64,000 nt of DNA from positions 1,067,341 to 1,131,340 of the forward strand of contig NZ_BOQE01000001.1 in NCBI RefSeq assembly GCF_023705585.1, written 5' to 3'. Below are positions 1 to 64,000 of this stretch, piece after piece (position 1 is the first letter of the stretch; every line of letters begins with the position of its first letter). The notes under the pieces were generated by a model, which ran no database searches, had not been told where the DNA came from, and was given only the letters and a program-made list of their open reading frames with translations. The position numbers and the translations under genes are program-made. Source of the stretch: Collibacillus ludicampi (lineage in GTDB: Bacteria; Bacillota; Bacilli; Tumebacillales; BOQE01).

Positions 1-97
1 TCAGAATGTCCTTTTTTTCATGGGCCAGAGACAATAACGCTTCATGCGCTTGAAGCAACTCATCGAAAATGGCGAACAACTGTTTTTCGTCTGTCAC
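1..97 (-). CDS. flgN: FlgN-like flagellar chaperone, N-terminal fragment (runs off the window)
   Basis: Only the first 32 codons are in the window; the rest lies to the left. The start is a GTG at position 97 preceded by an AGGCGGTG ribosome binding site that overlaps the end of flgM. The visible peptide (about residues 1-32) is helical and hydrophilic, with the pattern LFAIFDELLQAHEALLSLA, which fits the N-terminal helix of FlgN, the cytosolic chaperone for the hook-filament junction proteins FlgK and FlgL. The assignment rests mainly on position: FlgN directly follows FlgM in Bacillales and flgK/flgL would come next. The fragment is too short for a firm domain call. Confidence 0.7.
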   Translation of the reverse strand, partial: MTDEKQLFAIFDELLQAHEALLSLAHEKKDIL

Positions 98-109
98 ACG
101 ATCACCGCC

Positions 110-412
110 TCATCGTTTGCCATGCCAGAAATCCACGATTTTCTCCGCCACTTGCCTTGAGTCCACACGGTAGGTTCCCGCCTTGATCGCCTGACGAATG
201 GTCTCAATACGCTCAGTGTTTGCTGAGGGAACATTCGAAGTGTCTTGTACGGTTGTGCCGCTCGCCGATTCTTCCGCCAAACGCTTCGCTTCGTTTGAAA
301 TCTCGATCTGGTCTTGGCGATTGCCGCGGCGCCGTTCTTCACGCGGGACTTGCGCACCGATCTTCTGATACGCTTGTATCGGCGCTGTCCGCTGAATGTC
401 ATTGATTTTCAT
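110..412 (-). CDS. flgM: Anti-sigma-28 factor FlgM
   Basis: A 100-residue protein, normal size for FlgM. It holds SigD (sigma-28) inactive until the flagellar hook is complete. The sequence starts MKINDIQR, has the polar Gln/Arg-rich middle and the DQIEISNEAKRLAE segment (about residues 37-50), and ends with a helical region RIETIRQAIKAGTYRVDSRQ then VAEKIVDF, the sigma-binding core typical of the family. The ATG at 412 is chosen because GGAAGGGG lies 8-9 bases upstream; an in-frame upstream extension has no such site and reads through the promoter region. It is followed within 15 bases by flgN and preceded at a distance by yvyF, the standard Bacillales late-flagellar order. Confidence 0.93.
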   Translation of the reverse strand: MKINDIQRTAPIQAYQKIGAQVPREERRRGNRQDQIEISNEAKRLAEESASGTTVQDTSNVPSANTERIETIRQAIKAGTYRVDSRQVAEKIVDFWHGKR

Positions 413-615
413 TCCATACACCCCTTCCGAAAAAAAGAGCCGAAACATGTCTTTCTCCATGTATCGGCTCTTTTTGCACTTTTGCAAAGAGATGAGAATC
501 CGTGTATTCTTTCGTGACGGTCAATCATTGCACGTTATCGGCGAGAATCACCTTCAGATCCGCTTTTTTATACAGGATGGAGATTCCGCTCGATACGGTT
601 TCCATCCTCCAATGA

Positions 616-999
616 CTAATTTTTGAAATAATACTTACCGGATTTCTTTTCCATAGAAGACTTCTCTTTTTTAACACTTTCGAATCCTTTTTGTAATTCG
701 GCTGTACATTTGGAACAAAAACGCCCTTTGGAAATCAAATCGTTGCACCTTTCGCACGGATAAGTAAGATTGGGTGTATTGACCACTGTGAGGCGTCCTT
801 CTCGAATAAACCGGATGATTACGTCAATCGGAACGCCTGTTTCTTCACTGACTTCATAGGTCGAAGCATAGCGATTTTCTTTCAGGTAGTTTCTTACATC
901 CAAGAATTGTTGCTCTTCTTCGCGAATGCAAATGGGGCATATATCACGCGCCACCTTATTGAATAAGCGGCCGCAGTTCCGACAATTGGCCAATCCCAT
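616..999 (-). CDS. yvyF: YvyF-family flagellar operon zinc-ribbon protein
   Basis: A 127-residue protein. Four Cys pairs are visible: CRNC (about 6-9), CPIC (21-24), CERC (81-84) and CSKC (94-97), making two zinc-ribbon-like knuckles. Between them is a segment TYEVSEETGVPIDVIIRFIREGRL that looks like a MerR-type helix-turn-helix. This architecture is that of YvyF/TIGR03826 proteins encoded just upstream of flgM in Bacillales, thought to be regulators of flagellar gene expression. The ATG at 999 has GGAG 9 bases upstream; an alternative in-frame ATG at 1023 has no better site. In B. subtilis the gene upstream is comFC; here comFC lies 21 kb away, so the cluster has been split. Confidence 0.88.
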   Translation of the reverse strand: MGLANCRNCGRLFNKVARDICPICIREEEQQFLDVRNYLKENRYASTYEVSEETGVPIDVIIRFIREGRLTVVNTPNLTYPCERCNDLISKGRFCSKCTAELQKGFESVKKEKSSMEKKSGKYYFKN

Positions 1000-1165
1000 T
1001 CCGATCCACTCCTTCACCGACATTATACGGCAGGAGCAAGAAAATGTCGCTAGTTTTGGGAGAATTCTTTCATTGCTAAGCGAACATTGAAGTCCTGTGA
1101 AAAAGTCATAGATCAATAGGTAAATGCATCGTGAATGTCGAAGAGATAAGAAAACATAGAAAGAA

Positions 1166-1616
1166 ATGAGCGATTACGATGAAATCGAAAGCATCAAGGC
1201 AATCATAATCCATCTTGTGGATTCGTGTATCACTGCCGGCTTAATGAAATCTGACGTTTACGTGGGAGTTTACGGGACTCACGTACGTGCCCAAGTGTCC
1301 GTTCATATCCTGAGGAAATCACGCTGCCCCCGTTCAAACGCATACAATCGGAAGGCAAATACCGACAAATCCAGAATAGGCGTATTCGTTGTGTGAACAT
1401 GCCTTTGCAGAAGCGAAAACGGTATATGGACTGGATCGAACGCGAAGTAGGGGTCTGGAATGTGTGCAGAAACAAGCGCTGCTCGCCATAATTGTTAAAA
1501 CTCTGAAATGCCGGTTTAAGAAAAAACGACCTAAAACCGGGATTTTAGACTGCCAAAATCCGTCTTTCACCGGACTTTTAGACGTTTTAGACCAATCGAT
1601 TGGAAATACTAAATAA
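1166..1616 (+). pseudogene. Relic of a DDE transposase (IS1182/IS5-like C-terminus), frameshifted
   Basis: In the plus-strand frame ending at 1616, residues CEHAFAEAKTVYGLDRTR then SRGLECVQKQALLAIIVKTL (about 1392-1510) match the conserved C-terminal DDE region of IS1182-type transposases, where a Glu near an Ala-Lys-x-x-hydrophobic-Gly-Leu and RGLxKV precede a hydrophobic helix. The preceding part (YPEEITLPPFKRIQSEGK, YRQIQNRRIRC, about 1308-1393) is in a different frame, so at least one frameshift separates them. No N-terminal domain, start codon or terminal inverted repeats were seen. This is a degraded insertion-sequence scar at the point where the flagellar cluster was separated from comFC. 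Confidence 0.5.
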
Positions 1617-1649
1617 TAAGGATATGTTCAAGATCGGAGTCGATGGTTC

Positions 1650-1862
1650 ATGAGAAAATATACGTTATTGAGTATTGAAGAACGAATAAAAAAATCGAGA
1701 GGATTGCAAAACATGATTCAAAGCCGAAGAGAGCAACGGCCAAATGATAACAAACCTCGAACAGAGGAAGAAAAATTAATATTGATGGAAAGTTCCTATA
1801 GAAACTGGGAGAGAGATATGGTGAAAGTGGGAAAGAGGAAGTGGAAATATGTTGGAAAATAA
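1650..1862 (+). CDS. Small hypothetical basic protein
   Basis: A 70-residue open frame, strongly charged (Lys/Arg/Glu-rich: EERIKKSRGLQNMIQSRREQ) without membrane segments or a motif I recognise. A GGAG lies about 10 bases upstream of the ATG. It sits directly after the transposase relic, on the same strand, in a low-information region. It may be a real small gene or part of the decayed mobile element; nothing in the sequence decides between these. Confidence 0.25.
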   Translation: MRKYTLLSIEERIKKSRGLQNMIQSRREQRPNDNKPRTEEEKLILMESSYRNWERDMVKVGKRKWKYVGK

Positions 1863-1922
1863 GGAGAAGTATCTCGCGTAGACAACCGCCATGCTGGGCG
1901 CTCACAAAAAATAAACCAGCCG

Positions 1923-2246
1923 TCACTGACTGGATAATTGCTGCTTGTTCATTTCCTTCATCACATTCACGTCCAACCATAGATCCGAATATTGTTTGTG
2001 CACTAAGCGAATAGTCATATCTAGTTGCATAACTCGGGTTTCAATCGTATTTGCTTGTGACTGCAGGTGTTTCAAATCGGTTTTGACTTCTCGCACGTCC
2101 TTTTCTATGTTTTCTAACCTTTGTTCAACTTTCTCTAACCTTTTTTCAACGTTCTCTAGCCTTTGTTCAAAACTCTCTAACCTTTGTTCAAGCCGATCAA
2201 AACGACTACCCATTTGTTCCATTAATTGTTTCAATAATTCTTCCAT
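1923..2246 (-). CDS. Small coiled-coil protein
   Basis: A 107-residue protein made almost wholly of heptads. The core repeats the pattern RLExxEx several times in succession (RLESFEQ, RLENVEK, RLEKVEQ, RLENIEK; about residues 22-50), followed by a less regular helix and the tail LWLDVNVMKEMNKQQ. The start has a GGGGAGG site about 12 bases upstream. Such short, exact-heptad proteins are common near mobile DNA in Bacillales and have no assigned role. The repeats are also visible as a 21-base periodic run of ctctaacctttgttcaa-like units at about 2105-2200, so replication slippage probably shaped its length. Confidence 0.65.
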   Translation of the reverse strand: MEELLKQLMEQMGSRFDRLEQRLESFEQRLENVEKRLEKVEQRLENIEKDVREVKTDLKHLQSQANTIETRVMQLDMTIRLVHKQYSDLWLDVNVMKEMNKQQLSSQ

Positions 2247-2370
2247 CGCGTTTCGGCACCTCCCCTTTTAGAATTATATCACTCATTTGATTGGTACGGT
2301 ACAACCTTCAAATGTCTATCCTCGTAGGTGATAACCTTAACCTTTCGACCACGCCCCATTGAACACACCC

Positions 2371-3321
2371 TCAAGCGAGCATCACTTGTGCAAGCTCGCG
2401 TGCCGCGTTTCTCGCGATCTCTTGTGCCTCTTCCACGGTAACCGCAACAAAACGGACGATGGCTCCGGGAGCTGACTGTGCCAATTTGGGCAAATCGGCG
2501 GAGATCACCGTGGCGATTTTGGGGTAGCCGCCTGTCGTTTGGCGGTCGGCCAGCAGGATGATCGGTTGTCCGTTCGCCGGAACTTGGATCGCCCCTTCCG
2601 GAATCGCGTCGGAGATGATCTCCGCCCGCCCACGGTGGGCCAACGGCGGCCCTTCCAAACGATAGCCCATGCGATCCGACTGCGGTGTGATGCGATACGT
2701 GCTTGAGAGAAATGTTGCGATCGCTGCTTGCGTAAAGTGATCCTCTTGCGGGCCGAGTACGACACGTACCACCGTTTCTTCCCCGTGGGATGCGATATAG
2801 TCAGGCGTTTTGCTCAGTCGCCGAGGCGCGAATGTCACTGCGGGTTCACCGATCGGCAATATGTCCCCCGTTTGCAAGGCACGACCTTGAAAGCCGCCAA
2901 TGTGCCCTTTCAGATACGTGGAACGGGAGCCCATCACGATCGATACATCGATCCCGCCGGCAACCGCAAGATATGCCCGCACACCTCTGACCGGTTTGCC
3001 AAACTGAAGCACAGAGCCTGCCGATACATCGTGTGATGTCCATAGAGAAATGGGACGGCCATCTAATGTGGCTGACAAATCGGCACCCGTTATGGAAATT
3101 ACTGTATCTTGATCTAAGACGATCTCCGGGCCAATGAGTGTAACTTCCAGGCATGCCGCACCTGGGGGATTTCCTACAAGCCAGTTGGCTGTTTCCAGGG
3201 CGAAACGGTCAAGTGCTCCTGCCACGGGGATTCCGCTTTTCTGATGGCCATAACGCCCTAAATCTTGGATCGTAATGAAAGGCCCTTTGGGCGCTTTGCG
3301 AACAGTGATGGTGCCTGGCAT
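2371..3321 (-). CDS. pxpC: 5-oxoprolinase subunit C
   Basis: A 316-residue protein of the biotin-dependent-carboxyltransferase-like (KipA/AHS2) family. Characteristic segments are TIQDLGRYGHQKSGIPVAGALD near the N-terminus (about 17-38), RAYLAVAGGIDV with MGSRSTYLKGHIGGFQGRAL in the middle, and QSDRMGYRLEGPPL with GAIQVPANGQPIILLADRQTTGGYPKIATV near the C-terminus. With PxpA and PxpB it hydrolyses 5-oxo-L-proline (pyroglutamate) to glutamate using ATP. The ATG at 3321 has GAGGTG upstream. It is last in the pxpB-pxpA-pxpC row, 184 bases after pxpA. Length and motifs are normal. Confidence 0.93.
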   Translation of the reverse strand: MPGTITVRKAPKGPFITIQDLGRYGHQKSGIPVAGALDRFALETANWLVGNPPGAACLEVTLIGPEIVLDQDTVISITGADLSATLDGRPISLWTSHDVSAGSVLQFGKPVRGVRAYLAVAGGIDVSIVMGSRSTYLKGHIGGFQGRALQTGDILPIGEPAVTFAPRRLSKTPDYIASHGEETVVRVVLGPQEDHFTQAAIATFLSSTYRITPQSDRMGYRLEGPPLAHRGRAEIISDAIPEGAIQVPANGQPIILLADRQTTGGYPKIATVISADLPKLAQSAPGAIVRFVAVTVEEAQEIARNAARELAQVMLA

Positions 3322-3505
3322 ATAAACACCTCGATTCTGGTATGTAGCGGATTGCTTGTCCTGTTGACTGTGATACGGTAATACAATTTTACGCTAGCAA
3401 GTTGGATCCAACAAACAAAAATGCGTCCCCCACAATTACACTTACACGATTAGAAGATGATCGGCTCTTGTGAAAGGTTTAGTGTTAGGGAGTCAGCGCC
3501 TTGTA

Positions 3506-4264
3506 TCACTCCCCTACCGCACGCAACTCCACTCCGGAGGATTGCAGCCGCTCCCGAATCTCTTTCACAAAAGCGAGCGCCTTGGGACCATCCCCGTGCA
3601 CACAGACCGTGTCCGCTTGAATGGGGACATCCGTTCCGTCAGTCGCGCGAACGACCCCTTCGCGCAACATGCGGATTACCCTCTCGGCAGCTTCTTGCGC
3701 ATCATGCAGCATCGCATCCGTCCGGGAACGTGGCGTGAGTGTCCCGTCTGCTTGATACGTGCGATCGGCAAAAACCTCTTGTGCCACGCGAAGCCCTGCG
3801 CGTTCTCCCGCTTTGACCAGTTCACTTCCTGCAAGCCCGAACAAAATCAAGTTTCGGTCGACGTCACGAACCGCCGTCGCGATCGCTTCCGCCAGTACCG
3901 CGTCGCGTGCCGCCATGTTGTAAAGGGCTCCGTGGGGTTTCACATGTTGGAGACAAACGCCCACTGTGGCCGCGATGGCGGCAAGTGCACCGATTTGATA
4001 GGCGGTCAGCGCATACGCTTCTTCCGGTGTGATACGCATGTCGCGACGGCCAAATCCCACGAGATCGGGCAAGCCAGGATGAGCGCCGATCGCGGTTCCA
4101 TGCGCTTTCGCAAGCTTTACTGTCTTGAGCATGACCTGGGGATCTCCCGCATGGAATCCGCAAGCGATATTGACCGATGTAACAAGTGGAATCACTGCCT
4201 CGTCTTGCCCGATCGTATACACGCCGAAGCTTTCTCCCAGATCACAATTCAAGTCCACACGCAT
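3506..4264 (-). CDS. pxpA: 5-oxoprolinase subunit A (LamB/YcsF family)
   Basis: A 252-residue protein of the LamB/YcsF family with the diagnostic N-terminus [12 protein letters not shown] (residues 3-14), then [28 protein letters not shown], and VKPHGALYN (about 109-117). It is the cytosolic subunit that acts with PxpB and PxpC to open the 5-oxoproline ring. The start has TAGGAGGCGAG a few bases upstream. Upstream it is separated from pxpB by about 470 bases that hold a nested palindromic repeat, so co-transcription would have to pass through a long hairpin. Length matches the family. Confidence 0.94.
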
Positions 4265-4310
4265 GGATCTCGCCTCCTACTTAGAAAAATAATTAGAAAA
4301 TCTGTGGTTT

Positions 4311-4640
4311 ATGGGCGTATGCTTTGAGGTCGCGCTCCTTGGAGTTCTTCGTTTCGGGCATATGCTTGGCGTTCATGCTCCGTGGAGGTCGTTTCAGCGG
4401 GTATATGCATTGCGCTCATGCTCCGTGAAGGTCGTCTCGCATGGAATAATGATCAAATGCCGCGAGACGACCTTCAAAGTCGCTATTACGCGCAATGCAT
4501 ATACCCTTTTACGTCCGAAAGGAAGCGAGACGACCTCCAAGGTCGCTGTTTCACGCCAAGCATATGCCTTCTTAACGGTTTATAGAAAGCGGAACGACCT
4601 TCCACTCACCTCTTCGCTGCAAAGAGATACAACCCATCCA
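4311..4640. repeat. Nested palindromic repeat, copy A (about 330 bp)
   Basis: This gap between pxpB and pxpA has no gene. It contains nested inverted repeats: AAGGTCGTCTCGC at 4428-4440 pairs with 4462-4474; GGGTATATGCATTGCGC at 4399-4415 pairs perfectly with 4490-4506; GGAGGTCGTTTC at 4384-4395 pairs with 4527-4538 (one wobble); GGCATATGCTTGGCG at 4357-4371 pairs perfectly with 4554-4568. The left arm holds a direct repeat of the motif CATGCTCCGTGAAGGTCGT at 4374 and 4417, 43 bp apart. A second copy with the same layout is at about 23.95-24.29 kb. The remaining 4640-4735 shows nothing recognisable. Confidence 0.85.
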
Positions 4641-4735
4641 AAAGCCGCTCAGTTTCATATAGCAGCCTTAAACTTCCTCTTTCCGCACGAAATATTTTCC
4701 TCTTATGATGGTTCCTCCCATGCGACATGGGGACG

Positions 4736-5452
4736 TCATTCCGATACGATGTTCACTTTCTGAGAGTTCGCTATCTTTTCATACGTCTCTGCGTCAATCG
4801 GAACGAAACGCACCCGATCCCCCGCCGACAAGAGGACGGGATGTTCGCGTGTTGGATCGTAAAGTTTGAGCGGGGTTCTGCCGATGATTCTCCATCCGCC
4901 CGGCGTTTCGCTCGGATAGACACCCGTTTGTTTGTCTGCGATGCCTACAGAACCAGCAGGGATGCGGAGACGCGGCTTTTCCAGACGTGGGGTGGCCAGG
5001 CGTTCGTCCATCCCTCCCAAATAGGGAAAACCGGGAGAAAAACCCAACATATAGATGAGATATTCTGCGCCACTATGTAACTTCACGACCTCTTCGACAG
5101 ACATGCCGCAATGTTTCGCCACGTCTTCAAGATCGGGACCAAACTCTCCGCCGTAAAGCACAGGTATTTCTACAAGGCGGGCGGGAGGCATTTCCTCCAG
5201 GGACAAGTCATCCAACAGGTCACTCAGGCGGATGGCGAGCTCCCGATATCCAATGATGAGAGGATCATAATACACGGCAAGGCTGCGATAAGTCGGTACC
5301 CATTCTATGATCCCCTGGATCGGCTCCGCATCCAACATCTTGGAAAGTGCACGCACATGATCATGAATGAGCGGAGAGATTTCATCACCGAATTCGACCA
5401 ACAACCCCCGATCCCCGAGCGGCAGCATCCGTGCCGGGCGATACAGTGTCAT
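4736..5452 (-). CDS. pxpB: 5-oxoprolinase subunit B (KipI/AHS1 family)
   Basis: A 238-residue protein with the AHS1/KipI pattern: GDRGLLVEFGDEISP at the N-terminus (about 13-27), GIIEWVPTYRSLAVYYDP (about 47-64), and the signature EYLIYMLGFSPGFPYLGGMDERLATPR (about 129-155) followed by AGSVGIADKQTGVYPSETPGGWRIIGRTP. Members act either as a 5-oxoprolinase subunit or as the KipI inhibitor of KinA; the adjacent pxpA and pxpC favour 5-oxoprolinase here. It starts at ATG 5452 with GGGGGAC 7 bases upstream, 125 bases downstream of an IclR regulator on the same strand. Confidence 0.93.
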   Translation of the reverse strand: MTLYRPARMLPLGDRGLLVEFGDEISPLIHDHVRALSKMLDAEPIQGIIEWVPTYRSLAVYYDPLIIGYRELAIRLSDLLDDLSLEEMPPARLVEIPVLYGGEFGPDLEDVAKHCGMSVEEVVKLHSGAEYLIYMLGFSPGFPYLGGMDERLATPRLEKPRLRIPAGSVGIADKQTGVYPSETPGGWRIIGRTPLKLYDPTREHPVLLSAGDRVRFVPIDAETYEKIANSQKVNIVSE

Positions 5453-5577
5453 GCGATTAGTCCCCCGCTTTCCCGAATGTTTGTTTCATGTTCGATGGCC
5501 GCTTCCATCGCCAACGTTTACCCTTAACCCGAAACCTACGGATACAATCAAGACACAGATCAGTTTCAACGTTCCGA

Positions 5578-6372
5578 TTACCGCTTATAGCCCAATGATT
5601 TTGAAATTTCTTCTGCCGTCCGCCTTGCTGCAGCTAACAAGACGGGAATGTCTTTTTCTTGAAAACGCGTATCCGGGCCCGCTAGAGAAAGACCCGCTAC
5701 ACACTGCCCCCGATGATCGAAAATGGGAAGGCCGATAGCTGCCGTACCTTCTTCAAGTTCCGCGTAAGAGACTGTATATCCCTTTCTCCTCGATTCACGC
5801 AAAACTGAAATTAGCTTGTCCCGATCGGTAAGGGTTCTTGACGCGTACGCCTTTAAGTCGACCCTTTGGAGATAAGATTCAATTTCTTCATCACTTTTGT
5901 AAGCCAACAAGATGCGCGGGCATGCGCCGGCATACAAGGGAGCACGTCTTCCCACTCTGGTATACACGCGAACAGGATGATTGCAATCCACTTTTTCGAT
6001 ATAAATTGCCTCATCTCCATCAGCAACGACGAGATTCACCGCTTCATCCACTTCATCGCATAATTGTTTCATCAACGGAAGAGAAATCGCGCGTATGTCG
6101 AGGCGGTCGGCAACCAACTGTCCATACTCTAACCAAGTAAGGCCGAGGCGATATCCGTATCCCTCCGTTCCCGGTGCGAGCAATCCGGCTGACACCAGAC
6201 TCGTGACAAGCCGGTGAACCGTCGTTTTCGGCCAACCGGTGACGGCAACCAGTTCATCTAACGTAACGGTCGGTCGGTCTCTCCAATGCACAAGCAGTTC
6301 AAGCGCGCGGGACAAGCTCTTACTGGCTTCCAGTACCCGTCCCCCCTCAAACTTGTAGATATCCATATCCAT
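5578..6372 (-). CDS. IclR-family transcriptional regulator
   Basis: A 264-residue protein with an N-terminal winged helix (about 15-75: SLSRALELLVHW then LDELVAVTGWPKTTVHRLVTSLVSAGLL) and a C-terminal effector-binding domain (about 90-260) with RVGRRAPLYAGACPRILLAY and EEGTAAIGLPIFDHRGQCVAGLSLAGPDTRF, the usual IclR effector-pocket segments. It is the first gene of the pxp row on the same strand and probably controls it in response to 5-oxoproline or a related acid. The start is uncertain: ATG codons at 6372 and 6366 are both possible and neither has a clear Shine-Dalgarno. IclR regulators paired with pxp genes are common. Confidence 0.88.
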   Translation of the reverse strand: MDMDIYKFEGGRVLEASKSLSRALELLVHWRDRPTVTLDELVAVTGWPKTTVHRLVTSLVSAGLLAPGTEGYGYRLGLTWLEYGQLVADRLDIRAISLPLMKQLCDEVDEAVNLVVADGDEAIYIEKVDCNHPVRVYTRVGRRAPLYAGACPRILLAYKSDEEIESYLQRVDLKAYASRTLTDRDKLISVLRESRRKGYTVSYAELEEGTAAIGLPIFDHRGQCVAGLSLAGPDTRFQEKDIPVLLAAARRTAEEISKSLGYKR

Positions 6373-6784
6373 AATTAAGCTTTGATGTTATTTTCGGAAC
6401 TTTGGTTCCATTTTTATATTAGTATAAGATTACCTTTTTCCGTCGTCAATGGCACTCATATTTGTTTTCGGCGAAGTGTATGTTCATCAAGAAATCTTTG
6501 GCAATCAATTTTTAACCGTGATCTTTTTCTTGGATGTTAAAGAACACTACTCTCGCATGATTGATAAACTCAAAGAAACAGTTTCAAATCCCCGTATGAA
6601 AGTAGTTCGATTTATGAACCTCCTGCGATAGTTAATCATGATAGATGAGGGAAACTTTAAATAAATCCCATTTGGTCAGAAGGAGCTTGTTGAATAAATC
6701 CGTGAGGTAAAATCGAATAGCAAAAATCCGCCAATCGTTGGTAAGATAAAATGAGTAAACATCACCGCGACTAGCGGAATTATC

Positions 6785-6991
6785 TTGATTCAAGTACTAA
6801 ACATTACAAAAGAAAATCCTTGTAGCGATTCGAACGTGAGGACCTTATGGGCAAAGGAACATCCATATGTGAGTAGTGGACTTGGAAAGAAAATGATGAA
6901 TATGAGAACTGGTATCGAAAGGTTTTTCTCTATTCTCAAAGTCCAATCCCATCTTGAAAACCCATATTCGGCGAAAAACGTTAGCATGTGA
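6785..6991 (+). pseudogene. Possible transposase C-terminal scar
   Basis: Within the roughly 700-base gap between the IclR gene and the glycerate kinase gene, a plus-strand frame contains MNMRTGIERFFSILKVQSHLENPY (about 6900-6965, shown here only as the visible motif), resembling the x-x-IERxFSxLKxxxxLE element that carries the last catalytic Glu of DDE transposases. It stops soon after and the expected hydrophobic C-terminal helix is missing or out of frame. The rest of 6373-7076 is AT-rich and I see no other gene, no clear promoter and no intact inverted repeats. Weak evidence only. Confidence 0.3.
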
Positions 6992-7076
6992 TGACTGTCG
7001 GCGTACTCGTAAAACCACGCACACGTTGTTAGGCTGGACACAAACAACATTAGAGATTTTGAGTACTTTTTCATTG

Positions 7077-8228
7077 TCAACCACATTTCGTTGTGATGAA
7101 CCAATTTTTAGCATATAGCCTAATAATATTTTCTAGCGTGTCTACCAGGTATGAATATGCTCGTACCATCGATTCTTGCTCATTGATCGGTCTTGGACAT
7201 ATACTGAAAAATGCATCGATACCATGTTGATAGAGTTCTTGATACCCTTCACCCAGAGCACCGGATACACAAACTACAGTCTTACCAAATCGTTTTGCCC
7301 TTTTCGCAATTCCAATTACAGCTTTCCCGAATTCGGTCTGAAAGTCTGTCCGTCCTTCTCCCGTAATAACCAGTTCAACATCTTTTAAATGTTCATCAAT
7401 TTGAAAAAGATCTAAAATGACTTCGATGCCCGGCTCCAAGGTTGCTCCACAAAAGGCAACTAGTCCGGCACCAGTTCCCCCAGCCGCCCCTGCCCCAGGT
7501 AGGTTCAAGACATCCTTTCCGAGGTCTTTTTCTAGAATTCTAGCAAGATGGAGTAAGTTTTTATCTAATTGTTCTACCATCTCAGGGGTAGCTCCTTTTT
7601 GCGGACCGTAGACAGCGGAAGCTCCATTGGGACCGCAAAGCGGATTTATAACATCACAGATAACTTGTATCTGTACTTTTTTTAAACGAGGATGCATATT
7701 GCAAGTATCCAATTTAGCGATTTTGTCTATATGCCTTCCTCCCAATTGGATCTCATTCCCTTTCTCATCTAAAGCTCGCAAGCCTAACGCTTGTGCGAGC
7801 CCTACCCCACCATCATTGGTCGCACTTCCCCCAATAGCGATGATAAGTTTCTTTACTTCAGGATGATCAAGTGCCGCACGTATTACTTCCCCGGTCCCAT
7901 AAGTAGTAGTATCAAGTGGATTTCGCTCAATGTGAGACAGTTTCGTCAATCCCGAAGCAACCGCCATTTCCACTATTGCCGTATGTTCAATCAATCCAAA
8001 ATATGCCGTTATCGGTCTACCTAATGGATCTGTGGCCTTACAATGTATCTTCTTCCCCTTTAAAGCCTGTAAAACTACTTCAACTGTACCCTCTCCTCCA
8101 TCCGCGATAGGAATGCCAAGCACTTCGATATTTATCCCAACTCGCTTGACCGCCTCTTTAACAGCCTCAATCACTTCAAATGTCGACAGGCTTCCTTTAT
8201 AAGAATCAGATGCCACGAGAATTTTCAT
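7077..8228 (-). CDS. glxK: Glycerate kinase (GlxK/GarK type)
   Basis: A 383-residue glycerate kinase of the GckA-unrelated GlxK/GarK family, which phosphorylates D-glycerate, usually to 2-phosphoglycerate. Diagnostic segments: ASDSYKGSLSTFEV at the N-terminus, GIPIADGGEGTVEV (about 39-52), TYGTGEVIRAALDHP, IIAIGGSATNDGGVGLAQALG (about 130-150), LPGAGAAGGTGAG and LVITGEGRTDFQTEFGKA. It is the last gene of the ten-gene operon and its ATG overlaps the TGA of the upstream CoA-transferase by four bases (ATGA), so the two are translationally coupled. Its presence implies that the operon's substrate yields glycerate or glyceryl-CoA. Confidence 0.95.
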   Translation of the reverse strand: MKILVASDSYKGSLSTFEVIEAVKEAVKRVGINIEVLGIPIADGGEGTVEVVLQALKGKKIHCKATDPLGRPITAYFGLIEHTAIVEMAVASGLTKLSHIERNPLDTTTYGTGEVIRAALDHPEVKKLIIAIGGSATNDGGVGLAQALGLRALDEKGNEIQLGGRHIDKIAKLDTCNMHPRLKKVQIQVICDVINPLCGPNGASAVYGPQKGATPEMVEQLDKNLLHLARILEKDLGKDVLNLPGAGAAGGTGAGLVAFCGATLEPGIEVILDLFQIDEHLKDVELVITGEGRTDFQTEFGKAVIGIAKRAKRFGKTVVCVSGALGEGYQELYQHGIDAFFSICPRPINEQESMVRAYSYLVDTLENIIRLYAKNWFITTKCG

Positions 8229-9784
8229 GTCATGATCAACTCCATGGGACTTGGTTGAAAGATTCGAGGGTCCATTAATTTAAGATGATCAGAAATTTTG
8301 GGTTGAAAATCCATTTGCCCTAAAATGTCTCGTTCTAAGTCGATGCCGGGAGCAATTTCAACCAGTTCAAGTCCCTCTAATGTAAGCTGAAATACAGCTC
8401 TTTCTGTTACATAAATAACTTTCTTATCATGTTTAGCTGCATATTTTCCACTAAAGGTAATTTGATTCACATCACTTACAAATTTTTTATTTTTTCCTTC
8501 CTGTAGTATACGAATCTTTCCCCGATCAATTTCAACTTCTAAGCCACCAGTAGTAAAGGTAGTACAAAAAATAACTTTTTTTGCGGGCTGTGTTACATCG
8601 ATAAATCCTCCACAACCGACAGATCGATTTCCAAATTTACTGACATTTACATTTCCAAATCGGTCCACTTCCGCTGCACCCATAAAGGCCAGATCTACAC
8701 CTGCCCCGTGATAGTGATCGAATTGGCTGCCATGATCCAGAATGACTTCTGCATTTTTAGCAATGCCAAATTGATTAGAACCGATTGGAACCCCGCCAAT
8801 GATGCCTGATTCTATCGTGAGTATAATGTCGGAATTAAGCCCTTCCTCTACAGTAATAGGTCCAATGACATCCCCAGGAATTCCAATTCCTAAATTTACG
8901 ACAGCATTTTTGGTTAATTCTTGAACAGCTCGTCGACCAATGATTTTTCTAACACTCATTGGTAAAGGAGTAGCTTGCTCTACAGGAACTCGTAGTTCAC
9001 CAGAATACACGGGATGATACACACAGTTTGGAATCTGACGATGTTCTTCCATTGGATTTTCTGCTATGACAACATAATCGACCAGATAACCCGGAATGAC
9101 GACTTCTTTTGGATGGAAGGTCCCTGACTTCGCTAAATATTTTACTTGCACAATAACTTTTCCTCCACAAGCCTTCGCCGCTTGCGCCGCTGATAGAATT
9201 TCCAGTTTTAACGGTTCTTCTTCAGTAGTAATATTTCCGTTCTCATCCGCAGAAGTCCCCCGGATTAATACATAATCAAAAGATATGGCTTTATAAAACA
9301 AATACTCCTGATCATCAATTGTTAAAATTTCTACCAGATTTTCTTTCGTTTTGGTTCTTTCATTGAACTTACCTCCATCGATTCGAGGGTCAACGAAAGT
9401 ACCAAGACCAATAGGAGAGATTTGACCAGGTAAACCATTTGCGATGGTACGAAAGAGATGAGTTAATTGACCCTGTGGCAAACAATAGGCATCGATTTTA
9501 TTATCTTCAATCATCTTCCTGATTTTTGGAGCAAGCCCCCAATGCCCTCCAATAATTCGTTTGATGAGTCCCTCTTCTGCTAAATATTCAATACCATTGT
9601 TTCGATCCGATTGACCGGCAGCATGAAAAATCGTTAAATTTTTGGGATGACCAGTCTCAAGAAATCTTCTGCGTATATCCATCAAAATACGATCACATTG
9701 CCCCATACCACCAAAACCTGTAAAGGCAATCGTACATCCATCAGGTATCGTACGTACAAGATCTTCAGATTTTACGATTTTCAT
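8225..9784 (-). CDS. Family I CoA-transferase, YdiF-like (copy 1)
   Basis: A 519-residue fused alpha/beta CoA-transferase of the YdiF/propionate-CoA-transferase type. The N-terminal half has TIAFTGFGGMGQCDRILM, LTIFHAAGQSDR and GHWGLAPKI, the C-terminal half VNLGIGIPGDVIGPI and ILTIESGIIGG, where the Glu (about residue 334) is the expected covalent-CoA nucleophile, followed by GCGGFIDVTQPAKKVIFCTTFT. The reaction moves CoA between acyl-CoA and a free carboxylate. A paralogue, about 60% similar by eye, lies in the same operon (16098-17693). RBS AAAGGTGGTG precedes the start, 17 bases after the permease gene. Substrate unknown; glycerate/glyceryl-CoA is plausible because it is coupled to glycerate kinase. 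Confidence 0.92.
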   Translation of the reverse strand: MKIVKSEDLVRTIPDGCTIAFTGFGGMGQCDRILMDIRRRFLETGHPKNLTIFHAAGQSDRNNGIEYLAEEGLIKRIIGGHWGLAPKIRKMIEDNKIDAYCLPQGQLTHLFRTIANGLPGQISPIGLGTFVDPRIDGGKFNERTKTKENLVEILTIDDQEYLFYKAISFDYVLIRGTSADENGNITTEEEPLKLEILSAAQAAKACGGKVIVQVKYLAKSGTFHPKEVVIPGYLVDYVVIAENPMEEHRQIPNCVYHPVYSGELRVPVEQATPLPMSVRKIIGRRAVQELTKNAVVNLGIGIPGDVIGPITVEEGLNSDIILTIESGIIGGVPIGSNQFGIAKNAEVILDHGSQFDHYHGAGVDLAFMGAAEVDRFGNVNVSKFGNRSVGCGGFIDVTQPAKKVIFCTTFTTGGLEVEIDRGKIRILQEGKNKKFVSDVNQITFSGKYAAKHDKKVIYVTERAVFQLTLEGLELVEIAPGIDLERDILGQMDFQPKISDHLKLMDPRIFQPSPMELIMT

Positions 9785-9800
9785 TTTGCTACACCACCTT

Positions 9801-10823
9801 TTATTGCCGTAATTTCGGAGCTCTTGAATATGCGATCAGGATGACTAAAAGTGTCAAACCTTGCACTACTTGTCGAACCCCCGCCGGCATACCACTTGCA
9901 ACGAGCACATTCGTAAGCAAGGTTAAGACAATCGCACCCAATGCCGCGCCAATTAAGGTTCCTTCTCCACCGCTCAATTTTGTACCCCCAATTACAACTG
10001 CAGCGATAGATAATAACGTATAGTCATTTGCCATTTGTAATTGTGCATTACCACTATACCCAAGTAACACAAGTCCAGCCAAAATACCTATGACTCCGGA
10101 GAATACATAGGTCAAAATGACTGTGCGATTCACACGAATTCCGCATAGTTGGGCAGCCCGCCGGTTACTTCCCACTAAAAAAAGTGTTCGGCCAAATGTT
10201 GTTTTGTTAAGAACCAGACCCCAGACAACTAGTGTAATTATTGCAACAACTAATAGCCAACGAATGGGGCCAATAATCGGTTGCCCAATATCGAGGAGAA
10301 AATTCGGAATTGATCCTGAAGGCTGTCCTTTTGTGTACGCCAAGGTAATTCCATTGATTACTGAAACCATGATAAGAGTCATAACTAAAGGCGGGATACC
10401 AATACACTGGATCCCAATTCCATTGATGAGCCCAATAACAATTCCGAGAACTATAAGAATAATGATCGCGAAAGGCAAATGAGAGACTTTTCCGCCAATA
10501 AAACTCGCTCCCAGAAGTGCCCCCATTGACATTACCGCCCCTACCGATAGGTCAATACCCTCTCCACCAGATAAAATAACAAGTGTTTGACCAACTGTAG
10601 CAATCGCTAAAATGCTTGCTATAGCAAGAATATTTCCAATGTTATTTATAGAGGCAAAACCTGGACTTAAAATTTGCCCTAATATAAGAAGAAATAAACT
10701 TACAATAATTGATGGTGCATACACATTATTACGAACTATTGTGTTGAACCATTTTCTCGTTGTATTCTTTTTGTCTCTTGACGTTTGCGTTGCTTGTGTT
10801 GACAGCTGCTCCAACTCAACCAT
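9801..10823 (-). CDS. RbsC-type sugar ABC transporter permease 1
   Basis: A 340-residue integral membrane protein of the BPD_transp_2 (RbsC/XylH/AraH) family with about eight to ten hydrophobic segments. Family hallmarks: GGEGIDLSVGAVMSMGALLGA (about 86-106), the EAA-like loop NRRAAQLCGIRVNRTVILTYVFSGVIG (about 223-249), and VVIGGTKLSGGEGTLIGAALGAI near the C-terminus. It starts with an AGGAGGCG site. A second, different permease follows the ATPase gene, so the importer probably works as a permease heterodimer. Hydrophilic N-terminus of about 30 residues is a little longer than usual. Confidence 0.92.
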   Translation of the reverse strand: MVELEQLSTQATQTSRDKKNTTRKWFNTIVRNNVYAPSIIVSLFLLILGQILSPGFASINNIGNILAIASILAIATVGQTLVILSGGEGIDLSVGAVMSMGALLGASFIGGKVSHLPFAIIILIVLGIVIGLINGIGIQCIGIPPLVMTLIMVSVINGITLAYTKGQPSGSIPNFLLDIGQPIIGPIRWLLVVAIITLVVWGLVLNKTTFGRTLFLVGSNRRAAQLCGIRVNRTVILTYVFSGVIGILAGLVLLGYSGNAQLQMANDYTLLSIAAVVIGGTKLSGGEGTLIGAALGAIVLTLLTNVLVASGMPAGVRQVVQGLTLLVILIAYSRAPKLRQ

Positions 10824-10838
10824 TTAATCCGCCTCCTT

Positions 10839-11786
10839 TTAATAAGTCAAACCTGTTCTCTTTCCTCTAAGCCAAGTTGCTCCAAGTACACCCATTAAAA
10901 TGATTACCCCGGATAATAGATCCTGATAAAATGGTGAGATCTGTGCCGCCAAAACGGTTGTTGTAACCAGCCCCAAAAATATTGCTCCAAAAATTGCCCC
11001 CATTACTTCGCCGCTTCCTCCCAAGAGAGAAATCCCACCTATCACACACGCAGCAATGGCATTCAAGGATAGAGGTAATCCAACCAGAGGATCTCCTGAT
11101 CCGACACTCCCAGTAAGTGCAATTGCGCCTATGCCGGATACAAATGCGGCGAACACATAAGTGAAAAATTGCATCCATTGTACGGGAATAGCCGATACAT
11201 ATGCCTTCCGTTCATCCCGGCCTAATGCAAAAAGCCAAATACCAGCGGGTGTCATTTTAATGAAGATCCATAAAACTAAGGCAATCAAAATAAAATAAAC
11301 GGGCGTAGGAATTGAAAATAATAATCCATTATATAATTGAACAAAATCCATAGGTGCCTGGCCCCCAGGTGTAGGCATAACCCATAACGCTAATCCAGCC
11401 GCCACAGAGGATGTGGAAAAAGTTGCTAAAAGTGGATTCACACGTAGAAACCCGATGACGAATCCGTTGAGGATTCCCACTAGTATTGCCACTACCAAAG
11501 CAGATCCCAAAGCTGCTCCCATCCCCCATCCTTTTCCAAAAAGGGTAATCAACATAACGTTCACAAGTGACACGATAGCCCCTAAGGAGATGTCAATTCC
11601 ACCGCCAAGCATAACAACCGCTGAACCTATCGATACACAAATGAGTGGAGCATAGGAAGAAATAAATCCTGCCAAAGAAGACAAAGATAAAAATCCCGGA
11701 GTGATAATAATGTTCAAAATGAGAAAAACAATCATCAAACCAAAAACGGGAAGTAAATTCCATTTAAGGATTCTCATCGTAATCAT
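10839..11786 (-). CDS. RbsC-type sugar ABC transporter permease 2
   Basis: A 315-residue polytopic membrane protein of the same family as the downstream permease but clearly divergent from it. Visible landmarks are MLGGGIDISLGAIVSLVNVMLI (about 59-80), FIKMTPAGIWLFALGRDERKAYVSAIPV (cytoplasmic coupling loop, about 169-196) and ACVIGGISLLGGSGEVMGAIFGAIFLG near the end. Its ATG overlaps the stop of the upstream ATPase gene (ATGA), so expression is coupled. The two permeases, the double ATPase and the binding protein make a complete ribose-type importer. Confidence 0.92.
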   Translation of the reverse strand: MITMRILKWNLLPVFGLMIVFLILNIIITPGFLSLSSLAGFISSYAPLICVSIGSAVVMLGGGIDISLGAIVSLVNVMLITLFGKGWGMGAALGSALVVAILVGILNGFVIGFLRVNPLLATFSTSSVAAGLALWVMPTPGGQAPMDFVQLYNGLLFSIPTPVYFILIALVLWIFIKMTPAGIWLFALGRDERKAYVSAIPVQWMQFFTYVFAAFVSGIGAIALTGSVGSGDPLVGLPLSLNAIAACVIGGISLLGGSGEVMGAIFGAIFLGLVTTTVLAAQISPFYQDLLSGVIILMGVLGATWLRGKRTGLTY

Positions 11787-13273
11787 GCACCCCTCAGTAT
11801 TGAAGCTGAGACAATATTTTCAGTGGAAATTTCCGATCCACTTAAAATTCGAACAATTTCCCCTTCATACATAACCAGAATACGTGACATTGGGGCCATC
11901 CGAGAAAGCTGAACGAGTTCTTCGTCATCACTTGAGACAAATATCACACTGGAACCTTCCTTAATTAAGTCACACATAATACGGTGGACATCAAGTCGCG
12001 CTTGAACATCGATTCCTTTCGTAGGGTCATCTGCCAATAATATGAGCGGTTTTGTAATGATCCAGCGACCAATCACGACTTTTTGTTGATTACCTCCACT
12101 CAATGTTTTGATCGGTTGTTTTGGAGTATCGAATTTGACACCATACTCGTGCAATAACTGTTTTTCGTCGATATTCTTCTGCTTCATGACAAGCTTTTTT
12201 ACCGCACTAAGATTCTCGGAAAGAGATCTCCCTGCAAATACACCTTCATGCTCACGATCTCCTGAAATAAATGCCAAGCCTTCATTCACTGCATGACGAG
12301 GGGATGCAATATGTTTCTTAACTCCATTAATGTAAAGGTTAACAGTACCTTTCATTCCAAAAAGAGTTCTTACCAAGTCCGATTGACCATGACCCTGTAA
12401 ACCTGCGATGCCAACAAATTCCCCAGGTCTTATGTCCAATTTAATGCGAGTTTTAAATTGCGTGAGATATAGTTCAGGCACTGACAAAACCGGATGTTCC
12501 GAAATATTACTCTCGTTTTCTATAGAATGAATCAGCGGAAACTTATCGACCACTTCTCTTCCACTCATCATCGATAAGAGCTCATTTTGATCCTTTTCTT
12601 CTATACCGACCGTTTCAATTGTTTCCCCATTTCTCATTACTGTAACTGAATCGCAAATCGAGTAGATTTCCGACATTCGATGAGAAATAAATAAAACAGA
12701 AGCTCCTTCATTTTTTAGATAGCGAAGCATTGTTTTTACAATTTCTACTTCTTCTCGATAAAGAGCAGAGGTAATTTCGTCTACAATTAAAATTTTCGGC
12801 TTTTGTATCAGCGCTTTTGCAAACTCAATGAGATATTGTTGATTGGGAGAAAGATCACTTACCTTTTTACCCAATAAATGATCCAGTTGCATTTCTTTCA
12901 GAATGAATAATGCCTTCTCCCTCAACTCTTTATGATCGGTAAAGAGGCCCAACCGTTTTGGGATGTTACACATTAAAAGATTCATTTCTACTGATAAATT
13001 AGTAAACAAACTAAGTTCTTGCGAAGTGATTACAATCCCTTGCCGTTTGGAATAAGCAGGAGAACGAAGCGCACAAGGTTTTTCGTAAAGTTCAATCTGT
13101 CCTTCATCGGGTTTAATAGCTCCTCCAAGAATCCTTGCCAATGTACTTTTACCTGATCCATTTCCACCTAAGAGCGCTCGAATTTCTCCTTTTTCCACAG
13201 ATAATGTCGCATTTGACAGGGCTACGACAGAGCCAAAAGATTTCTTGATATTTTGACAGCGAAGAGCGATCAT
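11783..13273 (-). CDS. RbsA-type sugar ABC transporter ATPase (two ATPase domains)
   Basis: A 496-residue protein with two fused ABC ATPase domains. Domain 1 has Walker A GGNGSGKSTL (about 31-40), a signature region DLSPNQQYLIEFAKAL that is degenerate (SPNQQ instead of SGGQQ), and Walker B ILIVDEITSALY. Domain 2 lacks a proper Walker A (GLQGHGQSDLVRTLFG) as in other RbsA/MglA proteins, but has TLSGGNQQKVVIGRWI and LLADDPTKGIDV. The start at ATG 13273 is preferred over 13282 because the AAAGGGAG site overlaps the latter. It powers import with the two permeases. No unusual features beyond the degenerate first signature. Confidence 0.92.
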   Translation of the reverse strand: MIALRCQNIKKSFGSVVALSNATLSVEKGEIRALLGGNGSGKSTLARILGGAIKPDEGQIELYEKPCALRSPAYSKRQGIVITSQELSLFTNLSVEMNLLMCNIPKRLGLFTDHKELREKALFILKEMQLDHLLGKKVSDLSPNQQYLIEFAKALIQKPKILIVDEITSALYREEVEIVKTMLRYLKNEGASVLFISHRMSEIYSICDSVTVMRNGETIETVGIEEKDQNELLSMMSGREVVDKFPLIHSIENESNISEHPVLSVPELYLTQFKTRIKLDIRPGEFVGIAGLQGHGQSDLVRTLFGMKGTVNLYINGVKKHIASPRHAVNEGLAFISGDREHEGVFAGRSLSENLSAVKKLVMKQKNIDEKQLLHEYGVKFDTPKQPIKTLSGGNQQKVVIGRWIITKPLILLADDPTKGIDVQARLDVHRIMCDLIKEGSSVIFVSSDDEELVQLSRMAPMSRILVMYEGEIVRILSGSEISTENIVSASILRGA

Positions 13274-13298
13274 TAGATTCATCTCCCTTTGTATTGCA

Positions 13299-13331
13299 TT
13301 AGCGGATCGTTGTTTATTAACGATCCGCTAA
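13299..13331 (-). other. Intercistronic hairpin between binding protein and ATPase genes
   Basis: TTAGCGGATCGTT at 13299-13311 pairs perfectly with 13319-13331 across a 7-base loop, a 13-bp stem. No T-run follows on the minus strand, so it is not a normal terminator. Stable hairpins after the binding-protein gene are common in ABC operons and raise its mRNA level relative to downstream genes by blocking 3' decay. That role is inference. Confidence 0.75.
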
Positions 13332-13345
13332 TATATCAGTATTTT

Positions 13346-14509
13346 TTATTGAAATAAAGAATCCACTTGTTCTTGAGTAAGTGATGCATCAAGAGATGCG
13401 TTATCAGGCTGTCCTTGTCCCAATTTAACCGCTTCATCAAGTGAGATAGCTTTGGTAAATTTAAGCCCCTTCATCCAAGGTGCATCAGGTTGTGCATTTT
13501 TTGTCACTACATAGGGTGGATCTACTAAAATGGCATTCTTGAGATTTGGATCCAGCGGATTGGGTTGTAAAACTCCATCTTTGAATTTCTTACCCTGGAG
13601 CAAGTTTATCGTTACTTCTAATGCATCAACACCAACACCAGGTGCATATGGAACGGCAATCGAATTTAAATTCGGCATATTTGACCACTTACGTAAAAAT
13701 CCAAACGTATAGTCCCCAGTCATAATGGGAGGAGATTGATTCGCGTTTTGATAGGCTTGTAAAACACCTTCGGCCATTACGTCCTGTTCCAAAATCCCAT
13801 CGATGTTCTTATAAGTTGAGAGTAAGGTTGTCATTGCTGATTGCGCTGTTGACTCAGACCATTTACCAGGTACAGATGCGAGGACTTTTATATCTGGATA
13901 ATGGCTTAATATGTCCTTAGCTGCTTGTTGTCGAATATTATCGGCTGTATTTCCAGGAAGACCTGTAAGTTCTACAATGTTTCCTTTTCCATGTAATTGA
14001 TCGGCAATCCATTGGGTTTGGATACGCCAGAAGGCATCATTATTTCCAACAACAGCATAAGTGTCAGGATAAGCTGCAGGATCGTTCGTAATGACGACCA
14101 AGATTCCTTTCGCTTTCGCTTTTGCGATTACCGGCCCAAGGGAAGTGGCAGACACAGGATCGATCATCAAAGCGTCTACTCCACTGTTAATCATTGTGTT
14201 TAGCTGACTTAGTTGCTGCGAAACATCTGCATTCGAATTTGCGACTTGCAAGTCTTTGAGAATTCCAGAAGCTTTATACTTTTCGGCTGCCTTTTGAACA
14301 TCCTCAACAAATTGCGATCGCCATGTATTTCCGAAATATCCATTGGCAAAACCAATGACGAATCCTTTCTTTTTATCGTTTGAGGCCGTGTTTTTATCTT
14401 GTAATCCAGACCCTGAACTCGAAGTTGACGTGGAAGTTCCGCAAGCTGTTAACATCGATAGTACTAATAATGCACCTGTAGCTATGGAAAACAGCTTATT
14501 CTTTTTCAT
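13346..14509 (-). CDS. Sugar ABC transporter substrate-binding lipoprotein (Peripla_BP_4)
   Basis: A 387-residue lipoprotein. The signal peptide is MKKNKLFSIATGALLVLSMLTACG with lipobox LTAC (Cys about 24), followed by a Ser/Thr linker. The mature part is a type-1 periplasmic binding fold: GFVIGFANGYFGNTWRSQF (first strand-helix), QLNTMINSGVDALMIDPVSA, ILVVITNDPAAYPDTYAVVGNNDA and GILEQDVMAEGVLQAY. The ATG at 14509 is chosen because GGGGGGAG lies 6 bases upstream; a start 24 bases earlier would precede the RBS. It would bind a sugar-like or polyhydroxy-acid ligand outside the cell. It follows the lactonase gene closely. Confidence 0.93.
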   Translation of the reverse strand: MKKNKLFSIATGALLVLSMLTACGTSTSTSSSGSGLQDKNTASNDKKKGFVIGFANGYFGNTWRSQFVEDVQKAAEKYKASGILKDLQVANSNADVSQQLSQLNTMINSGVDALMIDPVSATSLGPVIAKAKAKGILVVITNDPAAYPDTYAVVGNNDAFWRIQTQWIADQLHGKGNIVELTGLPGNTADNIRQQAAKDILSHYPDIKVLASVPGKWSESTAQSAMTTLLSTYKNIDGILEQDVMAEGVLQAYQNANQSPPIMTGDYTFGFLRKWSNMPNLNSIAVPYAPGVGVDALEVTINLLQGKKFKDGVLQPNPLDPNLKNAILVDPPYVVTKNAQPDAPWMKGLKFTKAISLDEAVKLGQGQPDNASLDASLTQEQVDSLFQ

Positions 14510-14529
14510 AAATGGCTCCCCCCGTAATA

Positions 14530-15285
14530 TCAAACCTTTTCAATCATGGGAAAATTACTTTCCTGATATTTTCGAATACTTATTTCATGGCCAGGTAAAA
14601 TCCGTTGTGCAAGACGCCTTACTTTATTCATACTTTCATATATTTCTTTTGTACTAGTCAGAATCCCAGCAGGAATGTTTTCTCGTATGTTTTCTAATAA
14701 ATTCGAAACATCCCCAGAAATACAAAGTGTTCCTTCTTCTGTTTTGACAAGTACCGACTGATGCCCCTCAGAATGTCCAGGTGTAAGGAACACTTTCAGT
14801 CCAGGGAGAATTTCTGCCTCATCATTAACAAACTTCCAACTAAAATAATCAACTGAGTGGTCATCAAATAATTCCCTCAAGTAAATGTCTTGTTGACTCG
14901 GAATTGGATTAAAAGCTGCTTTCCATTCGTTTTCCTGTACAATGAAGCGTGCCTTTTTAAATAAACGATTGTTTCCGCAATGGTCATAGTGGAGATGTGT
15001 GTTTATGACTATGTTCACATCTTCCGGGTTCCACCCAAGTCCTTGTTTAATAGCTTCGACAATGTATTCATCTGAATCCAGGTTACATGGACATACATGT
15101 TCCTCAACCCAGGTCTTATCATGAATTCCCGTATCTACAAGAATTTTATAACCGTCTCCAAAAATGGCTGTTGCCCATACGGGAATAGTGATTGCTTTTC
15201 CTACGTCTCTGCCGTAAGTCAAAGAAGACTTTTCAACAGAAAGTTCCCCCATTTTAAGAGCCATGACTTTCCATGTAGTTATCAT
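14530..15285 (-). CDS. Metallo-beta-lactamase-fold lactonase (AHL-lactonase-like)
   Basis: A 251-residue hydrolase of the metallo-beta-lactamase fold. Metal ligands are visible: NTHLHYDHCGNN (HxHxDH, about 101-112), TPGHSEGH (about 176-183), GDVSN (Asp bridging the metals) and LPGHE near the C-terminus. This pattern is typical of the AiiA/AhlD N-acyl-homoserine-lactonase branch, whose members also open sugar lactones. Start ATG 15285 follows AAGGAGGAG by 8 bases; longer in-frame extensions overlap the SDR gene. Its position in an operon for uptake and degradation of a carbohydrate acid suggests a metabolic lactonase, not quorum quenching; that is inference. Confidence 0.85.
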   Translation of the reverse strand: MITTWKVMALKMGELSVEKSSLTYGRDVGKAITIPVWATAIFGDGYKILVDTGIHDKTWVEEHVCPCNLDSDEYIVEAIKQGLGWNPEDVNIVINTHLHYDHCGNNRLFKKARFIVQENEWKAAFNPIPSQQDIYLRELFDDHSVDYFSWKFVNDEAEILPGLKVFLTPGHSEGHQSVLVKTEEGTLCISGDVSNLLENIRENIPAGILTSTKEIYESMNKVRRLAQRILPGHEISIRKYQESNFPMIEKV

Positions 15286-15304
15286 ATCAAGCTCCTCCTT
15301 GAAG

Positions 15305-16045
15305 TTATAAAACCATACCTCCACCGACATTAATGACTTCACCAGTAATATAAGCAGCCTGATCGGACGCCAGGAATGCAATCATATTGGCTACATCCTC
15401 TGGTTTCCCGGCACGTCCCATTGGAATTTTGGAAATCATGATATCCCATACTTTTTCCGGTACTGAACGAGTCATATCTGTTTCAATGAAACCTGGACAA
15501 ATGGCATTACAAGTAACATTGAATTTGGCAAGCTCCCGAGCTGCCGTTTTACTCAAGCCGACCACACCCGCTTTTGCTGCTGCATAATTTGCTTGACCGA
15601 TGTTCCCTAACCAACTCGCTGAAGAAATATTGATAATTCGTCCGTAACATCTTTCTCTCATATGTTGAGCCGCAGGTTGCATACAATTGAAAACACCCGT
15701 AAGGTTTACGGCTAGAACACTGTCCCACTGTTCATACGTCATTTTGTGTAACATTGCATCCCGATTAATTCCAGCGTTATTCACAAGGATGTCTAATTTC
15801 CCAAACTGTTCGATAGCATAGTGAATAAGGGCATTCGCCTGCTCTCGGTCAGCAACGTTAGCAACGAAGACGTCCGCTAAGTGTCCCTTTTTCTGAATGT
15901 CGTCTGCTGTTTCTCTGGCTCCCTCATTGTTAACATCGCTTACTACTACCTGAGCTCCAAGCGATGCGAGTTTATCTGCAATCCCGCGTCCCAATCCCCG
16001 TGCAGATCCCGTTACAATTGCAACCTTTCCAGTTAAATCAATCAT
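15305..16045 (-). CDS. Short-chain dehydrogenase, FabG/PhaB-like 3-ketoacyl reductase
   Basis: A 246-residue SDR. The cofactor motif TGSARGLGRGIADKL (about 12-26), NNAGINRDAMLHKMTYEQWD (about 88-107), and the catalytic ISSASWLGNIGQANYAAAKAG (Ser, then YxxxK, about 139-159) are intact. The ending FLASDQAAYITGEVINVGGGMVL is typical of FabG/PhaB enzymes that interconvert 3-hydroxyacyl and 3-ketoacyl thioesters. RBS CAAGGAGGGG precedes the ATG. Placed between a thiolase/CoA-transferase pair and a lactonase, it most likely oxidises a 3-hydroxyacyl-CoA; FabG in fatty acid synthesis is unlikely from this context. Confidence 0.9.
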   Translation of the reverse strand: MIDLTGKVAIVTGSARGLGRGIADKLASLGAQVVVSDVNNEGARETADDIQKKGHLADVFVANVADREQANALIHYAIEQFGKLDILVNNAGINRDAMLHKMTYEQWDSVLAVNLTGVFNCMQPAAQHMRERCYGRIINISSASWLGNIGQANYAAAKAGVVGLSKTAARELAKFNVTCNAICPGFIETDMTRSVPEKVWDIMISKIPMGRAGKPEDVANMIAFLASDQAAYITGEVINVGGGMVL

Positions 16046-16097
16046 TTGATCCCCTCCTTGTTATTTTCATCATCTAACCTTTTATGGTATAATTATG

Positions 16098-17693
16098 TTA
16101 TACAAATTGAATTTCTCTGTTTCTTCTGATCTTTTCTTTCAAATGAAAGGAATCTTCTCGATAAATCGTAGGATCCATTATTCGCAGATTATTACGAATA
16201 ATAGGTCTAAAATCCATTTGTCTTAAAATATCTCGTTCTATATCGATTCCTGGAGCGATTTCTACAAGCTCAATCCCATTTTTGGTCAACTCGAAAACAG
16301 CTCTTTCCGTCACAATGACAACACGTTGACCGCGTTCCATAGCTAATTGACCATTGAATGAAACTTGTTCAACTTTCTTTACAAATTTCTTTTCAGTTCC
16401 CTCTTTTACAATATTAAGTTTGTGATCTCTAAAATCTACTTCGAGTCCACGGGCAGTAAAAGTACTACAAAAGACGACAGTCTTGGCACATTGGGTAATA
16501 TCAATAAATCCGCCAGCACCTGTAGAACGACCTGAAAATTTTGTGGAATTTACATTCCCATTTTCGTCTACCTGTCCTACACCCATGAATGTGAAATCAA
16601 CACCAGTTCCATTGTAAAAATCAAATTGATATGGATGTTCAATTAAGGCTTCCATATTTTTTGCAATTCCAAAATCGATTCCACCTAATGGTGCGCCACC
16701 ATAAACTCCTGATTCAACAGTTACGACTATTTCATCAGTCATATTTTCTTCGATGATTATACCGCCAATCTCATCATTGGGAATTCCTGTTCCTAGATTA
16801 ATAATTGAGTTCGGTGTCAATTCCAAAGCGGCTCTACGGGCGATAAGTTTGCGTATCGTCAGAGGTTTTGCCTCAACACTCGTTACTGGAACCCGTAAGT
16901 CTCCACTATAAGCCGGATCAAAGTAAAAGCTTGAGGTTTGTCGGTGATCTTCTTCCGGATTTTCAGATTTAACGACTACATCCACGAAAACTCCCGGAAT
17001 CACAACTTCTTTTGGATGTAATGTACCTGCTTCCGCAATTCTCTTTACTTGGGCAATCACCAAACCTCCAAAACGTTTTGTCGCCAGAACGGCCGGCAGC
17101 ACTTCTAATTTCATGGCTTCATCTTCAAAAGTAATGTTACCGTTTTCATCGGCTGTAGTCCCGCGTACCAAGACAACATCAATTGGAATTTGACGATAAT
17201 ACAGATACTCTTCTCCATGAAGTTCAACAAGTTCAACTAAATCCTCTAATTCACGGGTACGAGTATTCATTTTCCCGCCTTCAAATCTTGGATCGATGAA
17301 TGTTCCAAGCCCTATTTTCGATAAATGTCCTTTATGCCCACCTGCCATATCACGAAGCAGATGAGTAGCCTGCCCTTGAGGCAAACAGTACGCTTCAACT
17401 TTATTTTTGGATATTAACTCCATCCACTTCGGTGCAAGTCCCCAATGTGATCCAATAATCCGTTTGGTCATTCCTTCATGAGCAAGATGTTGAATCCCAC
17501 GCTGCCGATCGCTTTGCCCTGCTGCATGAAACAATGTAAGATTACAAGGATGGCCAGTTTCCAAAAAACGTTTCTCTAATGGTTTAAGTATACTTTCGCA
17601 GGAACCTACCAATGTCATGCCCACGGTTGCAACTGTATACCCGTCTTGGATAAGCTCAGCCGCCTGTTCGCCGCTAAGAAACCTTGGTCTCAT
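16098..17693 (-). CDS. Family I CoA-transferase, YdiF-like (copy 2)
   Basis: A 531-residue paralogue of the CoA-transferase at 8225-9784. N-terminal part: YTVATVGMTLVGSCESILK, LTLFHAAGQSDRQRG, SHWGLAPKWMEL; C-terminal part: INLGTGIPNDEIGGII and VTVESGVYGGAPLG with the nucleophile Glu (about 338), then GAGGFIDITQCAKTVVFCSTFTARG. It is preceded by a GGGGGG-rich RBS and lies 12 bases after the thiolase gene. Having two full-length copies in one operon suggests two distinct CoA transfers in the pathway, for example substrate activation and CoA recovery from the product. Confidence 0.92.
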   Translation of the reverse strand: MRPRFLSGEQAAELIQDGYTVATVGMTLVGSCESILKPLEKRFLETGHPCNLTLFHAAGQSDRQRGIQHLAHEGMTKRIIGSHWGLAPKWMELISKNKVEAYCLPQGQATHLLRDMAGGHKGHLSKIGLGTFIDPRFEGGKMNTRTRELEDLVELVELHGEEYLYYRQIPIDVVLVRGTTADENGNITFEDEAMKLEVLPAVLATKRFGGLVIAQVKRIAEAGTLHPKEVVIPGVFVDVVVKSENPEEDHRQTSSFYFDPAYSGDLRVPVTSVEAKPLTIRKLIARRAALELTPNSIINLGTGIPNDEIGGIIIEENMTDEIVVTVESGVYGGAPLGGIDFGIAKNMEALIEHPYQFDFYNGTGVDFTFMGVGQVDENGNVNSTKFSGRSTGAGGFIDITQCAKTVVFCSTFTARGLEVDFRDHKLNIVKEGTEKKFVKKVEQVSFNGQLAMERGQRVVIVTERAVFELTKNGIELVEIAPGIDIERDILRQMDFRPIIRNNLRIMDPTIYREDSFHLKEKIRRNREIQFV

Positions 17694-17705
17694 TGATGTT
17701 CCCCC

Positions 17706-18884
17706 CTATAAACAATTTTCATAGATTGTTGTTATGCCTTGACCTCCACCGATACACATGGTCACCAATCCAAACTGGGCATTTCTCCTTTTCATTTCAT
17801 ACATCAGTTTTACAGTCAAAATTCCACCAGTGGCTCCAATGGGATGCCCCAATGCAATTGCACCTCCATTAACATTCACTTTTTCCGGGTTTAGTCCTAA
17901 TTCTCGAATTCCAACAATTGTTTGGGCAGCAAACGCTTCATTTAGTTCAATAAGATCGATATCTTCGATTGATAGGCCGGCACGTTCGAGCGCTTTTTTA
18001 GTGGCAGGTACAGGTCCATAACCCATTATGGACGGATCACAACCAGCCACAGCAAAGCTGCGTATTTTTAACAAGGGCTTAAAACCAAGTTTCTCAGCAA
18101 TATCCGCTCCCATTAGTACGACAGCTCCCGCACCGTCATTAATTCCCGAGGAATTACCAGGAGTTACAGTACCATTTTCCCGAAATGCAGGCTTGAGGCG
18201 TGAAAGTCTTTCTATTGTGATTCCAATACGTGGATGTTCGTCAGTTTCAAACAGTTGGATTTCCCCTCCTTTATTAATCTCTACAGGAACAATTTCTTCC
18301 CTAAAAATCCCCTCTTGAAGAGCTCTCGCTGCTCTTTCTTGAGAAATCAATGCCCACTCATCTTGCTCTTGTCGAGAAACCCCATATTTTTGGGCAAGAT
18401 TTTCCGCAGTTACTCCATTCGGATACGGTCCCATAGGCCAGGTCAAAATCGTAAGCAACCCGTCTTCAAATGTGTCATGTCCAAAACGATATCCGAAACG
18501 TGCTTTGCGAACGTAATAAGGTAATTGATTCATATTTTCCGTACCGCCGGCAACTATTATATCTGCGTATCCAGCTTGAATCTTTACGACTGCGGAATTA
18601 ATTGCTTCCAATCCGGATCCACATTGCCGATTCACCGCATACGCGGTCGTTTTCAAAGGAAAACCAGCTTTTAAAGAAACCATTCTGCCCAAGAAACCAC
18701 TTTCAGCCACTTGTCCAACATTCCCTACAATAACTTCATCTACTTCTTCCGGCTTAATTCCGGCACGAGTAACTGCTTCCCTGTAAACCAAACCACCAAG
18801 ATCAGCCTGGTGAACATCTTTAAGACTCCCTGCCATAGTACCGACTGCGGTACGAGCACCGCTTACAATAACTACATCACGCAC
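17706..18884 (-). CDS. Acetyl-CoA acetyltransferase family thiolase
   Basis: A 392-residue thiolase II. Nucleophile Cys lies in NRQCGSGLEAINSA (about residue 88), the NEAF motif in LIELNEAFAAQ, His in GGAIALGHPIGATGG, and second Cys in VTMCIGGGQG (about 377). It cleaves 3-ketoacyl-CoA with CoA to acetyl-CoA and a shortened acyl-CoA, or works in reverse. The start is GTG 18884 with AGGGGG 7 bases upstream; the ATG three bases earlier is out of frame. It is the first gene of the ten-gene operon and sits directly below the LacI-type operator and TATAAT element. Confidence 0.94.
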   Translation of the reverse strand: MRDVVIVSGARTAVGTMAGSLKDVHQADLGGLVYREAVTRAGIKPEEVDEVIVGNVGQVAESGFLGRMVSLKAGFPLKTTAYAVNRQCGSGLEAINSAVVKIQAGYADIIVAGGTENMNQLPYYVRKARFGYRFGHDTFEDGLLTILTWPMGPYPNGVTAENLAQKYGVSRQEQDEWALISQERAARALQEGIFREEIVPVEINKGGEIQLFETDEHPRIGITIERLSRLKPAFRENGTVTPGNSSGINDGAGAVVLMGADIAEKLGFKPLLKIRSFAVAGCDPSIMGYGPVPATKKALERAGLSIEDIDLIELNEAFAAQTIVGIRELGLNPEKVNVNGGAIALGHPIGATGGILTVKLMYEMKRRNAQFGLVTMCIGGGQGITTIYENCL

Positions 18885-18915
18885 ATAAATTCCCCCTGTT
18901 CAATTAATGATATAG

Positions 18916-18940
18916 ATTATATATTTGGAACCGCTCCCAA
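18916..18940 (-). promoter_or_regulatory. Operon promoter with LacI-type operator 1
   Basis: A TATAAT hexamer on the minus strand at 18921-18916 lies 32 bases upstream of the thiolase GTG. The 16-bp near-palindrome TTGGAACCGCTCCCAA (18925-18940 as written on the plus strand) is three bases upstream of it, between the -10 and -35 positions. It is identical to two further copies at 19043-19058 and 20124-20139. A CpG-centred TTGG...CCAA shape is typical of LacI-family operators, and binding there would block RNA polymerase. Confidence 0.8.
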
Positions 18941-19042
18941 AATAAAATGCGAAACTAATTAACAATTCGGTAAAAAACACATTTTTATTGACATTAATCA
19001 CGTAAACAAGTTTTCATAATCATGCTTTAAACAACAAGATTA

Positions 19043-19058
19043 TTGGAACCGCTCCCAA
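19043..19058 (-). promoter_or_regulatory. LacI-type operator 2
   Basis: Second exact copy of TTGGAACCGCTCCCAA, located between the end of the LacI gene and the thiolase promoter, 118 bp upstream of operator 1. Two sites about 11 helical turns apart would allow DNA looping by a tetrameric or paired dimeric repressor. The 18940-19043 segment between them is AT-rich and holds no gene. Confidence 0.8.
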
Positions 19059-19075
19059 AAAACATCATAAAACCT

Positions 19076-20101
19076 TTACTTAAGATTTGGTGGTGCTGTT
19101 GTTTCTCGAATAACCAACTCAGGTGTATACGTAATACGTTGCAAACAAGTATCATTCCCCCGTATACGATCCATTAACAGAGACATTGCAGTGGCTCCCA
19201 TTTGATAGTGAGGCTGACGAACAGTTGTGAGTGAAATCGGATGTATCCCAACAAACGGAAGATCGTCATATCCTACAATGCTTATTTCTTCGGGTATATT
19301 AATACCTGCTTCCTGCAATACATCTAAAATACCCAGTGCCATCAAATCATTGGCTGCAAAAATGGATGTAGGTCGATTAGATTGTTCCAACCAACGTTGT
19401 CCATATTGTCGTCCAGTATCCATTTTCAAATCGCCATATGCTACATCTCGTTCATTTAACTTTATCCCATAATCTTTGAGGGCTTGCATAAACCCGGCGG
19501 TTCGTTCTCGGCTTGCAGTCGATAATTGCGGACCTCCCAAATAACCGATTCTTGTATGCCCTAATTCAATCAAATGCTTAGCCGCTTGATAACCACCTTG
19601 AAAATTGTCGACAAGCACGACATCTGTTTCATATGCGTGAACATAACGATTCAGCAAAACGATTGGACACTGAATATTTTTTAGAACTGGTACTAATTCC
19701 TCTACGTCCATAACGGACATCAAAATTAAACCACTAAATCCAAACTTTTGTGCTCCTTGAAGATAAATTTGTTCTTTTTGAAAATCATAATCCGTATCAC
19801 AAAGCACAACCATGTACCCTGCTTGATTTGCGATGTCTTCTACACCACGAGCTACTTCTGCGTAAAAGGGATTACGAATGTCACCAATTAAAAGTCCAAT
19901 CATATTTAGGGAACCACGAGCTAAACCTTGTGCTATAAAGTTAGGTTGATAGTTAAGTTGTTGTATTACCTTCTCCACCTTCGCACGTGTCGCAGGTTTA
20001 ACATTTGGATGTCCGGTTAAAACTCGAGAAACAGTTGATCGAGAAACTCCAGCCACACGTGCAATTTCGTCTATTGTTACTCCTTCTCGTGATCTCGTCA
20101 T
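19076..20101 (-). CDS. LacI-family transcriptional regulator
   Basis: A 341-residue LacI-type regulator. Helix-turn-helix VTIDEIARVAGVSRSTVSRVLTG lies at about residues 8-30, with hinge QQLNYQPNFIAQGLARG, followed by a periplasmic-binding-like effector domain (MIGLLIGDIRNPFYAEVARGVEDIA; IFAANDLMALGILDVL; VGYDDLPFVGIHPISLTTVRQP). ATG 20101 is preferred because GAGAGG lies 6 bases upstream and the HTH begins immediately; an in-frame ATG at 20122 would put the operator on its RBS. It most likely represses the downstream ten-gene operon and itself through the three identical operators, with the imported compound or a derivative as inducer. Confidence 0.92.
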   Translation of the reverse strand: MTRSREGVTIDEIARVAGVSRSTVSRVLTGHPNVKPATRAKVEKVIQQLNYQPNFIAQGLARGSLNMIGLLIGDIRNPFYAEVARGVEDIANQAGYMVVLCDTDYDFQKEQIYLQGAQKFGFSGLILMSVMDVEELVPVLKNIQCPIVLLNRYVHAYETDVVLVDNFQGGYQAAKHLIELGHTRIGYLGGPQLSTASRERTAGFMQALKDYGIKLNERDVAYGDLKMDTGRQYGQRWLEQSNRPTSIFAANDLMALGILDVLQEAGINIPEEISIVGYDDLPFVGIHPISLTTVRQPHYQMGATAMSLLMDRIRGNDTCLQRITYTPELVIRETTAPPNLK

Positions 20102-20123
20102 TCCAAACCTCTCATTTTTCATA

Positions 20124-20139
20124 TTGGAACCGCTCCCAA
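20124..20139 (-). promoter_or_regulatory. LacI-type operator 3 (autoregulatory)
   Basis: Third exact copy of TTGGAACCGCTCCCAA, 22 bases upstream of the LacI start codon. It places the regulator under its own control. Confidence 0.8.
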
Positions 20140-20223
20140 AATTAATATAAATTTTTTTGTTCAAATTGTCAACAACTACTCATAATTTTCTAACAAGAAT
20201 TTCGTCTCCTAATTCTTTAAAAT

Positions 20224-21108
20224 GATCAAGTCCATATTTGTGTGTAAAATCCCTCGCATATGAAGCCTAGCGAATATGAGTCACTTTGGCAGCTTTCCTT
20301 TCTTGTACTTGAGTTTGCAGCCAGGCTAGATACTCGGATATATCTAGATACTTCTTGCCACTCGCCCACTTTTCATCGATCTCCATGAGCAAAGCACAGA
20401 CGAGACGAACGACGGACTCCCGGTTGGGGAAGATTCGAATGACTCGTTCACGCCGACGAATCTCCTCATTCAGCCGTTCCATTCCGTTCGTTGTTCGTAG
20501 GCGTTTTCGGTATCTTTCTGGCAGCATGAGGACAGCCGTTGCATCTTCAAAACCGGCTTCCAGAATCCTCATAGCTTGGGCCGCCTTGTTCTCGTAAGAT
20601 TCCGTACCACACAATCCTCCGTAATCTGGTTTACTTTGCGGGTCGAAACACCATTCACGACCATCTCCATAAGAGCCAAGACAAGAGCTTGCTCGCTCCG
20701 TTGGTATCGGGCAAACAACTCCGTAGAGAATTTACCGTTACGGATACGAGGAACTCGAAAAGTGATCGTTCCCACACGAGTTGTAAGTGGGTAGGGTAGG
20801 TACCATTTCGATAACCTTGTTGAAACTTCCGTCCGCTCATTAGGCTCTGCAGCCAATTGTTCGCTTGCTTGAGCTTGCAATACTTGGTTCAATACGGATT
20901 CTAACAACGCAGCCACCCCGGCATCCTGAGAATTCCCCAAAAATAACGGCTGCAAAAGCTTGGAATCTACGGTATTCTGGTATTGAGCCATAACAAAAAC
21001 ACCTCTCCTAGAATGGTGTCCGCAAACTTCATTCTAACCGAGGGTTTTTGACAATGGCTCCCTTATTTTTTAAGAAAGTCCATTTTTACACATAATATCG
21101 GACTCAAC
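20224..21108 (-). mobile_element. Internally deleted IS256-family element
   Basis: Outer ends carry related inverted repeats: AAGTCCATATTTGTGTGTAA at 20228-20247 and, on the opposite strand, AGTCCGATATTATGTGTAA near 21108-21086. Both resemble IS256-type termini. Between them is a transposase gene that has lost its centre. The element is about 0.9 kb instead of the roughly 1.3 kb expected. No target duplication could be assigned by eye. It lies between the LacI gene and the toxin-antitoxin pair. Confidence 0.75.
20267..20991 (-). pseudogene. IS256/Mutator-family transposase, central part deleted
   Basis: The first frame (20991-20569) encodes the N-terminal region: VAALLESVLNQVLQAQASEQL, then TRVGTITFRVPRIRNGKFS and LALMEMVVNGVSTRKV. 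The second frame (20614-20267) encodes the C-terminus: RRLRTTNGMERLNEEIRRR-like residues (RLRTTNGMERLNEEIRRRERVIRIFPN is interrupted here for length) with the last catalytic Glu. About 165 residues with the two catalytic Asp residues are missing, and the two parts are joined out of frame. The enzyme cannot be active. Confidence 0.85.
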
Positions 21109-21239
21109 TGTATGGGATGATCGGGAAAGAAAATGTGTAGCTTGGGCGATAGTGGGGTGACGTGTGAGGGGGGAGTAGGGTTTCGGGGGATAGATGATAG
21201 TTGGGGATAAAACAGTCCTTGTATGGGCAAAGAATAAAG

Positions 21240-21262
21240 CCCCTTTTTCGAGCGAAAAGGGG
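21240..21262 (-). terminator. Hairpin downstream of the Doc gene
   Basis: CCCCTTTTTCG at 21240-21250 pairs with CGAAAAGGGG at 21253-21262 over a 2-base loop, 11 bases after the doc stop codon on the minus strand. The following bases are only moderately T-rich (CTTTATTCTTT), so termination may be partial. Confidence 0.6.
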
Positions 21263-21273
21263 ATGTCTCTTTT

Positions 21274-21678
21274 TCATTCATTATCGTTCTCTCTACGCTC
21301 TACTGAATTACTTTCCAGCCAAATGGCTAATTCATCGAGTCCCATTTGTTTATTCGCGACCATTAACGCCACATCGTATAATTCTTCCCAGGATGCAGTT
21401 AGTTCGTATCCATTTAAGTCCAAGAACACTAAGGCGCAATATACACCCGTTCTTTTGTTGCCATCGTTAAAATATTGTGCAATCGCAAATCCATGCAAAT
21501 ACACGGCCGCTTTTAAAAACAAACCAGGGTATTGTTCTTCTCCGAAATATGTCGTAAAAGGTTTTACGACGAGAGAATCAATTAACCCCGGCTCTTTTTC
21601 CCCCGGCATCCCGCCATATAGGTTTAACAGCTCATCGTGCAGACCTATAATCTGTTCTCTTGTTAATGCGACATACAT
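21274..21678 (-). CDS. doc: Doc/Fic-family (death-on-curing) toxin with altered active site
   Basis: A 134-residue Doc-type Fic protein. The fold pattern is clear: LTREQIIGLHDELLNLYGG, GLIDSLVVKP, KAAVYLHGFAIA, then the core motif QYFNDGNKRTG (residues 68-78). In Doc the motif is HxFx(D/N)xNKR and its His is essential for transfer of phosphate to EF-Tu; here this position is Gln (CAA codon). The rest of the motif is intact. It abuts the antitoxin gene with no spacing (TAAATG). It could be an inactivated toxin, or a variant with other chemistry; the sequence alone cannot tell. Confidence 0.88.
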   Translation of the reverse strand: MYVALTREQIIGLHDELLNLYGGMPGEKEPGLIDSLVVKPFTTYFGEEQYPGLFLKAAVYLHGFAIAQYFNDGNKRTGVYCALVFLDLNGYELTASWEELYDVALMVANKQMGLDELAIWLESNSVERRENDNE

Positions 21679-21801
21679 TTAGTTCTTCGCCAACTTTTCG
21701 AAGGTTTTATGGTACTTATTTAATACACGTTTTGCGGCATCTTTCACTTGTTTATCCGTGGCAACTGCATTTTGCTTGAGGTCTTTTTGTGTCATTGCCA
21801 T
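21679..21801 (-). CDS. Small antitoxin-like protein upstream of Doc
   Basis: A 40-residue, Lys-rich helical peptide (MAMTQKDLKQNAVATDKQ, then a helix with AAKRVLNKYHKTFEKLAKN). The ATG at 21801 has GGGAG 6-7 bases upstream and the TAA is immediately followed by the doc ATG, the arrangement expected for a toxin-antitoxin pair. It is shorter than P1 Phd (73 residues) and lacks the N-terminal DNA-binding part, so it could neutralise the toxin but not obviously repress the promoter. An AT-rich stretch at 21905-21925 (TATAATTAAATTAGAAATTC on the minus strand) may hold the promoter. Confidence 0.7.
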   Translation of the reverse strand: MAMTQKDLKQNAVATDKQVKDAAKRVLNKYHKTFEKLAKN

Positions 21802-22036
21802 GTCATTCTCCCTCTTCTTCTTCAAAGTTTAACACCTCCATGATCATATCTATGCCCATTTCTGGAGCAATTAGACTCGACCAACGGAGGAAACTATCAG
21901 AATTTCTAATTTAATTATACGAGATGGAAGAATAACATGGCTAGTTTCACTTCGAAGCGAAGGCTGGAATATCTATCCCTTCTCCTGTATCATTCGCCAT
22001 GTCTTCTCTCTCCCTCGCCATATGCTCGCAAACTTT

Positions 22037-22972
22037 CTACCGAGCTACCGTCAGCACATAGACTGCTCCAACACCCGCTTCCAACAATACGCGGGAGCAT
22101 GCTTCCGCGGTGGATCCCGTTGTATAGATATCGTCAATCAACAAGATTGTCTTGCCGGAGAGCTGCGAGACGTAAAACGGCTCGACGGAAAAAACGCCCT
22201 GGAGCGCAAGCAGGCGTTCCTTCCGGGTTTTCATGGCTTGTCCCGTTAAATGAATGTCACGTCGAAGAGGATTCAGCAGGGGAATCTTCGAATAACCGGA
22301 TAACTCTTGCGCCAACTGATAAGCTTGATTAAAGCCACGTTCACGCAAGCGCTGGGGATGAATCGGAACGGGTACGAGAAAGTCGCAGGGGATGGCTGCC
22401 ATATGCATGTCCCATGCGGTGCACAGGAAACCGGCGAGCAAAGGGAGTAGCTCTTTTTCGCGCATAAATTTGTATCGATGGAGAATCTCCCGCAATTCGT
22501 CACGGTAAGCGCCGTACGAACGAGAGAAGACAAATGAGGTTTGCCGGTAGCACTCCCGGCAGCGCAAAGACGGCTCGAATTTCCGTTGCTCCATTCTTGC
22601 GTCCCCCATGCCGCTATGATTGACGATTTCACTCGTCTCCCACTGCGGTTCTGTTGGCTGTCGGTTGAGTCGTACCGGCTGTACATCCGCAGATGGTACG
22701 CGGTCTTGGATGATGCGTGCATGCGTATCATACATTCGTTTCGTTTCTATCGCTCTGTTCACTCTTTCCAAATGGCGTCCGCAAACCATGCAGAGGGGAG
22801 GTTCGATCGGAGTGAGCCGTTGCTTACATGTTGGACAAAGCATCGGCATGTGGTCGGGAGGGGAAATGCGATCGGCGCGGGGAGAATGGATGGGCCCCGA
22901 ACAGACGAGACATGAAGATGCCGCCGGGTACAGGAGCCCAAGGAATGTTTCCCACCAGAGGCGAATGTTCAT
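22037..22972 (-). CDS. comFC: ComF-family protein (competence ComFC-like phosphoribosyltransferase fold)
   Basis: A 311-residue ComF/GntX protein. An N-terminal Cys-rich zinc-binding region (CLVCSG, CPTCKQR, CMVCGRH, CRECYR) is followed by YGAYRDELREILHRYKF, then LVPVPIHPQRLRERGFNQA and the PRPP-binding loop ILLIDDIYTTGSTAEACSRVL (about 270-290). ComFC is needed for ssDNA uptake in competence. The insert between the Cys clusters (about residues 75-130) is longer than in B. subtilis. ATG 22972 overlaps the degV stop as ATGA. The comFA helicase gene that normally lies between degV and comFC is missing. Confidence 0.92.
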   Translation of the reverse strand: MNIRLWWETFLGLLYPAASSCLVCSGPIHSPRADRISPPDHMPMLCPTCKQRLTPIEPPLCMVCGRHLERVNRAIETKRMYDTHARIIQDRVPSADVQPVRLNRQPTEPQWETSEIVNHSGMGDARMEQRKFEPSLRCRECYRQTSFVFSRSYGAYRDELREILHRYKFMREKELLPLLAGFLCTAWDMHMAAIPCDFLVPVPIHPQRLRERGFNQAYQLAQELSGYSKIPLLNPLRRDIHLTGQAMKTRKERLLALQGVFSVEPFYVSQLSGKTILLIDDIYTTGSTAEACSRVLLEAGVGAVYVLTVAR

Positions 22973-23823
22973 GCCCACGACACCGTATAAAAGGTGATCG
23001 CAAGAACGCCAGGCCCCGTATGTGTGCCGATCACAGGTCCCAGTTCACTCAGTGAGGTTTCGACATAGGGGAACTCGTTTTCGATCCTTTGTCGCAGATC
23101 TTCCGCATCGTCCCGATTCGCCGAGTAGATCACCCCGAGACGAACTTTCTGCCCGGGTGAAGTCTGTTCCCTCAACAACTCCAGGAGGCGCTCGACCGCC
23201 TTGCGTCTCGTCCGGACCTTCTCAAAAACATCAAGTTTCCCCTCAGAATCCACATATAAAATCGGTTTGATCTGCAACAAGGAACCGACCAGTGCGGATG
23301 CTTTCGAAAGCCTGCCCCCACGGTGCAGGTGATCGAGGGAGTCGACAACAAAATAGGCGTGTACCGATGCGATCATCTCGTGTATGCGAGCGACGATCTC
23401 TTCTTTACCATATCCTTCATCCCTCATGCGAACCGCTTCCCGCACCATCTCGGCCAAGGGGTAGCTGGTAATGCGGGAATCGATGATCGTTACATCACCT
23501 TCGACCATGCGTGCCGCCGCCTGCGCCGTTTGGTAAGTGCCCGACAACCCGCTCGAAAAGAGCACGGCCAAGACTTGATCATGCGTGCGTAACAGTTCTT
23601 CGAATGTCTGCACAAAATCTCCGACAGATGGCTGTGAGGTCGTCGGCATGACCGGATCGGAAGCCAACCGTTCATAAAATTGATCAGCGAGAATATCGAT
23701 GCCTTCCTTGTATGTTTGTTGGCCGAAGTTCACGATCAAGGGAACAACCGTCACTCCGTGTTGTTGAACGTAATCATGTGGCAGATAAGCTGTACTATCC
23801 GTAACGATCGCAAGCGAGCTCAT
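22969..23823 (-). CDS. degV: DegV-family fatty-acid-binding protein
   Basis: A 284-residue DegV protein (FakB-like). MSSLAIVTDSTAYLPHDYVQ at the N-terminus, TSQPSVGDFVQTFEELL, and VLFSSGLSGTYQTAQAAARM (about 92-111) form the fatty-acid-binding core; FVVDSLDHLHRGGRLSKASALVGSLLQIKPIL is the family hallmark. Such proteins present fatty acids to a FakA kinase. Start ATG 23823 has GGAGGG 8 bases upstream; a longer frame exists but lacks a site. Its place next to comFC reflects the Bacillus degSU-degV-comF neighbourhood, although degU is now 39 kb away. Confidence 0.93.
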   Translation of the reverse strand: MSSLAIVTDSTAYLPHDYVQQHGVTVVPLIVNFGQQTYKEGIDILADQFYERLASDPVMPTTSQPSVGDFVQTFEELLRTHDQVLAVLFSSGLSGTYQTAQAAARMVEGDVTIIDSRITSYPLAEMVREAVRMRDEGYGKEEIVARIHEMIASVHAYFVVDSLDHLHRGGRLSKASALVGSLLQIKPILYVDSEGKLDVFEKVRTRRKAVERLLELLREQTSPGQKVRLGVIYSANRDDAEDLRQRIENEFPYVETSLSELGPVIGTHTGPGVLAITFYTVSWA

Positions 23824-23939
23824 CGGTAAAACCCTCCAGATCAAGTGTGAGCCTATTATAGCAGAAATCGCGATGGATCGATAAGTCACGTATGCCTATC
23901 AAGAAACTTTTCATCCTTTTATGGCAAGCTTGCGGCTGG

Positions 23940-24290
23940 GGCGCTCTTGAAGTGCTTGGGTGGATGGACCGCTTTGCGCTTGGGTTCGATGAAGGTTGAC
24001 TAGGGTATATGCTTTGCGCTCATGCTCCGTGAAGGTCGTCGTAAGGGGCAAATGCTTTGCGTTCATGCTCCGTGAAGGTCGTCTCGCATGGAATATGATC
24101 TAATGTTGCGAGACGACCTCCAAAGTCGCTTTTCACGCAAAGCATTGCCCCTTTTACGTTCCTAAGGAAGCGAGACGACCTTCAACTCACCTCTGCGCTG
24201 CAAAGCGATACCATCCACCCAAAAGCCACTCTGTTGCTTTTGGCCGCCTCACACCTCTCTTCCCGTACATGAAACTTTTACCCTGACGGC
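23940..24290. repeat. Nested palindromic repeat, copy B (about 350 bp)
   Basis: This gap between degV and phoR repeats the layout of copy A. GGTCGTCTCGCA at 24077-24088 pairs with 24107-24118; GGGGCAAATGCTTTGCGT at 24045-24062 pairs with ACGCAAAGCATTGCCCC at 24135-24151; GGGTGGATGG at 23958-23967 pairs with 24211-24220. The motif CATGCTCCGTGAAGGTCGT occurs at 24021 and 24064, 43 bp apart as in copy A. The middle stem differs in sequence from copy A (GGGTATATGCATTGCGC there) but pairing is kept. No gene fits here. Confidence 0.85.
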
Positions 24291-24313
24291 ACCAATTTCG
24301 GAATGGTGAACGA

Positions 24314-26095
24314 CTAGGAGAACATGGGGTCTGGCTGTTTTTTGGGTAACGTAAAAGCAAAATCCGATCCTTTGCCCACTTCGCTTTGCACTTGTATCGT
24401 CCCATGGTGGGCCTCCAGAATGTGCTTGACGATCGCAAGTCCCAGACCGGTGCCTCCTGAACGGCGGTGTCTCGCCTTATCCACACGGTAAAATCGTTCA
24501 AACAAGCGGTCGATATCTTGCGGGGGAATACCGATTCCAGTGTCCTTGACGTGAACCGTCACGTGATCGTCCCCTTCTTCCATCCAGGCGGAAATTTCTC
24601 CACCTTTGGGGGTATACGTGATCGCGTTCGCAACCAGATTGATCATCACCTGCGCGATGCGATCGCTGTCGGCTTCCACAGAAACGGGATGTTCCGGCCA
24701 ATTTCCTACAAGCGTAAGGCCGTTTTGTTCCGCTTGATGACACAGTTTGTCGAACGTAGAACGGAGGAGCTGCACCACATCGATCGTTTCCATCCGCATG
24801 ATTGAACGGTTATGTTCAATCTGCGAAAGATCGAGCAGGTCAGAAACGAGGCGGGACAAGCGGGACGATTCGTCGTAAATGATCTGCACGAACTGTTTGG
24901 CCGTATCCGGATCGGCCAGTGCGCCGTCGAGGAGGGTTTCGGCGAATCCTCTCACGGCAGTGATCGGAGTCCGTAACTCGTGGGATACGTTCGCCACAAA
25001 TTCACTGCGCATCCGTTCCAGACGGCGCCATTGGGAAATATCGTGCAAAACGGCCACCGCTCCCATGATCGTTTCATGTTTTCCCTGAATCGGGGTGATG
25101 ATGACTTCCAACGTACGCTCGACCGGCGCGTACACGTTCATCTCTTTTCTCATCACTTCTCCGTGCAGGATCACATCGTCGATCATGGATGACAAGCCGT
25201 ACGAACGCAGACATTCCCAATGCCAGCGTCCCAAAAATTTCTCTTCTTGTACCTCAAAGATTTTACCGAAAGCGGGATTGATCAGCTTGATGTTCCCCGA
25301 ACGATCGACGACGATCACCCCGGAATCCATATGAGTGAGGATCCCTTCCAACTTGCTTTTCTCTTGGGTGAGATCTTCAATCTGTTGCGCGATCTTCGAT
25401 GCCATCACATTGATCGATTCGCTGACCTCCCCCAATTCATCCGAACTGCGAAAACGCACGCGTTCGTTCACATCCCCTTCGGCGATGCGTCTGACCACCC
25501 GGTTAATCTCTTCGATCGGCTGTGCGAGTTTATGAGAGAAATAAAGGCTTACGAACGCTGTGGCGATCCCGACGAGCAGAAAGCCGATGCCGACCCTGCC
25601 CCAAAGATGTTGAAGCGTATCGACAATCGGAGAAAAAGGCACACCGACGCGCACGATTCCCAAGACATGCGGCCCTTCCTTGACCGGTACAGCCACATAA
25701 TAAAAGTTGGTGTGCAGCCCTTCGTTTTCCCGAATATCCTTGCCCACAAAACCGGTTAGCGCGGATTTTACTTCCGGCTGGTCAGGCCCGTCATCGCGAT
25801 TCCCTTGCGAATCAAAAAAGAGCTTCCCGCGTGAATCGAACAAGGTGATCTCTTTGCCTAACGCTTTCGCGGTTTTCTCGGCCTGCTGCATCATGTCACT
25901 GCGCGTTGCCGCAGGAGAAGCAAAATACGGACGCAACCATGTGACAGTCAATTGACCTTCTTCTTGCAATGTTTGCGTCACTTGCTCCAGCTTTACGTTT
26001 TCGAGAAGTTGTAAAATAAAAACCCCTGAAATCGACAGGGCCAAACCGATCAAAATCAGATAGGTAAAAGTAATGCGACTGCGGATGCCACGCAT
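24314..26095 (-). CDS. phoR: Sensor histidine kinase PhoR
   Basis: A 593-residue kinase. TM1 is at about 9-31 (FTYLILIGLALSISGVFIL), an extracytoplasmic domain at 32-164, TM2 at about 167-187, HAMP at 188-240, a PAS domain at about 250-350 (ILTHMDSGVIVVDRSGNIKL), HisKA with FVANVSHELRTPITAVRGF, and HATPase with NLVANAITYTPKGG, DTGIGIPPQDIDRLFERFYR and GGTGLGLAIVKHI. ATG 26095 starts one base after the phoP stop with GGAGAG upstream; an N-terminal extension would overlap phoP. It senses phosphate limitation, probably through the adjacent Pst/PhoU system or wall-teichoic-acid intermediates as in B. subtilis. The palindromic repeat follows its stop. Confidence 0.93.
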   Translation of the reverse strand: MRGIRSRITFTYLILIGLALSISGVFILQLLENVKLEQVTQTLQEEGQLTVTWLRPYFASPAATRSDMMQQAEKTAKALGKEITLFDSRGKLFFDSQGNRDDGPDQPEVKSALTGFVGKDIRENEGLHTNFYYVAVPVKEGPHVLGIVRVGVPFSPIVDTLQHLWGRVGIGFLLVGIATAFVSLYFSHKLAQPIEEINRVVRRIAEGDVNERVRFRSSDELGEVSESINVMASKIAQQIEDLTQEKSKLEGILTHMDSGVIVVDRSGNIKLINPAFGKIFEVQEEKFLGRWHWECLRSYGLSSMIDDVILHGEVMRKEMNVYAPVERTLEVIITPIQGKHETIMGAVAVLHDISQWRRLERMRSEFVANVSHELRTPITAVRGFAETLLDGALADPDTAKQFVQIIYDESSRLSRLVSDLLDLSQIEHNRSIMRMETIDVVQLLRSTFDKLCHQAEQNGLTLVGNWPEHPVSVEADSDRIAQVMINLVANAITYTPKGGEISAWMEEGDDHVTVHVKDTGIGIPPQDIDRLFERFYRVDKARHRRSGGTGLGLAIVKHILEAHHGTIQVQSEVGKGSDFAFTLPKKQPDPMFS

Positions 26096-26096
26096 G

Positions 26097-26792
26097 TCAA
26101 TTCTCTCTCCGTACGAATTTATATCCGACCCCGCGTACCGTTTTGATATATTCAGGGTTTTTAGGGTCACGTTCCAATTTTTCGCGCAAATGTGAAACGT
26201 GCACGTCCACGATTCGCGTATCGCCGACGAATTCATAACCCCAGACTTTGTCGAGAAGGTGATCGCGGCTGAGCACGCGCCCGCTGTTTTTGATCATGTA
26301 ATGCAAGAGTTCAAATTCGCGCGGGGTCAGATCCACCTGTTTATCCCCTTGCATCACTTCATAACGGTTTACATCCACCGTAATATCGCCGCAGCGGTAA
26401 ACCCCTTCTGCCTGGTTCGTTTCCTCGCCCGACCTTCGCAAAACAGCTTTCACACGGGCGACCAGTTCGCGCGGGGAAAAAGGTTTGGTCACATAATCGT
26501 CAGCCCCCATTTCCAGTCCGAGGATCCGATCGATTTCTTCCCCTTTAGCTGAAAGCATGATGATCGGCGTCGCGATCCCTTCTTTGCGCAAACGTTGGCA
26601 AAATTCCATGCCGCCGAGTCCCGGGAGCATCAGGTCAAGGATGATCAAATCGGGACGCTCCTGCAAAACCGTTTCCAGAGCGTTGAGCCCATTATCGCTG
26701 GTCATGACTTCAAAGCCCGCCTGCGTCAAGTTATATTCAATGAGTTTTTGAATGGCTTCTTCATCATCGACCACAAGTACACGCTGAGCCAT
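26097..26792 (-). CDS. phoP: Response regulator PhoP
   Basis: A 231-residue OmpR/PhoB-type regulator. Receiver domain: VLVVDDEEAIQKLIEYNL (acidic pair), phosphorylation site DLIILDLMLPGLGG (Asp about 53), MLSAKGEEIDRILGLEMGADDYVTKPFSPRELVARV. Winged-helix domain: VDLTPREFELLHYMIKNSGRVLSRDHLLDKVWGYEFVGDTRIVDVHVSHLREKLE. Start ATG 26792 follows GGAGGTG by 6 bases. It is 38 bases downstream of recD2 and immediately followed by phoR. It should bind the TTAACA-type direct repeats seen upstream of pstS and of the chemoreceptor gene. Confidence 0.94.
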   Translation of the reverse strand: MAQRVLVVDDEEAIQKLIEYNLTQAGFEVMTSDNGLNALETVLQERPDLIILDLMLPGLGGMEFCQRLRKEGIATPIIMLSAKGEEIDRILGLEMGADDYVTKPFSPRELVARVKAVLRRSGEETNQAEGVYRCGDITVDVNRYEVMQGDKQVDLTPREFELLHYMIKNSGRVLSRDHLLDKVWGYEFVGDTRIVDVHVSHLREKLERDPKNPEYIKTVRGVGYKFVRREN

Positions 26793-26830
26793 TCCATACA
26801 CCTCCAGGAAATTTGGTGCTTGTGCGGGCT

Positions 26831-29056
26831 TCACCCGTTATACTCTCCTCTCAACCGTTCGACGAGAAGAGAGTAACGCCTCGCAGCCGTTGCATGTTCG
26901 ATCGCTTTGGCCACCGCCCGCCGCTGGCCGACGACGACTACCAGTTTCTTGGCGCGGGTCACCGCCGTATAAAACAGGTTGCGTTGCAACATCATGTAAT
27001 GTTGCATGGTGAGCGGAAGAATGACGACAGGGTATTCGCTTCCCTGGCTTTTGTGTACCGTCACCGCGTACGCAAGCGCCAGTTCATCCAGTTCACTGGT
27101 TGTATAAACGATCTCGCGGGATTCGGGAATATCGGGGAACGTGACGGAAACTTCCCCTTCCTCTTCATCGATGCGTGTGATCCTCCCTACATCCCCGTTA
27201 AAAATCTCCTTTTGGTAGTTATTGCGCACTTGCATGACCTTATCGCCTACCCGCAAAGTGCGCCCACCGGATGTTAAAGAGGGTTTTCCCTTAGAAGGAG
27301 GATTTAATACATCCTGCAGCCGTTCGTTTAAATGTTCCACCCCGAGGAGGCCGCGGCGCATCGGAACCAGGACTTGAACATCTTCGATCGGATCCCCTTG
27401 AATGTACTTGGGGAGACGGCGACGATTCAAGTCCATGATAAGCTCGACCACCATGTCCGGCCGTTCCGCTTCCATGAAGAAAAAATCCCCGTCCCTTCGC
27501 ATGACAAGAGGCAAGCCTTGTTGGATCCGGTGCGCATTCTGAACGATCATGCTCGCTTCCGCCTGGCGGAAGATCGTCGTCAAGCGGACGACAGGAACAA
27601 CGCCGGATTGAATCATATCGGCGAGAACTTGTCCCGCCCCCACCGATGGAAGCTGGTCGACATCCCCCACGAAAATAAGCTTGGCGCCACGCGGCAACGC
27701 TTTGAGCAAATGGTAGGTGAGCGAAAGGTCGAGCATGGAGGCTTCATCGATGATAAACACATCTCCCTCCAGCGGCTGATCCTCATTCCGTTGGAATCTC
27801 CAACCGCCCCCATCTCCTTTAGAAAATTCGAGGAGTCGATGCAACGTCTTCGCAGGTACACCCGTGCTTTCCGTCATGCGTTTCGCCGCACGTCCCGTCG
27901 GTGCTGCCAGGACCACCTGATATCCCCTGCTCTCCAGCGCTTTGATCATCGCCCTTACAGTCGTCGTCTTTCCCGTTCCCGGACCCCCGGTCACGACGAG
28001 CAACGACGCGGTAAACACCGCTGCAACAGCCGCACGTTGCGCGGGCGCCAGCGTGATCCCTTCGTCCGCCGGAGCACCACCCTCTGCCCAAGTGGATGAG
28101 CCCGTTTGATTGGTCCGCTCGTGTCCGAGCGCCCTCTTTTGTTCGCCTTCGCGATCTTCCTCATGTCGGCGATGAAGAAGCTGCAGCAACCGGTCGGCCA
28201 CTCCCCGTTCCGCGTAGTACAAATGCGTGAGATAGACGGGGGCTTCCTCTTTCCAAGCGGTCATCCGCACGTCCCGTGTTTCGCATAACCGATTCAGTGC
28301 CTCTTCAACGATCGTCTGATTCACTCCCAAGAGTTCGGATGCGCGTGCAAGCAAAGTCCGCTTCGGTAAAAAGACATGTCCTTCCTCCGCCGCCTGCCGC
28401 AAGATGTGCTTGATCGCCACCATCGTGCGCGCGGGCGAATCGCTGGAAACCCCCAATCGTTTCGCCAGAAGGTCGGCCGTCTTGAACCCGATTCCGTGGA
28501 CATCTTCCGCCAGCCGGTATGGATTTTCCTCCAGCTTGGCGATCGTTTCTTGTCCGTACACTTGATAGATTTTCGCGGCGAGTGACGGAGAAATTTCATG
28601 GCTTTGCAGATACACCATGATCTCTTGAATGTCCTGATGCTGGCGGTACCCTTCCACAATACGTTCCGCTTTGACTTTCCCGATACCATCCACTTCCAGG
28701 AGCCGCCATGATTCCTCCGCAATCACACGCAGCGTATCCATGCCGAACGTATTCACAAGCTTTTTCGCTGTGGATGGACCGATCCCTTTGATCATACCCG
28801 AGCCAAGAAAGCGTTCAATCCCTTGCAAGGTGACCGGAGGCAACCGTTCCCAACTTTCCGCTTGAAATTGCCGTCCGTACTCTTTATGCTTGACCCATTG
28901 GCCTTTCAGCCGTACCGTTTCCCCTGCCGACAGCCCGGGAAGTACACCGACAATCGTGATCCGGTTCCCCTGCTCATCCGCCACTTTCGCCACCGTGTAG
29001 TGAGTCTCTTCATGATAATAAGTGATCCGTTCAACGGTACCTTCGATCGTTTCCAT
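26831..29056 (-). CDS. recD2: RecD2-type ATP-dependent DNA helicase
   Basis: A 741-residue SF1B 5'-3' helicase. The N-terminal OB-like region starts METIEGTVERITY; helix-hairpin-helix motifs follow (GSGMIKGIGPSTAKKLV, LLEVDGIGKVKAERIV). Helicase motifs: I VTGGPGTGKTTTVRAM, Q/Ia region VLAAPTGRAAKRM, II FIIDEASMLDLSL, III FVGDVDQLPSVGAG, IV/V RLTTIFRQAE, VI LAYAVTVHKSQGSEYPVVI and YTAVTRAKKLVVVVG. Start ATG 29056 has GAGGGGATC upstream. It acts in repair of oxidative or replication damage. Being 38 bases upstream of phoP on the same strand, it probably shares the phoPR transcript, an uncommon arrangement. Confidence 0.93.
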   Translation of the reverse strand: METIEGTVERITYYHEETHYTVAKVADEQGNRITIVGVLPGLSAGETVRLKGQWVKHKEYGRQFQAESWERLPPVTLQGIERFLGSGMIKGIGPSTAKKLVNTFGMDTLRVIAEESWRLLEVDGIGKVKAERIVEGYRQHQDIQEIMVYLQSHEISPSLAAKIYQVYGQETIAKLEENPYRLAEDVHGIGFKTADLLAKRLGVSSDSPARTMVAIKHILRQAAEEGHVFLPKRTLLARASELLGVNQTIVEEALNRLCETRDVRMTAWKEEAPVYLTHLYYAERGVADRLLQLLHRRHEEDREGEQKRALGHERTNQTGSSTWAEGGAPADEGITLAPAQRAAVAAVFTASLLVVTGGPGTGKTTTVRAMIKALESRGYQVVLAAPTGRAAKRMTESTGVPAKTLHRLLEFSKGDGGGWRFQRNEDQPLEGDVFIIDEASMLDLSLTYHLLKALPRGAKLIFVGDVDQLPSVGAGQVLADMIQSGVVPVVRLTTIFRQAEASMIVQNAHRIQQGLPLVMRRDGDFFFMEAERPDMVVELIMDLNRRRLPKYIQGDPIEDVQVLVPMRRGLLGVEHLNERLQDVLNPPSKGKPSLTSGGRTLRVGDKVMQVRNNYQKEIFNGDVGRITRIDEEEGEVSVTFPDIPESREIVYTTSELDELALAYAVTVHKSQGSEYPVVILPLTMQHYMMLQRNLFYTAVTRAKKLVVVVGQRRAVAKAIEHATAARRYSLLVERLRGEYNG

Positions 29057-29096
29057 GGTCTGATCCCCTCGATAATCATCATCCTTTCTTTTTTCG

Positions 29097-29120
29097 TGAA
29101 AAAAAGGGCAAGTCCTGCCC
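29097..29120 (-). terminator. Intrinsic terminator after phoU
   Basis: On the minus strand GGGCA (29120-29116) pairs with TGCCC (29110-29106) over a short loop, followed by a run of seven T at 29105-29097. It ends the pstSCAB-phoU transcript and separates it from recD2-phoPR. A second small hairpin (AGCCT...AGGCT, 29124-29142) overlaps the phoU stop. Confidence 0.8.
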
Positions 29121-29140
29121 AATAGCCTCTTGAACCAAGG

Positions 29141-29800
29141 CTACTTGTTCAGATCTTGCCGCTTTCCTGTAACCATATAGATGACCCACTCTCCCAGATT
29201 CGTAGCATGATCCCCGACACGTTCCAGATAGCGGGCAACCATTAACAGGTGTGTCAGTTGACGGTTCATCGCCCGACTGCTTCCCATCATCGTGACGATT
29301 TCCGAGAACATTTTCGTGTACAAGGCATCAACCTCATCATCTTTTTCCGCCAACGCAAGAGCGCGATCGATATTGCGCTCGACGTACGCGGTCAACGCTT
29401 CCCTCACCATCGCTTTGGCCAAATCGGCCATACGCGGAATATCGATCAAAGGCTTGATCAGACTTTCCCCGGACAAACGCAACGTGGTTTTTGCGATGTC
29501 TGTCGCATGATCCGCGATGCGCTCAAGATCGGTCACGATTTTCAGCGCCGTACCGATCACTCGCAGATCGCCGGCCATCGGCTGTTGCAATGCGAGCAAG
29601 CGCAAACAGCCATTTTCGATCTGTAACATCATCTCGTCGATTTGATCGTCCTGGGCCACCACTTTCTCAGCCAATTCCTGATCCATCTGCGCCAGGGACT
29701 TGACCGCCAGGTGGATCGCCTCCTCCACGAGCGTCCCCATTTTGAGAAGATCATGTTGCAATTCCTGCAATGATTGGTGGAATCCTTTACGCGTATCCAT
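29141..29800 (-). CDS. phoU: Phosphate transport regulator PhoU
   Basis: A 219-residue PhoU with two three-helix bundles. The metal-binding acidic helices are visible as AVKSLAQMDQELAEKVVAQDDQIDEMMLQIENGCLRLLALQQPMAGDLRVIGTALKIVTDLERIADHATDIAK (first repeat; only its pattern matters: E-x-x-D-x-x-E and ERIxDHxxxI) and LLMVARYLERVGDHATNLGEWVIYM (second). It signals transport status of the Pst system to PhoR. RBS GGGAGG precedes ATG 29800; it lies 30 bases after pstB. Confidence 0.95.
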   Translation of the reverse strand: MDTRKGFHQSLQELQHDLLKMGTLVEEAIHLAVKSLAQMDQELAEKVVAQDDQIDEMMLQIENGCLRLLALQQPMAGDLRVIGTALKIVTDLERIADHATDIAKTTLRLSGESLIKPLIDIPRMADLAKAMVREALTAYVERNIDRALALAEKDDEVDALYTKMFSEIVTMMGSSRAMNRQLTHLLMVARYLERVGDHATNLGEWVIYMVTGKRQDLNK

Positions 29801-29830
29801 GCTGTCCTCCCGTCTCCGTTCTTTGTCGCT

Positions 29831-30598
29831 TTATCCGAATCGTCCCGTGATATAATCTTCTGTCCGCTGGTCACGGGGCGCGGTAAAAATCTGGTCGGTT
29901 TGTCCGAATTCCACCATATATCCATTGAGGAAAAATGCAGTATAGTCTGATATGCGGGCCGCTTGCTGCATGTTGTGCGTGACGATCAAAATCGTGTAAT
30001 TTTTCTTCAGTTCATTCGTCAACTCTTCCACTTTCAACGTGGAAATCGGATCGAGCGCCGATGTCGGTTCATCCATCAAGAGCACATCGGGCTCAACCGC
30101 CAGGAGCCTTGCAATACAAAGTCGTTGTTGCTGTCCGCCCGAAAGTCCGAGCGCCGATTGTTTCAAACGGTCTTTCACTTCATCCCACAAAGCCGCCTGC
30201 CGCAAACTCCGTTCCACGATTTCGTCGAGATCCCGCTTCTTGGTAATCCCATGAATACGCGGACCATAGGCGATATTATCGTAGATCGACATCGGGAATG
30301 GATTGGGACGTTGAAACACCATGCCGACTCGTTTGCGCAGGGAGACGATATCGGTCGTCGGAGCATAGATGTCTTCTCCGTCGATGATGACTTTGCCTTC
30401 GATGCGCACATTGGAGATGAGATCGTTCATCCGGTTCAACGTGCGCAACAACGTCGATTTTCCGCAACCGGACGGACCGATCATCGCTGTCACCGAATGG
30501 GGCTGCACGTCCATCTCGATCTGAAAGAGCGCCTGTTTTTCCCCGTAAAAAAGGTTCAGACCTTCCACGCGCACTTTCGTTTCAACGCTCGTTTTCAT
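29831..30598 (-). CDS. pstB: Phosphate ABC transporter ATPase PstB
   Basis: A 255-residue ATPase. Walker [21 protein letters not shown], signature [33 protein letters not shown] and the PstB-typical [42 protein letters not shown] are intact. It powers phosphate import through PstA/PstC. Its ATG overlaps the pstA stop (ATGA), preceded by GGAGG. Confidence 0.96.
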
Positions 30599-31488
30599 GA
30601 TTGTCCTCCTGTCAAACGTTTTTGCAACATGCGGCTCGGAATCGCGATCAAAAGATTAAAAATCAACACGACCAGCACCAGCAACGCTGCGGATCCTGCG
30701 GCGATTTCTTTGGCATCCGGCGCCAAACCGCTCGCCTGTACATACCAGAGATGGACCGACAGTGTTTCACCGACCGCGAACGGATTGAAGTCGAACAGGT
30801 GACGCGAAACGGACAATCCTGCCGTAAAGATCAAAATAGCCGATTCCCCCAGGGCGCGTCCCGCCACCAATGTGATCCCTGTGATCAAGCCGGGCAGTGC
30901 CGTCGGCAATAACACGCGGCGGATCGTTTGCCACTTGGTGGCCCCGAGTGCGAGAGAAGCTTCACGATAGGAACTTGGAATCGTCAAAAGCACTTCTTCC
31001 GTAACCCGCACCAAAACGGGCAGATTGAGCAACGCGAGTGTCAGGGCTCCCCCGAGAATGGAAAAACGCAATCCCATCCAATTGACAAAAAGAAGCATTC
31101 CAAACAATCCGAAGACGATCGACGGAACGGAAGCTAAGGCTTCCACCGAAAGACGGATCAACTCGGTCAAACGGTTTTTCTTCGCATATTCGGCCAGATA
31201 AATCCCGGCCCCCAACCCGATCGGCAAAGAAAAGAGAAGGGACAAAAACAGAATATAAAACGAATTAAAGAGCATCGGGCCCACACCGCCGCCCGCTTCC
31301 ATCTCTTTCGGTCGGCCTGTGATGAAGTCCCATGTCAGTTTGTGTAAACCTTTCGAGAATATATAGAAAAGAAAGAACGCCAGAATCGCCAGAAGCATGA
31401 CGCCGACCACCCAAAACATCACCGTAGCGATCCGGTCGGTCAGGCGGTTTCTCGCTGCCCGTTTCTCCAAAGCCGCTTTCATCATCAC
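30595..31488 (-). CDS. pstA: Phosphate ABC transporter permease PstA
   Basis: A 297-residue permease with six hydrophobic segments. Family markers: [40 protein letters not shown] near the N-terminus, [36 protein letters not shown] (split here only as pattern) and the EAA loop [32 protein letters not shown]. The start may be GTG 31488 or the following ATGs at 31485 and 31482; all lie after AAAAAGGAG and overlap the pstC stop. Confidence 0.94.
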
Positions 31489-32429
31489 ATGGCACTCCTT
31501 TTTGCAACAATCCGTATAAGCAGAATGAGTCCAAGAGAAATGAGAAGAAGGACAAGCGCCATCAGAAACAATGCGTTATTCCAGGTCGTACCGTAAAAAG
31601 TGTTTCCCATATCTTTGACGATTCCCGTGGTTAAGACAGAAGTCGGATCGACGAGTGAGTGAGGCAGTTTCGGCGCATTGCCGATGACCATCATGACCGC
31701 CATCGTTTCTCCGATCGCTCGGCCCATGCCGAGGATGACGGCTGTAAGAATTCCCGGGCGTGCGGCCGGCAGCAAGACCTTCCAGATCGTCTGCCAACGT
31801 GTGGCCCCAAGTGCCAGCGACGCTTCCTCAAGCGAACGCGGCAATGAACGAATCGCATCTTCAGAAACGGACAAGATGGTGGGCAGGATCATGATAGCCA
31901 GAATGATGGCCGCCGGAAGCAATCCATACCCTGCTCCTCCGAATACCTTGCCGAAATAAGGGACAAACAAAGTCATTCCGATCAACCCGTACACGACGGA
32001 AGGGATCCCCACGAACAAATCGGTAGCGGGACGCAAAATCTCCCGCATCCACTTTGGAGCGATCTTCGCCATAAAAACAGCTCCGGCAAGTGCGAACGGT
32101 ACAGAGAGCAAAATCGACATGCCAGTTAACAAAAATGTTCCTGCGATAAACGGGAATGCACCAAACCGGCCATTATCAGGCGCCCAATCGGAAGAAAAGA
32201 AAAAGCTCGCAGGCTGCACATCTTTGAACGTTTGCAACCCTTGGTAACCGATAAAAACGATAATGGAAAAGATGATTAAGGAGACGGCGACCGCCGAAAC
32301 AACAAACACGTTTCTCATCAGCCGATCCGTAGCCCGGCGTCGCTTGGCAAATGATTCATGGTGGCCGGAAACATCCGGGAGGGCATTTCCCGAGTGGGAG
32401 ATGACCTGTTGTACACCATACCCCTCCAT
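31485..32429 (-). CDS. pstC: Phosphate ABC transporter permease PstC
   Basis: A 314-residue permease, six hydrophobic segments. GAFPFIAGTFLLTGMSILLSVPFALAGA, ATDLFVGIPSVVYGLIGMTLFVPYFG and the EAA loop [35 protein letters not shown] identify PstC. A hydrophilic N-terminus of about 35 residues precedes TM1. RBS GAGGAGG lies 7 bases upstream. A weak terminator-like hairpin separates it from pstS. Confidence 0.94.
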   Translation of the reverse strand: MEGYGVQQVISHSGNALPDVSGHHESFAKRRRATDRLMRNVFVVSAVAVSLIIFSIIVFIGYQGLQTFKDVQPASFFFSSDWAPDNGRFGAFPFIAGTFLLTGMSILLSVPFALAGAVFMAKIAPKWMREILRPATDLFVGIPSVVYGLIGMTLFVPYFGKVFGGAGYGLLPAAIILAIMILPTILSVSEDAIRSLPRSLEEASLALGATRWQTIWKVLLPAARPGILTAVILGMGRAIGETMAVMMVIGNAPKLPHSLVDPTSVLTTGIVKDMGNTFYGTTWNNALFLMALVLLLISLGLILLIRIVAKRSAM

Positions 32430-32461
32430 CCTAAAACCTCCTCATTCTTACCTAAAACAGG

Positions 32462-32491
32462 CAGGACGGTGCCTAAGCAAACACCGCCCTG
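32462..32491 (-). terminator. Attenuating hairpin between pstS and pstC
   Basis: CAGGACGGTG at 32462-32471 pairs with CACCGCCCTG at 32482-32491 with one mismatch; on the minus strand a short TTTT follows. A leaky terminator here would give more PstS than permease, the usual stoichiometry in binding-protein operons. Confidence 0.65.
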
Positions 32492-32534
32492 TCACAAGAC
32501 GTGTGATGAAACCATTCCTTCTATGTTGTTCTCA

Positions 32535-33419
32535 TTACTGTCCAAGGAAGGAAACCGGAATGAATTTCATTTTTTCAACCGTATTGTTTTGGAAATCATT
32601 GCTCATGATATAATCCAAGAATGCTTTCGTCGCACCTTTCGGTTCACCTTTGGTGTACATGTGCTCGATGCCATAAAGTTTATAGGAACCGTTCTTCAGG
32701 TTGTCTTTGCTGTATGCAACTCCGTCAAACTTCAGCACTTTGACCGAATCGTCCGCATACGCCATATCGATATAACCGATCGCACCGGATGTTGTGGAAA
32801 CGGCTGTTTTCATGGCCCCTGTCGATTCTTGAACAACCGCATCTTTCGTGAAGTCTTTGCCGTCCAGAATGATTTGCTTCACGAGCTTGCGAGAACCTGA
32901 GTTATCCGGACGCGTGATGATGGTGATTTTCTTGTCAGGGCCGCCGACTTCTTTCCAGTTCTTGATTTTGCCTGTGAAGATATCAGCCGCTTGTTGCTTG
33001 GTTAAGTTATCAATATTCACATCTTTATTTACGATGAGAAGAAAAGGAGCTACCGCCACTTTATGATCAACAAGTCCTTTGTCCTTGAATTCCGGTCCTG
33101 CTTCTACGTCAGACATCCCGATATCCGATGTACCGTCAGCCACGTTTTTCAACCCTGTGCCTGAACCGCCGCCGCTGGAGTTGATGGTGACATCTTTATT
33201 CTTATCCATGAATTGATTGGCCGCTTCTTTCGCCAGAGGAAGGAGCGCCGTAGAACCTGACACGGTCACTGTCCCGGAAACTTTCTCCGTTTGTTGACCG
33301 GGTTGAGCAGTTCCTCCATCTTTCTTGTCTGTTGCACTCCCGCATCCCGCCAAGATTCCGAGTCCGAGCGTTGCAACCATCGTCATCATGGTCGCTTTCT
33401 TCGACAGCTTCTTTAACAC
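32535..33419 (-). CDS. pstS: Phosphate-binding lipoprotein PstS
   Basis: A 294-residue lipoprotein. Signal peptide VLKKLSKKATMMTMVATLGLGILAGCG with lipobox LAGC. Mature domain: GTVTVSGSTALLPLAKEAANQFM, INSSGGGSGTGLKNVADGTSDIGMSD (phosphate-binding loops), IITRPDNSGSRKLVKQIIL. The GTG at 33419 is the start because AAGGGGGA lies 7 bases upstream and the signal peptide begins there. It is the first gene of pstSCAB-phoU and is preceded by a four-repeat Pho box. Confidence 0.95.
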   Translation of the reverse strand: MLKKLSKKATMMTMVATLGLGILAGCGSATDKKDGGTAQPGQQTEKVSGTVTVSGSTALLPLAKEAANQFMDKNKDVTINSSGGGSGTGLKNVADGTSDIGMSDVEAGPEFKDKGLVDHKVAVAPFLLIVNKDVNIDNLTKQQAADIFTGKIKNWKEVGGPDKKITIITRPDNSGSRKLVKQIILDGKDFTKDAVVQESTGAMKTAVSTTSGAIGYIDMAYADDSVKVLKFDGVAYSKDNLKNGSYKLYGIEHMYTKGEPKGATKAFLDYIMSNDFQNNTVEKMKFIPVSFLGQ

Positions 33420-33494
33420 GAAAGAGTCCCCCTTTGGATAATCACCGCTACCCGTCATTGCGGCATCGTTTTCGTTTCTATCGTAGCTCTGTTT

Positions 33495-33533
33495 CGTAAA
33501 TCTATTTTTGCCGGTATATTAAGAAATTGTTAA
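33495..33533 (-). promoter_or_regulatory. Pho box upstream of pstS
   Basis: Minus-strand hexamers at exact 11-bp spacing: TTAACA (33533-33528), TTAATA (33522-33517), GCAAAA (33511-33506) and TTTACG (33500-33495). PhoP of Bacillus binds four TT(A/C/T)A(C/T)A direct repeats with 4-6 bp between them, so this matches with one weak repeat. It lies 76-114 bases upstream of the pstS GTG. Confidence 0.8.
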
Positions 33534-33543
33534 GATTGCGATG

Positions 33544-35325
33544 TCATACTTTAAATCGTCCGCTGAGCGTCTCCAACTCCTTGGCCATCATTGACAAGGA
33601 AGCGGCGGACGCCGAAATTTCATCGAGTGACGCCCATTGTTCTTGCGTGGTTGCCGACACGTTCTGTGTGGTTGTCGCAACAGACTCGGCCACCTCTACA
33701 ATGAACTGAATCGCGTCATCCATACGTTCCGTTCCGGCAGTCATTTGCTGTACGGCCGCCGATACTTCATGGATCTGCTTTCCAACTTCATGGACGGAAC
33801 GCTGTATTTCTTCAAATGACTCGCCAGCCGCTCGCACAACCACGACGCCGTTTTCGGCTTCCTTCTTCCCTGCTTCCATCGAAGAAGTTGCATGGTGAAT
33901 CTCCCTTTGTATCATGCTTACTAATTCGGCGATCTCCTTGGCGGAATGTGCCGACTGGGCAGCGAGTTTGCGCACTTCATCCGCCACGACGGCAAACCCT
34001 CGCCCATGTTCACCTGCCCTTGCTGCCTCAATGGTCGCATTGAGGGCCAACAAGTGCGTTTGTTCGGCGAGACTCGTGATCACATGAACGATCTGTCCGA
34101 TCTTTTCGGAATGTCCAACGAATCGCGCAAACACGTCCCCTAATTCCTGAACCGATCGATGAATGGTATTCATCTGCTCAATCACTTCTTGAACGACCCG
34201 ATTTCCTTTGGCTGCAATTTCGGATGCTCTTCTGGCTGTATCCGAAACGGTCTGCGAATGGACTGCAATTTGTCTCGTACCGACAGATATTTCATGCGTG
34301 ATGAAAGCCGTTTCTTCCATGCTGGAGACCTGTTTTTCCGTCCCGGCCACGATCTCTTCCATCATCTGAGTGATTCGTTCACTGGCCTCGTAGGACTGCT
34401 TCGCGTGAATCGTCAACCTTTCCGCCGCGGCAGCCACTCGGTGGGTACTTCCCCCGACTTGCTGAATTAAAGCACGCAGATGTTTGACCATTTGGTTAAA
34501 CGATGCTGACAGTTCTCCGAGCTCATCTTTGGAACGAATGACGATCTCACGCGTGAGATCGCCGGCACCTTCAGCGATTTCCCTCAACTGGCCGTTCACC
34601 ATCTGCAAAGGTTTGGAAATCATGCGGAATGTAAACAATCCGATCACCATCGCCAAAACCAATACGAGCCCATTCAACGCTAATACGAAAAGAATCATCG
34701 AATGGACCTTGGAAGCGTCGGCTGCCGCTTCTGTCGCCAACTCTTTTTGTTGTGCACCGGCGATGGCGACTGCCTGATTCTTGATATCGATCGCCAAGGG
34801 AAGTACTTCCTTGTTCGCAAGCACGACCGCTTGTTCCCGATCCTGCTTCGCAAGTGATATCACTTGATCAAATTTCTCCTGAAACTGTTGATTCGCTTCA
34901 CTGAGTTTTAAGAGAGATTTCTTTTGCTCCTGTGTTTCTACAATTTTTAATGTTTTATTTACTACATTGTATAAGTCCAGATGGTCATCTTGCAGATTTT
35001 TCAAACTCGTTTCATCCTGGGTTAACAGAAATCCGCGTAAACTGCTGATTTGCTGGGAAGCGTCAAATTGAATCGTATCGGCATTCTTCAAGACGGCTAC
35101 CTGCCGCTCAAGCAGACTCGAATAGGAATCGTTTACTTCCTTCATGGTATAAATGGAAGTACCGCACGTGACGGCAAGCAAGATGCCGATGAGCGAGAAC
35201 CCGAGAGCCACTTTTCGAGCGATCGTAAATCGAAAGGATTTCCTTTTTCTCCGCGCAATACTCCTCACCCGTATGATCGGCTTCATCAGCCATGCCCTCT
35301 TCTGAAATACACGCGAAAGATTCAT
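33544..35325 (-). CDS. Methyl-accepting chemotaxis protein
   Basis: A 593-residue transmembrane chemoreceptor. TM1 at about 40-62 ([20 protein letters not shown]), a four-helix-bundle sensor at 63-215 rich in Gln/Glu/Leu, TM2 at about 218-240 ([21 protein letters not shown]), HAMP ([19 protein letters not shown]), and a signalling hairpin with the tip [50 protein letters not shown]. The basic N-terminus (about 35 residues) is longer than usual; ATG 35325 has GAGGGG 9 bases upstream, and ATG 35286 is an alternative. It is 124 bases upstream of pstS and has its own Pho box, which suggests a receptor used under phosphate starvation. Confidence 0.9.
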
Positions 35326-35398
35326 AAACCCGTACCCCTCATTGTTTGAATTTATATCGGTTTGATAGATTCATCATACGGATGTACTTTTTTCCATT

Positions 35399-35426
35399 TG
35401 TTAAAAAAACGTTAAGAAATTGTTGA
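35399..35426 (-). promoter_or_regulatory. Candidate Pho box upstream of the chemoreceptor
   Basis: Minus-strand hexamers TCAACA (35426-35421), TTAACG (35415-35410) and TTAACA (35404-35399) are spaced exactly 11 bp, about 75-100 bases upstream of the chemoreceptor start. A weaker fourth match follows at about 35433. This is as good a PhoP site as the one at pstS. Confidence 0.65.
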
Positions 35427-35499
35427 AAAAAGTGTTCCTCCAATCTCGGTTCCCATGTGCGTTCGACAAACGTAAAAAATTCTGCGAGATTTTGTAACG

Positions 35500-35616
35500 T
35501 TACGACTTGGAAAGCCAGCAGTCATCGATCATCAGTAACAGGGTTGCTATGACAAATAGATACACGGGTACAATGAACAGGTACCATACGAGCATATGAA
35601 AAAACCACATGAGCAT
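35500..35616 (-). CDS. 38-residue single-span membrane peptide
   Basis: Too short for normal gene finders. ATG 35616 has GGGGGTGG 4 bases upstream. The peptide is MLMWFFHMLVWYLFIVPVYL followed by FVIATLLLMIDDCWLSKS: one long hydrophobic, aromatic-rich segment of about 28 residues and a short polar tail. It lies upstream of the chemoreceptor on the same strand, with the Pho box between them. I do not recognise it. The strong RBS and clean stop favour a real gene. Confidence 0.5.
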   Translation of the reverse strand: MLMWFFHMLVWYLFIVPVYLFVIATLLLMIDDCWLSKS

Positions 35617-35822
35617 CGGACCACCCCCTGACCTATTTCCATCCTATCTTCCTATTGTGTAGAGGGAGTTAAAATGATTTGAAGATTCCGCCACGAACGG
35701 TACCCAACAAATCTGCACATAACGATTACTCCCTCTTAACAAATTTTCAAAAAACGTGACGTATACTGAAGATACCTACTGTAATCCATCCAAGGAAGGT
35801 GGACACCCTGGGACAACTCCGC

Positions 35823-36707
35823 ATGATCCATCCAAAAAAGATCACTGTCTATTGCGATGTCGACGGTACACTTGTTTCCGAAACAAACGTCGTGAGCCCC
35901 TTGGTGAAAGGGAAAATTGAAGAATTCGTCCATCGCGGGTATGGTTTTACCTTGGCGACAGGACGAAGCTTCCCGGCCGTTCAACGTTTTTTACGAGAGA
36001 TTCCGTGTAACGCTCCGCTTGTTCTTTGCAATGGATCTTACGTGTATGACCCCTTGCGGAAAAGAGCACGGTGGGTGTCTCTCAATAAAGAGTTGCTCGT
36101 TTCACTCGTACGGAAACTGATCCTTTTTCCTCATGTTCGGATCTATATGGACTGTTCTGATCACACGCTCTGGGTTTCGAATGAAGAAGCGTTAACGGAT
36201 CCGTTCGTCAAACAAGAACATTTACAGCCTCGTTTGTGGAGAAACGTGCAGGAAGTTCTTGAAGCGGGAGATATTCTTAAACTCGGAATGAAACTGATTG
36301 ACACCCCCGCGGATATCATCAAACAGATCGCGGAAATCTTGTCTTCCTATGCTGCGGCATATCCTCGGAGTATGCGTTGGTGCTACTCTAGCCATAATTA
36401 CATCGAGGTCATGCCTGCAGGAGTGTCCAAATGGTTCGGGATTCAAAAGAGCCAGCAACTGTTGGGAATGAGCGATAGTAAGATATACACGATTGGTGAC
36501 CATTTCAATGATCTGGAAATGATTCAGAACGCGGATCTCGGGGTCGCTATGGGGAATGCCGTGGAAGAAGTAAAACAGAAAGCTGCATATACGATCGGGC
36601 ACGTTACGGAAGATGCCGTTGCTTACTTCCTGACCGATGTGATGAGAAACGAATCTCCGGTTCCGTATCCTCCTTCTTCACGTCGCGAGGCGGTTTCCAG
36701 AAGCTAA
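35823..36707 (+). CDS. Cof-type HAD-superfamily hydrolase
   Basis: About 294 residues. HAD motif I VYCDVDGTLVSE (nucleophile Asp), motif II LATGRS, motif III region GVSKWFGIQ (Lys), motif IV YTIGDHFNDLEMIQNADLGVAMGNAV. The C2-type cap makes it a Cof/YkrA-like phosphatase, probably acting on a sugar phosphate or similar small molecule. The start is uncertain: ATG 35823 is given, but the AAGGAAGG site fits a codon nearer 35808 and a GTG at 35799 is also in frame. TTAACA at 35736 with TTCAAA 10 bases on might be a weak Pho site. One of only two clear plus-strand genes. Confidence 0.88.
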   Translation: MIHPKKITVYCDVDGTLVSETNVVSPLVKGKIEEFVHRGYGFTLATGRSFPAVQRFLREIPCNAPLVLCNGSYVYDPLRKRARWVSLNKELLVSLVRKLILFPHVRIYMDCSDHTLWVSNEEALTDPFVKQEHLQPRLWRNVQEVLEAGDILKLGMKLIDTPADIIKQIAEILSSYAAAYPRSMRWCYSSHNYIEVMPAGVSKWFGIQKSQQLLGMSDSKIYTIGDHFNDLEMIQNADLGVAMGNAVEEVKQKAAYTIGHVTEDAVAYFLTDVMRNESPVPYPPSSRREAVSRS

Positions 36708-36736
36708 TAACCTCTAACAGATGTATAAAGAGAAGT

Positions 36737-36775
36737 AAAAAAGTGTCTCAGTGCCACTGTCTGAGACACTTTTTT
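36737..36775. terminator. Bidirectional intrinsic terminator
   Basis: AAAAAAGTGTCTCAG (36737-36751) and CTGAGACACTTTTTT (36761-36775) form a perfect 15-bp stem with a 9-base loop and A/T tracts on both sides, following the HAD gene. A second perfect 14-bp hairpin (AAATACGAGTGGAA at 36864-36877 with 36886-36899) lies just upstream of the next gene. Confidence 0.88.
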
Positions 36776-36942
36776 ACGTCCTTCCTACCGCCAAATATTT
36801 CATTTGTGATGCGAATGTAATAGTGATGACAAATTTCGATTTTTTTATACTTGTAATGGAAACAAATACGAGTGGAAAGCCTCTGTTCCACTCGTATTTT
36901 CATAGGAACGAACATCCCTGTTGATCGTATGAGGTGTATGGA

Positions 36943-38364
36943 ATGAGCATTACGCATTGCGAAGAAAAAGTGTCACATACCGTTCTCGTCACCGTAGTAG
37001 GACCCGAAGAATCGATCGACTTGGAACTCCCCGGAGATGTCCCCGTCGTCGATTTAATCCCCGCATTCGTTGAACTGTTTGCATTAGAATCCCATTCGAG
37101 CGATCCTTATGTCTGGGCTTTGGGCCCGTCGGAAGGACCGCCTTTTCCAAAAGAAAACACGCTCCTTCAATGCGGAGTCGTTGACGGAGATCAAATCTTC
37201 CTGCAGACACGCGAAGCTTGGAACCGGAACTTGTCCGCTCATGCAAAGGTATCTGATGAGCAAGCGCTGTCTTCCGCGCCAGGCGCAAGTTCCGATAATG
37301 ACGCATCACAGAATGATGATCGCTTATCCTCCAATGAATGGAAGCCTCGGGGGCGTACGCGAGCCATTTTACCGGAAGCCATTCCATGGCAGAAACGAGT
37401 GGAGGCCGTGTTGCGCGCAGTCTTCTCGCACGAAACGCCTACCCTCGAGTCCAGCAGTTCCGAGACTTCGCCCACATCCGGCCACTTGCTTTCCCCATCT
37501 TCTTTGGCCATCCAGAAAGCACCCGGGTGGTGGAAACGAGCGAGAAAAACCTGGCGGAAGACAAACTATCTCAACCAATTGGACGAGAGGATCGCAGAAC
37601 CGCAACTCAAACGTTGTGCCACGATCGCGGTGGTATCCCCGAAAGGAGGCGTTGGCAAGACCACGATCACAGCGTTACTCGGTACCTTGCTTGCTTTCGT
37701 TCGTCGTGACCGTATCGTGGCCATCGATACGAACCCGGACTTCGGTTCCTTAGGCCGTATCTTGGCTCCCGACCACCAGATATTCGTCGACGATTTGTTG
37801 TATCTCTTAGACAACACACCACTGACGGTGACGCGTTTGGATGGGAATCTTGGACGAGCCGTTCACGGTTTAATGGTCTTACCTGCACCTACCGATCCGG
37901 TTCGCATGGCGACATTGGATGAAGCCGCCTATACGAGAGTGGTTCGTCGATTACAGGAGATGGTAGGCGTTGTCGTTTTGGACTGTGGCACCGGATTGCA
38001 AGATCCCGCATCAAAGGCGGCCCTTGCTACAGCCGATCAAATCGTTCTCGTAACGGATGCGCAACCGTCATCAGCCAGCCTTGTTACAGAAGCGGCGGCT
38101 CTTCTTCAGCAAGAGGGAACGCCGATCTGGATGGTTGTCAACAAGATGTCCGCGAAAGGAAGCCGCCTGGATCTTCAAGCTCTCGAACATGCCATTCCCC
38201 ATGCTCGCGGTTTCATTGAGATTCCAGCGGAGTCTCAAGCAGCTGACCAGTTATCTGCCGGTATATTTGACTGGCATGATGCGCCTTCCTCCTGGAAGCG
38301 GGTAGTACGCGAACTTGCCGTTTCCTTAATAGCCGAGTGGCCGGTACTAGGCATCTCGAAGTGA
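36943..38364 (+). CDS. YukD/EsaB ubiquitin-like domain fused to a MinD/ParA-type ATPase
   Basis: A 473-residue protein. Residues about 10-95 look like the ubiquitin-like YukD/EsaB (EccD N-terminal) fold of type VII secretion: VLVTVVGPEESIDLELPGDV, then DPYVWALGPSEG and TLLQCGVVDGDQIFL. A polar, low-complexity linker of about 120 residues follows. From about 225 there is a MinD/ParA ATPase with deviant Walker A SPKGGVGKTTITALLG, switch-like IDTNPDFGSLG, VVLDCGTGLQDPAS and VVNKMSAKGSR. Start ATG 36943 follows GAGGTG by 6 bases. Similar fusions accompany ESX/T7SS in actinobacteria, but no WXG100 or EssC-type gene is in this window. Function unknown. Confidence 0.8.
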   Translation: MSITHCEEKVSHTVLVTVVGPEESIDLELPGDVPVVDLIPAFVELFALESHSSDPYVWALGPSEGPPFPKENTLLQCGVVDGDQIFLQTREAWNRNLSAHAKVSDEQALSSAPGASSDNDASQNDDRLSSNEWKPRGRTRAILPEAIPWQKRVEAVLRAVFSHETPTLESSSSETSPTSGHLLSPSSLAIQKAPGWWKRARKTWRKTNYLNQLDERIAEPQLKRCATIAVVSPKGGVGKTTITALLGTLLAFVRRDRIVAIDTNPDFGSLGRILAPDHQIFVDDLLYLLDNTPLTVTRLDGNLGRAVHGLMVLPAPTDPVRMATLDEAAYTRVVRRLQEMVGVVVLDCGTGLQDPASKAALATADQIVLVTDAQPSSASLVTEAAALLQQEGTPIWMVVNKMSAKGSRLDLQALEHAIPHARGFIEIPAESQAADQLSAGIFDWHDAPSSWKRVVRELAVSLIAEWPVLGISK

Positions 38365-38494
38365 CCGGCCGCCCGGCTTTCATTTTTGTGCGTACGGGTG
38401 ATCCGCATCTTCCTTAACCGAAAAATCCTCCTTACGGCTGCTCGTGGAGTCGCAGATGGAGATGGATGATAAGGGGGTGAGTTATCGTTTTTTT

Positions 38495-38737
38495 TTACGA
38501 AAAAGTAACTGTTTGTAAAAAGGCTAAAAAATAGGTGCGACTAAAGAAAAAAAAGAAAAATAGATAAAAAATAATTCGCCTCTCTAAAGAACCAAATAAT
38601 GCAATGAATGAAAATATCAAAAAGGAACCAAATAATTCATAAGTCATAGTCCATAATACTGGATTGAAGGTTGAATCCCAATTAAAAAATGTATCAAGAA
38701 GGGAAATTTTTAGCATCCAAAAAAAATCATGACTCAT
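38495..38737 (-). pseudogene. Fragment of an acyltransferase-3 family membrane protein
   Basis: An 80-residue hydrophobic frame. The part NWDSTFNPVLWTMTYELFGSFLIFSF matches the middle of OafA-type acyltransferases, where N-x-x-LWT-x-x-x-E-x-x-G-S is conserved. The protein would normally be about 350 residues; nothing of the N-terminal catalytic His region or the C-terminal spans is in frame. It starts just after the broken comQ, so a rearrangement seems to have joined pieces of two genes. Confidence 0.5.
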
Positions 38738-38779
38738 GGTGTCGTAATCTGTTGTAAGTGATGATTTTGTATATTTTTT

Positions 38780-39552
38780 TTATCTGCCCATTTGAACGAG
38801 TTCTTCTTTCTTCAGATTACCTAAATAATAGTCTTTAATAAGTTGAAACTCTGGATGGCTATTGTGTAGCAGATACAAGGTAGGAAGGGTTTTTTTCTTG
38901 TTAACTAGATCATTTTTTTCATCCAAGCGACAAATATCTTTTATATCGTTTTTTATCTGTGCGGCTATCCCCATATGCTCCGCGTATTTGTTTACGGTAT
39001 CATGGTATTTTTCGGTAGCCAGCGCCGTTCCAATCAAACAAGCGGATGCCAGCAGAGCAGCAGACTTATTTCTAACCATCTGAAGATAGTCTTCCTCAGA
39101 TTCAATCGAATCCATCAGATCATTGTGTTGACCATTGACGGCTTTCAGTACGTGACTATTCAGATATCTAATAGCGCACATCCTATTGGTTAATTCAAAA
39201 GAAGTCTGCTCTAACGCTTTTGTACTAAGGACTAAAAGACCTGTTGCTATGTTCATGGATATGCCTACATCGATCTTATTCCAAGGTACTGAAAAATCAT
39301 CTTGATCCTGTAAGTCATCAAATATGTCTAGAGAAAGAATCATCAGCTCAACAGCGGCGGCTGCTTGATAGATGTCATGCGATTGACCGCCAAACATTCG
39401 ATAATGTAAACATACCAGTTGCCCGAAGGGAAAGTTTCCTTTCATTTGAATGAAACGAATTCTGATAAGTAGGTTTTTAGTTCTTGAACTGAAAAATGGT
39501 CATTTATCAATTGTAACATGACTTGCACGATCTTAACCGTATCTCCTTTCAT
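38780..39552 (-). pseudogene. comQ: ComQ-like isoprenyltransferase, frameshifted and C-terminally truncated
   Basis: The main frame (39445-38780, 221 residues) matches ComQ, the prenyl transferase that modifies the ComX pheromone: LHYRMFGGQSHDIYQAAAAVEL, the first Asp-rich motif LDIFDDLQDQDD, NGQHNDLMD and the second region IKNDIKDICRLDEKNDLVNK. The expected N-terminus lies in another frame: 39552-39442 encodes 36 residues (MKGDTVKIVQVMLQLINDHF then SVQELKTYLSEFVSFK) with an excellent TTTGGAGGTGATC site, and its TGA overlaps the main frame's ATG (ATGA). Either a one-base frameshift or stop-restart coupling joins them. About 40 C-terminal residues are missing, and no comX, comP or comA follows. 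Confidence 0.65.
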
Positions 39553-39814
39553 CACTCGATCACCTCCAAATCATCACAAATATTTTTGGAATTCTAAATT
39601 CAATGTGACTGCCTTTACATGAACCAATTATGTAGACCATTATAATGATATAACTTGAACACTTTATAGAATGGAAATTAAAGGACGTACTATATATATC
39701 TTACAACTATTCGTTATCAACGTGCAATGGGGTCCAAGCAATAGAAGATTTGACAGATCCTCTCATATCCGCTGACCCTGATGGCCTGAGAATCAAAGTC
39801 GCCATCTCCCACAA

Positions 39815-39841
39815 AAAGCTCCCCTCACCGGGGAGCCTTTT
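39815..39841 (-). terminator. Intrinsic terminator of the ABC/GntR operon
   Basis: GCTCCCC (39818-39824) pairs with GGGGAGC (39830-39836), flanked by AAAAA and TTTTT. It lies 7 bases past the permease stop on the minus strand and also could act from the other side. The 39553-39814 stretch to its left has no gene I can support. Confidence 0.85.
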
Positions 39842-39847
39842 TCCTTT

Positions 39848-40588
39848 CTATTTCGCTTCCATATAACGGTTCAACAACAGGGAATTCACCGCCATGATCA
39901 ACACGCCCAACAAGATTTTCCCGACAAAAAGCACCAGAGCTATCCAAATAAGCGATGGCTCATGGAAAAACAAAAGCCGACCGCCCACTAAGGCAAATTG
40001 AGAGACTCTCAAAAGAAGCCATTGCGCATGTAATAACAGGCTAAGAATCAAGACATACACAATCCAGCCCACAAACGCATACGGACGGAAACGGGAGAAC
40101 ATCAAGCTGCTCACAAAGAAGCCCAGCGTCGACAAGGTGAAGGCGAACGGAATCAGTTGAAGCAAAGCTTTCCCATCCACCATCAAGCTCTGCCAAAACA
40201 AGGACGAAAATTGTCCCGCATCTTGAAAATAAAACACCAGCACCAACAATACTTTCACAGGGATATAGGAATAAATCAGCATGCGCAGAACAGTCAGCAT
40301 CACCCCGACCAACTTGGCCCACAGCATGGGCCAGCGCGAATAGGGCAACGACATCCACCAGTAAAAGGTGCCTTCCTTCCATTCTCGGTTGATCGAGGCC
40401 ATAGACAAGAAGAACGCTATATAACCAAAGGCTTGAAAAACCAAACCCACATTCATAAGTTCAGGGTTGATGGATTTACCGGAATGTGCTCTGCACAACA
40501 GAAAGCCCCCGGCCAACAGCAATAGAAGGCAAGCGATCACAATATGCTTGATGCGTCCATCCCTGCTTCGCCACTTAAACATATTCAC
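39848..40588 (-). CDS. ABC-2-type transporter membrane protein
   Basis: A 246-residue polytopic membrane protein with about six hydrophobic segments (for example HIVIACLLLLLAGGFLL, NVGLVFQAFGYIAFFLSMAS, IPFAFTLSTLGFFVSSLMF, IWIALVLFVGKILLGVLIMAV). The cytoplasmic motif NREWKEGTFYWWMSLPYSRWPMLWAKL, with E-x-G-T and a conserved P, is typical of ABC-2 exporters. It pairs with the ATPase gene 35 bases upstream and a YtrA-type regulator. Start is GTG 40588 or ATG 40582; neither has a strong RBS. Confidence 0.8.
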   Translation of the reverse strand: MNMFKWRSRDGRIKHIVIACLLLLLAGGFLLCRAHSGKSINPELMNVGLVFQAFGYIAFFLSMASINREWKEGTFYWWMSLPYSRWPMLWAKLVGVMLTVLRMLIYSYIPVKVLLVLVFYFQDAGQFSSLFWQSLMVDGKALLQLIPFAFTLSTLGFFVSSLMFSRFRPYAFVGWIVYVLILSLLLHAQWLLLRVSQFALVGGRLLFFHEPSLIWIALVLFVGKILLGVLIMAVNSLLLNRYMEAK

Positions 40589-40622
40589 TCATTGCGCACC
40601 AACGTCCAAAAGAGTGCTCCAT

Positions 40623-41324
40623 TCATCCCATGACCCTCCTGTATTCTTCTTGAATCGACAACCCTTTTTGCCGCAACGCCTCCACATCCGTTTGCGAGAC
40701 CACATTCCCGCCCTTCAGAAAGAGCACATGTTCAAACAGTCCTTCAACTTCATGGATATCATGGGTGCTGATGATGATGGTTTTCTCACCTTCCGTCAAC
40801 GTGTCGATCATCAATTCGACGATCTTCTCCCGCGACAACAGGTCAATCCCGGAAAAAGGTTCATCCAGCAAAATCAGATCCACATCACGCGCCAACGAAA
40901 GCAACAGCTGCAACCGCGCTTCCTGTCCCTTTGACATGTCGCCCACTATCTGTGTCGGTTCCAACTTCATAAACGCGGCCATTTGCTTCGCTTTCTCCAG
41001 ATCAAAGTGCGGAAAAACTCGCGCGCCAAAACGGATCGCTTCTTCCACACTGTGGTGCTTATACCAACGCGCCCGGTCGGAGAGATACGCAATGCGCTCA
41101 TTCAACCGCCAGGACGGCTTTTGCCCCAACACCCGCACTTCTCCAGAGGTCGGTTGGATCAGATTGACCATCATCTTAAACATCGTCGATTTCCCCGCGC
41201 CATTCTCGCCCAACAGGCCAATCACTTTCCCCTTGGGAAAGGAAAGGGTGATGCCATCCAAGGCCCTTTTCCTGCCATAACTTTTTACCACTTGCTGAAA
41301 GGTAACGATATCATTCACTCCCAT
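40623..41324 (-). CDS. ABC transporter ATPase (YtrB-like)
   Basis: A 233-residue ATPase. Walker A GLLGENGAGKSTMFKMM, signature region DMSKGQEARLQLLLSLARDVDLILLDEPFSGIDL (SKGQ instead of SGGQ), H-loop IIISTHDIHEVEGLFEHVLFL. The low-canonical signature is common in YtrB-type exporters. ATG 41324 is chosen because AGAGGAGG lies 4 bases upstream; it overlaps the end of the GntR gene. Likely substrate: a wall-active peptide or other envelope stressor, as for ytr operons, but unproven. Confidence 0.9.
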   Translation of the reverse strand: MGVNDIVTFQQVVKSYGRKRALDGITLSFPKGKVIGLLGENGAGKSTMFKMMVNLIQPTSGEVRVLGQKPSWRLNERIAYLSDRARWYKHHSVEEAIRFGARVFPHFDLEKAKQMAAFMKLEPTQIVGDMSKGQEARLQLLLSLARDVDLILLDEPFSGIDLLSREKIVELMIDTLTEGEKTIIISTHDIHEVEGLFEHVLFLKGGNVVSQTDVEALRQKGLSIQEEYRRVMG

Positions 41325-41701
41325 TCCGCCTCCTCTAACCATTTTTGCGCCAATTCCTTGGTAATCCCCAAAGAACGCATGTTTTCGATAAAGCTATGCA
41401 AAGCCTCTGCAGCCAACTGTTTCTTCACTTCCTCCACTTTCGCTTGGGAAGAGGTAATAAAAGTCCCCTGACCCCTTCGCTTCTCACAAAGCCCTTCTCG
41501 TTCCAATTCCTGATAAGCCCGCACGACCGTGCTGGGATTAATCTTGAGCTGCACAGCCATATCCCGCACCGATGGTAATTTCATGCCCAATTCCACCTCA
41601 CCTCTGGCAATCATCCGTTGTATTTGGTTTACCATCTGCTCGTAGATCGGCAAGGATAAATCCAGGACAAATTGCATGTGTCCAACTGTTCGCGTTTCCA
41701 T
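41315..41701 (-). CDS. GntR-family regulator, YtrA subfamily
   Basis: A 128-residue regulator. N-terminal winged helix: PIYEQMVNQIQRMIARGEVELGMKLPSVRDMAVQLKINPSTVVRAYQELEREGLCEKRRGQGTFIT; short C-terminal helix instead of a large effector domain, as in YtrA. ATG 41701 is used because AAGGAGG lies 5 bases upstream. It is first in the operon with the ABC ATPase and permease and probably represses them through inverted repeats just upstream. Confidence 0.9.
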   Translation of the reverse strand: METRTVGHMQFVLDLSLPIYEQMVNQIQRMIARGEVELGMKLPSVRDMAVQLKINPSTVVRAYQELEREGLCEKRRGQGTFITSSQAKVEEVKKQLAAEALHSFIENMRSLGITKELAQKWLEEAEWE

Positions 41702-41754
41702 AACGGCCTCCTTTCCAACCGCTCGCTCCTCTTTCCATCGTCTATTATGTTTGT

Positions 41755-41812
41755 AGTGTATGCATTCACACCAAACACTTACGTTTGAGTGTATTGTATC
41801 ACTCCATACACT
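41755..41812 (-). promoter_or_regulatory. Candidate YtrA-type operator
   Basis: AGTGTATG at 41755-41762, AGTGTAT at 41788-41794 and its inverse CATACACT at 41805-41812 form spaced direct and inverted repeats 54-111 bases upstream of the GntR start. A TAGTGTAT...ATACACTA shape resembles operators of YtrA regulators. The exact promoter is unclear. Confidence 0.55.
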
Positions 41813-41999
41813 AAATGAAAAGGGGGAAAATATAATTACGTGTCGACACAACCTATCCAAAACCATAGGTTGTATGACTGATTGGAATAAGAGGGATAGA
41901 ACCCAACATTCCCAAAGTAGGCTTGATGAAAACCGCAAAGAAAAGGGCACCAGATCGTTGCAAAACTAGCGGTGAAGATTAATACAGCCTTCCAACGGA

Positions 42000-42430
42000 A
42001 ATCATCTTGGTCCCGAAAGCAAGGGCCAGAATCGCCCCAGTCTCTTTCCTTTTTTCTGCTTCAACGCTTGAATGAGCAGTAACCCCGCGATCAATACCAG
42101 TGAGTTGATCTGCGTAAAAAAGCACTCGTAAGGATCAGAGGATTCAGCAGCCAAAGCCATGACCTTCGCCCAGTGAAACACCGCATCAAGAGTACAAACA
42201 TTAGATCAAACAAGAGTGAATTCCACACCGGATACGGGCAAATATACAACCATAGAAGGTTGTGCCATGATAAATACGGCTTGCATGGGCATCGGAATAT
42301 TGGTTGTAGGATCAACCACCGACATATTGACGACCGCTACTTTTTGAATCGTATCGGACGTTGAACGGAAGGGAAGTTCCGGCAATTTAAGATTTGTTGC
42401 TATATCGTTCTTAACATCCTCCCCACTTCA
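42000..42430 (-). pseudogene. Frameshifted multispan membrane protein
   Basis: Three minus-strand frames read as one protein if frameshifts are allowed. Frame 1 (about 42420-42240): LKLPELPFRSTSDTIQKVAV, VNMSVVDPTTNIPMPMQAVF, MAQPSMVVYLPVSG. Frame 2 (about 42235-42115): VWNSLLFDLMFVLLMRCFTG, RRSWLWLLNPLILTSAF. Frame 3 (about 42115-42010): FTQINSLVLIAGLLLIQALK then a basic tail. The junction of frames 2 and 3 is a run of six T (at about 42116-42121); one extra T would restore the frame. It may be a second ABC-type membrane component of the neighbouring operon. No start codon was assigned. Confidence 0.5.
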
Positions 42431-42553
42431 CCATCTGTTTAGAAAGGACTCCAAGACCGGCCGGATCTTTGCAGTATCAACTGTAATCGACAACTCACTA
42501 CTTTTTTTCGAGACAGTTCAAAGCTGGATTCGCTGCGCCGAAAATAAGCGAAA

Positions 42554-42839
42554 AACCCTGTGATCCAATTGGAACACAGGGTTCTTGTCATTCTGTAAAA
42601 CCGTCAACTTTTTTGTTGTACGGTAATCTGCGCATTGTCTTTCAAGAGAGGGAGTTGGCTGGTGATCACCGAGTCACCGTCAATTAGACCGCTGGTAACC
42701 AGCGTTTGGGATCCTTCCTGTTGCGCGATGGTCACTTCTTTGCATCGATCCTGGTTGTGATCCACTACATAGACATAAGATTTGCCATTGTCTTGCACGA
42801 CTGCCGTTGAGATAACGATTCCTTGTTTCACGTCAGGTG
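42554..42839 (-). repeat. Left copy of a roughly 290-bp duplication (3' end of the hlyD-like gene)
   Basis: Nearly identical, in the same orientation, to 57648-57936. It contains the terminator hairpin AACCCTGTG (42554-42562)/CACAGGGTT (42575-42583) and the last 75 codons of the adaptor gene. Similarity stops sharply at ...CGTCAGGTG (42839), where the STAS gene region begins, and at the other end before AACCCTG. The two copies bracket the 15-kb island. About 16 mismatches plus a 3-base gap separate them by eye. Confidence 0.88.
42604..42831 (-). pseudogene. Truncated C-terminus of an AcrA/HlyD-type adaptor
   Basis: 75 codons equal to the C-terminal part of the adaptor at 57698-59098 (KSYVYVVDHNQ versus KSYVYVADHNQ; VTIAQQEGSQTLVTSG identical). 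No ribosome site precedes it and the rest of the protein is missing. It is part of the left duplication copy, not an independent gene. Confidence 0.85.
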
Positions 42840-42858
42840 ATGATGCGGTTTTTCTAAC

Positions 42859-43206
42859 TTATGGAGTTAAACTTCCAGGATTAATAGAGGGGTGGTCAAC
42901 AAAAATTTCCCGTCCTAAAATATCCGGAATTTGCAGCAAATCAAAAATCTCACTTACTTGTGGACATAAATGAGTGATTTGAATCCTCACATTATTTTCT
43001 TTCAATTTTTCAACTAGATTTATAAATAAACCGATCCCGGTCGAATCTACAAAAGGGACTTGGGAAAAATTAATCTCTACACAGGGATATTGCTGAAGAG
43101 CTGGCAGGATTTCTTCTTCCATCACTTCTGTAATTTCAATATCCATATCCCCTTTGAAAGCTACCTGAGTTTTTTCTTCCCCAGGTATAATCTGAAATTC
43201 AAACAT
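42859..43206 (-). CDS. STAS-domain protein (anti-sigma-factor-antagonist-like), 1
   Basis: A 115-residue STAS protein. The core VPFVDSTGIGLFINLVEKL carries the usual phosphorylatable Ser (about residue 55) of SpoIIAA/RsbV-type proteins. It ends with a short extension after the STAS fold. It is the last gene of the island operon, 25 bases after the PAS kinase, and borders the left duplication. With the second STAS protein, the PP2C phosphatase and the HATPase protein it suggests a partner-switching cascade. Confidence 0.88.
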   Translation of the reverse strand: MFEFQIIPGEEKTQVAFKGDMDIEITEVMEEEILPALQQYPCVEINFSQVPFVDSTGIGLFINLVEKLKENNVRIQITHLCPQVSEIFDLLQIPDILGREIFVDHPSINPGSLTP

Positions 43207-43231
43207 TGGAATTCTCTCCTCTCATAAAGTA

Positions 43232-45436
43232 TTAAGATCGCTGAATAGGAAGAAGGATATTAACCGTGGTACCTTTACCTTCTTCACTCTCGATTTCGAT
43301 TTTACCTTTATGGTTCTCGATGATTTTATAGCAGACCATTAATCCTAGGCCAGTACCTTTTTCCTTCATGGTATAAAAGGGTTCTCCAAGTTTGGATAAA
43401 CGTTCTTTAGGAATTCCGCACCCCTCATCGATAAAACGAAGCATGATCTTTTCATTTCCGTAACGACGGCATTGAATTCGTATATGACCACCCTCCGGCA
43501 TAGCTTCCATCGCATTTTTAATTATATTAATAAAGACCTGTTTCAGTTGATTCCTCTCACAATAAATGGAAGGAAGCTCAGGTTCGATGTCCAATTCGAT
43601 TTGGATATTTCGAAGTGACATTTGAGGTTCCATCAAAGTCATGATATCAGTCAATAAGACGGATAAATCATTCTCTGTAAATTTAACAGTATGTGGTTTG
43701 GCTAAGAGTAAAAATTCGTTGATGATGGATTCAATCCGGTCGATTTCGGATAACATCAGATCAAAATATTTTTTATCATCCGTATGGGGTTTTAGGAACT
43801 GTAAGAATCCCTTAATGCTCGTGAGTGGATTCCGAATTTCATGAGCCACACCGGCTGCCAATTCCCCAACGACAGCCAGTTTTTCGGATTTCCTTAAAAG
43901 TTCCTCTGTTTTTCTCTGTTCCGTTACATCTCGACCTACCACCAATACCTGTTCAACTTCTCCTTGCTCATTGACCACCGGGGTTCCAATGACTTCTACC
44001 GTGATCCATCCTCCATTCACATGCTTATATCTAAACTCGACTCTTGTTGGACTTTTATTTATTATCATCTCTGCAAACTTTTCTTTAATGTAGGGAATGT
44101 CCTCGGGATGAACCATATCAAAAGCTGAATTTCCTTCATACATTTCGGGTGAGAACCCTAAGATTGTCTTATGAGATGGGGATGCGTATTGAACCACCCC
44201 GTTCACATCCAAAACTATAATCAAGTCAGACATGTTATCAGCAATCAGTCGATATTTGGCTTCGCTTTTTTGAAGAGCTTCTTCCGCGCGCTTTCGTACG
44301 GTAATATCCCGGATGATAGATAATATAGCTGGTTTATCCATATAAGTGATGGGACTACTTGTGACCTCTACATCTACCAGCTGACCGTCCAGACGAATGA
44401 CTTTCGCTTCGAGGACATCGGGGTCCCCTTTATCTTCCAGTTGTTTTTGTCTGACTTTCAACCGTTCATGAAAATCAGGGTGTACAAATTTAAAAATTGA
44501 TGTACCTATCAATTCATTTTTATCTTGTACCCCCAACATTTTCACGCCGGCTGGATTGATATATAAGATTTTTCCTTCTCTCTGTACCATAATCGGTTCT
44601 GGAGAAAGTTTGACGAGTAGTTGATACTTTTCCTCTGTTTCTCGTAACTTCTTTTCTATATTCTTCCTTTTGGTGATATCCGTGATAAAACCTAAAACCT
44701 CAACCACCTTCCCATCCTTGATAATAGGAGAAAGTGTGGTATTGAAAATCAGTCCGTAGAGTGTTAATTCGAAATATACGACTTTACCTGTAAAAGACTT
44801 TTGAAAATGTTCTTCAACGAGTTCCGCAACGTCTGGTTGAAACACTTCTTTTGCTGTCTTTCCAAACACACGATCAGTAGTGATTCGTAATACATGTGCA
44901 ATAATACCTTCTGAAAACAGGAAAACAATTTCCCCTGTTTTGCGTTTCTTAATTTTAATGACCAAATTCTGCAGATGTTTCACACATTTTAGGTATTCAT
45001 CGCTTAATACATCATTTAAACTGGATCTCTCATATTCCCTTCGGGTAACATTTCTAGAGATTACCCCTACGCCTATGGCGTCCCCGTTAGGATTTAGGAT
45101 TGGGGTATAGATACAATCATAAAACTTAATTTCACCAGAAGAAACGACATCATGGACAACGGAAACTTCCCGCTTCTTTATTAATGCCTCTTCGACATAT
45201 ACATCAAACCTCGCAGCATGGTCTCTGAGTAGTTCTTTCAGGGTTTTTCCAATCATCTCAGATGGGGACAGTCCGAACATCTCTGCCCCTTTCTCATTCA
45301 CTTCAAGAAACGCTCGTTCTTTGTTGTAGATCATCAGACCATCGGTACTTTGAGCAAACCAATACTTTACCATATTTTCTTCTAGATTTTCTCTTTGTAC
45401 TTTCTTGTTCAATAGGATCTGTTTCCCCTTCCCCAT
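43232..45436 (-). CDS. Soluble multi-PAS sensor histidine kinase
   Basis: A 734-residue kinase without membrane segments. Four PAS-like domains are visible at about 20-135 (GLMIYNKERAFLEVNEKGAEMFGL), 160-260, 275-385 (EPIMVQREGKILYINPAGVKMLG) and 400-510 (LIIVLDVNGVVQYASPSHKTILG). HisKA: LAVVGELAAGVAHEIRNPLTSIKGF; HATPase: NIIKNAMEAMPEGG, DEGCGIPKERLSKLGEPFYTMKEKGTGLGL. The core resembles KinA/KinE-type kinases of the sporulation phosphorelay. Start ATG 45436 is preferred; a TTG 21 bases earlier is possible. No response regulator is adjacent, so it may feed a general phosphorelay such as Spo0F. Confidence 0.88.
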   Translation of the reverse strand: MGKGKQILLNKKVQRENLEENMVKYWFAQSTDGLMIYNKERAFLEVNEKGAEMFGLSPSEMIGKTLKELLRDHAARFDVYVEEALIKKREVSVVHDVVSSGEIKFYDCIYTPILNPNGDAIGVGVISRNVTRREYERSSLNDVLSDEYLKCVKHLQNLVIKIKKRKTGEIVFLFSEGIIAHVLRITTDRVFGKTAKEVFQPDVAELVEEHFQKSFTGKVVYFELTLYGLIFNTTLSPIIKDGKVVEVLGFITDITKRKNIEKKLRETEEKYQLLVKLSPEPIMVQREGKILYINPAGVKMLGVQDKNELIGTSIFKFVHPDFHERLKVRQKQLEDKGDPDVLEAKVIRLDGQLVDVEVTSSPITYMDKPAILSIIRDITVRKRAEEALQKSEAKYRLIADNMSDLIIVLDVNGVVQYASPSHKTILGFSPEMYEGNSAFDMVHPEDIPYIKEKFAEMIINKSPTRVEFRYKHVNGGWITVEVIGTPVVNEQGEVEQVLVVGRDVTEQRKTEELLRKSEKLAVVGELAAGVAHEIRNPLTSIKGFLQFLKPHTDDKKYFDLMLSEIDRIESIINEFLLLAKPHTVKFTENDLSVLLTDIMTLMEPQMSLRNIQIELDIEPELPSIYCERNQLKQVFINIIKNAMEAMPEGGHIRIQCRRYGNEKIMLRFIDEGCGIPKERLSKLGEPFYTMKEKGTGLGLMVCYKIIENHKGKIEIESEEGKGTTVNILLPIQRS

Positions 45437-45459
45437 ATGGTGTACGCTCCCAACCAATC

Positions 45460-47580
45460 CTAGTGCAACTGTAAATATCCGTGCTTGTCTATCCTGGCAA
45501 ATACATCTTTTTCAAAGTGAAGAAATTGATGTGACTTGTTTCCTATTTGTATAATCGTCCCTTCCAAAGCATATTTGATCTTGATGGTTTGTCCATCGGG
45601 GACTCGAATACAGGTGGGGATGCCTCCACGTGTACCTGCTTCCCCAATTTCGGCTCCGAACTCCGCATAGATTTCCCCCCCACGAAGCAATCCCTCTACG
45701 ACGACCTTCCCGCCAGAATGAATTTTCGTGTTAATGATTCCTTGCCCGACAATATAAATGTCTCCACTACAGAAAATTTCACTGTTGAATGCATAAGGAA
45801 TCGTTATGGAAGCATTGGGTTCTAAAGGTGTGTTACTAAACTCATAGAGTTTTTTCACCTGTTTGATCAATTCCCGCAGGTCTTCTGGTCCTTTCAAATG
45901 GGCGGGAATAAGCTTAAGGAAACCGTTGATTAATTCATTACCTAGTTCCTTATATTCATCATTTAGGATTTGTTCCATATCCGCCTTCATTATCATTTGG
46001 GTATACTCTTTAATGACAAGAGGTAATGTATTGAACTTTTTCTCAAGTAAGATACGTATTAATGAGCTTAATCCCATCTTGGCGATATCTGATGTTTTAA
46101 AGCCGGGAGCCGAATAGATCTGATTAATCGCAGCAGAAAGACTTTCTAATTGACTATGAATTTTCTTTAACAGCTGCCCCAATTCATAGATAAAAGGATT
46201 CCTTTTCCCCGCAGTAAGATGGCTGTTTATCACGTTCTTATTGATGAAAATTCGGTTCCCCGCTTGGATATTGGCACGATTGACATTTCCGTGTACCAAT
46301 ACATCCTCGATGGCATCCACCAACATTCTCTCATCCACATTCCCTTGAATTTCAACATCCCCTGTATACCGAATATTACCTGAATGTACATTTACGTCTT
46401 CCGTATGAAGTAATTTCGGTATAATGGAAATTTTGGCGATCATCCCACGGATTTCAAACTTGGGTCGTCCAGAACCCAAGGCCACAATCTTGCTCCCCTT
46501 CTCAATGAAATCCACACCTCTTCCTAGCTCCACCACTAATTCTTGAGCAGGATCCGGAGGAACGGTTTCCCCCGTAACCGTTACACCCGGTTTTCCAGGT
46601 TGCGGCGGATGAATAACAGCTATTACCTGTCCAGCATTTACATTGGCAATCGATTTAATTACTCGATAATCCACTGACCCATCTCCCGATTTATTCGGAC
46701 CATTTAATCTCGTTTCGGTGTCAACAAGTATTTCGAGCCAACCGTCTTTTCCTTTTTGAGGCGCAATCCCTTTCGCGATTTCAAAAGTCCCTGGTTCCGT
46801 CGTTTCGGTTGCTTTCAAGATTTCAATCTTTTGAATCCCTGTTTTGATGTTCAATTCCTGCATTTTTTGGACAACGTGATTAGGGTTGAGGTGATTCCAA
46901 ACCTCGACGGTTTCTTTTACCTCCAACTGGATATGATGATTTGGCTCCTGATCTATAAGGGTACAGGTCTTCTTGTATCCAGGTTGAATATGCAGGGTGG
47001 CCGTCATCTTTTTCTCATCCAGTTCGATCGACCACTCCGTATGTTTAATTTCATGATTTAATTCCACTTTAATTGTGTCTTTTTCCGATATGACGGTTGT
47101 TTTTCTCACTAACTCTCCGTTTTTGTAGAGAGAGACTCCTTTCGCAGGAGTGATCATTGGATAATGCGAAGGCGTTTCCTTACAATAAATACGGCCATCC
47201 TTCACCCATACCGATCCGAATTCCTTGTCCGCTTCGGGTCCCCTATCTTTGGTGTAACCTATGCGTTCGGTACTCGTAGAAGAGAGAGTTGTTTCTGCTG
47301 GTAATTTTTCCGCATCTGGAAAGTCAAGTTTGGTTTCTTCCACCGAAAATTCTAGTTCATCCTTTTTCGTAGAGAGATTCTCTCTATGTATGCCGTTCAC
47401 CGGTCTTTTCTTTATGAGCCTGACAATGGCAGGTTTTGACCCAATGCCCAAAAAACCTTTAGATTCAGGCTCAATAATCTCGATATCCACTTCTTGTATG
47501 GTGGCATCTAGCAATTGTAACCCGACTTCAATCGCTTCTTTTACGTTTTTTCCTTTGGATATGATTCCGTTACCGCTCAT
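45460..47580 (-). CDS. Jag_N-DUF342 (FapA-like) polymerising protein
   Basis: A 706-residue protein. Residues 1-58 (SKGKNVKEAIEVGLQLLDAT, IEPESKGFLGIGSKPAIVRL) match the Jag_N domain of SpoIIIJ-associated Jag proteins. From about 120 on it has a DUF342/FapA region with KGVSLYKNGELV, DYRVIKSIANVNAGQVIAVI, TVTGETVPPDPA and a beta-helix-like segment VHSGNIRYTGDVEIQGNVDERMLV plus EIFCSGDIYIVGQGIINTKIHSGGKVVVEGLLRGGEIY near the C-terminus. FapA of Vibrio regulates signalling through IIA-Glc; Firmicute members are uncharacterised. Its ATG overlaps the phosphatase stop (ATGA). Confidence 0.82.
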   Translation of the reverse strand: MSGNGIISKGKNVKEAIEVGLQLLDATIQEVDIEIIEPESKGFLGIGSKPAIVRLIKKRPVNGIHRENLSTKKDELEFSVEETKLDFPDAEKLPAETTLSSTSTERIGYTKDRGPEADKEFGSVWVKDGRIYCKETPSHYPMITPAKGVSLYKNGELVRKTTVISEKDTIKVELNHEIKHTEWSIELDEKKMTATLHIQPGYKKTCTLIDQEPNHHIQLEVKETVEVWNHLNPNHVVQKMQELNIKTGIQKIEILKATETTEPGTFEIAKGIAPQKGKDGWLEILVDTETRLNGPNKSGDGSVDYRVIKSIANVNAGQVIAVIHPPQPGKPGVTVTGETVPPDPAQELVVELGRGVDFIEKGSKIVALGSGRPKFEIRGMIAKISIIPKLLHTEDVNVHSGNIRYTGDVEIQGNVDERMLVDAIEDVLVHGNVNRANIQAGNRIFINKNVINSHLTAGKRNPFIYELGQLLKKIHSQLESLSAAINQIYSAPGFKTSDIAKMGLSSLIRILLEKKFNTLPLVIKEYTQMIMKADMEQILNDEYKELGNELINGFLKLIPAHLKGPEDLRELIKQVKKLYEFSNTPLEPNASITIPYAFNSEIFCSGDIYIVGQGIINTKIHSGGKVVVEGLLRGGEIYAEFGAEIGEAGTRGGIPTCIRVPDGQTIKIKYALEGTIIQIGNKSHQFLHFEKDVFARIDKHGYLQLH

Positions 47581-48443
47581 TCTTCCTTCTCCTTTATGCT
47601 TGAATCATAGGGAGAATTAAAGCTGGATATATCCGTGGTTTGCTCTCCAACTTTTAGAATCACCATCGTAATATCGTCTTTTAGAGGGGTACCATCTGTA
47701 TAAGAGTCGACCGCATCAATCACCATTTTTTCAATCTCGTTCACACTTTTCCGCTGATGTTGGAGGAGGACATTGATCAACCGTTCTCGCTTAAACTGCT
47801 CCCCTTCCGAATTTTGAGCCTCTATGATTCCGTCAGTATAGAAATAGATATAATCATCTGTCTTTAACTGTAGCTTCGCTTCTTGATAAACTTGATTGGG
47901 TAACCCGCCTAACATAATCCCAGATACTTTCGGAAGTTCTTCTATTTTATTTCCTCTAACGAGTAACGGAAGATTATGACCGGCATTTGCGTAAGTCAGG
48001 ATACATGTACTAGGATCCCAATCTGCACAGAATACCGTGACAAAAGAGCGCAACGAACGTAAATCTTTATACAAGGCATTGTTCATCGCGGTCAGTGTTT
48101 CACCCGGTCCTGCGGTGTGCTCCGTAGCGCTGCGAAAAGCTCCCCGAGTTAAAATCATGAGCATCGCGGCTGGGATACCTTTCCCCATGACATCCCCAAT
48201 TACGATTCGGAGTTTTCCGTTGTTTAAAGGATAAAAATCATAATAATCTCCACCAATCAACCTGGCCGGGATGGATGAACCGGTTAATTCTCCACTAATC
48301 AGCTTTGGTTTTTCCCCATTTAACAAGGTGGTTTGAATATTTCGTGCTAGATTGATTTCCCTCCATAGGAATTTATCCATCTCCTCAAGATTCGGAGTTG
48401 TATTCAGCTGGTGATGGAAAGATAATCGATTACGGAAGTTCAT
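47577..48443 (-). CDS. PP2C-type (RsbU/SpoIIE-like) serine phosphatase
   Basis: A 288-residue protein; the phosphatase domain covers about 40-265. Motifs: IGGDYYDFYPLNNGKLRIVIGDVMGKGIPAAMLM (metal Asp residues), YANAGHNLPLLV, FYTDGIIEAQNSEGE and KDDITMVIL. A short N-terminal helix (INLARNIQTTLL) is the typical linker of RsbU-like enzymes. It probably dephosphorylates the STAS proteins. Start overlaps the upstream STAS stop (TAATG), end overlaps the DUF342 start, so the genes are tightly coupled. No sensory N-terminal domain is attached. Confidence 0.9.
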   Translation of the reverse strand: MNFRNRLSFHHQLNTTPNLEEMDKFLWREINLARNIQTTLLNGEKPKLISGELTGSSIPARLIGGDYYDFYPLNNGKLRIVIGDVMGKGIPAAMLMILTRGAFRSATEHTAGPGETLTAMNNALYKDLRSLRSFVTVFCADWDPSTCILTYANAGHNLPLLVRGNKIEELPKVSGIMLGGLPNQVYQEAKLQLKTDDYIYFYTDGIIEAQNSEGEQFKRERLINVLLQHQRKSVNEIEKMVIDAVDSYTDGTPLKDDITMVILKVGEQTTDISSFNSPYDSSIKEKEE

Positions 48444-48763
48444 TAGAGTCGCTCCTTTTGGAGGGCTTCTAGGATTGTAAACAATCCTACAATTTCAAAA
48501 ATCTGCTTTGTCGTTTCATCCATCCCTTCGAGATGAATCTTAAACCTCTTTTCTTGTGCCAAATAAATTAATTCCATAATGGCTCCAATACCAGTAGAAT
48601 CAATAAATTCTAAGTTAGAAAGATCAATGACCAAAGAAGAAAAATTACTAGGGATTTCGTCAATTTTGCTTGAAAATACATCTATCGTTGTAATATCCAG
48701 TACACCATTTACTTTGAACAGGACATGGATGTCTTGATTCTGGATATCAATTGTTAAACTCAT
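48443..48763 (-). CDS. STAS-domain protein, 2
   Basis: A 106-residue STAS protein with LSNLEFIDSTGIGAIMELIYLA; the Ser at about 56 is the expected phosphorylation site. It lies next to the phosphatase gene and 30 bases after the sensor gene. It and STAS 1 may be alternative substrates of the HATPase kinase (53196-54176). Confidence 0.88.
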   Translation of the reverse strand: MSLTIDIQNQDIHVLFKVNGVLDITTIDVFSSKIDEIPSNFSSLVIDLSNLEFIDSTGIGAIMELIYLAQEKRFKIHLEGMDETTKQIFEIVGLFTILEALQKERL

Positions 48764-48792
48764 TGGAATCCATCCTTCTATCGGTTTTTGAG

Positions 48793-50379
48793 TTAAAGTT
48801 TGAATTTTTTTATGTGTTCAAGAAGGTTATTCGATAAATCGGACAAGTCTCTTGACTGATCATGAAGAGACTTCAACAGATCAGATAATGTGAGGGTCAT
48901 ATCGGTCGTTGCCGCTGTATGATCCTTGGCAATTTGTCGCATCACATGAATCTTCTCCAAAAGCTCTTTCTCTTTTTCGGTTTCGGGTCTGGATTGAAGA
49001 TATCTTTCGATGAAATCAAGGGAATTCATCATCTCTTCTAACTGTTCTCGAGCATGCATGGTCGTTTCCATTGAGATGGTAAACATTTTCTCAACAGATT
49101 GATTGGCTTCAGCTTCCAATAGGACGGCCATCCTTCGGGCTTTGATGGCCTGCTCACTCGTATCCTTGAGTACCTGATGTAAGGTTTTGGTCATGCGATT
49201 GATACTTTCAGACAGTTTTCTAAGTTCATTGTTATCCTGCACGTGACTACGGGAAGTAAAGTCACCGGCTTCCAACAATTTAATATGTTTTTTAATCCGT
49301 TGAATGTTTTCGTAGATTCGATGAAAGAAACCAACCGTAACGAAAAACAATCCAAGCATCGATACCAAACCGAACACAATCAAAAGAATGGAATGGCGAT
49401 ACATTGGCCAACTCATGGCTCCATAATCCAAGGCAATGTAAATGGTTTGATCCTTATTGCAGGGAATGAACATCTTATAAACTTTGTTTCCGTTTACCTT
49501 TTCTACATAGTAGATTTTATCCGGCTTGTCGGCCAACTTGGTTAATGTTTCCTCATCTTTCTCACTCTCGAATTTGAATTGTCCGTACTCAATCTTTTTC
49601 ATAGGAGGATACAATTTCTTCGCCAAACTAGGATCTTTAAAAACATGGGGATTGACAACCGCTATTTCTTTAACTAAAGGATTGCTTTTCATGACTTGGC
49701 TGATCCAAGCATTAGGACCCACTTGTTCCGTAAATTGGTAAACCTCGTTCGCTTGAATGTAAGGATCGATGATATAATTCGCTCCTGGGCGATGATAATA
49801 GGCATATTTGAAAAATTCAGGTTTATCGGTGTGGGAACCCGATTGGGAAATAGGGAGAACCATGATGTTTTTTTCTGTATAAGCGCCACCCGAAACTCTT
49901 GGTACATCTCCTTTTAATAAGTCGAACATGGGACGTGTTGCATCAGGACCGAATTGTTTAAAAGAGAAACCTACTTCTTTAGGATCAGTTGCCTTCACTC
50001 CAATCACGTCATCTCCGTTTTGAGCCAACAGAGTGATCCCTGCCAAACCTAACGAATCTCGCATTTTTATTAATTCTTCATTCCTTATTTCACCCAAACC
50101 CCGGCCTTGCAACTGGTCACTGATATACTTGGCACAAGCAATCAACTTCAAATCGATTTGATGCTCGATCGATTTGGAGGCCATATTGGTTTCTTGAATC
50201 CCTTGTTCAACACTTTGAGCGACTAATAATCCTTGGTTCTCTACATCTTTAGAAATTTGTTCATTGATAAAATATAATTGAATCGTTCCTGAGAATAATG
50301 CAATTACGAGCAACGTGATGAGTGAGCGGATCAAAAATTGAAATCGTAAAGTCGTTGTCTGTTCCTGGTTAGTAATCAT
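48793..50379 (-). CDS. Two-TM sensor with HAMP and coiled coil, no output domain
   Basis: A 528-residue membrane protein. TM1 at about 15-35 (FLIRSLITLLVIALFSGTIQL), an extracytoplasmic Cache-like sensor of about 290 residues, TM2 at about 330-352 (ILLIVFGLVSMLGLFFVTVGF), HAMP (about 353-405), then a long helical tail (about 405-528) without the chemoreceptor hairpin tip or any kinase, cyclase or phosphatase domain. The architecture could pass a signal by protein contact to the STAS/phosphatase module directly downstream. The cytoplasmic tail resembles a shortened receptor helix. RBS region at 50380-50395 contains AGAGGAGAG. Confidence 0.8.
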   Translation of the reverse strand: MITNQEQTTTLRFQFLIRSLITLLVIALFSGTIQLYFINEQISKDVENQGLLVAQSVEQGIQETNMASKSIEHQIDLKLIACAKYISDQLQGRGLGEIRNEELIKMRDSLGLAGITLLAQNGDDVIGVKATDPKEVGFSFKQFGPDATRPMFDLLKGDVPRVSGGAYTEKNIMVLPISQSGSHTDKPEFFKYAYYHRPGANYIIDPYIQANEVYQFTEQVGPNAWISQVMKSNPLVKEIAVVNPHVFKDPSLAKKLYPPMKKIEYGQFKFESEKDEETLTKLADKPDKIYYVEKVNGNKVYKMFIPCNKDQTIYIALDYGAMSWPMYRHSILLIVFGLVSMLGLFFVTVGFFHRIYENIQRIKKHIKLLEAGDFTSRSHVQDNNELRKLSESINRMTKTLHQVLKDTSEQAIKARRMAVLLEAEANQSVEKMFTISMETTMHAREQLEEMMNSLDFIERYLQSRPETEKEKELLEKIHVMRQIAKDHTAATTDMTLTLSDLLKSLHDQSRDLSDLSNNLLEHIKKFKL

Positions 50380-50412
50380 ATTGAATACTCTCCTCTAACT
50401 GAATACTCCCCT

Positions 50413-51900
50413 CTACTTTACCCTTCGCTGAGCTAGTTTGCGTAGTGTTACCTTGTCGGTTTTTCCTTGAACCACAGGGATCTCCTGAATGGTTATAAAT
50501 CGATCCGGAACTTTAAAATTGGCAATCTGGGACGAACAAAACATACGCAATTCATGCGCATCACACGTTCCATTCGGAACAATAAAAGCCACGATTTCTT
50601 CACCAAAAGCCGGGTGCGGGATCCCTACGACAGCGGATTGAGAAACCGAAGGATGACGATTCAAGAAATTCTCGATTTCTGCAGGAAAAACAGGTTGCCC
50701 GCCTTTTTTAATCATGTCTTTCTTTCTACCTACAATCTTCAGCCGATTATTTTCCGTTCGTTTCACCAAATCTCCGGTGGTAAACCATCCGTCCTCGGAA
50801 TAAACATCTTTTGTTAAATCCGGTCGTTGGTAATAGCCTGTAAAGGCTGCTTTCGGAGAACGGAAAATGACCTCTCCGATACCATCCTCCGTTTCCTGCT
50901 CAATCTTAAAATCAACACCTGAGAAAACCTCCCATTCAATGCCGTTACGTAAATCATCAGGCGTATACATCAATAACCCTAATTCGGATAAGCCATAGAT
51001 CCCCAGAAATCCACAGCTGATTCCTTCGGCTATCCTTTCTATCAATTCTTCCCGTATGATCTCCCCCGCAAAGATGCATAGATCAAAACGATTCAAAATG
51101 GCAGGGTTCATATGTTTAATAAACGTGTAGATTCCTTGAAACACGGAGGGTGTACTGTTCACCTTGTTACATTGGTGTTGATCTAATAACGGAATGATTT
51201 TCGGAATATCAAGGTACTCCGTGGCTATGGTTTTCAATCCCGTCCGAAGGCAGGATAGCATCCATACCAGTCCATAGGGTGCAGTCGGATTAAGCGTTTG
51301 AAACACCGAATCCTGTTTTGAAAGTTGGGTTACACTCAACAGATTGTCAGACCAATTTTGGAGCGCCTCCGTTGTTAACATGATTCCTTTGGGAACCCCC
51401 GTACTTCCGGATGAGCATCCGATCAAATCAATCTCTTGTTGTTCGATAGGGCGGGGGAGGCCAGCGATTTCAATCTTTTCCCAATGGAACGAATCCTCCG
51501 ATTCGTAGAAGACGGTTTGCTTACCGCTCTCTTTCGCCCATTTCTTCACTTCCTCACCGAATAAAAACCCTTGATGTTCCTTTACGGTGAAGATGATGTG
51601 AGGAGCCGTGATGTTCAGTACGCTTGTTAAATCTTCCTTTCGATATTGCCAACTTAAAGGAACCACGATCCCGCCACATTGATTAATGGCAATGGTAAGT
51701 GCCAGATATGCCGGAATGGAAGGGACTAATAATCCGACCTTTTTTCCGCGTAAGCTCCCCTCCTGTTGAAGAAGTTCCCGATATTTTTCGATCTCCTTTT
51801 TTAAGTCAGATAAGGTATAGGTGTTTGTGAAGGTGACTAATACTGTTTTTTCCAGATTCACCTCTGGTTGCTGAAAAATCCATTCATAGAATGTCCTCAT
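50413..51900 (-). CDS. AMP-forming acyl ligase
   Basis: A 495-residue ANL-superfamily adenylating enzyme. P-loop IGCSSGSTGVPKGIML (about 172-187), GIYGLSELGLL, GDLVKRTENNRLKIVGRKKDMIKKGGQPVFPAEIE and the C-terminal catalytic Lys in VQGKTDKVTLRKLA are intact. Its ATG overlaps the end of the ACP gene (ATGA), so it most likely loads an acyl group on that ACP. The acyl specificity cannot be read; the domain size fits a stand-alone acyl-ACP or acyl-CoA ligase. Confidence 0.88.
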   Translation of the reverse strand: MRTFYEWIFQQPEVNLEKTVLVTFTNTYTLSDLKKEIEKYRELLQQEGSLRGKKVGLLVPSIPAYLALTIAINQCGGIVVPLSWQYRKEDLTSVLNITAPHIIFTVKEHQGFLFGEEVKKWAKESGKQTVFYESEDSFHWEKIEIAGLPRPIEQQEIDLIGCSSGSTGVPKGIMLTTEALQNWSDNLLSVTQLSKQDSVFQTLNPTAPYGLVWMLSCLRTGLKTIATEYLDIPKIIPLLDQHQCNKVNSTPSVFQGIYTFIKHMNPAILNRFDLCIFAGEIIREELIERIAEGISCGFLGIYGLSELGLLMYTPDDLRNGIEWEVFSGVDFKIEQETEDGIGEVIFRSPKAAFTGYYQRPDLTKDVYSEDGWFTTGDLVKRTENNRLKIVGRKKDMIKKGGQPVFPAEIENFLNRHPSVSQSAVVGIPHPAFGEEIVAFIVPNGTCDAHELRMFCSSQIANFKVPDRFITIQEIPVVQGKTDKVTLRKLAQRRVK

Positions 51901-52133
51901 AAAGAACGTCCTCCTGTCAAAGTCCGATACAAATTCTCCACACTTTTGATATCCTCGAAACTTTGAATGGTTCCTAAGTCTAAGCCAAACCTTTTCGAAA
52001 TCTCGATAATGAGGTTCACCATCGACAAGGAATCCATACCCAAATCCTCTTGAAAAGAGGAGTGATTTTGGATTTTTTCCAGAGGAATGTTCGAAATCTC
52101 GGAAACCATGCTACGGAAATCATCTAATGTCAT
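51897..52133 (-). CDS. Acyl carrier protein
   Basis: A 78-residue carrier protein with FQEDLGMDSLSMVNLIIEIS; Ser 35 in DSL is the phosphopantetheine attachment site. It differs from the FabG-linked AcpP and lies between an alpha/beta hydrolase and a ligase, an arrangement seen in small acyl-modification pathways. RBS GAGGAG precedes ATG 52133. Confidence 0.92.
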   Translation of the reverse strand: MTLDDFRSMVSEISNIPLEKIQNHSSFQEDLGMDSLSMVNLIIEISKRFGLDLGTIQSFEDIKSVENLYRTLTGGRSL

Positions 52134-52145
52134 TGGGGACTCCTC

Positions 52146-53195
52146 CTAATCTTCCATAAACCACTGCGCGGATAATTGACGAATTTCGTGGAGCTTAAAA
52201 TTGCAGCAATGGCCCTCTTCCTCGTATTCAACCAACTGGCTGTGAACCAGTTGTTCCTTTAAACCATAAATATCTTGATCGGTCACCATCACATCCTGTC
52301 CTCCGTGAAACAGAAGAATTCTTCGGTCTTTAGGGAGCATTTCCAGGGACGGTAAAAAATCAGCTCCCTCTAACACTTCATTCATTCTTTCGGTAAAATA
52401 ATCGGGCAATCTCACTTTGTCCGTAGGAAGAGCCGGACTGACTGCCACAGTTTTCCTTACCTTCGGATGTTGGCTTCCATAGATAGCCCAGGAAGCCCCT
52501 GAACTCGTACCAAACAGGTAAATCGGAAGATTTTGCGTTGAATGGCATGAAGACTCAATGACCTTATTTACAAACTGGATCCACCGCTGCCTATTTCCTT
52601 TTATACCATTCATGAGATAAGTCTCGCCTTGCCCCGGTCCGTCGAAGCTAACGGTAGCAAAACCGGACCGAACAAAATCCAGCTCATAGGTTATCAACTC
52701 TTCTTTGGAGGAATCTAGGGGATTCACCATAACTACACATCCCTTGGGATGTTGGGGCATTCGAAGCCGTCCTTTACAAAGACATCCGTCGAGCTCAAAG
52801 GAAATATACGTGGTCACATAAGCGGAAAGAGTATCCGCTTGCTGGATCGCACTGAAACATTCCCGGAACCATCTTTCCTTTTCCGGCCCGCGTTGAGGAA
52901 AGATCCAGTACATGAGGTTAAAATATAAGCCTGCAATCCGATACATGTACTCCGCTTGTTCAAGCATTTCTTGTTGTTTCAAAAAATCCGCTTGTTTCTT
53001 TTTATCTATGGCTAATCGATACCAGCCATTAATCCAGTTTTCTTTGCAGGTCAAGGTAGGACGGATTTCAAACAGATCTTGTTTCTCCACTCCATGAGCG
53101 AGCCAACGGTCCCAGAAACCATTGATAAATCTGGCGGTAAATAAGGTTTTGTCGATTGCGGTGGGATTGATTTGTCTGTCCTCAATGGAATGCAT
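52146..53195 (-). CDS. Alpha/beta hydrolase (FrsA/DHPON-hydrolase-like)
   Basis: A 349-residue hydrolase. An all-helical N-terminal cap of about 140 residues (FINGFWDRWLAHGVEK; EQAEYMYRIAGLYFNLMYWIF) precedes the core. The nucleophile lies in LFGTSSGASWAIYG, the acid in LFHGGQDVMVTD, and the His in EEEGHCCNF; FDGPGQGETYL is the oxyanion-loop region. This matches the family of 2,6-dihydroxypseudooxynicotine hydrolase and FrsA-like proteins. Next to the ACP gene it may act as a thioesterase or acyl transferase; this is inference. Confidence 0.85.
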   Translation of the reverse strand: MHSIEDRQINPTAIDKTLFTARFINGFWDRWLAHGVEKQDLFEIRPTLTCKENWINGWYRLAIDKKKQADFLKQQEMLEQAEYMYRIAGLYFNLMYWIFPQRGPEKERWFRECFSAIQQADTLSAYVTTYISFELDGCLCKGRLRMPQHPKGCVVMVNPLDSSKEELITYELDFVRSGFATVSFDGPGQGETYLMNGIKGNRQRWIQFVNKVIESSCHSTQNLPIYLFGTSSGASWAIYGSQHPKVRKTVAVSPALPTDKVRLPDYFTERMNEVLEGADFLPSLEMLPKDRRILLFHGGQDVMVTDQDIYGLKEQLVHSQLVEYEEEGHCCNFKLHEIRQLSAQWFMED

Positions 53196-54176
53196 CTACG
53201 ATTCACCCTCTTTCTTGTTCATAATCAGTACGATGGTTGAACCTTTGGGTGATGTATAAAGAAGAACTTGTTTGGCCATTTTCATCATCAATGTAAACCC
53301 TTGTCCTAAAGATTTCTTTGTGGAATACCCCGCCAATAATGTCATATTGGGAAGGTCTTTCAGAGAAAAACCAGGACCCTTATCTTCCACAATGACACGG
53401 ATCACCCCGTTGTCCTCTACTAAGGTCATCCTTCCTTCTTCCGCATGTTTCAGGATGTTTGTAATCGCTTCTGAGATCATCAATATCCAACCCATCACAT
53501 TTACTCCGTTCAACGAGAGCTCCTGTAATGCTTTATGAGCGAGATTTCTACACTTTGGAATATCGGATCGCTTCTTGATCTCACCTTCACAGAGAATACG
53601 ACCCTTCTTGTATTGAGGGATTTCATCTTTGGAGATCAGGAGGAATTTTCTCTGCGTCACGGCATACATGACATCCCGATAGATTTTCCATTCCTTTAGT
53701 TCCGTTTGTTCTTCGACTTCGGTTTCCTTAGGCTCTTTTTTATTAACGACCACTTCCTCTTCATTAGAAAGAGGTACAAAAGCAGGCATTTCACTCTTAA
53801 TCTGTTTTTTAAGCTTCTCATACGTTTCAATCAGACAAGACTCTACATCCAAAGAAAGGTTTAACTCTTTCAGTCGCTCCGTAATCTTTTCTCTGTTTTG
53901 TACCCATGAATATAATAAGCCGGCTAAATGGATAGGAAGCTCTCGATCGACAACACTCATCGGTTCGTTTTCAAAGGTAAGTCTAGAGAATGCAAGATAG
54001 AACAATTCATCTGCACCCTCATAATTCAGCCGTAGTGCCATGTGTCGAGCAAGGTATCCAATAACAGCTCTTTGTTTCACATCATGCAACGTCAAACCAG
54101 AAGCAAGAGGTGGGGGCTGTGAATATTGTTTCTGTTCGGTACTTCTTTGAAATACCTTCTTGAATAACCGTCTCAC
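53196..54176 (-). CDS. RsbW/RsbT-like HATPase protein with an N-terminal helical domain
   Basis: A 326-residue protein. The C-terminal third is an RsbT/RsbW-type ATPase: MISEAITNILKHAEEGRMTL (N-box), VEDKGPGFSLKDLPNMTLLA (G1) and STKKSLGQGFTLMMKMAKQV (G2). Residues 1-120 are helical (YLARHMALRLNYEGADELFYLAFSRL) and resemble an HD-like or RsbR-like helical bundle, then an acidic linker (VVVNKKEPKETEVEEQTELK). It starts at GTG 54176 with AAAGGCGG about 10 bases upstream. It is the candidate serine kinase/anti-sigma-like partner for the two STAS proteins. Confidence 0.8.
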   Translation of the reverse strand: MRRLFKKVFQRSTEQKQYSQPPPLASGLTLHDVKQRAVIGYLARHMALRLNYEGADELFYLAFSRLTFENEPMSVVDRELPIHLAGLLYSWVQNREKITERLKELNLSLDVESCLIETYEKLKKQIKSEMPAFVPLSNEEEVVVNKKEPKETEVEEQTELKEWKIYRDVMYAVTQRKFLLISKDEIPQYKKGRILCEGEIKKRSDIPKCRNLAHKALQELSLNGVNVMGWILMISEAITNILKHAEEGRMTLVEDNGVIRVIVEDKGPGFSLKDLPNMTLLAGYSTKKSLGQGFTLMMKMAKQVLLYTSPKGSTIVLIMNKKEGES

Positions 54177-54194
54177 GTATTCAACCGCCTTTGA

Positions 54195-54920
54195 TTACAA
54201 AATACCTAATGGAGGCATGATTGTGACTTCATCGATAACAGCTCCTTTTGGCTGACAAAGGATATAAACGAGATGTTGAGCAAGTACAGAGGTAGGAATC
54301 ATAGCTAATACATCCGGTTTCGGATCAATCGAATCCCAAAAGCTGCTGTTCACGGCACCGGGTAGGACGGCGGTTACTTGGACTCCCTTGGAACGTAATT
54401 CTGCTTGCAGGACACGCGTCAAACCCAAAATACCGAATTTAGAAGCTGAATATCCCCCGCATCCTGGAAGAATTGTGGTTCCCGCGATCGAGACGAGATT
54501 GATCATGTGACCTTTTCTTTGTTCGACCATGTGCTTACCGAAGTATTTACAGGTGAGGTAGGTTCCACGAAGATTAACGTTTATCATCTGATCAAAATCC
54601 TCGGTGGATGAGTCCAGTACGCTGGAGAACATTCCTACCCCGGCACAATTGATTAAGGCATCGACGGACCCAAAGTGTTCAAGGGAAACGCTTACGAACT
54701 TCTGAACGGAGGATTCATCCGTAACATCGAGCGGGACAGGTAGAACACTTCCTCCCTCGGTATCTATTTGATGGGCCAGATCATGTAATTCTTTTTCGTT
54801 TCTACTTCCAATAATTAACTTGGCCCCTAACTTACGGAGTTGAATGGCTGTTTCTTTCCCTATTCCACGGCTTGCTCCCGTAATGGCAACCGTTTTACCT
54901 TGCAGCTGCTTTGTATCCAT
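54195..54920 (-). CDS. Short-chain reductase, candidate sepiapterin-reductase-type enzyme
   Basis: A 241-residue SDR. VAITGASRGIGKETAIQL, INCAGVGMFSSVLDSS, LVSIAGTTILPGCGGYSASKFG (Ser and YxxxK) are intact. It overlaps the PTPS stop by one base and follows folE-PTPS, the exact enzyme order of tetrahydrobiopterin synthesis (GTP cyclohydrolase I, PTPS, sepiapterin reductase). The assignment as a pterin reductase rests on this context; the sequence alone only supports SDR. Confidence 0.85.
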   Translation of the reverse strand: MDTKQLQGKTVAITGASRGIGKETAIQLRKLGAKLIIGSRNEKELHDLAHQIDTEGGSVLPVPLDVTDESSVQKFVSVSLEHFGSVDALINCAGVGMFSSVLDSSTEDFDQMINVNLRGTYLTCKYFGKHMVEQRKGHMINLVSIAGTTILPGCGGYSASKFGILGLTRVLQAELRSKGVQVTAVLPGAVNSSFWDSIDPKPDVLAMIPTSVLAQHLVYILCQPKGAVIDEVTIMPPLGIL

Positions 54921-55750
54921 TAGGCCTCAACACCTCTTTTTGATCCGAAGTATTCAAAGTAGTTTTTCTCCGTTTCCCAAAGACCGATTTTATGCAGATT
55001 GGGAAGATGGGGCGCTAGAAGCTTCCAAATGACGATTGCGACATTCTCCGAAGTAGGATTCAGTTCTTTGAATTCTTCCGTATCTAAGTTCAAATGTTTG
55101 TGATCAAACTTCTGTAGAACAATACTCTCTACGATTTGATCCAATTCTGCTAAATTGATAATCATACCGGTGACTGGATCAGGTTCGCCGGCTACCGTTA
55201 CATCGAGATAATAGTTATGTCCATGGCCATGAGGGTTATTGCATTTACCAAAGATCTTTACATTTTCCTCCGCAGAGAGTTTATCACTATGTAAACGGTG
55301 GGCCGTACAGAAATGATATTTCCGGGTTAACGTCACCATGGACCCATCCTCCTTTTCGGAATACAAAAATGGATTTTCCCAAAGTCTAATTCTATGTAAT
55401 TCACTATCGGGCATGTTACCTTGTAAGGAGTTCCAAAGATAGCTCACGATATTTTCGGTGGTTGGAATGTGTTTACGGAAATAGGGATGTTCCCGATCTA
55501 AAAATCTTCCATCCAATTCTTCGTTTACTAGATGCTTGACTACACGATCCACCTCCGTGATATTAACGACAATCCCTGATCTTTCATCGACGTCTCCTTT
55601 CACCATCACTTCTAGCGTATAGTCATGACCGTGGCCATTGGGATTGCTGCAGGGTCCGAACACGCGTCGATTTTCTTCATCACTCCATGATGGGACACGA
55701 TAAACATGGGTAGCGGAAAAGGATAGTTTTCTAGACATGTAGATCTTCAT
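54920..55750 (-). CDS. Tandem 6-pyruvoyl-tetrahydropterin synthase/QueD-like protein
   Basis: A 276-residue protein of two fused PTPS domains. Domain 1 (about 5-135): FSATHVYRVP, GPCSNPNGHGHDYTLEV. Domain 2 (about 140-268): FCTAHRLHS, FGKCNNPHGHGHNYYLDV, then FDHKHLNLD, PTSENVA and WETEKNYFEY. The catalytic Cys and zinc-binding HxH are present in both, but domain 1 has LDGRFLDRE where domain 2 has the usual catalytic-His segment FDHKHLN. Domain 1 may therefore be less active or have another role. RBS AAAGGAGGAGG precedes the start. It converts dihydroneopterin triphosphate to a pyruvoyl or carboxy pterin. Confidence 0.9.
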   Translation of the reverse strand: MKIYMSRKLSFSATHVYRVPSWSDEENRRVFGPCSNPNGHGHDYTLEVMVKGDVDERSGIVVNITEVDRVVKHLVNEELDGRFLDREHPYFRKHIPTTENIVSYLWNSLQGNMPDSELHRIRLWENPFLYSEKEDGSMVTLTRKYHFCTAHRLHSDKLSAEENVKIFGKCNNPHGHGHNYYLDVTVAGEPDPVTGMIINLAELDQIVESIVLQKFDHKHLNLDTEEFKELNPTSENVAIVIWKLLAPHLPNLHKIGLWETEKNYFEYFGSKRGVEA

Positions 55751-55769
55751 TTTCCTCCTCCTTTTCCTA

Positions 55770-56339
55770 CTACTCTCTGATTAAAGATTGCTCGAATTCA
55801 CGGACCAACGCCTCGTTCTTACGGAATATACCTTTCTTTACAGTGGTTACTGTGACACTTCCTGGCTTCTTCACCCCTCGGGCACACATGCATAGATGGG
55901 TTCCTTCTAATGTCACGATGACCCCTTCGGGTTTCAAAACATCGGTGATCGCCTCCGCGATTTGTTGTGTCATTCGTTCCTGTACTTGCGGACGTTTGGA
56001 TGTCAGCTCTACCAAGCGGGCAAACTTACTGAGTCCAACCACACGTCCATTAGGGATATACCCGATGTGCGCCTTACCATAGAAAGGTATAAGGTGGTGT
56101 TCGCAAAACGTATAGTAGCTGATGTCTTTCACTACAACCATTCCTTCGTATTCTTCTTCGAAGGTTGTGGTTAAGGCGGTTTTGGGATCTACCCCTACTC
56201 CTCCGAAAACTTCTGCGTACATTTTTGATACCCGCTTGGGCGTATCCAGAAGTCCTTCTCGATTTGGGTTTTCTCCTATCAATTCTAAGATCGATCGAAT
56301 ATGTTGTTCCAAAAGCTCCTGTTTTGTTATTGTTGCCAT
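55770..56339 (-). CDS. folE: GTP cyclohydrolase I
   Basis: A 189-residue type-I enzyme. Zinc and catalytic residues lie in [22 protein letters not shown] (Cys, His-His) and [19 protein letters not shown] (Cys); the N-terminal [15 protein letters not shown] is typical. It converts GTP to dihydroneopterin triphosphate. It is first in the island operon, 55 bases below a c-di-GMP riboswitch terminator, followed by PTPS and SDR genes rather than folate genes (folB/folK/sul), which points to a dedicated pterin product. Confidence 0.95.
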
Positions 56340-56393
56340 GTATTTACACCTCGCCTTTATTTATCGGAAATTTCTGTAATATAAAGAAGGCAT

Positions 56394-56434
56394 AAAAAAC
56401 CCACCTTGTTCAAGGTGGTTTCCAAATTCCACCT
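56394..56434 (-). terminator. Riboswitch-controlled terminator/antiterminator before folE
   Basis: On the minus strand CCACCTTG (56418-56411) pairs with CAAGGTGG (56408-56401) followed by TTTTTT (56399-56394). An AGGTGG just upstream (56434-56429) can pair with CCACCT of the stem and so act as an antiterminator. The GAAG-AGG bases of that segment also belong to the 3' side of aptamer stem P1. Confidence 0.85.
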
Positions 56435-56435
56435 C

Positions 56436-56526
56436 TTCGGTAACTGGCTGGCATAGTCATTGACCGTAGCCCCTCTAGTTTTGCGTCCCTGGCTTTCGAC
56501 AGGTTTGCCATTTATCGGAAGGTTTA
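56436..56526 (-). ncRNA. Class-I cyclic di-GMP riboswitch (GEMM-I), copy 1
   Basis: The minus strand reads GGCAAACCTGTCGAAAGCCA then GGGACGCAAAACTAGAGGGG and CTACGGTC, and later ATGCCAGCCAGTTACCG. These are the conserved GEMM-I elements: GGCAAACC, a P2 GAAA tetraloop, GGGACGCAAA, CTAxGGT and ATGCCAGC...GTTACCG. P1 is formed by CCTTC and GAAG(A)GG. The expression platform is the terminator at 56394-56434. Because ligand-stabilised P1 would occupy the antiterminator, c-di-GMP is predicted to switch the folE operon off (inference). Confidence 0.93.
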
Positions 56527-56763
56527 ATTTAGTACTTTTTCGCTATTATACCATATTCCCCTCGAATTCGACACGTTTCTACAAATTTCGATTAAATTCT
56601 CGTTGGCAGTAAATTGTTGCAACAGGAAATCATTTTGGTTTCTGCTTTTTGAAAGCGATTTCTCCTTGTCTAGATTTGTGAGACTGCTTGACTCGCGAAG
56701 TGTCTTAGAATGATATACCGGAATTTCTTTTGTGCAGTTCGCATTGGAAATACAACGTCATTT

Positions 56764-56813
56764 TTCGACATATTTAGGCTATTTTTTGTCGATTTATTGC
56801 ATTTTTTGTCGAA
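56764..56813 (-). promoter_or_regulatory. Spo0A-like boxes in the folE operon leader
   Basis: Three matches to the 0A box TGTCGAA: TTCGACA at 56764-56770 (inverse orientation), TGTCGAT at 56787-56793 and TGTCGAA inside TTTGTCGAAA at 56807-56813. The last two are exactly 20 bp apart within a direct repeat ATTTTTTGTCGA. They are 240-290 bases upstream of the riboswitch, where the operon promoter should lie. The rest of 56527-56931 is AT-rich without a gene; a TATCAT at about 56713 is a possible -10. Confidence 0.55.
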
Positions 56814-56931
56814 AGACTATAGAATACAACCATAGGGTCCCATCCCCCATTGCTTTGAACATATCCAATCTCTTATATTTCTCGCGGTTATCCTTACCGC
56901 ATCTTTTTTATCAATGTTATAAGTACGAACG

Positions 56932-56956
56932 AAAAAACCGCTTGAAAAGCGGTTTT
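56932..56956 (-). terminator. Intrinsic terminator of the DNA-binding protein gene
   Basis: AAACCGCTT (56935-56943) and AAGCGGTTT (56947-56955) form a 9-bp stem with a 3-base loop and a T-run on the minus strand, directly after the stop at 56964. It separates this gene from the folE operon downstream. Confidence 0.88.
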
Positions 56957-56963
56957 AAATGAA

Positions 56964-57359
56964 CTATCCAATCGATTGTATCTGTTCTTTGATCTTCTCT
57001 GCTAAAGGGGTTGCTTCTAATTCCCCTTTTAATTTTCGATATTCATCAAGAAATGAAGAGACATCGGGCTTTACACCTTTTTGTTTACACTCACGGGCCA
57101 TGAGACGAAGATAGTAAAGAAACATTACTTCCGAGAATGTCGTCTCAGTTTTCGGAGTACGGCTGAGATGTTCACCTGTTTTTATAATCCCTTTTTTTAT
57201 TTGATCAACCTTTCGCCGAACACTTGAAAATGGAAGCCCTAGAGATATTGAAAGTTGCCGGATCGACATGTGATGAAGATTTTCCTTTATGAAGGCAACT
57301 TCCGAATGCGTCCAACAATGATGTACCATCGAACGATTCTTGTATCTCTTTTCCCCCAT
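56964..57359 (-). CDS. Myb/SANT-like or HTH DNA-binding protein under riboswitch control
   Basis: A 131-residue protein. Residues about 12-55 (CWTHSEVAFIKENLHHMSIR then QLSISLGLPFSSVRRKVDQI) match a Myb/SANT- or GcrA-like helix-turn-helix with an N-terminal Trp and a C-terminal recognition helix. The remainder is charged and helical (ARECKQKGVKPDVSSFLDEY). ATG 57359 is chosen because later ATGs lack an RBS, though GAGAGG is rather far (13 bases). It has its own c-di-GMP riboswitch 53-105 bases upstream. It could regulate the adjacent island; no target is visible. Confidence 0.65.
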   Translation of the reverse strand: MGEKRYKNRSMVHHCWTHSEVAFIKENLHHMSIRQLSISLGLPFSSVRRKVDQIKKGIIKTGEHLSRTPKTETTFSEVMFLYYLRLMARECKQKGVKPDVSSFLDEYRKLKGELEATPLAEKIKEQIQSIG

Positions 57360-57411
57360 TGTCTTAAATTTTCCTCTCTCTCTAATTTTGATCTGTACAA
57401 TTTGCTTTCGT

Positions 57412-57453
57412 AAAAAAATAAAGAATTCCACCTTGAACATGGTGGAATTCTTT
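57412..57453 (-). terminator. Riboswitch-controlled terminator, copy 2
   Basis: AAAGAATTCCACC (57420-57432) pairs perfectly with GGTGGAATTCTTT (57441-57453), followed on the minus strand by TATTTTTTT. The upstream AGGTGGAATAAAG segment (57465-57453) repeats the right arm and can act as antiterminator. Confidence 0.88.
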
Positions 57454-57463
57454 ATTCCACCTC

Positions 57464-57552
57464 TTCGGTAACTGGCTGGCATAGTCACTGACCGTAGCCC
57501 CTATAGTTTTGCGTCCCTGGCTTTCGCCAAGTTTGCCATTATCGGAAGGTTT
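57464..57552 (-). ncRNA. Class-I cyclic di-GMP riboswitch (GEMM-I), copy 2
   Basis: Almost the same as copy 1 over the aptamer: GGCAAACTTGGCGAAAGCCA, GGGACGCAAAACTATAGGGG, CTACGGTCAGTGACTATGCC, AGCCAGTTACCG. Differences from copy 1 fall in the P2 stem, where pairing is kept, and a few joining bases. It precedes the DNA-binding protein gene and has its own terminator. Confidence 0.93.
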
Positions 57553-57647
57553 GATGTTAATATTGAATTATATACCTCTATTTTTCTACATAATTTTACT
57601 AAATACAAGTGTTTCGATGATGACTAATACCGCCAGGTAAAACCAAG

Positions 57648-57936
57648 AACCCTGTGATCCAATAGGAACACAGGGTTCTTGTCATTCTGTAAAACCGTTA
57701 ACTTTTCTGTTGTACGGTAATCTGCGCATTGTCTTTCAACAGAGGGAGTTGGCTGGTGATCACCGAGTCACCGTCATTCAGTCCGCTGGTAACCAGCGTT
57801 TGGGATCCTTCCTGTTGCGCGATGGTCACTTCTTTGCGTCGAGCCTGATTGTGATCCGCTACATAGACATAAGATTTGCCATTGTCTTGCACGACTGCCG
57901 CCGTTGGGATAACGATTCCTTGTTTCGCGTCAGGTG
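57648..57936 (-). repeat. Right copy of the roughly 290-bp duplication
   Basis: Mate of 42554-42839, same orientation. Here it is the intact 3' end of the adaptor gene plus its terminator (AAGAACCCTGTG at 57645-57656 with CACAGGGTTCTT at 57669-57680). The island lies between the two copies. Confidence 0.88.
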
Positions 57937-59098
57937 CGAGCAGATTCACTTCCGTCACCATCCCTGATTTCAGGATCAGGTCTTTGTTGGGAACGGAAAT
58001 CAGCACCGGATATCCTTTACCTTTTTCATCGAGAGGACTGATATTTTTCACTTGACCCTTGAAATACTGGTTGAGCGCGACCGCCTTCACCATGACCGGA
58101 TCGCCGACTTTCAAATGGTTGATTGCATTCGCCGGTACATAGACGAGAATCTTCACCGTATCCAAGTTGGCGACCACGAGAACCGGTTGAGGCATTTGCG
58201 GAGAGACCATATCGCCGATCTCCGCGTTTTTCACACCGATAATCCCGTTGATCGGGGAGGTGACGGTCGCATCGGCAAGCTGATCCTGCGCGGTTTTCAA
58301 GTTGACCTGTGCCTGAACAAGAGCTTTGCGGCTCGCTTCGATGCCCGCCGTGCTTTGCGCAACCTCCACCTGTTGCTGTGCCGTCTGATAGCCCTCATTC
58401 GCGTTCCCCAGCGCCTGTTGCGCAGTAGCGAGCGCCCCTTTGGCCGCATCCAATTGTTCCTGCGCTCTTTGGTAATTCGCTTGCGCATTGACATAAGTTG
58501 TTTCCGCTTGTTCCAAATCCTTCTTCGAGGCCGCATTTTGCGCGTACAATTGTTCATAACGTTGCTTGTTGGTTGTCGCGTCATCCAACGCTTGTTTCGC
58601 GATGGTCAACGCATTTTCCAACTGCTGCACTTGGCTCTGTGCTTGCGTCAGGCCGTTTTGCGCCTGGATCACCCCGCTTTTCGCCTGAACAGCCGCGCCG
58701 TTCGCTTGATTCACCGAAGCTTGCTGCTGCGTTTCCGCCGTTTGCACGGCCGCCTGTGCCGCTTCCACAGCCGCCTGTGCACGGGCAACGGCGTTGCGAA
58801 GATCCCTGTCATCCAAGGTGAACAGCGTATCTCCAGCCTTCACGCGCGAACCGACGGAAACAGGAATGGAGGTGATTTTTCCGGCGATTTTCGGGACGAT
58901 TTGCACCTCTTGATCCGGTTGTACCGTACCTGTATAGACAGGGCCCTTGCTGATCCATCCCGCTGTTGCTTTTGCCACTTCCACAGACAAAGGAGACCCT
59001 TGATCCTGTTGAAAAGCCTCTTTCGCGCCACATCCCGAGAGGACGGCCGTTCCGAACAAGCATGTACTGAGTACAAACGCCATTGTGACTCTTCTCAT
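57698..59098 (-). CDS. AcrA/HlyD-type efflux adaptor lipoprotein
   Basis: A 466-residue RND-type adaptor. Signal MRRVTMAFVLSTCLFGTAVLSGCG with lipobox LSGC. Then a biotinyl-lipoyl part (GKITSIPVSVGSRVKAGDTLFTLDDRDL), a long Ala/Gln-rich coiled-coil hairpin (about 90-245), the second lipoyl half (ATVTSPINGIIGVKNAEIGDMV), a beta-barrel and the C-terminal membrane-proximal domain (GIVIPTAAVVQDNGKSYVYV). It lies 45 bases after an EmrB-type pump. An adaptor of this type in a Gram-positive cell probably links pump and cell wall. Confidence 0.9.
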   Translation of the reverse strand: MRRVTMAFVLSTCLFGTAVLSGCGAKEAFQQDQGSPLSVEVAKATAGWISKGPVYTGTVQPDQEVQIVPKIAGKITSIPVSVGSRVKAGDTLFTLDDRDLRNAVARAQAAVEAAQAAVQTAETQQQASVNQANGAAVQAKSGVIQAQNGLTQAQSQVQQLENALTIAKQALDDATTNKQRYEQLYAQNAASKKDLEQAETTYVNAQANYQRAQEQLDAAKGALATAQQALGNANEGYQTAQQQVEVAQSTAGIEASRKALVQAQVNLKTAQDQLADATVTSPINGIIGVKNAEIGDMVSPQMPQPVLVVANLDTVKILVYVPANAINHLKVGDPVMVKAVALNQYFKGQVKNISPLDEKGKGYPVLISVPNKDLILKSGMVTEVNLLAPDAKQGIVIPTAAVVQDNGKSYVYVADHNQARRKEVTIAQQEGSQTLVTSGLNDGDSVITSQLPLLKDNAQITVQQKS

Positions 59099-59143
59099 TC
59101 GACTCTTCCCTTCCTTTTCGTACGATCCATGATTTGCTGACCT

Positions 59144-60670
59144 TTACTGCCCCTTCGCCTTCGCGGGTGCTGGTTTTCTAAAAAACAGGACAAGAGGGAT
59201 GGCCAGAAAGACAGGTATTGACGACAACAAGAAAGCATCCGCGATGCCGCGCGTCGTCGCATCTTGCATGATAAGTCCCGATAATTGGGATAACCCTTGC
59301 GTTCCCCGAAAGACCGGATTCGTACCGTAAGAAGTCACCGTGACCGCATCGGCGATGTATCGCGCATACATGGCGGCGCGGTCTTGCATGATCATAGTCA
59401 AAATCGCAATCCCAAACGAGGATGCGACCTGCCGGATCACGTTCGAGAGCGCGGAAGCATTGCCCACTTGCCGCGGATCGACGGCTGCGATCGCATTCAT
59501 CCCCGCGGTGGACAAGGGCATCATACATAATCCAATACCGATACAACGGATGATATAGACCGCCTGCACCCATTTATGCGGGGTATCAACCGTCAGTGCA
59601 TGGAGTTCGTAAGTCCCTCCAGCCAAAAGCGACAGCCCGGCCAGACCCAATGGAATCGCGCCGAACTTGTCAAACAGCCGTCCGGCAATCATCATCGTCA
59701 ACGCCATGATGAGCGAAGCCGGCATCAACAAGAGACCTGTATCGATGGCTTCCATGCCTTGAATGTTCTGCAAATAGATCGGCATCAGGAAGACTCCACC
59801 GTATAAACCGATCGTTACGAGACTGGCGGCTACTACGCTCAACGTATACGTAACATTTTTAAATAAGCCGAGCGGAATTAACGGTTGTTCTTTTCCTGTT
59901 TCCACCCAAACGAGCAGCGCGAAACTCGCAATCGAAATGAAGATCAGAGAAACGATTTCAAATGAAGTCCATCCATCTTTCTGCCCGCTGCTCAACGCAT
60001 ACAACAAGGTGCCCGCCGATGTGGCGGAAAAAACGAATCCCCAAATGTCAAACGGTTTCCCTTTGACCGTTTCCGTCTCTTTTAACAGAAGCCAGGCCAT
60101 CAGAATGGCCAGCACGATCACGGGGATACAGATGATAAAAAGAAACCGCCAATCCATCCATTCAATCAGGTAGCCGCTGAGCGTGGGTCCGATCGCCGGA
60201 GCCACCATGACGGAAACGCCCCATACGCCTAGTGCCGTCCCGATCTGTTCGCGGGGCATCAGTCTGTAAACGAGAGCCATACTGATCGGCGCGATCACCC
60301 CTCCGCCGATTCCCGCGACGATCCGCGCGAAGATCAGCGATGTATCGCTCCACGCCACCGCACTGAGGAGAGTGCCCAAGAGAAAAACAGACAGAGCCAG
60401 GATGAGGAACTTTTTGTACCCAAAACGTTCCCCCATAAATCCTGTGATCGGAATGATCACACCGGAAGCTAACATATAACCGGTGATCACCCATTGAATG
60501 CGATCCGTGGTTGAACCGAATGTGTTGATCAATTTGGGAATGGCCACATTGATCAAACTTGTATTCAGGACAGTAACAAACGTTCCGAGGATGACTGCTG
60601 CAAATGCCAGCCAGCGTTCGCTGGCCGATTCGCCGGGCGGAGTTGCCGTAGGTAGTCCTGTTGCTCCCAC
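59144..60670 (-). CDS. DHA2-family drug:H+ antiporter (EmrB/QacA type)
   Basis: A 508-residue MFS transporter with 14 predicted spans. LNTSLINVAIPKLINTFGSTTDRIQWVITGYML near TM1-2 (motif D1-like), GERFGYKKFLI (motif A), VSMALVYRLMPREQIGTALGVWG and PAIGPTLSGYLIEWMDWRFLFI (motif C, GPxxGG-like region) are clear. It exports hydrophobic or cationic drugs. It overlaps none of its neighbours but lies 13 bases after the EmrA-like gene. Confidence 0.93.
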   Translation of the reverse strand: MGATGLPTATPPGESASERWLAFAAVILGTFVTVLNTSLINVAIPKLINTFGSTTDRIQWVITGYMLASGVIIPITGFMGERFGYKKFLILALSVFLLGTLLSAVAWSDTSLIFARIVAGIGGGVIAPISMALVYRLMPREQIGTALGVWGVSVMVAPAIGPTLSGYLIEWMDWRFLFIICIPVIVLAILMAWLLLKETETVKGKPFDIWGFVFSATSAGTLLYALSSGQKDGWTSFEIVSLIFISIASFALLVWVETGKEQPLIPLGLFKNVTYTLSVVAASLVTIGLYGGVFLMPIYLQNIQGMEAIDTGLLLMPASLIMALTMMIAGRLFDKFGAIPLGLAGLSLLAGGTYELHALTVDTPHKWVQAVYIIRCIGIGLCMMPLSTAGMNAIAAVDPRQVGNASALSNVIRQVASSFGIAILTMIMQDRAAMYARYIADAVTVTSYGTNPVFRGTQGLSQLSGLIMQDATTRGIADAFLLSSIPVFLAIPLVLFFRKPAPAKAKGQ

Positions 60671-60683
60671 TTCGCAATCCCCC

Positions 60684-61337
60684 TTACGCGATATGTATTT
60701 TCACTTCGACGTTCGTTCCCGGAATCAGCGTTATGCCTTTGGGCTTGTTTAATTCGATTTCCACACGGACTCGCTGTGTCACTTTCGTGAAGTTGCCGCT
60801 CGTATTGACAGCCGGCAACAGGGAAAACGTGGAGTTGGATGCTTGATCCACTTTGCGAACCGTCCCTGTCATCTTCAGACCGTTGAGCGCATCGACCGTG
60901 ATATCCACCGGCTGGCCGGGATGAATCTTGTCAATATACGTCTCTTCAATATTCGCGGATACATACGTGTCGTTCAAATTCTCGACAATGGCGACCGCTT
61001 GGCCGGGAGTTACCACTTCATGCTCCTTGTTAAACCATTTGACGATCGTCCCCGTAATCGGAGCGCGCAAGATCGCTTTATCCATCATGCTCGGATCCAG
61101 ATTCGAAGTATCTTGTTGCGCAACTGCTTCATTCTGCTGAACGGATTGTCCTTCCTTCATGATGATCTGTGTCAGTTCGCCGGAAATCTGCGGCATCACC
61201 CGGTACTGATCACAGTCAATGCGAGCGTCTTCTGTAGACACATAATGCGTCGCCTGGTACCAGTAATATCCTCCAATCCCTGCTCCCCCCACAACAATTG
61301 CTGCAAGAATCGTGGATAAAATCACTTTTCGATTCAT
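60684..61337 (-). CDS. EmrA/HlyD-type membrane-anchored adaptor
   Basis: A 217-residue adaptor: one N-terminal membrane anchor (ILSTILAAIVVGGAGIGGYY), ARIDCDQYRVMPQISGELTQIIMKEGQSV (lipoyl half), APITGTIVKWFNKEHEVVTPGQ (second half) and a short barrel (GQPVDITVDALNGLKMTGTV). No coiled-coil hairpin, so it is short. ATG 61337 follows GGAGAAACGC. It acts with the DHA2 pump downstream. Confidence 0.9.
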   Translation of the reverse strand: MNRKVILSTILAAIVVGGAGIGGYYWYQATHYVSTEDARIDCDQYRVMPQISGELTQIIMKEGQSVQQNEAVAQQDTSNLDPSMMDKAILRAPITGTIVKWFNKEHEVVTPGQAVAIVENLNDTYVSANIEETYIDKIHPGQPVDITVDALNGLKMTGTVRKVDQASNSTFSLLPAVNTSGNFTKVTQRVRVEIELNKPKGITLIPGTNVEVKIHIA

Positions 61338-61412
61338 GCGTTTCTCCTCTTCCCTTCGCAATTTATTCGATCTTACTAATATTTCGGGTGCGAAATTTTA
61401 TGACAAAAAAAT

Positions 61413-61856
61413 TTACGCTTTACGCTGAGAGACCTTCTCGTGTATATGGTTGGCCAACAGTTGAAGAGATTTGAGAATCGATTGTGTTTCTTCTTCCGTA
61501 ATTCCTTCGAGCAAAGAATCAAAATAGGAATCCTGCATGACGGGAATGGAATGAAACAATTGGCGCAATTTCTCCGTACACTCTACCCACACGACACGCC
61601 GATCTTCCTCGTCACGGATGCGTTCTACATAGCCCGATCGTTCCAATCGGTCAATAATACCTGAAACGGTGCTGTTTGTGAGTCCTACCACACGGCTGAT
61701 ATCTGACATTTTCTGTCTTCCATCTTTGAGACAGCGAAGGACGAGCAATTGTGATGCAGTCAGTCCATACTGGGATAATTCTGAGGATACCAATTCAAAG
61801 AATCCTTGGTTAATCTGTTTGATTAATTGCCGAATCTGGCGAGAAACGGTGCTCAC
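61413..61856 (-). CDS. MarR-family transcriptional regulator
   Basis: A 147-residue regulator. Winged helix: LTASQLLVLRCLKDGRQKMSDISRVVGLTNSTVSGIIDRLERSGYVERIRDEEDRRVVWVECTEK, a textbook MarR pattern with DxRxx wing. GTG 61856 is chosen because GGAAGGGGAG lies 4-5 bases upstream and a TATAAT lies beyond it; an upstream ATG would sit at the promoter. First gene of the efflux operon, which it likely represses. Confidence 0.92.
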   Translation of the reverse strand: MSTVSRQIRQLIKQINQGFFELVSSELSQYGLTASQLLVLRCLKDGRQKMSDISRVVGLTNSTVSGIIDRLERSGYVERIRDEEDRRVVWVECTEKLRQLFHSIPVMQDSYFDSLLEGITEEETQSILKSLQLLANHIHEKVSQRKA

Positions 61857-61895
61857 TGACTCCCCTTCCTCTCTTTTTCTTTGCGAAAAAATAGT

Positions 61896-61940
61896 TTGCA
61901 TATAAAGTATTATAGCAAGTCGCAATCGGAAAACAAGAAC
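61896..61940 (-). promoter_or_regulatory. Promoter and MarR-type operator of the efflux operon
   Basis: Minus strand TATAAT at about 61914-61909 with a TTGTTT at about 61936-61931 gives a 16-17 bp spaced promoter. The near-palindrome TTGC-T-ATAA...TTAT-AT-GCAA (61918-61896) covers the -10, a fitting place for MarR autorepression. Confidence 0.65.
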
Positions 61941-61991
61941 TTTTTCGCACTGTTTCTAATCTCAGCCATCAGAGGTATAGCCGGCAATCTC

Positions 61992-62036
61992 AAACGCAAA
62001 GAAACTCCTTCATTGCGAAGGAGTTTCTTTGCGTTT
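61992..62036. terminator. Long perfect hairpin, likely bidirectional terminator
   Basis: AAACGCAAAGAAACTCCTTC (61992-62011) pairs perfectly with 62017-62036 over a 5-base loop, a 20-bp stem. It separates the efflux operon from the glycosyltransferase-like gene. The 62037-62221 segment to its right holds nothing I can support. Confidence 0.8.
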
Positions 62037-62221
62037 ACATCAATTGGGGGTATGGGGTACAAAAGGATCTTGGGGAAAACCTCTTGTACGGATGAACATT
62101 TGGCAGCTTACGAACATCCTGCAAGACAGGATGTACTGGAGCCAACCGATTGTTCATCTCGCTTTTAATATACTACTAGATTTTGTATATGCAAATAGGC
62201 CCATAGACTTATTTCAAAATT

Positions 62222-62662
62222 TTATGCCGAAGTTGTCAACATACGCATCAATAAATGGATCGCCTTCTTGGGATGTACCCATCTGCGCAGATCCAAATGA
62301 GTAATCACGTGTTGCGATTGTTTCCGGAGAGAACGGATCAATTCCGAGATGTCACTGTCAGAAATATTTTCGTAAAATTCGATCATCTCTTCGTGATCCG
62401 CAAATGTTTTGACAATCTTGCTTGTCGCATCGGTTGATCCCGTATCGATCACGATGACCTGAACGTCTCCCTTGTTAAAAGAGGCTGCGCTCACAATCGT
62501 GCGCAAAATCCCCTCGACATACATCTCACCGTTTTCCACAATGAGTACGACAGCTTGTGTGATCGTTTCCGCAGCTGTTGACTTCCATAAGCCGGAGACT
62601 GCATGTATGATTGCCATCATCAATCCGTAAATCGCGAATCCCCAGAGTAAAAGGGCGAGCAT
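62222..62662 (-). CDS. Short membrane-anchored glycosyltransferase-2-like protein
   Basis: A 146-residue protein. An N-terminal membrane segment (LALLLWGFAIYGLMMAIIHAV) is followed by half a GT-A fold: VVLIVENGEMYVEGILRTIV and VQVIVIDTGSTDATSKIVKTF, where D-T-G-S-T-D corresponds to the first nucleotide-sugar-binding Asp. The second half of a GT2 catalytic domain (DxD, acceptor site) is missing, so enzymatic activity is doubtful. ATG 62662 has GGGAGG 8 bases upstream. It lies directly downstream of degU. Confidence 0.7.
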   Translation of the reverse strand: MLALLLWGFAIYGLMMAIIHAVSGLWKSTAAETITQAVVLIVENGEMYVEGILRTIVSAASFNKGDVQVIVIDTGSTDATSKIVKTFADHEEMIEFYENISDSDISELIRSLRKQSQHVITHLDLRRWVHPKKAIHLLMRMLTTSA

Positions 62663-62716
62663 AACGGTCACCTCCCTCTTGGTGACATAGTATGCACGCC
62701 CATTTTCATTGGTTCG

Positions 62717-63412
62717 TTACAGCTTGACCAGTCCGTTCTTCGCTGCCATGATCACCGCTTGTGTCCGGTCATCGACCCCCAGTTTGCAAAGGATCGATGA
62801 AACATGATTCTTCACGGTCTTTTCCGAGATATAGAGTACCTCACCGATCGTCCGGTTGCTTTTTCCTTCCGCCATCAATTTCAGAATTTCGCTTTCTCTT
62901 TGTGTCAAAGAAAAATGAAGGCAAGCATCCTCTTCCCGTTCCATCGTACGCTGGCTCTCCATCTCGGCCGCTTGTCGGCTCAAGCGTTTAAACTCTTCCA
63001 ACAACTTCGTCGTAACTTTGGGATGAATGAATGATGCCCCTTCGACCGTTTTACGCACCGCATCCAGCAGCGACTCGGAGTCCACGTCTTTCAGCAAATA
63101 GCCGTTTGCCCCCACGCGGATCGTCTCAAACACATATTCTTCGTCATCATGGATCGAGAGAATGAGCACTTTGAGCTCCGGATTCAACTGTTTGATCGCG
63201 CGTGTCGCTTCAACGCCATTTTTCTTCGGCATATTAATATCCATGATGATCACATGCGGCATAAGAGCATCGGCCAATTCGACGACGACTTCGCCATCAC
63301 CCGCTTCACCGACAACTTCGAGATCATCTTCCAACGCAAAGATGCGTCTCAATCCTTGTCGAAACAATGTATGATCGTCCGCCAGCAAAATCTTTATAGG
63401 ATCATGTTTCAT
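62717..63412 (-). CDS. degU: Response regulator DegU
   Basis: A 231-residue NarL/LuxR-type regulator. Receiver: ILLADDHTLFRQGLRRIF, phosphorylation site HVIIMDINMPKKNGVEATR (Asp about 56), LSIHDDEEYVFETIRVGANGYLLKDVDSESLL. HTH: LTQRESEILKLMAEGKSNRTIGEVLYISEKTVKNHVSSILCKLGVDDRTQAVI. It controls motility, competence and exoenzymes in Bacillus. It follows degS by 17 bases. Confidence 0.95.
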   Translation of the reverse strand: MKHDPIKILLADDHTLFRQGLRRIFALEDDLEVVGEAGDGEVVVELADALMPHVIIMDINMPKKNGVEATRAIKQLNPELKVLILSIHDDEEYVFETIRVGANGYLLKDVDSESLLDAVRKTVEGASFIHPKVTTKLLEEFKRLSRQAAEMESQRTMEREEDACLHFSLTQRESEILKLMAEGKSNRTIGEVLYISEKTVKNHVSSILCKLGVDDRTQAVIMAAKNGLVKL

Positions 63413-63429
63413 CGCACCTCACCTCTCCC

Positions 63430-64000
63430 TCATTCGGAAATCGGCAGTGAAATGAAGATTTTCGTTCCGTTGCCGGGTTGCGAATGAAAATGAATCTCAC
63501 CGCCCAACAACTGAATGCGCTCTTGCATGCCCAAAAGACCGAAACGTCCATGTTCTCGGTTTTCCATGACCCGCTTCACATCAAAGCCTTTCCCATTGTC
63601 CTGTATATGAACGCGAACGTGCGTATCCGCGATCTCCACTTTCACAATCACTTGGGATGCTTGCGCGTGCTTCCAAACGTTCATCAATGCCTCCTGAACC
63701 GCGCGAAAGACTGCAATTTCAAGCCCCCCGTGAAAACGGCGCATCGGGCCAAACACTTTCAGTTGCGCTTCGATCCCGTATTTCTCCTGAAAATGCTGCA
63801 CATAGTGGCGCAGAGTCGGCACAAGACCAAGGTCGTCAAGCGTCATCGGCCGCAAATCAAAAATGATCTTCCGCACCTCTATTAACGAATCGCGTACCGT
63901 CTCTTTCAACTCCCGCAATTCCCTGCGAACAAAATTCATATCGCGATCGAGCATTTTTTCACAAATCTCCGCCCGTAAAGCCACGTTTGCCATCATCTGT
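63430..64000 (-). CDS. degS: Sensor kinase DegS, C-terminal part (runs off the window)
   Basis: The last 189 residues are in the window; the frame continues beyond position 64000 without a start codon. Visible: MMANVALRAEICEKML just after the expected phospho-His segment (HDGPAQ, cut off), LREVRKIIFDLRP-type dimerisation helix (SLIEVRKIIFDLRPMTLDDLGLVPTL), and a HATPase with AVQEALMNVWKHAQAS, IQDNGKGFDV and GRFGLLGMQERIQLLGG. It is the cytosolic kinase paired with DegU. Confidence 0.94.
   Translation of the reverse strand, partial: QMMANVALRAEICEKMLDRDMNFVRRELRELKETVRDSLIEVRKIIFDLRPMTLDDLGLVPTLRHYVQHFQEKYGIEAQLKVFGPMRRFHGGLEIAVFRAVQEALMNVWKHAQASQVIVKVEIADTHVRVHIQDNGKGFDVKRVMENREHGRFGLLGMQERIQLLGGEIHFHSQPGNGTKIFISLPISE

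Follow-up and report, generated by a model that had tools for sequence, protein, structure and literature searches.

A c-di-GMP-riboswitch-headed operon in Bacilli that may both make and sense a pterin

Introduction

Among bacterial pterin signalling pathways, the PruR-DcpA system of Proteobacteria is the best understood, and the pterin that it senses has yet to be identified (PMC13259868). An operon of Collibacillus ludicampi raises the question of whether a Gram-positive bacterium may make a pterin and sense it with a single set of genes. It lies in the window (the whole 64,000-nucleotide stretch of DNA analysed), where genes for pterin synthesis are found alongside those for a membrane sensor and a partner switch, downstream of a c-di-GMP riboswitch. 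A sequence-only reading had described a riboswitch-controlled operon of twelve genes, proposed to produce a possibly acylated pterin signal or cofactor and to sense this, or its conditions, through the HAMP sensor and STAS switch. No description of this gene combination was found among the listed matches of open-licence literature searches, judged by titles and abstract openings.

Extent and conservation of the operon

The operon spans from ~56520 down to 42859, on the minus strand. All the genes named in the sequence-only reading are present on this strand, but they amount to 13 ORFs rather than 12, with intergenic gaps of at most 33 bp and several overlaps of 1–4 bp. The upstream limit is placed at ~56520 because a second c-di-GMP-I aptamer (57464–57547, minus strand; Rfam RF01051, 79.4 bits against a gathering score of 35) serves a separate 131-amino-acid ORF (56964–57359, minus strand) with its own terminator, read by eye as a hairpin and T-run at the end of the ORF. 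Searched against Pfam, this ORF gave no match, even at an E-value of 1.

The pterin and STAS parts, which would count as unrelated if transcription broke off between them, appear continuous in sequence. A pattern scan, which missed two upstream hairpins and is thus not exhaustive, identified no minus-strand terminator-like site between operon genes, and its within-operon matches on this strand, at 50561 and 43042, lie inside coding sequence. The two parts also remain together in the rearranged operons L058, L062 and L074. No exporter gene is present in the operon.

When co-occurrence in other genomes was searched for, as the sequence-only reading had suggested, dozens of genomes turned out to carry the 12 families, for the most part with the order preserved. 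The gene set is therefore not confined to this genome, an outcome that would have refuted the reading. Using the operon HATPase as query, a genome scan identified 56 loci across Bacilli, and an intact tandem PTPS and SDR are present in 43 of these. Within the 43 intact loci, folE is found in 39, the hydrolase in 43, the HAMP sensor in 41, the PP2C in 42 and FapA in 40; beyond the 12 core families and PAS-type proteins, the next commonest neighbour family reaches 15 of 57 loci. Recurrence of the gene set to a greater extent than chance is confirmed. An independent, PTPS-based draw identified a tandem PTPS in 8 of 398 genomes of the class, with the operon in 7 of these 8, and in a phylum-wide draw of 398 genomes (few genomes per group) the window itself was the sole match at E 1e-40.

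One of the 13 ORFs falls outside this core. The PAS histidine kinase (43232–45457, minus strand; assigned from Pfam and synteny), counted among the operon components in the sequence-only reading, is absent from the conserved core and is a local insertion, found between FapA and the second STAS gene in the window only. PAS-type proteins are present in 37 of 57 loci, but their length and position are mixed, and the kinase was rejected as a part of the system.

Pterin synthesis and modification genes

As in tetrahydrobiopterin synthesis (GCH-I, PTPS-II and sepiapterin reductase), folE, a PTPS gene and an SDR gene are found consecutively, all on the minus strand. The first (55770–56339) encodes GTP cyclohydrolase I (PF01227, E 5e-73); a second folE is found elsewhere in the genome (G000:C1:3815988). 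The next gene (54920–55750) encodes a tandem PTPS with CxxxxxHGH in both halves, which is the PTPS-II motif by the rule given in PMC5041015. Two such motifs are found in 44 of 44 tandem PTPS ORFs, window included; the PTPS alignment omits L040 (in-frame stop). The shorter pattern CxxxHGH is also matched by 17 of the 44, a probable effect of an HGHGH sequence in the second half, like that of the window. Half 2 resembles animal PTPS, and in half 1 a Gly replaces the His of the Asp-His pair. The SDR (54195–54920; PF00106, E 9e-54), with conserved Tyr157/Lys161, is a candidate sepiapterin-reductase-like enzyme, sepiapterin reductase 2bd0 being only rank 11 among its PDB matches. The operon therefore differs from tetrahydrobiopterin synthesis in having a tandem PTPS fusion with one altered half, and a reductase that is a candidate.

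Further along the operon, an alpha/beta hydrolase (52146–53195, minus strand) is related to AntI and to 2,6-dihydroxy-pseudo-oxynicotine hydrolase (PDB matches at E ~1e-10), and its residues S231, D301 and H329 are kept in 45 of 45 aligned sequences. In all 43 intact scan loci the pterin genes are accompanied by an intact hydrolase, which is found in 0 of the 13 others. AntI, an ACP-hydrolase of the Photorhabdus anthraquinone pathway, acts on a bicyclic ACP-bound intermediate, as reported in PMC11165489. The homologous operon hydrolase adjoins an acyl carrier protein (51897–52133, minus strand; PF00550, E 6.5e-11) and an AMP-forming acyl ligase (50413–51900, minus strand; PF00501, E 5e-37). 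Unlike the AntI context, however, no ketosynthase is found among the operon proteins, and the ACP and ligase are optional next to an invariant hydrolase: they are present in 29 and 32 of the 43 intact pterin loci, and missing from 14 and 11, respectively. Acylation therefore cannot be essential, which weakens the acylated pterin of the sequence-only reading as an obligatory product.

The Cache-HAMP sensor

The membrane sensor (48793–50379, minus strand) was modelled (mean pLDDT 85.8) as an extracellular double Cache-like region followed by a HAMP domain and a short MCP-like hairpin, without kinase, phosphatase or MCP tip. The pattern of a CheA/CheW-binding tip was found in 0 of 51 sensors. The Cache fold matches the WalK sensor domain with a Z-score of 12.1 (133 residues, rmsd 3.2), and Mlp24 with a Z-score of 9.9 (219 residues of 40–326, rmsd 6.2). 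For the dCache_1PU purine sensors a motif has been described in McpH (Y121/R129/W140/F167/D169; PMC11245519); no pterin-binding motif was identified in the operon sensor, whose fold is that of a generic Cache domain.

The position of the sensor gene is nevertheless constant. In 43 of 43 scan loci it comes immediately after the ligase (33) or the hydrolase (10), with gaps of 18–102 bp, in a count that excludes PAS matches and includes L088 with its hydrolase remnant, as well as L086, grouped with the pterin loci because the genome of L090 carries its sensor there. This adjacency holds in rearranged operons too.

Partner switch and FapA

The HATPase (53196–54176, minus strand; PF13581) possesses a helical N-terminal domain and a SpoIIAB/RsbW/SiaB-like kinase domain. 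In a structure comparison covering the kinase part only, and not the N-terminal fold, Z-scores were 15.3 to SpoIIAB (128 residues, rmsd 2.3), 14.2 to RsbW and 11.3 to SiaB, and the SE..TN..KHA pattern is found in 54 of 57 sequences. The two STAS proteins (48443–48763, PF01740; 42859–43206, PF13466; both minus strand) have their serine within DSTG (50 of 50) and DSxG (49 of 49), respectively. The PP2C/SpoIIE-type phosphatase (47577–48443, minus strand; PF07228, E 4e-52) has a short N-terminal linker and no sensor of its own; its best NCBIfam match is SiaA, far under the model cut-off. Its residues D66, D84, D204 and D257, which I take to be metal-binding by family, are kept in 54 of 54 sequences. 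Judged on such motifs, the HATPase, STAS and PP2C proteins would qualify as an Rsb/Spo/Sia-type partner switch. Between the PP2C and PAS kinase genes lies a Jag_N-FapA gene (45460–47580, minus strand; PF14804, PF20250 and PF03961), of the flagellar assembly protein A family (DUF342).

The N-terminal domain of the HATPase covers residues 30–129 (block pLDDT mostly 71–95). HATPase relatives adjoining STAS, PP2C or FapA genes carry HD-GYP fusions, which prompted the idea of a degenerate HD-GYP domain at this N-terminus; a profile comparison gave a weak match (probability 36%, 31 columns), and full-length comparison gave an alignment in the kinase part only.

The c-di-GMP-I riboswitch

A c-di-GMP-I aptamer heads the operon (56436–56519, minus strand; RF01051, 75.0 bits against a gathering score of 35), and is followed by an intrinsic terminator identified by a terminator scan (56401–56418, minus strand). 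Pairing between the 5' arm of this terminator and the 3' side of the aptamer stem P1 has a probability of 0.79 in a truncated transcript, and the riboswitch is predicted to be OFF at high c-di-GMP. Across leaders, this pairing has a probability of 0.468, versus 0.220 for shuffled sequences, in a partition-function test that took the place of rule-based ON/OFF calling; the simpler rule gave 7 OFF, 0 ON, 35 ambiguous and 3 without terminator for 45 leaders. A terminator hairpin was seen in 45 of 45 leaders examined; the comparison with shuffled sequences concerns the pairing.

A riboswitch is found upstream in 39 of the 56 HATPase-scan loci and in none of the other 17, 7 of which were negative with Rfam too. 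Eight aptamers went into the scan model, and some of them came up again among the scanned loci, where they match by construction (L079 repeats L038, and L084 repeats L035). One of the two aptamers of the window belongs to another gene, and the riboswitch control proposed in the sequence-only reading is widespread among the loci, though not universal.

Co-variation of sensor, hydrolase and pterin genes

The key result is that the pterin genes, the hydrolase and the Cache-HAMP sensor are gained and lost together. Twelve genomes lack an intact tandem PTPS; 11 of them have a place on a tree of the switch proteins, and 9 of these 11 have a diverged sensor or none. This tree kept 52 rows, with L086, L092, L096, L101 and L102 dropped because at most three of their five proteins were called; L090, without a sensor at the locus, was scored as sensor present because the same genome carries one at L086. 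Of 7 independent pairs, 6 have a sensor type that tracks the pterin genes, or 6 of 8 with L088 as pterin-less, and 0 go in the opposite direction (p=0.031 both); for the hydrolase, 8 of 8 pairs track them (p=0.008). No trend emerged from a control split by PP2C identity. Repeating the test with L088 assigned to either group, and with L036, L037, L039 and L040 added, left the direction unchanged.

Sequence identities give the same picture. Sensor identity to the window is 41–55% in 42 pterin loci (including L088), versus 23–27% in six pterin-less loci, where the coil and HAMP diverge together with the sensor domain. In contrast, the mean identities of the HATPase, PP2C and FapA, with L088 treated as pterin-bearing, differ by at most about 1 point between pterin and pterin-less loci.

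Individual loci refine this association. In L037, folE-PTPS-SDR is present, the hydrolase is absent and the sensor is just 28% identical; the sensor therefore tracks the hydrolase, not pterin synthesis as such. A pterin-type sensor is found in 44 of 44 rows with an intact hydrolase. L080 has lost correspondence in the other sense, with pterin genes absent and a pterin-type sensor kept. In L088 the sensor type is also kept, the PTPS, SDR and hydrolase are short remnants, and no intact tandem PTPS is found elsewhere in the genome. L101 has pterin genes and no sensor at the locus. The proposal that the HAMP sensor reads the operon product gains independent support from the co-variation and from the gene adjacency described above.

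Proposed mechanism

I give about an even chance to the operon being a self-contained system, which would make and sense a pterin signal and feed it into a split SiaA/RsbU-type partner switch. At low c-di-GMP, the riboswitch, as a predicted OFF switch, would permit transcription. FolE, together with the tandem PTPS of PTPS-II type and the SDR, would then convert GTP to a biopterin-like tetrahydropterin, which the AntI-like hydrolase, sometimes with the ACP and ligase, may modify or release. The Cache-HAMP sensor would read this product, presumably exported, or its redox state, outside the membrane. Lacking an output domain, the sensor is a likely in-trans regulator of the PP2C, and the pair would constitute a split SiaA/RsbU. 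The PP2C and SpoIIAB-like HATPase would set the phosphorylation of both STAS proteins, whose output may reach FapA and motile/sessile behaviour, and possibly c-di-GMP itself. Weighing against this proposal are the exceptional loci L080, L088, L037, L101 and L090, the lack of an exporter gene, the loci without an upstream riboswitch, the generic Cache fold, the joint divergence of coil, HAMP and sensor domain in pterin-less loci, NO synthase in some hosts, and the L131 locus treated below. A wider reading, which I hold tentatively and at less than an even chance, is that of a Gram-positive pterin circuit with synthases, dedicated extracellular receptor and partner switch in a c-di-GMP-gated operon, where the pterin would be a diffusible or redox-reporting autoinducer, and the circuit would both read the motile/sessile decision and feed into it. 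As each intact hydrolase is accompanied by this receptor type, what the receptor detects would, on this reading, be the product after modification by the hydrolase.

This arrangement resembles several known systems, and matches none of them. In Pseudomonas aeruginosa, PMC7647112 describes the SiaA architecture and the SiaABCD partner switch to the diguanylate cyclase SiaD. Both systems have a membrane HAMP sensor, a PP2C, a HATPase kinase and a STAS-like target; unlike SiaABCD, the operon has sensor and PP2C as separate genes, two STAS proteins, FapA in place of the diguanylate cyclase, pterin genes and a c-di-GMP riboswitch. No GGDEF domain was found among the Pfam matches of the operon, or recognised among conserved neighbours. 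With RsbU-RsbV-RsbW and SpoIIAA/SpoIIAB, the operon shares a PP2C, a STAS protein with a serine in DSTG and a HATPase with an N-box, but it differs by its sensor, FapA and pterin genes, and there is no sigma factor gene in the conserved set. The PruA/PruR/DcpA system of Agrobacterium has a comparable link between pterin and c-di-GMP, the pterin being sensed at the outer face of the inner membrane (PMC13259868); however, the operon joins synthesis and candidate sensing, uses a partner switch, and is found in Bacilli instead of Proteobacteria. Neither PruR nor a DcpA-type GGDEF-EAL protein is found among its proteins, and a word search of the text of PMC13259868 gave 0 mentions of Bacillus, Firmicutes, riboswitch or STAS.

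Synthesis, candidate receptor and phosphorylation output are thus found in a single cluster in dozens of Bacilli species. This arrangement, along with natural pterin-less relatives that have a changed receptor, makes both tetrahydropterin as an extracellular signal and c-di-GMP gating of Gram-positive partner switching directly testable. The system would suggest functions for tandem PTPS, FapA-STAS-PP2C clusters and HD-GYP-HATPase fusions and, if true, would be a kind of self-sensing signalling without earlier description in the literature searched.

Alternative explanations

The foremost alternative, although an unlikely one, gives the pterin a role inside the cell, as an antioxidant or as a cofactor of NO synthase or of an unknown oxygenase, required in the low-c-di-GMP motile state, the sensor cue being unrelated and the operon shared by joint need. 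NO synthase, which uses biopterin, is found in 15 of 26 chosen genomes, and a cofactor role is therefore conceivable in some hosts. L080, L088 and L037 illustrate that sensor and pterin synthesis are separable, and common riboswitch control could by itself hold the genes together. However, no NO synthase match was found in the genome of the window or in 10 others of the 26, and of the 4 pterin-less genomes in this set, 3 have the enzyme. As a further difference from the tetrahydrobiopterin route, 25 of the 26, including that of the window, lack a biopterin-dependent aromatic hydroxylase, found in one. Neither the co-variation of the sensor with the pterin and hydrolase genes, nor its adjacency to the hydrolase or ligase, is expected for a cofactor.

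It is improbable that coincidence assembled this long operon from motility-phase genes repressed by c-di-GMP, the pterin chemistry and the switch having no direct connection. All 26 genomes examined carry flagellin, FapA belongs to a flagellar family, and pterin and switch genes each occur alone, as such a coincidence would allow. Against it, five NCBI families retain gene order and content despite at least six changes of pterin presence, forced by supported tree branches, and the pterin and switch blocks adjoin even in rearranged operons. Least probable is a pterin that stays inside the cell and binds a switch protein, either FapA or the HATPase through its N-terminal domain, with the sensor reading an outside cue, for although the helical N-terminal domain has no assigned role and relatives carry HD-GYP in its place, an equally similar HATPase is found in pterin-less loci (mean 42.6 vs 41.3%).

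One tandem PTPS was found outside the operon, at L131 (G170), beside a GGDEF-EAL protein, the only such case found. This locus was rejected as proof of pterin sensing, its sensor being nearer to the pterin-less type among the best four rows. A tandem PTPS is present in one of the four L131-family members searched.

Organization and conservation of the operon

In the window's genome (4.09 Mb, 99.9% complete), the minus strand carries 13 successive ORFs, the first being folE (56339) and the last encoding a STAS protein (42859). No gap between them exceeds 33 bp, and there are several overlaps of 1–4 bp. The sequence-only reading had described 12 close or overlapping same-strand genes; the spacing and the strand stand, but the count is 13, and the gene names it gave agree with Pfam and NCBIfam. 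A transcription break between the pterin genes (folE, tandem PTPS, SDR) and the STAS part is not predicted, as a pattern scan found no minus-strand terminator-like site between the operon genes. The genome has a second folE elsewhere, which means that the one in the operon is not necessarily there for folate. Outside the operon, two flagellin-family genes lie 2–5 kb before the start of the window (G000:C1:1062493-1065372), and an ORF at 38780-39445 resembles, by eye, a ComQ-type prenyltransferase, with no ComX-like partner recognised among nearby short ORFs.

I searched 398 genomes of the class with the operon's HATPase, which gave a full-length match in six and a broken one in a seventh; folE-PTPS-SDR adjoins the HATPase in all seven, the window's genome among them. 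The reverse draw, by tandem PTPS, retrieved eight of the 398 class genomes, seven of which possess this operon, while among 398 genomes of the phylum tandem PTPS was found solely in the window's genome. A scan of 84,980 species genomes with a HATPase alignment then yielded 56 loci (these and other loci are given L-numbers; HATPase is present by construction) in Bacilli, including Bacillus, Domibacillus, Brevibacillus, Paenibacillus, Cohnella, Oceanobacillus, Gracilibacillus and Pullulanibacillus; two overlap with the class draw (L079 is genome G290, L084 is G222). Of the 56, 43 have both tandem PTPS and SDR intact, and a 44th, L088, only remnants of them. With L088 subtracted, the 43 intact loci include folE in 39, hydrolase in 43, ACP in 29 and ligase in 32, and on the sensor and switch side the sensor in 41, STAS1 in 42, PP2C in 42, FapA in 40 and STAS2 in 39. 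Blind clustering of all ORFs over 57 loci recovered the same 12 families and PAS-type proteins, the next family occurring in 15 loci; the gene set first noticed in the window, apart from its PAS kinase, recurs in other genomes.

Some loci are rearranged or decaying. In Oceanobacillus salinisoli the operon is split between L086 (HATPase, ligase, sensor) and L090 (pterin, hydrolase and switch genes), both riboswitch-bearing. In L040 (genome G368) PTPS is interrupted by an in-frame stop, and the frames of HATPase and hydrolase are broken as well; in L088, PTPS, SDR and hydrolase are reduced to short remnants. Both have intact relatives.

The riboswitch leader

Rfam identifies two c-di-GMP-I aptamers in the window. 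The inner one (56436-56519, minus strand) is followed by a terminator (56418-56401) and then folE, which agrees with the proposed riboswitch control of the operon. The outer one (57464-57547), which had been counted with it, instead serves a separate 131-aa ORF (56964-57359) closed by its own hairpin and T-run, as read from the leader. This ORF has no Pfam match even at E 1, and by eye looks like a helix-turn-helix protein.

With a covariance model built from eight aptamers, I scanned up to 1.5 kb ahead of the gene that opens each cluster, and found a c-di-GMP-I aptamer in 39 of 56 loci (31 of the 43 intact pterin loci and eight of the 13 others). The remaining 17 were negative with this model, seven of them with Rfam also and ten by the covariance model alone; L082 was covered for 229 bases upstream of folE. 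In L062 the aptamer lies farther upstream, ahead of a rearranged front part, and in three Domibacillus loci (L057, L065, L066) two or three aptamers stand in series before folE, with a terminator-like hairpin after each.

All 45 leaders (43 from the 39 loci, two from the window) possess a terminator-like hairpin. When transcripts end ahead of the terminator's 3' arm, the mean probability that its 5' arm is paired to the 3' side of P1 is 0.468, against 0.220 with that side shuffled. Of the 45 leaders, 41 score above their shuffled mean, and for 22 no more than 5% of 20 shuffles attain the observed value. With such pairing, the terminator would be set free to form once the aptamer binds its ligand, and the riboswitch is therefore predicted to be OFF at high c-di-GMP. 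A simpler ON/OFF rule left 35 of 45 leaders ambiguous and assigned none to ON.

Covariation of the sensor with the pterin genes and hydrolase

The model of the sensor, the operon's membrane Cache-HAMP protein, shows a double Cache-like region outside the membrane and a helical hairpin (mean pLDDT 85.8). Among its Foldseek matches are models of MCPs and of WalK, the uric-acid sensor McpH and the Chlamydia RsbU periplasmic domain; Cache folds are also backed by VIA structural comparison, and the MCP tip pattern is absent from 51 of 51 sensors. In 43 of 43 scan loci, rearranged operons included, its gene lies directly 3' of the ligase (33) or the hydrolase (10, one a remnant), at a distance of 18–102 bp.

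PTPS is lacking in 12 of the 56 loci, and in the DISCRIMINATING test these were compared with the other scan loci. A whole-genome search found no tandem PTPS in 11 of the 12 corresponding genomes (three without any PTPS match, eight with a partial single-domain match only); in the twelfth, that of Oceanobacillus salinisoli, it lies at a different locus, and L088 represents a further genome with remnants only. The switch proteins of PTPS-less loci are as window-like as those elsewhere, with mean identities to the window of 42.6 vs 41.3% for HATPase, 62.8 vs 62.8% for PP2C and 40.0 vs 39.5% for FapA. In the 11 loci whose genomes lack tandem PTPS, no hydrolase was found. The sensor is diverged (23–27% identity) in pterin-less L055, L061, L064, L087, L097 and L109, and was not found within L102, L104, L107 and L108; L080 (42%) and L088 retain the pterin-type sensor. 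The divergence spans coil, HAMP and sensor domain, indicating that the whole receptor is exchanged and not the pocket alone.

A tree built from the switch proteins, with 52 rows of which 10 are pterin-less, requires eight changes of pterin presence, at least six of these being forced by supported branches. Among seven independent pairs, a change in the pterin genes is matched by a change in sensor type in six and by the opposite in none (p=0.031). A control in which the rows were split by PP2C identity gave no trend. The test was repeated with L036, L037, L039 and L040 added and L088 set as pterin-less: sensor follows pterin genes in six of eight pairs (opposite 0, p=0.031), hydrolase follows pterin genes in eight of eight (p=0.008), and sensor follows hydrolase in seven of nine (opposite 0, p=0.016). 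The pterin-type sensor is present in 44 of 44 rows with an intact hydrolase, and absent in 10 of 12 without.

The partner switch and its relatives

The C-terminal domain of the HATPase aligns best with the structures of SpoIIAB (Z 15.3), RsbW (14.2) and SiaB (11.3). The serine motif is retained in both STAS proteins throughout the clustered members, and 54 of 54 PP2C sequences share four invariant aspartates. The best NCBIfam match of PP2C is SiaA, at 50.8 bits far below the model cut-off of 700. SiaA is described as two membrane segments, HAMP and PP2C on one chain (PMC7647112), whereas here PP2C has a gene of its own, apart from that of the membrane-Cache-HAMP part, so that by analogy the two jointly look like a split SiaA/RsbU.

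In L036, L037, L039 and L040, STAS-PP2C-FapA-STAS precedes folE instead of following the sensor. This second switch block is only 33–39% (PP2C) and 29–30% (FapA) identical to the window's, against 56–69% for PP2C in scan loci. The pterin enzymes of these four loci show no such drop in similarity to the window's, and the sensors are 48–52% identical in L036, L039 and L040, and 28% in L037, which is without hydrolase. Thus one and the same pterin-hydrolase-sensor block is found combined with two kinds of switch block.

Some other HATPase relatives in Bacilli are fused to HD-GYP domains that carry HD and HHE motifs; five were identified by Pfam and two more by alignment. These are membrane proteins of about 685–860 aa with a SpoIIAB-like HATPase (L041, L042, L043, L045, L048, L049, L050). 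They adjoin STAS, PP2C or FapA relatives (in L048 just a weak PP2C match), and give this kinase family a link to c-di-GMP that does not depend on the riboswitch. A degenerate HD domain is conceivable at the N-terminus of the operon's own HATPase, where a profile comparison gave a match probability of 36% over 31 columns and a full-length comparison aligned just the kinase portion. Another group (L046, L047, L051-L054; about 410–450 aa) joins a cysteine-rich N-terminus (CxxCPxxxxCxxCL) to a C-terminal HATPase; most of these proteins are encoded close to PP2C or STAS genes. No Pfam domain was found in the N-terminus of the four scanned; by eye, this half is a candidate PilZ-like domain.

Putative pterin product and possible output

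The second half of PTPS aligns over its whole length with the solved animal 6-pyruvoyl tetrahydropterin synthases 1b66 (E 5.5e-39) and 3i2b (E 4.3e-37). The first half keeps the Cys and the HGH histidines, and has Gly81 at the position of the second half's His217, a member of the Asp-His pair. CxxxxxHGH, given in the literature as the motif of the biopterin enzyme PTPS-II (PMC5041015), occurs twice in 44 of 44 clustered PTPS ORFs, the window's included. By sequence comparison the hydrolase is related to 2,6-dihydroxy-pseudo-oxynicotine hydrolase and to AntI, which performs a retro-Claisen step on a bicyclic ACP-bound intermediate (PMC11165489).

The simplest reading is that pterin genes, hydrolase and receptor form one exchangeable signal-and-receptor block atop a switch block of HATPase, STAS, PP2C, FapA and STAS. 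The receptor would read a hydrolase-processed pterin product, or its redox state. The pterin may also be merely a cofactor. In 26 hand-chosen genomes (22 with pterin genes, four without), biopterin-using enzymes are mostly missing: an aromatic hydroxylase of this type occurs in one and NO synthase in 15, and the window's genome has no NO synthase. The cofactor explanation is strongest where NO synthase is present.

The output is likely motility or surface life, as I infer from flagellin in 26 of 26 genomes and from FapA being of a flagellar family, represented by Vibrio FapA (PMC6877527) and in a Borrelia flagellar operon (PMC11607428). The parts of the system are known individually; the sequence-only reading knew of no described system with this combination, and none was seen among the matches listed in open-access literature searches aimed at it. 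A word search of a 2026 review of pterin signalling found no Bacillus, Firmicutes, riboswitch or STAS (PMC13259868).

Two further loci are of note. L037 (genome G035) has pterin genes without hydrolase, a diverged sensor and no riboswitch found, and might reveal what the hydrolase contributes to the signal. In L131 (5075-9300; genome G170, Bacilli), where no HATPase operon was found, tandem PTPS adjoins SDR and a Cache-HAMP-GGDEF-EAL protein, from its gene content a second putative link of pterin genes with c-di-GMP enzymes.
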